Source: a virus. From it: a DNA stretch of 25,147 nucleotides. The stretch spans positions 1 through 25,147 of the IMG/VR virus record IMGVR_UViG_3300025133_000557. One strand, written 5' to 3'. A program made the position numbers and the translations under genes. Positions 1-25,147 of the stretch are shown in pieces. Each line of letters starts with the position of its first letter. Position 1 is the stretch's first letter. The notes beneath the pieces are model-generated. The model searched no databases. It had not been told where the DNA came from and worked only from the letters and a program-made list of their open reading frames with translations.

Positions 1-627
1 CTTGCTCAAAGCGTGCTTCATCATGTAGGCGAAGGCCTGCTTCGGGGGCATGCCTCCCGGAGGACCGCCGGCCGGAGGAGGTCCGCCACCAGCTGCCGGA
101 GCACCGGCGGGGGGAGCACCAGGAGGAGCCTGAGGCTCCTGACCGGGCGGGAAGGTGGGAGGAAGGTTAGGCTGCGGGGACTGCGCCGCCAGAGCCTGCT
201 CTTCCATCATGGCCTGCTCCTGGGCAGCCTGCGCCTGCGCCTCTGCCTCGGCCTGCTGTGCCTCTGCCTCGGCCTGCTGTGCGGCAGCCTGGGCCTCCGC
301 CTGCTGCTGCTCCTTGTCCTTGATCACCTTCATGGCGGCACCAACAGCCGCACCGATGTCCTCAGCAGCAGTGGTCGACGTACCGTCGCCACCTGCTCCA
401 GCCGGAGGACCCATGCCCGGAGGGGCAGGAGGAGCAGGCGGGGCACCAGGTGCTCCAGCGACGCCAGGCATGGGACCGCCCGGAGGGGGACCGCCCCCAT
501 CCATCATGGCCAACTTCTGCAGCTGCTCGAGGGACATGTGCCCGAGTCCGAGCTCACCGACCAGGCGATCTTCCTGGACAGAAGCTTCCTTGACCTGCGC
601 CCGGGAAAGGAGGAATTGGTCGAGCAT
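1..627 (-). CDS. Pro/Gly/Ala-rich virion protein, C-terminus cut off by window edge
   Basis: This is the 5' part (209 codons) of a gene that runs off the left end of the window. The ATG at 625-627 lies just beyond the TGA of the upstream 712-residue gene (629-631). The product begins MLDQFLLSRAQVKEAS, and residues 1-45 look helical. A low-complexity Pro/Gly/Ala stretch follows (roughly residues 45-80), then a Gln/Ala/Glu-rich segment that could be a coiled coil (about 100-140), then more Pro/Gly-rich sequence, ending in the window with PPKQAFAYMMKHALSK. It carries the Lys-x-Ala motif near the N-terminus (K13-E-A-S) and again at QKLA and KQAF. I do not recognise a family. Its position at the end of a head/virion operon suggests a structural or internal virion protein. 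Confidence 0.75.
   Translation of the reverse strand, partial: MLDQFLLSRAQVKEASVQEDRLVGELGLGHMSLEQLQKLAMMDGGGPPPGGPMPGVAGAPGAPPAPPAPPGMGPPAGAGGDGTSTTAAEDIGAAVGAAMKVIKDKEQQQAEAQAAAQQAEAEAQQAEAEAQAQAAQEQAMMEEQALAAQSPQPNLPPTFPPGQEPQAPPGAPPAGAPAAGGGPPPAGGPPGGMPPKQAFAYMMKHALSK
240..281. repeat. Two tandem copies of a 21-bp unit
   Basis: The 21-bp unit at 240-260 is repeated exactly at 261-281. It encodes a seven-residue Gln/Ala/Glu repeat within the partial gene on the minus strand. This is coding low complexity, most likely expanded by slippage. Confidence 0.8.
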
Positions 628-628
628 C

Positions 629-2767
629 TCAGAATCTCCTAAACGGGGCAGTGACGCCCTTCTGAATAGCGTGTCCTGCGACAGCGCCTCCGAGGGCACC
701 GCCGATTGTAGCGGCTGCAGGGTGCTTCATGGCGTCCCGCTTTGCGGCTAGAATGAAACGATCCTTCGCACCCATCTCACCGGGATCTGGAGAATCCTTG
801 CCGAGGGTATCACGGAGCTGTCGCGCCTTACGGTAAGCAGTGACTCCGCCTACCAGAGCGCCGCCGCCAGCACCGATGAAGTCGGTGGGAGCCATAGCGC
901 TCTTGAAGAGCTCCTTGCGCTCCTTCTTGCCAATGGGAGTGTTGGCGATCTCGTCCCACCGCTCCTTACGACTCATCCGCCTCTTCTTGACGGGCTTGGC
1001 GCCTGCCGCACTCGGAGCCTTCTTCCTCCAGCCTTCAGTCACGAAGTTCCTCAAATTGAGGGACTCTCTGCCCTTCGACACGTCGCCGGAAATCCGATCT
1101 ACGTGCTTGGTAGTCTTCGTGTCCAGGCGATCCACTGCACGATCCATCGAGCTGTCCAGCGATTTCTTCGTCTTGTTGATGAGCTTGTCACCTTCCTTAC
1201 CGAACCTCTTAGCTGCGTGATCAACAGGCTTGTTGATGAACTCCTTCTGCAGCTTGGGGAGGTAGTGCTTGGCGGCCCCATAAACCCCTGCTCCGGCAGC
1301 TCCACCTGCAGCGGCAGATCCTACAGCCTTCAACGCTCTGCGGTTTCTGCGCTTCTTGGCCACCTCTTCGGGCATGGCGCCGAGATCACTGAGCAGCCGA
1401 TCCTGCTTACGCTCATCCTTGTCACCAGCGATGGACTTCAAGGCGCCGAGTCCTGCACCGGCTCCTGCGGAGGCAAGGTAGTTCCTGCCAGAGGCCAGCT
1501 TCGCGGCCTGGAGGATGTTGTGCGCCTCGACCTTGGTCGCTGCCCCCGGAGTTAGTCCTAGGTAGTTCTTCCACCCAGACTGCTCCGGATCAGTAGGGTC
1601 CTCATCACCTGGGGCCAGGTGCACGGTGTCGTTCCCGTAGGTGATGAAGGCTTCCTTCTCGGTGTCTTCGAGCTTGTCCCGATATCGAGCCAGCAACTCC
1701 TTGAGGTGCGCTCGAGTCTCGTCTTCCTTGGAGCCGGCGTACTTGTACCTGCTGCCTCGAGAGTGAGGACGGATAGTCACTCTCAGCGAGGGGCTGCTGT
1801 ACGACGGCCGATCTCTGCCCTTGACGGCTCCGATCAGCTCTCGGTGCCGACGGTCAGCCCTGTACTCCTTGGTCCTCTCCTGCGATCGGCGCTGCCGAAG
1901 GATGTCGTTGGCTAGCGCATCGTCCACGCCTCCCTTGGCGAGGATGCGCTTGGCTCGACGGATCTCCCCCTCATCAGATGCTGCTAGGGCGGCCCCGATA
2001 ACACCGCCAGCGATCCCACCGAAGACAGTTCCTCCGGCAAGACCCGTAGGGCCTCCAGCTACCCCTGCCAGGGCTCCTAGAGCTCCACCAGCAAGAGCAC
2101 CTGTACCGATCGCAGTACCCATGGGAGTAGGCTGCTCCTTGCTCTTGTGGCCCAGGTAGTTCTCGAACTTCGCCTTCCGACTCTTGTACGGGACCGCTTC
2201 CACGTCCAGACCGTCGGGCTTACCCGCTCCGAAGATGCGGGCTAGCTTGAGGGTGTCCTCGCTCTTCGAGACGATCCCCTTGAGCTGCTCCTGAAGATGC
2301 TTGGTGCTGTCATCGTGGACGTGGTCGTTGTCCGCTTCGTGGGCGTCGTTGAGGTACTTCCGCTTCTTCTTGTAGCCGTCGGACAGGAAGGCTTCTTGCT
2401 TGGCGGCGTACGCATCGTGGCTGTTGGCCAACACGTTGGCCAGCTTCGGGGGCTTGGGCTTCGCCACTCCCGATATGAGCCGAGAAGGCTGCCCGACGGG
2501 AGTAGTGCCCCACAACAGATTACGCTTCACGCCGGCAGCTGCGTCTGCCTGCCTCTGCTTCGCCACGGCTCCATGAACTCCTCCTGCCGCCCCTGTCAGG
2601 AAGGCGTGCTTCATGGAGTGGAAGAACTCCGTAGCCGCAGCGAGCTGCTCCACAGACTCACGTTCTGCAGGCCGCCTACCGGTCAGGAAGGAGTTCAGGT
2701 CGGACGACTCCGCCCGCTTCTCACGGGGGCGCATCAGGTGGGATGCCAGCTTGCTTAGGTCACTCAC
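629..2767 (-). CDS. 712-residue virion protein with glycine-zipper segments
   Basis: The start is a GTG at 2767 with an AGGAGT Shine-Dalgarno about nine bases upstream. The protein is basic and Ala/Gly/Lys-rich. Residues 216-263 are a long Gly/Ala/Val run with regular GxxxG spacing, as in membrane-inserting glycine zippers. Shorter Gly/Ala segments occur near 482-498, 632-643 and 687-701. A helical charged region, 515-575, lies between them. The Lys-x-Ala motif appears at the very N-terminus (SKLAS, residues 5-9) and repeatedly inside (MKHAFLTG, KQEAFLSDG, LKLA, EKEAFITYG, AAKLAS). I do not recognise a family. Length, composition and operon position suggest an internal or ejected virion protein; a tail tape-measure role is possible but less likely, because long continuous coiled coil is absent. 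Confidence 0.8.
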   Translation of the reverse strand: MSDLSKLASHLMRPREKRAESSDLNSFLTGRRPAERESVEQLAAATEFFHSMKHAFLTGAAGGVHGAVAKQRQADAAAGVKRNLLWGTTPVGQPSRLISGVAKPKPPKLANVLANSHDAYAAKQEAFLSDGYKKKRKYLNDAHEADNDHVHDDSTKHLQEQLKGIVSKSEDTLKLARIFGAGKPDGLDVEAVPYKSRKAKFENYLGHKSKEQPTPMGTAIGTGALAGGALGALAGVAGGPTGLAGGTVFGGIAGGVIGAALAASDEGEIRRAKRILAKGGVDDALANDILRQRRSQERTKEYRADRRHRELIGAVKGRDRPSYSSPSLRVTIRPHSRGSRYKYAGSKEDETRAHLKELLARYRDKLEDTEKEAFITYGNDTVHLAPGDEDPTDPEQSGWKNYLGLTPGAATKVEAHNILQAAKLASGRNYLASAGAGAGLGALKSIAGDKDERKQDRLLSDLGAMPEEVAKKRRNRRALKAVGSAAAGGAAGAGVYGAAKHYLPKLQKEFINKPVDHAAKRFGKEGDKLINKTKKSLDSSMDRAVDRLDTKTTKHVDRISGDVSKGRESLNLRNFVTEGWRKKAPSAAGAKPVKKRRMSRKERWDEIANTPIGKKERKELFKSAMAPTDFIGAGGGALVGGVTAYRKARQLRDTLGKDSPDPGEMGAKDRFILAAKRDAMKHPAAATIGGALGGAVAGHAIQKGVTAPFRRF

Positions 2768-2810
2768 AAGATACTCCTACCAGAGCCCAAGAGGGCAGGT
2801 CGACGTCAAC

Positions 2811-3290
2811 CTAGAACCCATACCAGGAACCGGTGTAGTAGTAGTCACTGTGTACCCCAGCCCCAAAGCCGGAGGAGATGTTCAGTGCGGTCTTCAGCCT
2901 CAGCTTCTTCTCCTCGTAGGAGTTCCGCATCATGGCTGCCATGTTTTGGGTCATGGGAATGTTGGATGTGAAGCTGACCGAAGTTCCGCCATCAGAGAAC
3001 TGGATGTAGTTCCGGGTGGACAGGATCGCAACAGACTCGAGCAACCGAGATACTGCCCCCTCCCGCAGCAACGAAGCTGACGGGAAGGAGGCGACACGCA
3101 CCTGCCCGATGAGGGGCGGGGTGATGTTGTAGTCGTCGATCGTATCGAGGATTGCCCACGCAATCATCCGGTCGGTGGATTCCTCCCCAGAGATCAGCCT
3201 GTTGAGCTGCGGGTAGTCCCGCAGGTACAGACGGATCATGGCGATCGCCACCTGCAACTTGTTTTCGGGATCTGGGAAGAGTCCGGGCAC
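2811..3290 (-). CDS. Small conserved-looking virion protein, possibly connector
   Basis: The protein has 159 residues. The GTG start (3288-3290) overlaps the TAG stop of the upstream gene (TAGTG), so translation is probably coupled. Residues 1-60 are helical (FPDPENKLQVAIAMIRLYLR and following). The middle is mixed with a TPPLIGQVRVASF strand-like stretch, and the C-terminus is Gly/Tyr/Ser-rich. There is no signal peptide or membrane segment. It lies among small genes directly downstream of the capsid protein, the usual place for head-completion or head-tail adaptor proteins, but I see no diagnostic motif. The function is unassigned. Confidence 0.75.
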   Translation of the reverse strand: MPGLFPDPENKLQVAIAMIRLYLRDYPQLNRLISGEESTDRMIAWAILDTIDDYNITPPLIGQVRVASFPSASLLREGAVSRLLESVAILSTRNYIQFSDGGTSVSFTSNIPMTQNMAAMMRNSYEEKKLRLKTALNISSGFGAGVHSDYYYTGSWYGF

Positions 3291-3691
3291 TATCCGATGG
3301 CCTCCACGACCGCTGCCTGATCTAGCTGCTCTAGGGCAGCGGTCACATCTACTCTACGTCGTCTGCCCGTGTACGGCGTACCTACAACTTCCTTGTAGAT
3401 GAGAGCCATCTCAGCGACCTTCAGCTCTGAGTAGTCTACGCGGACCTCTTCGACTACGGCTACGGCCTTCACAGGCGCCGCTTTGGGCCTACGCCCTTCC
3501 ACCACCCATGAAGGCAACTCGTCACCGGCAGGGACAGCCAGCAGTCCGCAGAGCCTCGGAGCTTTCTGCAGCTCTCGAGGCATCGGTGCGGGCAACACAA
3601 TGCTGCTTCCTGGAGGGATCTGGATGTGTCGGACTGCGATCGTCCTGGGGTGGCCGATCAGGTCAGACACGTTGTGGACGTCGTACAGCAT
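3290..3691 (-). CDS. Small hypothetical protein of the head operon
   Basis: The protein has 133 residues. The ATG at 3689-3691 overlaps the TGA of the upstream gene (TGATG). The N-terminal 50 residues look beta-rich (IAVRHIQIPPGSSIVLP), and an Ala/Val/Arg linker with several Pro follows. The C-terminal 50 residues contain a basic TGRRRRVDVT patch followed by a helix. No enzyme motif or membrane segment is visible. It is sandwiched by overlapping genes downstream of the capsid protein and is probably virion-related. I do not recognise it. Confidence 0.7.
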   Translation of the reverse strand: MLYDVHNVSDLIGHPRTIAVRHIQIPPGSSIVLPAPMPRELQKAPRLCGLLAVPAGDELPSWVVEGRRPKAAPVKAVAVVEEVRVDYSELKVAEMALIYKEVVGTPYTGRRRRVDVTAALEQLDQAAVVEAIG

Positions 3692-4338
3692 CAGCCCAGC
3701 AGCTCTTCTAGCCCCGCCAGATCCAAGTCGGCTCCATCGTAGAGCGCCTGACGAATCCTCCCCACCGTGACGGCCTTGGAGCTCCCAGCCCGAACCACGG
3801 GATCCACCAGCTGGCAGACGCCCTTGAGCTGGGCCATCGTGAGCTCGATGGTGATGGCGTTGATCAGTTCGTCTCGATCCTCAGAGACAGGGGGCTCCTC
3901 CTCGAGGGCCTCAGGCTCCGGCTCCTCGAGGGCCTCAGGCTCCGGCTCCTCGAGGGCCTCAGGCTCCGGCTCCGGCACCACCTCAGGGGCTGCTTCGGGC
4001 TCCGGCTCCGGCACCACCTCAGGGGCGGGAGGGACTGCCTCTACGATGCCTGAGATCTCTTGGGCCGCCTCTGCGAGGATAGTGTCCAGTGGTACGGACC
4101 GATCCGTCCCTTCGATGCAGAAGTAGATCAACCCCGACGTGTAGTAGGGGCGAAGCTTCGCCTCCTCTGCCTTGATCATCTGAGCGGTGCCGATGACACC
4201 GAGACGGTGACGAAGCGGCTGACCGAACACAACCAGCCTCTCGGCGGTACGCATGGCCTGGCTCCGTCTCTTCGCGGACATCGGAATGCGGACGTGTGCG
4301 GGGGCTCCCCCGGCGGTTAGGACGTGGTATCTGGTCAT
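3691..4338 (-). CDS. Protein with acidic Pro-Glu repeat linker, directly after MCP
   Basis: The open frame extends upstream into the capsid gene, but the convincing start is the ATG at 4336-4338, which has GGAGG close upstream (complement of 4344-4350). This gives 215 residues. Residues 1-95 form a globular part (MTRYHVLTAGG, then RPYYTSGLIYF). Residues about 100-150 are an acidic Pro-Glu-Ala repeat, and the last 60 residues form a helical domain. This two-domains-with-flexible-spacer plan is common in head-to-tail or surface-exposed proteins, but no family is recognised. A hairpin lies between it and the capsid gene, so expression may drop at this point. Confidence 0.75.
   Translation of the reverse strand: MTRYHVLTAGGAPAHVRIPMSAKRRSQAMRTAERLVVFGQPLRHRLGVIGTAQMIKAEEAKLRPYYTSGLIYFCIEGTDRSVPLDTILAEAAQEISGIVEAVPPAPEVVPEPEPEAAPEVVPEPEPEALEEPEPEALEEPEPEALEEEPPVSEDRDELINAITIELTMAQLKGVCQLVDPVVRAGSSKAVTVGRIRQALYDGADLDLAGLEELLG
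3898..3969. repeat. Three tandem copies of a 24-bp unit (Pro-Glu repeat)
   Basis: Identical 24-bp units lie at 3898-3921, 3922-3945 and 3946-3969. On the minus strand they encode three copies of an eight-residue PEPEALEE-type repeat. Nucleotide-level identity suggests recent expansion. Confidence 0.9.
3962..4026. repeat. Two copies of a 29-bp sequence, period 36 bp
   Basis: The sequence at 3962-3990 recurs exactly at 3998-4026. It encodes the duplicated EVVPEPEPEA element of the same acidic linker and adjoins the 24-bp repeat array. Confidence 0.85.
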
Positions 4339-4362
4339 GTATCTGCCTCCAAATGTGACTAA

Positions 4363-4392
4363 GCCCCCACTCTCCTGCCGGAGGGCGGGGGC
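4363..4392 (-). terminator. GC-rich hairpin after the major capsid gene
   Basis: An imperfect inverted repeat with 13-base arms (4363-4375 and 4380-4392) and a four-base loop lies 28 bases after the capsid stop codon. No U-tract follows. It may be a partial terminator or an mRNA 3'-end stabiliser for the capsid transcript rather than a full stop. Confidence 0.55.
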
Positions 4393-4420
4393 CCAGTCTA
4401 CCCACCGAAGTAGGAGTCTT

Positions 4421-5584
4421 CTAGAAGATGAAGACTTCGGGGAACACGCCGCCAGTGGCGATCTTGTTGTTCGTGATCTCGAGCGCGTCCTCGGCACTCG
4501 GGATACGCACACCGAAGCCGATATCCGTGGCACCGACCGTGATGGAGCCGGAGTAGAGCTCGAGCTTGGCGACGGCCGAGATGTTGCCGAAGCCCATCCC
4601 GATGTCTTCCCAGCTCTGCCACATGATCCGGTTGGCCACCTTGTCGATGTAGAACTTGGTGTCGTTCAGGATGTAGAAGTACCCGAAGAACTCCGGCGCG
4701 GCGAAGATGTAGACGTTGCCGTCGCGCAGGATGTTGTTCTTGATCGTGCGGATGACCTTCATCCCCATGACCTGCGAGTACTTGTAGCCGTCGACCACGG
4801 TCTCCGACTGCACCTGCGAACCCATGTCCTCCGTGGTCCAGGTCAGGATGTCCGACCAGTCGCTCTCCGTGATCAGCATCCGCTCGGCCTGCAGCCGCTT
4901 CTGGATGAGGATCTTGAAGAGGTTGACGAAGTCAGGACGCTGCACCGCACGAACCACGAAGTCGTCAGCAGCGGCGGCCAGGGCCAGGATGCCCTTGACC
5001 TTGCCACCACGGAGAAGACCCGTAGCTGCATCGACGTCGAGGCCACCCAGGGCGACACCGGCGTTGACGTTGGTGCGGTTGAAGGCGACGGCGAGACCAC
5101 CGTTGACCTCCGTCTGCATGAACTCGACCATCGACTCGAGGTGGATCGTGAACTCGCGGTCCTCGATCTCCTGGATGTCCTTGCCCGAGTTGTCCTCGAT
5201 CACCTTGGTGATCGGCATGCGGTAGGCCAGCAGCTCCTGCTCCACCTTCTCGAACTTCTCGCTCGAGATTGTGAAGAAGGCGATGGCGAATCGCGGGGCG
5301 TCGATGTAGCGAGCCTCGGGCTCGCCACGGAAGCCCATGCTCATCGCACGGCTCTGCGGCTCGACCTCTTCGATGCGGATCAGGGTGTCGTGGTTGAGAG
5401 ACACCTGGCAGTCGGAGGGATCGATCGAGCGAGCGTTCATCACCTTGCGGCAATACGCTTCCTCTCGAAGGTGGTCACGGATGAACTCGCCTCCGTAGGC
5501 GGCCAGCTTGGTGCGGCCCTCGGAAGTTCCAGCCTCCTCGAAGAAGGTTTCGTTCATCACTCTGGATGCGGCGCTGTCGTACAT
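4421..5584 (-). CDS. Major capsid protein
   Basis: The protein has 387 residues, a typical length for an HK97-fold capsid subunit. It is assigned by composition and order. The C-terminal half shows the usual pattern of phage coat proteins: a helix near LFKILIQKRLQAERMLI, a strand-rich stretch with IFAAPEFFGYFYILND, and an ending with alternating strands and Gly turns. There are no membrane or enzymatic motifs. The start has a near-ideal Shine-Dalgarno (AAAGGAG, complement of 5591-5597) six bases upstream. The codons almost all end in G or C, more so than in most neighbours, consistent with very high expression. It has a TKLAAY element at residues 25-30, where a cleavable N-terminal segment could lie. 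A hairpin follows the gene and a decoration-like gene precedes it. Confidence 0.85.
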   Translation of the reverse strand: MYDSAASRVMNETFFEEAGTSEGRTKLAAYGGEFIRDHLREEAYCRKVMNARSIDPSDCQVSLNHDTLIRIEEVEPQSRAMSMGFRGEPEARYIDAPRFAIAFFTISSEKFEKVEQELLAYRMPITKVIEDNSGKDIQEIEDREFTIHLESMVEFMQTEVNGGLAVAFNRTNVNAGVALGGLDVDAATGLLRGGKVKGILALAAAADDFVVRAVQRPDFVNLFKILIQKRLQAERMLITESDWSDILTWTTEDMGSQVQSETVVDGYKYSQVMGMKVIRTIKNNILRDGNVYIFAAPEFFGYFYILNDTKFYIDKVANRIMWQSWEDIGMGFGNISAVAKLELYSGSITVGATDIGFGVRIPSAEDALEITNNKIATGGVFPEVFIF

Positions 5585-5608
5585 GCCTATCTCCTTTCTA
5601 TGCCGCGC

Positions 5609-6205
5609 TTAGCGGAACAGGAACCGGACGAAGCCGGTGTTCTGGTTGACACTCACGACACGCGCCAGAGCGCCCTCGGCAGCCGCAGCCATGGCAGTTA
5701 CCTCACCGGGAACGGGCTCGAGCAGGCCACGCATGATCTGTCCACCCGCCACAGCGGTGAAGACGTTGCCGACGACCAGGGGATCGCCGACAGCGAGGAG
5801 GTTCAGGTCGACTCCCTGAACCGCCTGAGCAGCGGCGCTGCCCGAAACGATGTCCGTCTCCGCTTCGTAGGCATGGATCCGGATCACGGTGACCTTGCCA
5901 CCGGCACCTCGGCCATCACCAGCCATCGCAGCAAGATCCGTACGACCTCGCTCACCGAAGACCTGGTAGTGGGGCGCACCGGTTACTACATCTCGGGCCG
6001 GGACTAGGATGTTGTTAGCGCCGCCTCGCTGGAGGCTGCCGACGGCCGCGGGATCATCCTGCAGCCACTCACCATCTCGGTAGAAGGCTGCGTCGTCGGG
6101 GTTCAGGGGGTTGTGTCCTACCGCATCGACGCCGCCGGCACGAGGGGCCCAGGGAAGGGACCGCATGACGCTCGGCGACCAGGGGCTAAAGAGTCTCAGG
6201 GTCAT
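5609..6205 (-). CDS. Probable capsid decoration or stabilisation protein
   Basis: The protein has 198 residues. The ATG at 6203-6205 is preceded by AGGAGA. The first 90 residues are Gly/Pro/Asp-rich and probably extended. From about residue 100 a compact beta-rich domain with many small residues follows (VTVIRIHAYEAETDIVSG, then VVGNVFTAVAGGQIM), ending VSVNQNTGFVRFLFR. It lies immediately upstream of the major capsid gene with a 24-base gap, the standard position for head decoration proteins in lambda-like and many myovirus genomes. It lacks the Lys-x-Ala motif found in most of the operon, which fits an outside-surface location. The function is inferred from position and composition. Confidence 0.6.
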   Translation of the reverse strand: MTLRLFSPWSPSVMRSLPWAPRAGGVDAVGHNPLNPDDAAFYRDGEWLQDDPAAVGSLQRGGANNILVPARDVVTGAPHYQVFGERGRTDLAAMAGDGRGAGGKVTVIRIHAYEAETDIVSGSAAAQAVQGVDLNLLAVGDPLVVGNVFTAVAGGQIMRGLLEPVPGEVTAMAAAAEGALARVVSVNQNTGFVRFLFR

Positions 6206-6221
6206 CGGAGTTCTCCTAGGT

Positions 6222-6584
6222 CTACTCGTCTACATCTCGGGTGAGCAAGAACTCACCCAATCTGCTGGTTCGGCGACCGGAAGGGGAGTGATCGACGACC
6301 GAAGCCAACTTCACACCACCACCGGCCACTAGGTCAACTGCCTTCTCATAGGCAGCCATCTCACTTGGCGGGAGTTCTGCTAGGTGGGCAACCTTCTCTT
6401 CGAAGGTGAGCTCACCATGCATGTTCTTCTCTTCCAGGGCGTGTGCGATCTTCTCGCACCGCTCCTTGCTCTCGTAGGCGGCAACCTTCTCCCGGAGGAT
6501 CCGGTTCTCCGCTGCCTGCTTGCGGACCGCCTGCCCGGCCTGACGGAGGACAGTGGCTGCCTGCATGCCGCTGATCTTGTTCAT
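6222..6584 (-). CDS. Small helical Lys-x-Ala protein, possible scaffold or internal protein
   Basis: The protein has 120 residues. The ATG at 6582-6584 has AGGAG embedded at the end of the upstream gene. Residues 1-70 are predicted helical and heptad-like (VLRQAGQAVRKQAAENRILR onward), so a short coiled coil is likely. The sequence is dominated by Lys-x-Ala elements (RKQAA, EKIA, EKVA, VKLAS). It lies two genes upstream of the capsid gene, where scaffold or internal head proteins often sit. I do not recognise a named family. A scaffold role is a guess. Confidence 0.7.
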   Translation of the reverse strand: MNKISGMQAATVLRQAGQAVRKQAAENRILREKVAAYESKERCEKIAHALEEKNMHGELTFEEKVAHLAELPPSEMAAYEKAVDLVAGGGVKLASVVDHSPSGRRTSRLGEFLLTRDVDE

Positions 6585-6593
6585 GGCGTACTC

Positions 6594-8102
6594 CTAGTAG
6601 CCGGGGATGGAGGGAGTGATGCTGGAACCGGAGTTCGGCATCCCTGTCATCGATGACGAGCCCTGCATCCGCTCCCCGTTCGCACGAGCAGCATCCTGTA
6701 GGGACTCCCGGAAGGCGGACTCGCGCTCTAGGCGGCGATCATCCAGAGACTTGTCTTCGGTCTGGAAGCCGCCCCGGTCGAGAGAGGCCTGCTTCTCGGC
6801 GGGGTTTGCTGCCTGATGGATGCCTGCAAGTCCTCCCACAACAGGAGCTGCAACCATCCCGGCGCCCCCTGCCAGGGCGCGGGCCAGGTTGAGCCGCTGA
6901 AGCTCTCCCTGTGCGCCTAGACTGATGCCGCTCCGGGCCAAGAGACCGGCACCTGCACCCATGCCTCCTCCCACCAAAGCTCCCGCTGCCGCACCCCGTA
7001 GAGCGGCGGCCCCGCGGTTCTCTCCGTGGGGGGCCGCCAGAGCTCCACCAGCTCCACCTAGGGCACCGCCCACCCCGCCACCAAGAAGGCCGGCACGCGC
7101 CGCAGCTTGGAGGTAGGACGACTCCTTCACTGATCCGGGTTGAACCGACCCCCTCAGAGCACGATCCACAAGCTCCTTGCGGGCTAGGGAAGCGAGCTTG
7201 CTGACCTCCGTGTGCGAGAGGTTCTTCTGGAGGACGTCGTCCGATCCCCTGTCCAGGATCGGGGCGCTCAGCACCTTGCCGACCTCCCTCTTCACGAACT
7301 TGGTCTTGGCGTCACGCTTGTTGTAGTTGATCGCAGCCCGGTTCGAGCCGATAACGGAGGGGGACGGCTGCTTCGGGACGTTCTCGCCTGCCTGGCTAGC
7401 GCCGGACGGGTTTCCCAGGGGGGCAGCGTTCCGCTTGCCGGTGATCTTGGCCTTCGCGCCCTCTCCCCTGGAGCTGGGGGAGAACTCGGCCTGCTTGCGA
7501 AGGGCACGTCCCATCGCGAAGGCAGACTTCACCGAAGAGTCTCGGATCGGGCCTCGCTCCGGGTAGGCACCGCCGCCACCGGGAACGTCGTTCAGGTCGT
7601 TGCTCATCAGACCGGGAGCAGTGTGCTCGGAGCTGGCCGGGTTGTTGGTGCTTCGGGGAATGGCGTATCCGCTAGCACCTGCCGTAGCCCGCTGCTGCGT
7701 ACCGCCACCACCAGGCCGGCGCTGGAGATCGTGCCTCATCGCGCTGCCGCCCATGCCGGGGGAGATCGAGGGCGCTTCACCAGTGTGCCTCGGGATCTCC
7801 TGCATCGCAGTGACGATCTTGAACTTGAGACGGGGATCAGACTCGACCTCTCCGACGATGTCGTAGGCCTGCTTGACTCTCTCGAGGCTCGTAGAGTCCT
7901 CGATCAGCTGCCCGCCTTCGATGCAGTCAGCCAGGTACTCCAGAGCGGAAGCGGTCTTTTCCGCCTCGTCGTTCGAGGATCGCTGATAGATCTCAGCAGG
8001 AGGGAGGTACGACGCCTCCTTCTCCATAGGCTCGTCGGCAAGCTTCTGGGCGGCAGTCTTCATCAGACCGGCGACCATTCTGTCGAGAGTGTGCTCGCTC
8101 AT
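6594..8102 (-). CDS. 502-residue virion protein with large glycine-zipper domain
   Basis: The ATG (8100-8102) overlaps the TAA of the preceding gene (TAATG), with GAGGA upstream. Residues 1-100 are helical and carry closely spaced Lys-x-Ala motifs (MKTAAQKLA, EKEAS, EKTAS, VKQA). Residues 105-270 are Gly/Ser/Pro/Asn-rich and probably disordered. Residues 332-431 are a striking Gly/Ala run with GGGVGGALGGAGGALAA-type repeats in about three hydrophobic blocks, resembling membrane-inserting glycine zippers. The C-terminus is again polar. No enzymatic motif is seen. It is a likely internal virion protein, perhaps ejected with DNA; this is inference from composition and context. Confidence 0.78.
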   Translation of the reverse strand: MSEHTLDRMVAGLMKTAAQKLADEPMEKEASYLPPAEIYQRSSNDEAEKTASALEYLADCIEGGQLIEDSTSLERVKQAYDIVGEVESDPRLKFKIVTAMQEIPRHTGEAPSISPGMGGSAMRHDLQRRPGGGGTQQRATAGASGYAIPRSTNNPASSEHTAPGLMSNDLNDVPGGGGAYPERGPIRDSSVKSAFAMGRALRKQAEFSPSSRGEGAKAKITGKRNAAPLGNPSGASQAGENVPKQPSPSVIGSNRAAINYNKRDAKTKFVKREVGKVLSAPILDRGSDDVLQKNLSHTEVSKLASLARKELVDRALRGSVQPGSVKESSYLQAAARAGLLGGGVGGALGGAGGALAAPHGENRGAAALRGAAAGALVGGGMGAGAGLLARSGISLGAQGELQRLNLARALAGGAGMVAAPVVGGLAGIHQAANPAEKQASLDRGGFQTEDKSLDDRRLERESAFRESLQDAARANGERMQGSSSMTGMPNSGSSITPSIPGY

Positions 8103-8356
8103 TACGTCCTCACTGCTGGGGGTGGGACAGTTTGCCCCGTGTTCAGTCCTAAGCTGCCTGTTACCGGACTCGAGTTGACCTTGGGGGCCTTCGAGAAGCC
8201 GGCTTTCTGAGAAGTCGTTTTCAGCCTACCGAGGCTGGGGGTCTTGGTCGACACGTTCATTAGGCCTACGTCAGGCTTCGGGACAGCCGGAGGAGCGGCT
8301 GACATAGCCAGCTTCTGGGTCTCAGCGAAGAATGACGAGAGCATCGTGTTCCACAT
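8102..8356 (-). CDS. Small hypothetical virion protein
   Basis: The protein has 84 residues from the ATG at 8354-8356. A longer frame from a GTG at 8410 exists but would run through the hairpin at 8373-8412, so the internal ATG is preferred. The N-terminus MWNTMLSSFFAETQKLAMSA is amphipathic and contains the Lys-Leu-Ala motif at K15. It resembles the N-termini of several neighbours, for example TFHSFVTELVKLSA in the gene at 24238-24945. The remainder is Pro/Ser/Thr/Lys-rich and probably unstructured. Its stop overlaps the next gene's start. The Shine-Dalgarno is weak. The function is unknown. Confidence 0.6.
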   Translation of the reverse strand: MWNTMLSSFFAETQKLAMSAAPPAVPKPDVGLMNVSTKTPSLGRLKTTSQKAGFSKAPKVNSSPVTGSLGLNTGQTVPPPAVRT

Positions 8357-8372
8357 GACCGGTCTTGTAGGG

Positions 8373-8412
8373 GGGTTGGGGGAGGCTCTCTTAGGGGGAG
8401 CCTCCCCCACCC
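8373..8412 (-). terminator. Strong hairpin after the 292-residue gene
   Basis: An inverted repeat has an uninterrupted 11-bp core, extended by a further GGG/CCC block across a single bulge. The arms are 8373-8388 and 8398-8412, with a nine-base loop. It begins eight bases beyond the TAG stop at 8420-8422. No clear U-tract follows, so it may attenuate transcription or protect the mRNA end rather than terminate fully. Confidence 0.65.
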
Positions 8413-8419
8413 AGGTTGG

Positions 8420-9298
8420 CTAGATGTACCCGTGCTCTTCCAGGAGCTCGTACGCCATCTCGTCGATGGGGTCACCCTCGTAGAGGGGGTACTCGTACCC
8501 GGCTTCCGCGTGCTTGATGAAGTCGTTGGCCCGGACCTCCGCGAGGGTCCAGTAGGCGCCAGCGGTCTTCTTCGATCCCGCGTGGTAGGCACCGGCGGCG
8601 AGGCCACCAGCAGCCAGGGCACCAGCCGCACCCGGACCGTACTTGGCCAGACGGGGGTTCGCCTTCGCGAACTCACCGAGACGGAACTTGCCTCGCGCCA
8701 TCGAGCCACGCATCTTGTCGCCACGGGTCAGCTTGTCGACCTTCGAGCTCAGGTTGGCACGCATGTCGCCCTTGCCAACGCCGCTGCGCCGGAAGGAGCT
8801 GCGACGGCCAGTGGCACCGCGCGCCCTCGCACTGGAGACCGTCTCCCCTAGGGCCTCGAGCTGCTTCTTCTTCATGGCCGCGTTCCGACCCGCAGCACCA
8901 CGGCCCTGCTTCAGGCCCTTGGCGCCCGGAGCGTTGGACTCGGTCTTCCAGCGAGAACGGGCGAGCTTGTCCATCTCGGAGTCCATGGAGTGCGCCATGA
9001 CCTGACCGAGGAACTCGGCCTCCTTGAACTGCACGAAGGCCGTCTTCTCGGCATCGTCCAGGTAGTTGTAGTGCTCGACGTCGTCGTGGTCCCAGTTCGG
9101 GGGGAGGTCGTCGCCCTCGTCCTCGTCCATGTAGTAGTCGGCGAGGGCGTCGATCTCTTCGTCGTCGAGGGCTTCGGCGTCGATTCCGTCTTCGGCAGCA
9201 GCTGCCTTGAACAGGTGCCAGATCTCGGACTCGTCACCAGCGGCGGCGGTCTTCTCGGTGCCGTAGTAGTCGGCAAGCCAGGAGTTCACATCGGACAT
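8420..9298 (-). CDS. Acidic/basic bipartite virion protein, abundant-protein codon usage
   Basis: The protein has 292 residues. The ATG at 9296-9298 has a GGAGAG Shine-Dalgarno. Residues 1-90 are very acidic (many Asp/Glu around 35-80), the centre (about 110-215) is strongly basic with Arg/Lys/Gly, a short Gly/Ala zipper lies at about 224-242, and the acidic C-terminus ends EMAYELLEEHGYI. Lys-x-Ala elements occur at TEKTAAAG (K16), AEKTAFV, DKLA and KKTAG. Codons are almost entirely G/C-ending, like the capsid gene, and a strong hairpin follows. High expression just downstream of the prohead protease suggests an abundant internal or scaffold-like head protein. No named family is recognised. 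Confidence 0.75.
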   Translation of the reverse strand: MSDVNSWLADYYGTEKTAAAGDESEIWHLFKAAAAEDGIDAEALDDEEIDALADYYMDEDEGDDLPPNWDHDDVEHYNYLDDAEKTAFVQFKEAEFLGQVMAHSMDSEMDKLARSRWKTESNAPGAKGLKQGRGAAGRNAAMKKKQLEALGETVSSARARGATGRRSSFRRSGVGKGDMRANLSSKVDKLTRGDKMRGSMARGKFRLGEFAKANPRLAKYGPGAAGALAAGGLAAGAYHAGSKKTAGAYWTLAEVRANDFIKHAEAGYEYPLYEGDPIDEMAYELLEEHGYI

Positions 9299-9363
9299 GT
9301 CAGTCTCTCCAGAGAGTGGGTGGGGGGGTGTCTGGTCCCAGCGTCTTCGAGGTTGTGTTACCT

Positions 9364-11259
9364 CTACACTAGTACTTGGATCGCTGCCCTCACTTCAGAG
9401 GGATCGGCGACGGGATGCATGGAATCGTTGCTAAACGACCCTGGGCCATCTTGCCCAGTAGTGTCAGCGTTGATCAACCCTCTTCTTGCCTCCGCCGAGA
9501 TGTAGGCCGTTTTGAGGTAGACGTAAGGTGCTACCTGGGCCAACACCTCGAGGGGCGAGGCGGTGTGGGAGGACGATTGCTTAATTCCTGCCTGGGAGTC
9601 AAGCGTGTCCTGTCTATAGAGCGCCTTTCGGAGCTCTGGACTGTCGAGGGATTCTTGAATGTGGGGGAGTGCGAGCTCTACCCCTTCCCGGTACGCAGCG
9701 TAGCCAGAAGCCAACTTGTCTAGCAGCGGACTGGATCTCGGAGTCCAGGATCTCTTCTGTCGAGGAGGGGCCTGGAAGATCATGGTGATCCGCCGCTTCA
9801 TGACTGGCGGGGCCATCGATCTGGATTCTACATGCCCCAACAAGGACCGGACCAGATCCATGATCCTACTCTGTGGCATCCCTAGATCTAGCGGCTCTTC
9901 CCGGCAACTGCACGACTGATCGAACACTGTGCCTTCTCGCCGGAAGTGATCTGCCTGACGGCCCATGCCTGCGTGCCGAAGCGCTACGTCCTGGAACTCG
10001 TGAGGCTTCAGGATGATCCCTGCCCTCGAGGGGGCAGCCAAGGCGTCACTCAAAGAGCGGGAACGCGAGAGTCTCCGTAGAGATCTGTCCGGTAGGTCGG
10101 GCTCGTGGTCCTCGAGCCGCTTCATCACCTTGTCCGGTCCGCCGGGAAGACGCTTGATCATCTCACTGAACTTGATCGCAGCCCTCTTGTTTCGCAACTG
10201 TTCAGTTGCGGCTACAGCAGCGTCACGGAAATTGTCTCGAGCTGCAGCTTCCTTAGCCAGATCCATAACAGAGATACGTGCCAGGGGAGGCAAGAGGTTC
10301 AGCACCTCCGGCTGCTCCCTCACGAATTCGCGTACCTTGCTCTGTACTTCTGGGCGATCCCTCTTGGAAAGGAGCTCCTCCGGCATCCTGTTCAGGATCT
10401 CCGATGCCCGCTTTTCCCCGTAGAAGAGCTCACCGCGTTCTGCAGAAGGCATCGCGATGCCTCCAGGAGAGAACACCCAGGATCGCGTCTGATTGTGCGC
10501 CAGCTTGGCCATGACCATGGCAGTTCGATCAGCTCCGATGATCACGAAACTGTCGTCGAAGAAGTTGGGGTAGTCGTTGTGAACGGCGCAGACAGACCCG
10601 TCGTCCAGGACCTTGTTCATCCCGAAGCGAGGATCTTTGTTGTTGACGTGCTTGCAGTAGCTCGCCTTGGTCTTCGCCAAGTTCCCACACTGCGTGCATC
10701 GATCGTACGGAACTCGACAGCCCATCGAGGTAGGCGGAAAGATCCCCTCCAGAATCTTCCGAACTAGGGGCATGGCCCCCTGCCGCTCACACAGGTCGTG
10801 GTTCAGGTCGAAGATCGTCTCGACCCGGTGCATCCTGGGATTCCAGGAAGCCAGGATGATCCTCCCCAGTGTCTTGCTGGGATCCTTGTTCTGATGATGC
10901 TGGAAGATGTGAGCGTTGTAGAAGGTCGGGTACCCGAACCGGATACCTCTCGCAGCTGACGCCCTGCCCTCGACATCCCACGGAGAGATGGAGGCCATCT
11001 TCTCGTGGCCGTTCAGCAAGCCGGCTTCAGGGAACGTGTCCCCGTTGACGTTGCTGCCGTAGTACTCGAAGGACCCTAGAGCGTTGTTCAGGACGTAGGT
11101 GTGTCCTTGTTCCGGCTCCATCCGCTCGATGAACCCCTTCACCTCATCCGACAAGGTGTCCGCCCCAGCCATCTTGGCCAAGGGGTACCTTTCCGGGATC
11201 AAGTGGGTGAAGGCGCTACCGCTCTCCGACCCCTCGAAGTGGAGGAGCTTCTCCATCAT
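9364..11259 (-). CDS. Prohead maturation protease (HK97/U35-like) with Cys-rich insertion and long tail
   Basis: This is a serine protease that would process head proteins inside the prohead. The N-terminal ~250 of 631 residues match the HK97 prohead-protease plan. There is a VNGDTFPEAG turn (residues 71-80), a catalytic-histidine segment FYNAHIFQHH with candidate H117, strands carrying LGRIILASWN and VETIFDLNHD, and the serine motif TSMG with candidate S178. Directly after the serine comes a Cys/His cluster (C188-x2-C191, C202-x-H204, C224, H227) that could bind zinc, then an ADRTA element at 243-247. Classical enzymes are about 200 residues, so the C-terminal ~380 residues are extra. They are helical, basic in the middle, and could act as a fused scaffold. 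Lys-x-Ala motifs occur at K29, MAKLA and DKLAS. Two adjacent ATGs leave the start ambiguous by one codon. Confidence 0.82.
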   Translation of the reverse strand: MMEKLLHFEGSESGSAFTHLIPERYPLAKMAGADTLSDEVKGFIERMEPEQGHTYVLNNALGSFEYYGSNVNGDTFPEAGLLNGHEKMASISPWDVEGRASAARGIRFGYPTFYNAHIFQHHQNKDPSKTLGRIILASWNPRMHRVETIFDLNHDLCERQGAMPLVRKILEGIFPPTSMGCRVPYDRCTQCGNLAKTKASYCKHVNNKDPRFGMNKVLDDGSVCAVHNDYPNFFDDSFVIIGADRTAMVMAKLAHNQTRSWVFSPGGIAMPSAERGELFYGEKRASEILNRMPEELLSKRDRPEVQSKVREFVREQPEVLNLLPPLARISVMDLAKEAAARDNFRDAAVAATEQLRNKRAAIKFSEMIKRLPGGPDKVMKRLEDHEPDLPDRSLRRLSRSRSLSDALAAPSRAGIILKPHEFQDVALRHAGMGRQADHFRREGTVFDQSCSCREEPLDLGMPQSRIMDLVRSLLGHVESRSMAPPVMKRRITMIFQAPPRQKRSWTPRSSPLLDKLASGYAAYREGVELALPHIQESLDSPELRKALYRQDTLDSQAGIKQSSSHTASPLEVLAQVAPYVYLKTAYISAEARRGLINADTTGQDGPGSFSNDSMHPVADPSEVRAAIQVLV

Positions 11260-11266
11260 CGGCTAG

Positions 11267-11794
11267 CTACCACCTCTCTCGAAGCTCTTCACGCTCTCGG
11301 AGAACTCGAGCGAGCCGAAGCTGTGCTGAGGCAGACTTGTCGAAGATGTCGGGGGAGCCGAACCCCTTTCCAAAGCCTGCTGCGAACACGCCCGGAATGG
11401 CTTGCGCCGGGTTCCGGTACTTGTCCTCGATCTCCACCAGCTGCTTGACCTGGCTCGGGTCGATCAGCTCGTCGTAGTCCACGACCTTCCGGACGAACGT
11501 GCCGGCCACCATGGGATCAGCCGCCATGGAGGGAGAGAAGTTGTGCAGAGTACGGAACGCTCGCTGAGCAGGGACGGTGTCCTTGATCTTGTTCTCCCCC
11601 AGCATGTTCCGATAGTGCTTGCCCTTGTTGACCTGCGACATGCCCTTGTGGATCTTGCGCTCCAACACGGTGGCCATCGCCGAACCTAGGGCCAGTGCGC
11701 CTACCGAGCCTGCTCCGGCCAAGAGACCCTTCAGGGCTCCCGCACCTAGCTGCTCTACCCCTGCCAGCTTGCGGATTTCAGACATCTTGCGCAT
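11267..11794 (-). CDS. Small virion protein with N-terminal Gly/Ala hydrophobic segment
   Basis: The protein has 175 residues. The ATG overlaps the preceding TAA (TAATG, 11792-11796). The N-terminus MRKMSEIRKLAG carries Lys-Leu-Ala at K9. Residues 17-42 form a Gly/Ala/Leu-rich hydrophobic stretch compatible with one membrane segment. The middle contains a distinctive block, LHNFSPSMAADPMVAGTFVR (83-102), which looks like a conserved core. The C-terminus is a charged helix. It sits immediately upstream of the prohead protease. I do not recognise a named family. Confidence 0.75.
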   Translation of the reverse strand: MRKMSEIRKLAGVEQLGAGALKGLLAGAGSVGALALGSAMATVLERKIHKGMSQVNKGKHYRNMLGENKIKDTVPAQRAFRTLHNFSPSMAADPMVAGTFVRKVVDYDELIDPSQVKQLVEIEDKYRNPAQAIPGVFAAGFGKGFGSPDIFDKSASAQLRLARVLREREELRERW

Positions 11795-12033
11795 TAGTAG
11801 ATTCCTGTTGTTGATGGGCCGTGTAGAGGATTGGGCCGTTTGTGTCGAGGAAGGGCCTGCCGACCCTGAGTGATCGCAGCAATCCGAGGATTGATCGCCT
11901 GGTAGTTCTTCTTCAAGGCCTTGCCGCCCAGGTACGCGGCACCGCCCCCAACCATCACATGTAGCGGGTGGTTGACTGCCCAGCGAAGAGCAGATGCCTC
12001 CTTGATGAAGGCGGACCAGGAAGCTGGACTCAC
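11794..12033 (-). CDS. 79-residue virion-operon protein
   Basis: The GTG start (12031-12033) overlaps the TGA of the upstream gene (GTGA), and the stop overlaps the next ATG (TAATG), so the gene is locked into a coupled operon. The N-terminus MSPASWSAFIKEASALR has the Lys-x-Ala motif at K11 and resembles other N-termini in the cluster. Residues 22-40 (LHVMVGGGAAYLGGKALKK) form a short Gly-rich hydrophobic segment. The C-terminus is basic. The function is unknown. Confidence 0.72.
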   Translation of the reverse strand: MSPASWSAFIKEASALRWAVNHPLHVMVGGGAAYLGGKALKKNYQAINPRIAAITQGRQALPRHKRPNPLHGPSTTGIY

Positions 12034-12920
12034 CGAACGTGGTCCCTCAGGAAGCCGTTGATCTTCTTCTTCTCTTCGTCAGCCAGCTTCTTCGCCACCC
12101 GGATCTCCGCCACCTTGATCTGCGAGTGTCGGAAGGCCCCGAACGCCGTAGAGATGGGGTTGGTGTCCTTGACGTCCAGGTGCGACAGCTTCTGCATGAC
12201 GGCAGGCCGGAAGCTGGGACTGGCCATACCTACCCGGTGATGAGCTAGGGACACCGCCTCCGCAGCCTCCTTGACTCCCGCCTCGCTGCTGTCTACGTGC
12301 AAGCAGACTACTGCGAGAGCTTCTGTGGGCTGCCCTTCCTTGAGTGCCTCCGCCATCTTGTCGACCATGGTGGCGTGAGCTCGTCGAGCCAAGGACAGCT
12401 CTCGAGTCTCGTCAGCAGCCAGCTTGTTGATCGCAGCACTGATCTTGGTGCGAGCATCGAGCAACCTGTTCAGCGGGAACGCTTCCGAAGTAGGCGGACC
12501 TACAGGACGCACTGCTGCAGCAGCCTTCTCCATCACAGCTACACCGGCGGACTTGATGTATCGAGTGGGCGTCTCGGAGTACGCTAGGGATGCCAGCTTC
12601 GTGGGAGCAGGACCTGAGAAGCCGCCTGCCACTACCGTCGGATCGGCGACGTCGAAGTCGGGAACCCGGAAGTCCCCGGACGCCTGCTTGAACATGGCGT
12701 TGAACGTCGCCTGGTTGGCGTACTCGCACGCTCGCCGGAGCTGCTCCTGGTTCATGTCGGCCGAAGCACGCTTCGTCAGGGAGGCGTTCAGCGGCACCCC
12801 TCTCTCGAGGTAGTCCGCAGCCGCCTGCTTGCCCATGAGCTCTAGACGTTCCTTGGAGACGCCCTTGACGCTAGAAGAGCCCTGGAGCAGTGCTGCGAAA
12901 GGTCCGAAGTCGTTCATCAT
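12030..12920 (-). CDS. 296-residue Lys-x-Ala-rich virion protein
   Basis: This is the first gene of the left head operon. Two ATGs in tandem begin at 12920 and 12917; GGAG lies too close to the first, so 12917 may be used. The protein is mostly helical, with no membrane segment. It contains about eleven Lys-x-Ala elements (GKQAA, TKRAS, FKQAS, TKLAS, IKSAG, NKLAA, DKMAE, VKEAA and others), one of the highest densities in the window. The C-terminus is a charged helix ending DEEKKKINGFLRDHVR. It follows the terminase gene in transcriptional order, where a portal gene is often found, but it is too short for a portal and shows no portal features. Confidence 0.75.
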   Translation of the reverse strand: MMNDFGPFAALLQGSSSVKGVSKERLELMGKQAAADYLERGVPLNASLTKRASADMNQEQLRRACEYANQATFNAMFKQASGDFRVPDFDVADPTVVAGGFSGPAPTKLASLAYSETPTRYIKSAGVAVMEKAAAAVRPVGPPTSEAFPLNRLLDARTKISAAINKLAADETRELSLARRAHATMVDKMAEALKEGQPTEALAVVCLHVDSSEAGVKEAAEAVSLAHHRVGMASPSFRPAVMQKLSHLDVKDTNPISTAFGAFRHSQIKVAEIRVAKKLADEEKKKINGFLRDHVR

Positions 12921-12951
12921 GTCTCCGCAGGAACCGAAAGGCTGCCTTCGC

Positions 12952-12963
12952 TATGATCCGAGG
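12952..12963 (+). promoter_or_regulatory. Candidate -10 element for leaderless HTH gene
   Basis: TATGAT (12952-12957) is followed by exactly six bases and then the ATG at 12964, so transcription would start at or next to the initiation codon. No good -35 is visible. The same six-base spacing is seen at both promoters of the 15400-15460 region. Confidence 0.5.
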
Positions 12964-13659
12964 ATGCAGACACCTCTGATCGACAAGCGCACGGCAGCCG
13001 AAACTCTAGGCAGAGGATGCCGCAGTGTTGAGCTCTATGCCAAGCGAGGAATGCTAGCAAGGGTTCGTCGAGGGCATCGAGTCTACTTTCTGCGTGACGA
13101 AGTGGAGGGCCTGCGAGAAGAGCTCGACCAGGGCAGTCCCTCCGCCTCGAACACCGAGATACTACTCCGTCTGAAGCGCTTGGAGGCGAATGTCGAGTTT
13201 CTCCTCATGCTGCAAGACGCGAAACGTAGCTCTCTCCTAACTGAACAAGAGCTACTAGAGCTACTGCCAAACGCTCAAGCAGGGCTAAAGAAGGAGCACT
13301 GGTCTGTCGAGGACCTGCTCAAGTGGTACCAGATCTACACTCGCCTGACCGACGAGGATCTGTACGTCCTGCACAGAGAGCTCGTGAAACGAGGCAGAAG
13401 GGGCAGCCATGCCTGGCTGATCCCCTACAAGCTGTGCGTGACGCAGGTGGCGTATATACGCAAGCATCCTCGGTTCGGTTCCATGTTGGATCTCCAGCGA
13501 GCTCACGCTCTGCTACTGAAGGCCCGGAACATCATGCGAGATCGAATCCTGCTGGAGTTCGGAGATGAGCTACTGGATGTAGCGGATGCCTACGAGAAGA
13601 AGTTCGGAGCTCGTCCTCGTCTACGGGACGAGCTCATGGCTTCAATTCTTGCGGGCTGA
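12964..13659 (+). CDS. Winged-HTH DNA-binding protein (candidate small terminase or regulator)
   Basis: The open frame reaches further upstream into the divergent gene, but the ATG at 12964, six bases after a TATGAT box, gives a sensible 231-residue protein. Residues 1-55 resemble a MerR/excisionase/Nu1-type winged helix: LIDKRTAAETLG (helix), SVELYAKRGMLARVRRGHRV (recognition helix and wing), YFLRDEVEGL (helix). A helical linker or coiled coil follows (about 60-90). A C-terminal all-helical domain of about 130 residues comes after it. It stands alone on the plus strand and its 3' end overlaps the terminase 3' end by 18 bases. A Nu1-like domain beside a GpA-like terminase suggests the small subunit, but a transcriptional regulator is equally possible. 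Confidence 0.7.
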   Translation: MQTPLIDKRTAAETLGRGCRSVELYAKRGMLARVRRGHRVYFLRDEVEGLREELDQGSPSASNTEILLRLKRLEANVEFLLMLQDAKRSSLLTEQELLELLPNAQAGLKKEHWSVEDLLKWYQIYTRLTDEDLYVLHRELVKRGRRGSHAWLIPYKLCVTQVAYIRKHPRFGSMLDLQRAHALLLKARNIMRDRILLEFGDELLDVADAYEKKFGARPRLRDELMASILAG

Positions 13660-15399
13660 CGCCTGCGACCCGCGCTGTGGAGCGATGACATCGGGACGGG
13701 GGCGGTCGATCATCGAGGCGAGGAAGCAGTACAGGATCGAGTGGAACGTGTCGTCCGTGGATCCTGGGGAGCGCTTGTACTCGTTGACCCGACGATGCTC
13801 GTTGTACTCGCTGAAGATGTTCAGCATGTCCCTGGCGTAGGGGTCCTCGAACTCCTCCCACTTGGGAAAGCGGAACACGTTGGCTCGCTTGATCGCGTTG
13901 AAAATGTCGGACATCACCTCAGATCTATGAACTAGCCATCGACGTAGCCTGTCGTCCCAGGCCACCTTCTTCCTCGGTGCCAAGTACTGGTACTTGTGCA
14001 CTCGAACGGCTCCAAAGGCGCGGATCAGCTCGTCGTTCTGGTAGAACCCTCCGCCGTAGTCGACTCCGATCAGGCGAATACCCCAAGACCTAACCAAGCC
14101 CTTGATCAAGGCCAGCTGCTCCTGCGGCTCTGACTCCACCCCTGTGAAGCGGTGGACGTAGAAGATCGTGAAGAACTTCCCGATGTACGTCCCCAGCGAG
14201 ATGACGGTATGACTCTGTTCTCCAGTGCCCCAGTCGATTCCAGCGTAAATCGGGTTCCTTCCGAGAAGGACCTTGAACTGCTTCATCCACTCGTTGTCGA
14301 ACATGCGGATGGTCTCGTCGCAGTTCTGAATGATGTCTGCTCGCACCAGTGGCCGAGTGCCCGAGTCGTAGGAGAGTCCGAGGACCTCGTTGTAGAAGCG
14401 GGGTCTCGAGTAGTGCTCGTATTTGTCCAGGATCTCGTCCCACGGGATCCAGGGGACCATGAGCTGCGGGATTCGGTAGCCCTCGAAGGGCTCCTCGTGC
14501 GCCTTGGGCTTCCCCGTAGCCGCCCATTTCGCCTCAGGGTGCCTGGGGGAGATCTCCCCGCCACAACTCTCGCAGATGAGCCCCTTCTTCCCGAGGTTCT
14601 TCTCCCCGAGGATGTTCCAGTAAGCGGCTCGACTGCCTGCAGTGGGGGTGCCGTGCCTGTAGCAGGGGACCACCCACTCATTCTGCGTAGACCTCTCCGT
14701 CCAGTAGTACTCGATCGCGTTGTCGAGAGACTTGGGCGTGCCTGAGAAGCGGTAGATCTTGTACGGGGAGTGTGAAGCGCACTCGAGGATGACCGGGATG
14801 TGGTCGATGTAGATGTCCTGGATCTCGTCCAGCATGATCATGTCAGCCGGGATACCTCGAGTACGGTCAGCGTTGTGGAACGCGTACCGCAGAGTGATCT
14901 GGCTGCGGTTCATGAACTTCTTGAGGGCCACCGAGTCTGCTAGACGCTGATCGAGCCAGGCTAGAAGCTCCGTGCTGGTCTCAGTGGGCTCCTTGAGCCT
15001 GTCTCTACTGAACGTGTACGTCTGATCCCGTGAGGGGGAGACGAACAGGGTCTGGAAGCCGGCCAGGATGCAGCAGTACGCCAGGATGATGTTGCCGAGC
15101 GACGTGCTCTTCTCGACCTGCCGGCCGCACTTCAGCAGAACTCGCTTGCTGGGAGTGTCGTAGATCCTTCTGAGGTACCCACGCTCCGCAAAAGAGAACT
15201 TCTCCATGCGGGGAGGCTGCCCCTCATCCACTACTCGCACGTAGATGCCGAACCTGACGAAGGTACTGGGCTTGACTTTCAGGAGAGCTCGACGATCTCC
15301 AGCCAAAGCGTCCCGAAAGTAGTCCCGTTGCGAGTCCTCAAAGTACTCATTCGGAGCCCTCAGCAGGTTGGGCATTCCGATGTTCTGGATCAATTCCAT
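13642..15399 (-). CDS. Terminase large subunit (GpA-like)
   Basis: This is the DNA-packaging motor ATPase and headful/cos nuclease. The 585 residues show every expected element. The Walker A is deviant-type CGRQVEKST (G92 to S98, K97), and the Walker B is ADMIMLDEIQD (D191, E192). A coupling motif SGTPKS lies at 219-224. A zinc-binding-like cluster (C246-x2-H249 with C276-x2-C279) sits between ATPase and nuclease, as in GpA-type terminases. The RNase H-fold nuclease has D389 (GIDWGTG), D447 (GVDYGGG) and D549/D550 (STDD). The start ATG lies six bases downstream of a candidate -10 and has no Shine-Dalgarno, so the mRNA may be leaderless. It converges with the HTH gene. No frameshift or missing catalytic residue is seen. 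Confidence 0.95.
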   Translation of the reverse strand: MELIQNIGMPNLLRAPNEYFEDSQRDYFRDALAGDRRALLKVKPSTFVRFGIYVRVVDEGQPPRMEKFSFAERGYLRRIYDTPSKRVLLKCGRQVEKSTSLGNIILAYCCILAGFQTLFVSPSRDQTYTFSRDRLKEPTETSTELLAWLDQRLADSVALKKFMNRSQITLRYAFHNADRTRGIPADMIMLDEIQDIYIDHIPVILECASHSPYKIYRFSGTPKSLDNAIEYYWTERSTQNEWVVPCYRHGTPTAGSRAAYWNILGEKNLGKKGLICESCGGEISPRHPEAKWAATGKPKAHEEPFEGYRIPQLMVPWIPWDEILDKYEHYSRPRFYNEVLGLSYDSGTRPLVRADIIQNCDETIRMFDNEWMKQFKVLLGRNPIYAGIDWGTGEQSHTVISLGTYIGKFFTIFYVHRFTGVESEPQEQLALIKGLVRSWGIRLIGVDYGGGFYQNDELIRAFGAVRVHKYQYLAPRKKVAWDDRLRRWLVHRSEVMSDIFNAIKRANVFRFPKWEEFEDPYARDMLNIFSEYNEHRRVNEYKRSPGSTDDTFHSILYCFLASMIDRPRPDVIAPQRGSQASARKN

Positions 15400-15405
15400 C
15401 TAACG

Positions 15406-15434
15406 ATCGTGCCCCCGGTTGTACTGACAGTCAA
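15406..15434 (-). promoter_or_regulatory. Candidate promoter of the terminase gene
   Basis: On the minus strand TTGACT (15429-15434), 17 bases, then CACGAT (15406-15411), then six bases to the ATG at 15399. The -35 is good and the -10 is weak. The predicted transcript would be leaderless, in line with the missing Shine-Dalgarno. Confidence 0.5.
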
Positions 15435-15454
15435 GGCAAGTAAGGCGGTATAAG
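15424..15454 (+). promoter_or_regulatory. Candidate promoter of the plus-strand trio
   Basis: CTGACA (15424-15429), 19 bases, then TATAAG (15449-15454), then six bases to the GTG at 15461. Its -35 overlaps by one base the -35 of the opposing terminase promoter, forming a small palindrome (CTGACAGTCAA), so one protein could control both directions. Confidence 0.55.
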
Positions 15455-15460
15455 GGCCAT

Positions 15461-15820
15461 GTGGCACAAGACATACCCTCACCCGAACCTCGTCTGAAGT
15501 GGTTGGCCAGCATGATCGGAGATCTGCTGGCGATCGATGATAGATGGTCCGGAGCGAAGCTGTTTGACGAGACCGACCCTCTCGCCAGGCTCTTCGTTCT
15601 TTACTGCAGACGTCCTGTTTCTGACCCTACCTGGCTGTTCCTGAAGAGGACCATCCGGGCTTGGGCGGAGCAGAACGACTGCGTGGCCAAGAAGATCAGG
15701 CGATACACAAACCGGGTGGAGGTGGACCTACTTGTGAAGTACCTAAACAGGGAGAGCGACTTCTCGCCATATGAAGCTCTTCCACCATGGGAGAAGAAAT
15801 GGAGATCGCTGAACGGTTAA
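15461..15820 (+). CDS. Hypothetical protein, first gene of RNase HII operon
   Basis: The protein has 119 residues from the GTG at 15461, six bases after a TATAAG box. A nearby ATG at 15459 is out of frame and stops after 12 codons. The protein is helical and charged, Trp-rich for its size (residues KWLASMIGDLL, DRWSG, TWLFLKRTIRAWAEQND). It has no membrane segment or Cys cluster. It overlaps the next gene by about 20 bases. I do not recognise it. An early or regulatory role would fit its strand and leaderless start, but this is inference. Confidence 0.7.
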   Translation: MAQDIPSPEPRLKWLASMIGDLLAIDDRWSGAKLFDETDPLARLFVLYCRRPVSDPTWLFLKRTIRAWAEQNDCVAKKIRRYTNRVEVDLLVKYLNRESDFSPYEALPPWEKKWRSLNG

Positions 15821-16539
15821 TGTCCGTTCGGTCACATGCCCTAGATCGATATCGAGAACACTATCCAGGAGCTACGAAGAGGGACGTTCTGCAAGCAGCT
15901 ACCTACGGAGTCGATGTAACGATTCCGATGGGAAGAACCTTGGCTGGGCGCCCGGTGGATTACCCCGGGTGCGACAACTTGGACTGGTACATCCTCGGCC
16001 CTTCCAGGCGAGGGATGTTCGTAGCGCGGAGAGATACCGGAGACATCCGTACCTACCTCCGCTTTGGAATCTCGCAGCAACAGTTCGTTCTAGAGCATTG
16101 GCCGACAGGGGAACCTCTAAAGGAGGACCTCGAACCTCAACTTGTGCCCGTGCCGCAGCACACAGGCACCCGAGAATCTCTGGAGAAGCTGCATTACCCG
16201 GTACTGGGGGTGCCCCTACCGGAGCTGGCCATCTCCAGGGCGTTGCGCTTGAGTTTAGGCTTTGACAAAGCCTTCTATGTCCAAACTGCTTTTGCCAGGG
16301 CTCTTCTCGAGCACGAGCAGCTGTATGGACGCGGGCTTCTCCAGGCTGGAGAAGAGATCTGTCTGACGCTGGAAGAGCGACACGGATTGCGGCCAAAGAC
16401 GCGAGCAGTGCCCGTCAGCTTGGCCATCCGTCACGGAGTCATGCACCTGCAGGCCGTCGAGCCTGGAGAGTCGCCTACCCTGCGAGGAGTAGAACTTCCC
16501 GTGTGCGGGCACGAACTACGAAAGTTGATCGGAGAGTGA
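15799..16539 (+). CDS. Hypothetical protein upstream of RNase HII
   Basis: Three in-frame starts are possible: ATG 15787, ATG 15799 and ATG 15820. The last forms TAATG with the upstream stop. The ATG at 15799 has GGGAGA at proper distance and is chosen, giving 246 residues. The N-terminus (HALDRYREHYPGATKRDVLQ and following) is helical and basic. The middle has strands (WYILGPSRRGMFVARRDTGD), and the rest is mixed. It overlaps RNase HII by 37 bases if that gene starts at 16503. No catalytic motif is recognised. Co-transcription with a nucleic-acid enzyme hints at nucleic-acid metabolism only weakly. Confidence 0.7.
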   Translation: MEIAERLMSVRSHALDRYREHYPGATKRDVLQAATYGVDVTIPMGRTLAGRPVDYPGCDNLDWYILGPSRRGMFVARRDTGDIRTYLRFGISQQQFVLEHWPTGEPLKEDLEPQLVPVPQHTGTRESLEKLHYPVLGVPLPELAISRALRLSLGFDKAFYVQTAFARALLEHEQLYGRGLLQAGEEICLTLEERHGLRPKTRAVPVSLAIRHGVMHLQAVEPGESPTLRGVELPVCGHELRKLIGE

Positions 16540-17165
16540 AGAAGTACACGAAGCTGAGTGATCTGGATCCGCTGATGCAGGTGGCCGGGATCGACGAGGT
16601 GGGGGTCGGCCCCCTCGCCGGTCCCATGGTCGGCTGTGCAGCGGTGTTCAGAGCAGGACATGCTCCTATCCCGGGGGTCACGGACAGCAAGACGTTGTCC
16701 CACGCGAAGATCCTACAACTACGAGAGACAATTCTGGATGAGTGCGAGGACTTCGGCTTCGGCTGGGTCAGCGCTAAGGAGATCGACAAGATCGGACACG
16801 GCGAAGCTCGACGACAAGTGCTGTTACGGGCTTACGAGGATCTGAGTGTACGTCCTGGGTTCATCTACCTGGACGGCAACATGCATGTACCCGGCATCCC
16901 CAGGGCCGAGAAGTTGGCTAAAGCCGACTCCCTGATCTGGATCGTAGGAGCTGCGTCGATCCTGGCGAAGTTCGAACAGATCGAGTTCATGGAGAACGCT
17001 CACACGTCTTGGCCTAAGTACGGCTTCGATCAGCACCGTGGATACGGAACTGCCTACCACCATGCGGCGCTCGAGAAGTACGGGTCCTGCCCGATTCATC
17101 GAAGGAGCGTCAAGACGATCAGGAACTTGAAGCCGAAGAGAAGGCGCTCTAGGTGGGCGCCGTGA
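16503..17165 (+). CDS. rnhB: Ribonuclease HII
   Basis: Cleaves RNA in RNA-DNA hybrids, for example primers or misinserted ribonucleotides. The 220 residues cover the whole family: AGIDEVGVGPLAGP (catalytic D31, E32), a TDSKTLS motif, LDGNM (third acidic residue), ADSLIWIVGAASILAK (fourth acidic residue D142, with the AASI-AK helix), YGFDQHRGYGT, and the C-terminal SCPIHRRSV. All four acidic residues are kept. The Gly-Arg-Gly signature that senses the ribonucleotide-DNA junction reads Gly-Val-Gly here (residues 34-36). The start is either GTG 16503, with GAGGAG 13 bases away, or GTG 16536 overlapping the upstream TGA; the latter would shorten it by 11 residues. The gene ends at a bidirectional hairpin. 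Confidence 0.93.
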   Translation: MRARTTKVDRRVKKYTKLSDLDPLMQVAGIDEVGVGPLAGPMVGCAAVFRAGHAPIPGVTDSKTLSHAKILQLRETILDECEDFGFGWVSAKEIDKIGHGEARRQVLLRAYEDLSVRPGFIYLDGNMHVPGIPRAEKLAKADSLIWIVGAASILAKFEQIEFMENAHTSWPKYGFDQHRGYGTAYHHAALEKYGSCPIHRRSVKTIRNLKPKRRRSRWAP

Positions 17166-17199
17166 GAATGAGGGGAGAGGTGACCTCTCCCCTCATTCT
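17165..17199. terminator. Perfect bidirectional hairpin terminator between convergent operons
   Basis: A perfect 16-bp inverted repeat (17165-17180 and 17184-17199) with a three-base loop. Its outer bases overlap the last base of the RNase HII stop codon and the stop codon of the minus-strand gene at 17199. There is only a short T-rich edge on either side. It would separate the two convergent transcription units. Confidence 0.85.
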
Positions 17200-17636
17200 T
17201 AGCCATCTATGAAGATGTTCTCGATCGCAGCAAGCAGCTCATCCGTCAGACGAGAGTGAGCTTCTCGAACAGGAGCGAATCCCGTGGCCCGGACAGCCCA
17301 ACTAGTCAACTGTCTTGCAGGAGCCGTGATAGCGATTCTTCGGATTCTGTCCGCATCTCCAGGATGCAGCTCGCCTGAGCGAGGATCCCAGATCGCCATG
17401 ATCTCCGGTGTGTACGCTGCCTGAAACCGTTCCGGGCACCCCATCACCTGCTCCACCGCGTCATACAGACGATCCGCAAACGTGTCGGGGAACTTGTCGT
17501 GCCAGAGGTGGTAGAGGACATCATCGCCCTGCCGTCCGACTTCCACCACTAGGCCAAACCTCTGCCCCACTGGAGGGGACCAGGCTGCAGGGGCACGCAC
17601 TGTTTCGGCGTACGCGATGTCCGTGGCTTCGTTCAC
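17199..17636 (-). CDS. Hypothetical protein, last gene of right operon
   Basis: The protein has 145 residues. The GTG start (17634-17636) overlaps the upstream TGA (GTGA), with GGAGGGAG upstream. The first half looks strand-rich (RFGLVVEVGRQGDDVLYHLW), the second half helical and slightly acidic. No Lys-x-Ala motif, membrane segment or enzymatic motif is seen. The operon position after the baseplate spike and a large structural protein suggests a tail or baseplate component. It is not recognised. Confidence 0.7.
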   Translation of the reverse strand: MNEATDIAYAETVRAPAAWSPPVGQRFGLVVEVGRQGDDVLYHLWHDKFPDTFADRLYDAVEQVMGCPERFQAAYTPEIMAIWDPRSGELHPGDADRIRRIAITAPARQLTSWAVRATGFAPVREAHSRLTDELLAAIENIFIDG

Positions 17637-18511
17637 GCTCCCTCCGCCTTCCCGGAGCCGCTGTAGTTGCCTTCACCGGCCAGCTGCCTGAGCTCGGGCA
17701 TGCCGTCCTCCTCATCGACCTCCATGATGAACCGCTCGAACTGCTCTGCGGCTCCCGCAGTCACAGCACCGTGGTCCTTGAGGGAGTCGGATACTCCTCG
17801 GATCTCCCGAGAAAGCTCGGCCAGCATACGTACAGACGAGCCATCCGTCGGCTGCGTCTCCGCCTCAATGTAGCGGAAGAAGAGGGACTGCTGGATGTGC
17901 TGAAGCATCCGTGCGGTGGAGATGGTCGTTCTCAGACCTAGACGATGGAGAGCGAGATTAGATCCGCCCTGAACAACGAGAGCTCTCTGATCTCGGTTCC
18001 CCAACCACTCGACCCACTCCTGCACCGGCATGCGATCAGGGTTGAAGAAGTAGTGTCTGAATGCCTGGATCGTAGCGATGTCCACTACACCGGAGCCATG
18101 CTTGGACTCCAGGACGGTGGCCAACCTCCCTGCTGTGACGAATCCGAGAATGCCTATCTCGAGGTCATGACGGATTCGAGGAGCTGCCAGCCACCCTAGG
18201 GCTCGAGAAGCTGCCTCCTCAGAGACGTGTAGCTCCGAGATCTGCAGGCCCTTCCAGTACAGCCGGTTCTTGGGGTCGCTCTTGTTGGAAGGGAGGTAGA
18301 CCTTGGGGCGGTTGCGGGCTGACCTGACCAGGTCCATCTCCCCAGCCAGACTGTCGGTGTCTACCGGCAGCAGAGAGAACCCGTTCAGGTGCTTGTGAAC
18401 CAGGTCAGGGCCGTAGCCCTCCCCCTCCCCAAGGCTAAGCAGGTACCGAATGAAGAACCTGGACGGGTGCTTCTCTACGATGATCCCGTCTTGCGCTCCC
18501 AAGTCCCTCAT
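17633..18511 (-). CDS. Hypothetical structural-operon protein
   Basis: Start chosen as ATG 18509-18511, which forms TGATG with the upstream stop; a TTG one codon earlier is also open. The product has 292 residues. It is a mixed alpha/beta protein with RFFIRYLLSLGEGEGYGPDL near the N-terminus, a helical central region (VDIATIQAFRHYFFNPDRMP) and an acidic C-terminus ending in a Gly/Ser tail. No membrane segment and no Lys-x-Ala enrichment, unlike the adjacent 759-residue protein. It is coupled to that gene and to the downstream one. The function is unassigned. Confidence 0.72.
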   Translation of the reverse strand: MRDLGAQDGIIVEKHPSRFFIRYLLSLGEGEGYGPDLVHKHLNGFSLLPVDTDSLAGEMDLVRSARNRPKVYLPSNKSDPKNRLYWKGLQISELHVSEEAASRALGWLAAPRIRHDLEIGILGFVTAGRLATVLESKHGSGVVDIATIQAFRHYFFNPDRMPVQEWVEWLGNRDQRALVVQGGSNLALHRLGLRTTISTARMLQHIQQSLFFRYIEAETQPTDGSSVRMLAELSREIRGVSDSLKDHGAVTAGAAEQFERFIMEVDEEDGMPELRQLAGEGNYSGSGKAEGA

Positions 18512-20790
18512 CAAGCCACCTGAGGCGCCTCGGCGTTCAAGCCTGTCTGCGCCAGAATCTTGAGCTGCTGGACCGTCTCTTCCAGAGCGAAGAGCGATCT
18601 CCGAACCGCGCCCTCCGAGACGGGGCTGAGCCCCACCCTAGCAGCGAAGAGGATGTCACCGAGCTTGGTGACCGCTTCCTCGAGCTCCGGCAAGTAGCCG
18701 ATGTACATCTGCACGTTCTCAGGACGCAGGAAGTTCAGGCCGAGGATCTTGTCCACGGTGTCCGGATCGTCAATCTCCAGAGCTTCCTTCACCAGGCAGA
18801 CTCGGGTAGCGAATAGGTCCGGGAACATCGTACCGACCTGAGCCAGCGCCTCCTTGATCCTGCCTCCTACCTCGCCTGCCATGGTGATGGGGCGGATGGG
18901 GCGGAAGGTAACGGGGCCGTGTCGCTGACACCACGCCAGCTTCTTGAGTGCGTAGCCTGGCTCGACGCCCATCGCTCCCAGCAGGAACAGGGCATCTGCC
19001 TCCTTGACCTGCTTGTGCGACATCGGGCCGAAGTCCAGGAGCTGAGGCCCTCGGAGCGTGTACTGCCCAGAGCTGTCCCCGACCACCTCGACGTAGTTCC
19101 TGGCGAGGTTGGCCCTCTTCTCGATGGTGCGGGGATTGTCCCCCACCTTCGCCATCTTCTCTCCGACGGGGCAGAAGCGGAAGTGCGAGGGGACCGCGAA
19201 CCGGTCCTCGGCGAGCTTTGTGGGGGAGTGAATCCCCTTCACGATCTCGAGAGAGGCGGTCTTGCCCAGGTCAGACCGAACGTAGACTTCAGTACGGCCT
19301 TCGATGTCTCCCATACCCGTCACCGTGAAGGGGATGGTGGCCGAAGCCGTCTTGGGATCCACCAGGAACCCTCGACCACGCATCTGGGCCGAGTGGGCGT
19401 AGGTGTCTTCGATGTTGGCACTGATCTGAGCAGCACCTGCGATCTTCTGCTGCAGGCAGTACCCGCCAGCGATCACATGGGCCATCTTGGTGCCTAGGAC
19501 AGTGCCGTCCAGGTCCATCACACGGGTGAACACCCCTGCGAGCTTGGTCCTCTGGCCGCTGGGATCCCACACCGACCACATGCCGGGCTCGTTCACGATA
19601 GTGGCGGTCTTCTCGAAGGGGTCGTCCGTCACCAGAGGGTCGCGGACGACAGTGATGGCCTTGCCAGAGGCCATCTTCATGACGTCTTCTCCTGCCACAT
19701 TCCGAGCTCTCTCGCTAGAGACGTGCTCGATGATGGGCCGGAAGGCGTGGGCCGAGGCAGCCTTCATCACGAAGCCGCCGTCAGCCTTGCGAGCGATCTG
19801 AACCACCGTCGGCTCGATCTCCCCTAGAGGGTCCGCCGAAGCCAGCTTCTCTTGGGCCTCGGGGTTCGACAGAGCGCCGAGCAGGTACCTGACCGGAGCA
19901 TGGCGATCTACGTGCCACGCCACAGCCTCATCATCTAGTGCATTGGCCAGCTTGGTCTTGTCGGCCGGGTTGACGAACGCGTTGGCGAGGGACTCGCACA
20001 GGAACGCCTTCTTCTGCGTCAGACCGGGCCTCCATCCTGGGATAGGAGTGCGCTGCTTCAGTGGGGCCTTGCCTTTCTGGCGGGCCTTTACCCTCTTTGC
20101 AGCAGCTGCAGTCTCGGGAGTCATCCGAAGACCTGCGGCCTTCTTCCGCAGCTCCCTCTCCAGCTTCTTCTCTACTGCCTCTCGAACGTCCTTGTTGGCG
20201 GCTACCCCACCACCGCCAGCAGTGCCCAGAACCCACGGGTTCTTGATCGCGTCCTTCGCAGCCAGGAACCCCGCCCTCCGGAAAGCAGCCTGCTTCAGCG
20301 CACCGGGTCCGCCCCCTGTACCCATGCCCGCAGTACCGTGGGACGGCGGGTACATGTCCTTGGCGATGGAAGCGTCCGGTGGGGCCTTGGCGGCGATGTC
20401 GAACATCTCGGTCGAGTGCAGAGCCTCTTCCACCCGCTTCTGAGTCAGTGGGTAGACGGTGTTCTCCCTCATGAAGAGATCGAACGGCAGCAGCTGCCAG
20501 TCCTTGATGATCACCGGCACACGCAAGTAGGGAACCGGACGAGGGCCTGCCTGCTCCTGCAGACTTCTCTCCGTCGGCACCTTCGCTGCTATGAAGCCGA
20601 AGCCGTAACCCTGCGATGCATCCACCTTCGTGACGTGCACAGAGAGCTCGTAGTTGGCGATGTACGGAACCTGCTGCACGAGGGCCTGGAGGATCACCTC
20701 CGGCCAACGGTCTACTGCTCCCGTCATCTTGGTGAGAGGAACAGCGACCTTCTCGAATCGCAAGATCTTCGGCTGTTCGAAGAGGTCCAT
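18511..20790 (-). CDS. Large structural protein, 759 residues, dense Lys-x-Ala motif
   Basis: The ATG at 20788-20790 has AGGAGA upstream. It is a large alpha/beta protein without enzyme motifs. Residues 1-115 look folded and strand-rich (ELSVHVTKVDASQGYGFGFI, VPVIIKDWQLLPFDLFMREN). Residues 150-270 are Gly-rich, then basic. Residues 280-640 appear as repeated strand-containing blocks separated by Lys-x-Ala elements. The C-terminus (660-750) is helical. I count 23 Lys-x-Ala tripeptides, for example QKKAF, EKLAS, MKMAS, PKTAS, GKTAS and VKEA. It lies between the baseplate spike and two small genes, so a baseplate, tail or internal virion component is likely. It does not look like a portal. No named family is recognised. 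Confidence 0.78.
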   Translation of the reverse strand: MDLFEQPKILRFEKVAVPLTKMTGAVDRWPEVILQALVQQVPYIANYELSVHVTKVDASQGYGFGFIAAKVPTERSLQEQAGPRPVPYLRVPVIIKDWQLLPFDLFMRENTVYPLTQKRVEEALHSTEMFDIAAKAPPDASIAKDMYPPSHGTAGMGTGGGPGALKQAAFRRAGFLAAKDAIKNPWVLGTAGGGGVAANKDVREAVEKKLERELRKKAAGLRMTPETAAAAKRVKARQKGKAPLKQRTPIPGWRPGLTQKKAFLCESLANAFVNPADKTKLANALDDEAVAWHVDRHAPVRYLLGALSNPEAQEKLASADPLGEIEPTVVQIARKADGGFVMKAASAHAFRPIIEHVSSERARNVAGEDVMKMASGKAITVVRDPLVTDDPFEKTATIVNEPGMWSVWDPSGQRTKLAGVFTRVMDLDGTVLGTKMAHVIAGGYCLQQKIAGAAQISANIEDTYAHSAQMRGRGFLVDPKTASATIPFTVTGMGDIEGRTEVYVRSDLGKTASLEIVKGIHSPTKLAEDRFAVPSHFRFCPVGEKMAKVGDNPRTIEKRANLARNYVEVVGDSSGQYTLRGPQLLDFGPMSHKQVKEADALFLLGAMGVEPGYALKKLAWCQRHGPVTFRPIRPITMAGEVGGRIKEALAQVGTMFPDLFATRVCLVKEALEIDDPDTVDKILGLNFLRPENVQMYIGYLPELEEAVTKLGDILFAARVGLSPVSEGAVRRSLFALEETVQQLKILAQTGLNAEAPQVA

Positions 20791-20798
20791 CTGGTCTC

Positions 20799-21944
20799 CT
20801 ACCCCACCGATACCTTGGTGGACAAGGGTGAGTTTGCCTCAACTACTTGCTCTAGGGCTATAACTCCCGCCTTCAGCGCTGCCGCGCCTGCAGGGGAACC
20901 GTCTACGAGCTTCAGTAGCTGCATGAGAGCGGTGAAGTACCCCATGAAGGTATCACCTTTGACGACCTTCTCTCCGCCACCGCCCAGCTTGAGCTCTCCT
21001 AGGATGCCCGTCGAAGTTTCGATTAGCGCGGCTAGTGCGACTCCGCCACCGCCTAGATGAATGATCGGAGCCTTCACTACTACAGACTTCTTGGAAGTAA
21101 GGGTGAGGGTGTCTAGAGACTTGACGTCCGCCGTACCCATCCGGGCCTCGATCGCCACATTCCCCTCCTCCGAAAGCACGGAGTAGTCCCCCTTCACCTC
21201 GGCGGACCACTTCCCTTCCACGTCCCAGAGCACGTCGCCATTCTTCTTGATCTGCAAGGAGACCTGCACAGATCTACCATCATCACCCTTGTCGAAGACC
21301 TCGAGTGACAGCGCCTTCTCTGTTTGGGCATGATCCCCCAGAGTCATCTCGGCGACCGGGTAAGGATCGTCAGCAAGCTCCTTAGCCAGCACCTTGTATC
21401 TCGTAGGTCGATCCCCTGTAGTGGTGCTAGCGGTTCTATCCACTTCCCAGGAGAGAGATCCTGCAAAGGTCTCCATCCCGTACGCCTCGCAAATGTCTCG
21501 AATCATGTTCCCTAGGGGGATGTAGATTCTCTGAGAGAGCGGAGTGGCCTGCACCTGCACGATGCCGCCTCTACGAATAGAGACAGAGTTCCTATCTCGC
21601 GTCCCCAGGTAGATGTCTCCAGGGTTCATAGTCCTGCGAGACGATCGGTACGTAGCTTCTGTGTCCGGAACGCCTCCGAAGCCTAGAATGAACGCCCTCG
21701 AGTCGATCTCATTCCCGTGACAGATCCAGACAGATGCCCCGACCTCCGGCATCACGTAGACCCCCTCCCCCTCGGCGTGATGGAGGTAGCCTGCCATCAC
21801 CGGGACATCCAACCACTTGCGGCGGGAGTGAGGAGTGCGGACATCGGCGGTGAAGTTGACCACATGGACGTCTGAGATAATCCCGCTCTCAACTTGGACA
21901 GGGCCGAACTTGCTCCTGGCCGCTCCTGGGGCCGACGAGATCAA
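20799..21944 (-). CDS. Baseplate spike / gpV-gp5-like protein
   Basis: This 381-residue protein would form the membrane-piercing spike under a contractile-type tail tube. Residues 50-95 read like the OB-fold of gpV/VgrG proteins (GVYVMPEVGASVWICHGN, then AFILGFGG). Residues 120-300 include strand-rich repeats (VSIRRGG, DVLWDVEGKWSAEVKGDY, VAIEARMG, TLTLTSKKSVVVKAP) typical of a triple beta-helix stalk. The C-terminus has HLGGGGVAL, KVVKGDTF and a helical tail. The start is a TTG (21942-21944) with AGGAG (complement of 21953-21957) eight bases upstream, overlapping the stop of the upstream gene. The contractile-tail inference rests mainly on this gene. Confidence 0.78.
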   Translation of the reverse strand: MISSAPGAARSKFGPVQVESGIISDVHVVNFTADVRTPHSRRKWLDVPVMAGYLHHAEGEGVYVMPEVGASVWICHGNEIDSRAFILGFGGVPDTEATYRSSRRTMNPGDIYLGTRDRNSVSIRRGGIVQVQATPLSQRIYIPLGNMIRDICEAYGMETFAGSLSWEVDRTASTTTGDRPTRYKVLAKELADDPYPVAEMTLGDHAQTEKALSLEVFDKGDDGRSVQVSLQIKKNGDVLWDVEGKWSAEVKGDYSVLSEEGNVAIEARMGTADVKSLDTLTLTSKKSVVVKAPIIHLGGGGVALAALIETSTGILGELKLGGGGEKVVKGDTFMGYFTALMQLLKLVDGSPAGAAALKAGVIALEQVVEANSPLSTKVSVG

Positions 21945-24238
21945 GTGTCGTACTCCTTACGAGACTTCATGATCGCTCTAATGGCCATGTCTGCCGAGTT
22001 CCGCATCACCTTCTTCTGGACCGCCAGCGATCTCCGCTTGAAGCGGGCCGGGTTAGCCAGTACTTGATCCACTGCTCCGGGAATCTTGTCCAAGCCGATG
22101 GCTGCAGGGTTCTTCACATGCTTCTCGCCGTACCGAGCCGTGTCCCGGGTCAGCCCTCCCTGCACGTCCAGCACGCTGCTATCCGGCGCGTAGTAGACAG
22201 CCGGCTTGCCGGATGCCTCGGTCTCTGCGTACGTAGTTCCGTGAGCACGAATCACGTTCAGGTCCGCCTCCTGCATCATCGCCGTCAGCGGAGCGTAGCC
22301 GTGAGGTCTGATTCGAGGATCCTTCTTAGCCATCCTCGTGAGCTTCTTCTGTAGGGCCTTGTTCTTGCCTGCAACGGCGTGAACTACTGCGTTAGGCGGC
22401 AAGCCGGACTGGAGCACTCTCTTAGTGATCTCATCCACCTCTAGGCCCAGCGTTCCTCCGCTCACCGTGACGTTGTAGTCCCTCTTGCTCATCAACTTGG
22501 AAGGTCTCTGCTTCTCGAGGACTCGAGGGTTGACGGCTAGGCCGGGCAACACCTTGCTCTCTCGGGGCTTCAGCACGTCCATCACGGCCTGCGTACCTAC
22601 ATGGATGCGAGGACTGACCTTGTCCCAGTCACGCACACCTACCGACTTCTCTGGGTCAGTGTGCATCACGTGGATCGGGTGCTGGACTCCAGCAAAGGGC
22701 ATCTGCAGGTGCGTCTTAGTCAGGACAATCGCCTGATCCGAGTTGTCATCCACCCACTTATTCAGCCTCTTCCGATCGAAGCCCGTGGTGTGGTGCTTCA
22801 AGTGGGTGATCCCGGACACTGCTCCAGCGTAGGCGGTAGGAAGCACCTTCCCTTCGTCCGCAGCATCCAGGAGCTTCCCATAGCTCTCGTAGTACTTCTC
22901 TACGCTAGCGGGATCTCCGAACTCTGTGTCGAAGTTGAGAACCTCTACGGGGATCTTCCTGCGCCTGGCCGCCTCTGCCAGGTTCTTGGCCTGAGCCATA
23001 TGGCCGCCACCCATGCCGTCCCCGACGGCTAGGATCTTGATCCCTCTAGGCTTGCCGGCAGTCTTCCCGAACATCGCCTTCATGACCGGGGTTTCGCTGT
23101 ACCGCTGAACCCTAGAAGATGTGATGACAGGTCTCTTGGCGACTAGGCGCTTGAGCTGTGCTCTGAATGCCTCGGGAGCGTGCTTGATCTGGCTCCGCAA
23201 AGTCTTTCCTGGAGCATGCATGTCCTCATGCACTAGCCAGGCCGGGCCCACCTTGTGGGCATGTAGCCGCCCAGCCCGGAAGGACTCGGAGCCTAGACGC
23301 TCCCCGGGCAGGCGAACGTGCCCACGAGTACCCCGAAACGCGTTGATCCTCTTGGTCAACTCTACTGTGTCAGGAACTGCGATCTGTGCGTGGGACCAGT
23401 CCGTCCTCGGAGCAGATCTGATCGCCCTGCGGAGAACTGCCTTTGCCTTCCCTGCATGGTCGGGGAGTTCGGTAAGAACAGGGATCTCCTTCTGCAGGAG
23501 GAAGTCCCTCTTACCGACGCGTACATGCTTGTACTCCTTACGAGACTCTCGCCTCTTGAGATGCTTTTCCCATCGGCGGTTCACACGAGGGCTGACCACG
23601 ACCCTGCCGGAAGACTCCTTCGTCATCTCAGGCTCTCTCCCCAGTACATGCCTCACCATGGCTAGCACCACAAGCTGCAACTCGTCACGAGTCATGTCAT
23701 CGAGATGCCGCTTCCCCGTGACGTCCTCAGAGACGTCCATGAACGCCTCGTCATCGTCCCAGGGGATGCGGAGTGCGTCCGCTATGGCATGAACCTGCTT
23801 CGGATCCAGCTGCTCGAAACCTCGGCCCCCATTGAATCCCTCGAGCCACTCCGCTACGTGCTTGGGCGTGCTGTACCTCGCCGACTTCCAAGAGTCTGGC
23901 GTCAGCGTGTGAGGTAGTCCGTTCTTCTCGCAGAAGTCGATCGTTCTGTGGCACCCGTACCGGTCACAGGCCCGCTCCAACACGATGGTCGGCCGGAAGT
24001 CCTGCACATACTCCTCGTCAGTACGGGCGTCGATCACGTGACCTAGATCGTGGAAGCCTGACCAGGCCATGTCCTGGAAGGAGACAGGCACGCCTCTACG
24101 AGACTCGGCCAAGAAGATGATCTTGTTCTTCTCGTCCTGAGCCGCGTAGCTCCGCATCTCTGGCAAGACTACAAGGGAGTACCTGTAGTCTTTCAGATCT
24201 GCTGTGAGTACATCTTCTAGTAGGTCTAGACGATCCAT
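21941..24238 (-). CDS. Chimeric protein: zincin-like N-terminus plus GT28/MGDG-synthase-like glycosyltransferase
   Basis: Start chosen as ATG 24236-24238 (TGATG with the upstream stop), giving 765 residues. Residues 1-170: FHDLGHVID (H63, H67) followed by LERACDRYG (E88) resembles an HExxH...E zincin with the catalytic Glu changed to Asp. Residues 290-345 contain a formal HExxH match, LVHEDMHAP (H337, E338, H341), of uncertain meaning. Residues 400-740 match the two-domain GT-B plan of MGDG synthase/MurG: ILAVGDGMGGGHMAQA (N-terminal GGGH), HVMHTDP, NVTVSGGTLGLE, AGKNKALQKKL, GYAPLTAMMQEADLNVIRAH and ETEASGKPAVYYAP (nucleotide-sugar site). No membrane segment. It lies in the virion operon directly upstream of the spike. 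The glycosyltransferase reading is good; the substrate is unknown. Confidence 0.8.
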   Translation of the reverse strand: MDRLDLLEDVLTADLKDYRYSLVVLPEMRSYAAQDEKNKIIFLAESRRGVPVSFQDMAWSGFHDLGHVIDARTDEEYVQDFRPTIVLERACDRYGCHRTIDFCEKNGLPHTLTPDSWKSARYSTPKHVAEWLEGFNGGRGFEQLDPKQVHAIADALRIPWDDDEAFMDVSEDVTGKRHLDDMTRDELQLVVLAMVRHVLGREPEMTKESSGRVVVSPRVNRRWEKHLKRRESRKEYKHVRVGKRDFLLQKEIPVLTELPDHAGKAKAVLRRAIRSAPRTDWSHAQIAVPDTVELTKRINAFRGTRGHVRLPGERLGSESFRAGRLHAHKVGPAWLVHEDMHAPGKTLRSQIKHAPEAFRAQLKRLVAKRPVITSSRVQRYSETPVMKAMFGKTAGKPRGIKILAVGDGMGGGHMAQAKNLAEAARRRKIPVEVLNFDTEFGDPASVEKYYESYGKLLDAADEGKVLPTAYAGAVSGITHLKHHTTGFDRKRLNKWVDDNSDQAIVLTKTHLQMPFAGVQHPIHVMHTDPEKSVGVRDWDKVSPRIHVGTQAVMDVLKPRESKVLPGLAVNPRVLEKQRPSKLMSKRDYNVTVSGGTLGLEVDEITKRVLQSGLPPNAVVHAVAGKNKALQKKLTRMAKKDPRIRPHGYAPLTAMMQEADLNVIRAHGTTYAETEASGKPAVYYAPDSSVLDVQGGLTRDTARYGEKHVKNPAAIGLDKIPGAVDQVLANPARFKRRSLAVQKKVMRNSADMAIRAIMKSRKEYDT
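21953..21957 (-). promoter_or_regulatory. Shine-Dalgarno that decides a TTG start
   Basis: AGGAG on the minus strand, eight bases upstream of TTG 21942-21944. No ATG or GTG lies near the N-terminus of the spike frame, so this site supports the rare TTG start. Confidence 0.7.
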
Positions 24239-24945
24239 CACCTGTTCCTGAACTCTTTCTCTACAGCACGACCCTTGTTGTACTGCACCAGCGCGCCTCC
24301 GCTCCCCACTACGCCCCCCAGCCCAAGCTGCGCTCTTGCCTTATTCAACGCCGCTTGAGCGGGAACGGTCATCTGCTGCAAGGCTGCCTGTTCCGAGGGG
24401 ATGGCCGAGAGCCTGGCTGACCCCGCAGCTGCCCGGACTTTGTCAACAGACAGCCCGTGCAATTTCCTCGATCCAAGAGCTGCTAGAGGAATTCTATCCG
24501 CAACAAACTCCAACGACTTTCTTTCCGCCGCAGAAGGCGCCCGGATCTTCCCCGTAGCTGCTGACCTGTTCAAAAACTTCACAGACTTGCCTGCGTGGTA
24601 CAGGCCCCTCAACGGTTCCGCCGAACCACGAGCACCGCCCCGTAGAGCTCCAAGTAGTTTGCCTCCCACCCCTCTGCCCGCTGCCGCACCTTGTCCCGCA
24701 CCGATCAAGCCGTATACGGCCGAGGGAACTACTGCAGCACCTCCCACAACTCCGCCCATGCCAGTAACCAGCTGCTTCTTTCGGTGCTCTGTCTCACTGA
24801 CTCGTGCCTGCTCAGCTGCTTGCCCGTACTGAGCAGTCCAGTTCCCGAAAGGATCTACTCCTCCAAGGAAGTCTTGTCCTAGGTTGCTGACGGCGGAGAG
24901 CTTTACGAGCTCAGTAACGAAGCTGTGGAACGTGGTTGAACGCAT
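24238..24945 (-). CDS. Glycine-zipper virion protein, 235 residues
   Basis: The ATG at 24943-24945 begins one base after the upstream TGA. The N-terminus (MRSTTFHSFVTELVKLSAV) is amphipathic with Lys-Leu-Ser-Ala at K15. It resembles the N-terminus of the 84-residue protein at 8102-8356. Residues 60-105 form a Gly/Ala/Val-rich hydrophobic stretch (GMGGVVGGAAVVPSAVYGLI and following). Another Gly-rich segment occurs near the C-terminus (LGLGGVVGSGGALVQY). The rest is basic and Ala-rich. No enzyme motif is seen. Likely an internal or membrane-active virion component. Confidence 0.72.
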   Translation of the reverse strand: MRSTTFHSFVTELVKLSAVSNLGQDFLGGVDPFGNWTAQYGQAAEQARVSETEHRKKQLVTGMGGVVGGAAVVPSAVYGLIGAGQGAAAGRGVGGKLLGALRGGARGSAEPLRGLYHAGKSVKFLNRSAATGKIRAPSAAERKSLEFVADRIPLAALGSRKLHGLSVDKVRAAAGSARLSAIPSEQAALQQMTVPAQAALNKARAQLGLGGVVGSGGALVQYNKGRAVEKEFRNR

Positions 24946-24946
24946 A

Positions 24947-25147
24947 TCAGTAGTTGTACGGCTCCTTCCCGGGAGGCTTACCGAACTCCTTTCCGAACGC
25001 GATGCCTGGCACAGGGTGAAGCCCGTGCAGGTTACTCTCCCACCCCTGGGCGGAGCCCTCCAGGATCGTGCCCTTCAGCTTCTGGTACTGCAACCGAGCC
25101 ATCCAGTCTTCCTGCATCGCCAGAGGAACTTCGTTGATACCCTTGAG
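24947..25147 (-). CDS. C-terminal fragment of a gene entering from the right edge
   Basis: The last 66 codons of a minus-strand gene, ending with TGA at 24947-24949. The visible part begins LKGINEVPLAMQEDWMARLQ and ends GKEFGKPPGKEPYNY. It contains a helical start, a Trp/His/Pro-rich middle (GWESNLHGLHPVPGIAFG) and a Pro/Gly/Lys tail. Too little is present to name it. Confidence 0.7.
   Translation of the reverse strand, partial: LKGINEVPLAMQEDWMARLQYQKLKGTILEGSAQGWESNLHGLHPVPGIAFGKEFGKPPGKEPYNY

Follow-up and report, generated by a model that had tools for sequence, protein, structure and literature searches.

A Lys-x-Ala motif in phage head proteins as the probable cleavage site of their own prohead protease

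Introduction

Why do otherwise different proteins of one phage virion operon carry the same short Lys-x-Ala (K-x-A) element? The window analysed here is a single virus record of 25,147 bases (IMGVR_UViG_3300025133_000557), with a virion operon that lies largely on the minus strand. A sequence-only reading had reported the element near the N-termini of 13 virion-operon proteins and its absence from the terminase, the plus-strand genes, the spike and the decoration-like protein, and had guessed at a capsid-targeting or protease-recognition tag. We asked whether the element is real, where else it occurs and what might act on it.

Results

K-x-A enrichment in the window extends beyond N-termini

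Strict K-[not P]-A occurs between residue 1 and about residue 32 in 11 of the 26 window proteins, against 4.13 expected from within-protein shuffles (P = 0.00075). These are 629 (K6), the capsid protein 4421 (K26), 6222 (K22), 6594 (K15), 8102 (K7), 8420 (K16), the protease 9364 (K29), 11267 (K9), 11794 (K11), 12030 (K31) and 18511 (K14). The looser K[LTEQMV][AS] lies near the N-termini of 12 proteins (2.34 expected). The reported N-terminal element thus stands above a composition-matched control, with amendments to single genes. That of gene 24238 is present as KLS, not K-x-A; the lysine of gene '1' is residue 37 from the first possible start (699), or K13 from an ATG at 627–625 immediately after the upstream stop; and QKLAM of gene 8102 is K33 from the first GTG, or K15 if the start is the ATG at 8356.

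The reported absences are borne out for the spike (20799) and the decoration-like protein (5609), which have no K-x-A over their full length, and not for the plus-strand gene 16503, whose KLS fits the loose pattern. The latter gene (16503–17165) is RNase HII-like by eye (IDEVGVGPLAGP); together with 12829, 15461 and 15787 it flanks the terminase gene on the plus strand inside the virion operon (12829–17165), and 12829–13659 (plus strand) has a weak excisionase/regulator match. A 766-residue protein at 21941–24241, without K-x-A enrichment, resembles a metalloprotease by eye in an N-terminal stretch (HDLGH) and weakly matches glycosyltransferase-28.

Counted over whole proteins, K-x-A reaches 23 copies in 18511 (6.0 expected), 11 in 12030 (3.3), 9 in 6594 (3.3), 8 in 9364 (2.5) and 5 in 6222 (1.3), and a scan of 400 gap-2 residue pairs ranks K.A as the most enriched in the window. 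The motif is real. In six to seven head-core families it is spread along the body, which rules out a purely N-terminal element.

In relatives, K-x-A enrichment lies in the head cassette

Because the window is too short for a whole-genome test, we turned to relatives; the capsid query gave 26 loci in IMG/VR, and the contigs examined reached 178 kb. Observed K-x-A exceeds expectation in the orthologue families of 18511 (108/28.0), 12030 (171/44.5), 6222 (96/31.4), 9364 (173/75.4), 8420 (160/76.4) and 6594 (253/135.6), and shows no enrichment in those of the terminase (17/21.0), the spike (9/12.5) and a tape-measure-like protein (52/58.6). These per-family counts take in near-identical contigs. 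With the closest contigs removed, the pooled core families of about 25 related contigs hold 796 K.A against 323 (z = 26.3), the first of 400 gap-2 pairs; M.K and L.K come next, being the P5–P3 portion of the same motif. For most relatives K.A is also the top pair among 2,000 spaced pairs.

Enrichment follows the head genes. Across five large contigs the head cassette has 2.0–2.9 times the expected K-x-A and all other proteins 0.73–1.12 times. The residues around 614 sites favour [MLFI] at −2, E at −1, [TVLIQ] at +1, S or A at +3 and A at +4, giving a full consensus of [MLFI]-E-K-[TVL]-A-[S/A]-A, and this extended motif is 10 times as dense in the head cassette as in the rest of the same genomes. 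A leave-one-out PSSM scored on a genome of 92 proteins found 47 matches against 7.2, with head-cassette proteins taking six of the top seven places. A few columns are fixed in the core families (for example, K31 of 12030 in 12 of 13), and many further sites are present in some relatives and absent from others, as expected for flexible proteins destined for cutting.

The same restriction to the head cassette is seen in two cultured phages, Salmonella phage Arash and Vibrio phage D69. D69 genes 268 (11/3.9), 270 (8/3.0), 271 (10/2.9) and 273 (6/1.5) are enriched, and the D69 tail genes tested (276–284) have one K-x-A in total. K.A is not enriched in the distant capsid relatives Motura and BcepSauron, which rules out its spread to all phage G-like capsid families, and only weakly so in mycobacteriophage Pleione. 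Lys/Ala-rich histone-like tails in relative G003 (27232 and 99303) give trivial K.A matches and were set aside. At L038:12840–15659 (G001 31840–34659) we observed a 939-residue protein with eight strong motif matches (0.17 expected) and an N-terminal LVKEAG; proteins at G004 114324 and G003 81671 appear related to it by eye and are likewise enriched.

Applying the same scan to T4 gp67, gp68, gp21, gp22, gp23 and gp24 as a positive control placed I.E second and L.E fifth of 2,000 pairs. This is the known gp21 specificity, so a prohead cleavage motif does leave a spaced-pair signature. The Glu-at-P1 criterion of a T4-type system fails in the window lineage, where the leading pair is K.A and not L/I.E.

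Sites bracket the protease domain, and the capsid site aligns with a cut bond of phage G

The head genes run in the order 12030, 11267, protease 9364, 8420, 6594, 6222 and capsid 4421, with a similar order in Arash and D69. The prohead protease (9364–11259, minus strand; 631 residues; PHROG head maturation protease, E = 4.6e-6) comprises a catalytic domain at about 34–254 and a long, scaffold-like C-terminal part, with the candidate catalytic residues H121/H122 and S178 invariant in the alignment. It is a homologue of phage G gp19 (hhalign E = 5e-23), and its counterpart in Arash is gp222. An AF2 model is ordered at about 34–254, and disorder is predicted at 1–33 and 256–286. K29-M-A31 (11167–11175, minus strand) lies ahead of the domain and K252-L-A254 (10498–10506, minus strand) at its end, and we predict these to be N- and C-terminal self-cuts. 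The first site is kept in 14 of 16 homologues within an otherwise gappy, variable N-terminal stretch; the second is found in all 16 and is retained by phage G gp19 as EKVAS. Over this family, K-x-A occurs 8 times inside the catalytic domain against 11.4 expected, and 94 times outside it against 33.0. In phage G, K.A is enriched in gp19 (8 versus 2.4) and also in gp14 and gp21. Foldseek gave weak matches of the protease model to T4 gp21 (5jbl; target TM 0.57, with E about 1; hhalign E = 0.32) and to the HCMV protease (E about 0.8). There is no significant sequence similarity between the window protease and gp21, and their likeness is suggestive only.

The major capsid protein (4421–5584, minus strand; 387 residues; PHROG major head protein, E = 3.4e-14) belongs to a family homologous to phage G gp27 (hhalign profile alignment, E = 1.6e-13 over 259 columns). 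Its lone N-terminal site, K26-L-A28 (5501–5509, minus strand), is kept as K26-x-A28 in 26 of 27 relatives, and A28 is invariant in 12 of 12 aligned sequences, including Arash, D69 and phage G. The 282-residue product of phage G gp27 has a mature form of 255 residues, defined by N-terminal sequencing (Hua et al. 2017, Table 1, PMC5646251); hence 27 residues are lost and the cut falls after A27. In an ungapped alignment this A27 (EEGRVALA/QAMA, the slash marking the bond) coincides with A28 of the window protein (SEGRTKLA/AYGG). The predicted scissile bond of the window capsid protein, with a putative propeptide of 28 N-terminal residues (TSEGRTKLA28/AYGG), is by this alignment equivalent to the bond cut in phage G; an actual cut is known for phage G only. 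In Arash the predicted bond follows the KEA that ends at residue 29 (VKEA/GAAMS). Ala at P1 is supported by homology to the sequenced phage G N-terminus. Lys at P3 rests on conservation alone, because phage G has Ala there (VALA). The longest ORF at 3691–4533 overlaps the capsid gene by 113 bases and probably starts further downstream; its product contains tandem EPEPEALEE-type repeats.

Could K-x-A instead be a docking motif that is never cut and by which the capsid N-arm and internal proteins all attach to one scaffold partner? Multiple copies per protein, conservation of position at a few columns, and a hydrophobic −2 with Glu at −1, which resemble a binding peptide, would all suit such a role. 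We consider it unlikely, since it leaves unexplained why the mature N-terminus of phage G lies right after the Ala, why the sites spare yet bracket the catalytic domain of the protease, and why K-x-A is so abundant in the protease itself. The distribution and conservation of the motif, its place at domain borders and its alignment to the cut bond of phage G are observations; from these we infer, with considerable confidence, that K-x-A is the cleavage site of the lineage's own prohead protease, cut after Ala. Cleavage itself has yet to be measured in a K-x-A phage.

Core proteins carry many sites and other head proteins one

All proteins of this group are encoded on the minus strand. The head-core protein at 12030–12920 is a homologue of Arash gp220 (hhalign E = 6.7e-31) and D69 gene 268. 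Core/scaffold-like proteins are encoded at 8420–9298 (seven K-x-A) and at 6594–8102, the latter mostly of low complexity and with MKTAA, EKEAS, EKTAS and VKQAY among its sites; a small core protein of 120 residues lies at 6222–6584. Richest in K-x-A is the family of the 759-residue head-cassette protein at 18511–20790, a relative of Arash gp218 (hhalign E = 3.9e-5). Although most of its length is conserved, it holds 10–23 sites, some in predicted strands or helices, with those at K14, K343 and K668 invariant in seven of seven members. AF2 (seven sequences) reached a mean pLDDT of 51 without a PDB fold match, and many of these sites might stay uncut if the protein is folded.

Other proteins have the site at the N-terminus. 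The protein at 11267–11794, a candidate cargo or minor head protein, has a lone IRKLA/G followed by a Gly/Ala-rich stretch; its homologues keep the N-terminal K-x-A in 15 of 20 cases, and the remainder of the protein has 19 against 32.4 expected. A small protein at 11794–12033 begins with FIKEA/SA (PSSM score 12.0). The 712-residue protein at 629–2767 has an N-terminal LSKLA/SH, Gly-zipper-like stretches (weak Gly-zipper Pfam match) and no K-x-A enrichment in its body by whole-protein or family counts. Both 629–2767 and 11267–11794 thus place Gly-zipper-like or Gly/Ala-rich sequence behind an N-terminal K-L-A, and are possibly membrane-active ejected proteins.

A common leader opens small, dissimilar proteins

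With the target genome excluded from its training, the PSSM highlighted small proteins that match close to the N-terminus. Their leader has the consensus AF-x-D-E-L-x-K-[IL]-A, also seen as AF(S/F)DEL-x-K-I-A. The pattern [FYL].[DEST]E[LMFI].K.[AGS] is met within the first 45 residues of 18 proteins from five contigs, against 0.15 in shuffled N-termini. The pattern was written after sight of these sequences, which makes the contrast to some extent post hoc; chance is nonetheless unlikely, as the remainder of the same proteomes shows the pattern at a far lower rate. Seven proteins of G003 open with variants of [AGS]FFDELEKI[AGS], and three adjacent genes of G004 open with AFSDELVKIAGG, AFSDELQKIAGG and AFRDEMTKLAQ. 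In the window, the protein at 24238–24945 (minus strand) begins with MRSTTFHSFVTELVKLS (24895–24945), a K-x-S version that fits the pattern as SFVTELVKLSA. The small protein at 8102–8410 (minus strand) opens, from its ATG at 8356, with the leader-type MWNTMLSSFFAETQKLAM, and the gene in its place opens with MRDAMLAGFFDELEKIGA in G003 and MELTMLRAMVDEMRKIAA in G004.

Behind the leader, the bodies are mutually dissimilar save one pair of positional orthologues, and several have orthologues in other phages that retain the leader. Among them are a homologue of sigma factors (Sigma70_r3, E = 1.9e-9) and a domain of pyrophosphatase fold (E = 3.6e-41), and some match glycine zippers weakly. The sigma-factor homologue, at L052:8529–9302 (G004 65529–66302) with leader FIEFADELDKEAAAG, is a candidate virion-delivered sigma factor. 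Its G001 orthologue opens with MDEDILHKLAAK; that of G003 lacks K-x-A, which makes the sigma factor a less certain cargo. A protein at L061:5047–6141 (G003 43047–44141) combines the leader with an AHELGHAAFG metallopeptidase-like motif by eye, without a Pfam match.

A common leader on dissimilar bodies is the layout of T4 internal proteins, in which the capsid-targeting sequence is the sole shared part (PMC3012670). By this analogy the leader somewhat more plausibly than not targets its protein into the prohead; the internal location of leader proteins is inferred. The guess of a targeting or protease-recognition tag gains support from the conservation, the phage G scissile bond, the spared protease domain, the T4 control and the common leader. 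It needs correcting in that K-x-A appears to serve mainly as a cleavage site repeated along head-core proteins, and as an N-terminal tag only in part, with targeting information probably in the upstream leader (AFxDELx) and K-x-A as the putative cut.

Leader and internal repeats might also be different elements, the former a signal for targeting or export that a host peptidase cleaves and the latter protease sites. Glycine-zipper-like stretches in some leader proteins leave room for membrane activity, and some leaders end in K-x-G or K-x-S. Against this, the K-[IL]-A core that closes the leader is common to the N-terminal sites of capsid and protease, and the leader has neither the basic start nor the long hydrophobic core typical of signal peptides; we regard such a split as very unlikely. 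That Lys/Ala-rich, amphipathic scaffold helices of low complexity yield K-x-A unaided is barely credible and is ruled out as a composition artefact, for although a number of the proteins have low-complexity stretches and abundant Ala, Lys and Glu, K.A still leads all spaced pairs under within-protein shuffles that preserve composition, is dense also in the 18511 family with its many predicted strands, and has its extended form concentrated in the head cassette of the same genomes.

Discussion

On the reading of K-x-A as a protease site, the product of 9364–11259 would recognize a core of P3 Lys and P1 Ala, extended to [MLFI]-E-K-[TVLIQ]-A before the bond and [S/A]-A after it. Once the prohead is complete, the protease would free itself at K29-x-A31 and K252-x-A254, take 28 residues off the capsid protein, and cut many sites in 12030, 8420, 6594, 6222 and its own non-catalytic parts, whereupon the core would exit. 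It would also trim short N-terminal leaders from proteins remaining in the head, leaders that would probably have targeted them there in T4-like fashion. We infer, and have not observed, that the 9364 protease is the cutter and acts after Ala, that most or all sites are used and used in the prohead, that the core is cut up and leaves, and that the leader targets.

The proposed system is like that of T4 gp21 in having a protease gene that adjoins core and capsid genes, many core cut sites and a capsid propeptide (both predicted here), short N-terminal leaders on unrelated proteins (here inferred to be internal), and a spaced-pair signature of the cut motif. It differs in that T4 cuts after Glu ([IL]-x-E), whereas P1 Ala and P3 Lys are predicted here, and in the leader sequence. 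We infer a system that works in a T4-like way with a different specificity. Herpesvirus assemblin (clan SH), whose fold may belong to the same broad class, cleaves scaffold with Ala at P1 and Ser at P1′; it differs in having few sites and no Lys specificity at P3, and the HCMV protease is only a weak fold match. The phiKZ-type proteases, such as SPN3US gp245, are self-cleaving, make multiple cuts and remove N-terminal propeptides from ejected head proteins, with Glu at P1 (AxE, SxE) and propeptides usually of more than 100 residues (PMC5694885). Multiple cuts, N-terminal propeptides and self-cleavage, all of them predicted here, are shared features; the P1 residue differs, as do the leaders of the window lineage, which are about 10–30 residues long.

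Phage G has a homologous capsid protein and protease, a 27-residue capsid propeptide ending in Ala, and K.A-enriched gp19, gp14 and gp21, and by homology the window head module belongs with it. It differs in a capsid cut site without Lys, and we found no description of gp19 specificity in the literature searched. Phage P1 DarB has an N-terminal signal for uptake of an ejected protein into the head (PMC9024508); the leader proposed here would be alike in this, and the DarB signal differs in being described for a single cargo system. We found no earlier description of K-x-A as a prohead cleavage motif, in a search whose coverage left out most subscription journals and preprints.

The proteases of T4, phiKZ and SPN3US cut after Glu; if our reading is true, T4-style maturation and targeting here runs on Lys/Ala specificity, and this system would range from phage G to Arash-like phages and many uncultured large phages. 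From the motif one can list, in testable form, which sites would be cut, which proteins form the core and which cargo is probably injected, the candidate virion-delivered sigma factor among it; this is useful in genomes where the function of nearly every gene is unknown, and the cultured relatives Salmonella phage Arash and Vibrio phage D69 make testing simple. A wider proposal, for which we judge the case evenly balanced, is a genome-wide address code, in which one leader destines unrelated proteins to be packaged in the head, freed by the Lys/Ala-specific protease and injected along with the DNA; its set would include the sigma-factor homologue, the pyrophosphatase-fold protein and the glycine-zipper-like proteins. 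If this code is true, the cargo of uncultured phages would be readable from sequence.
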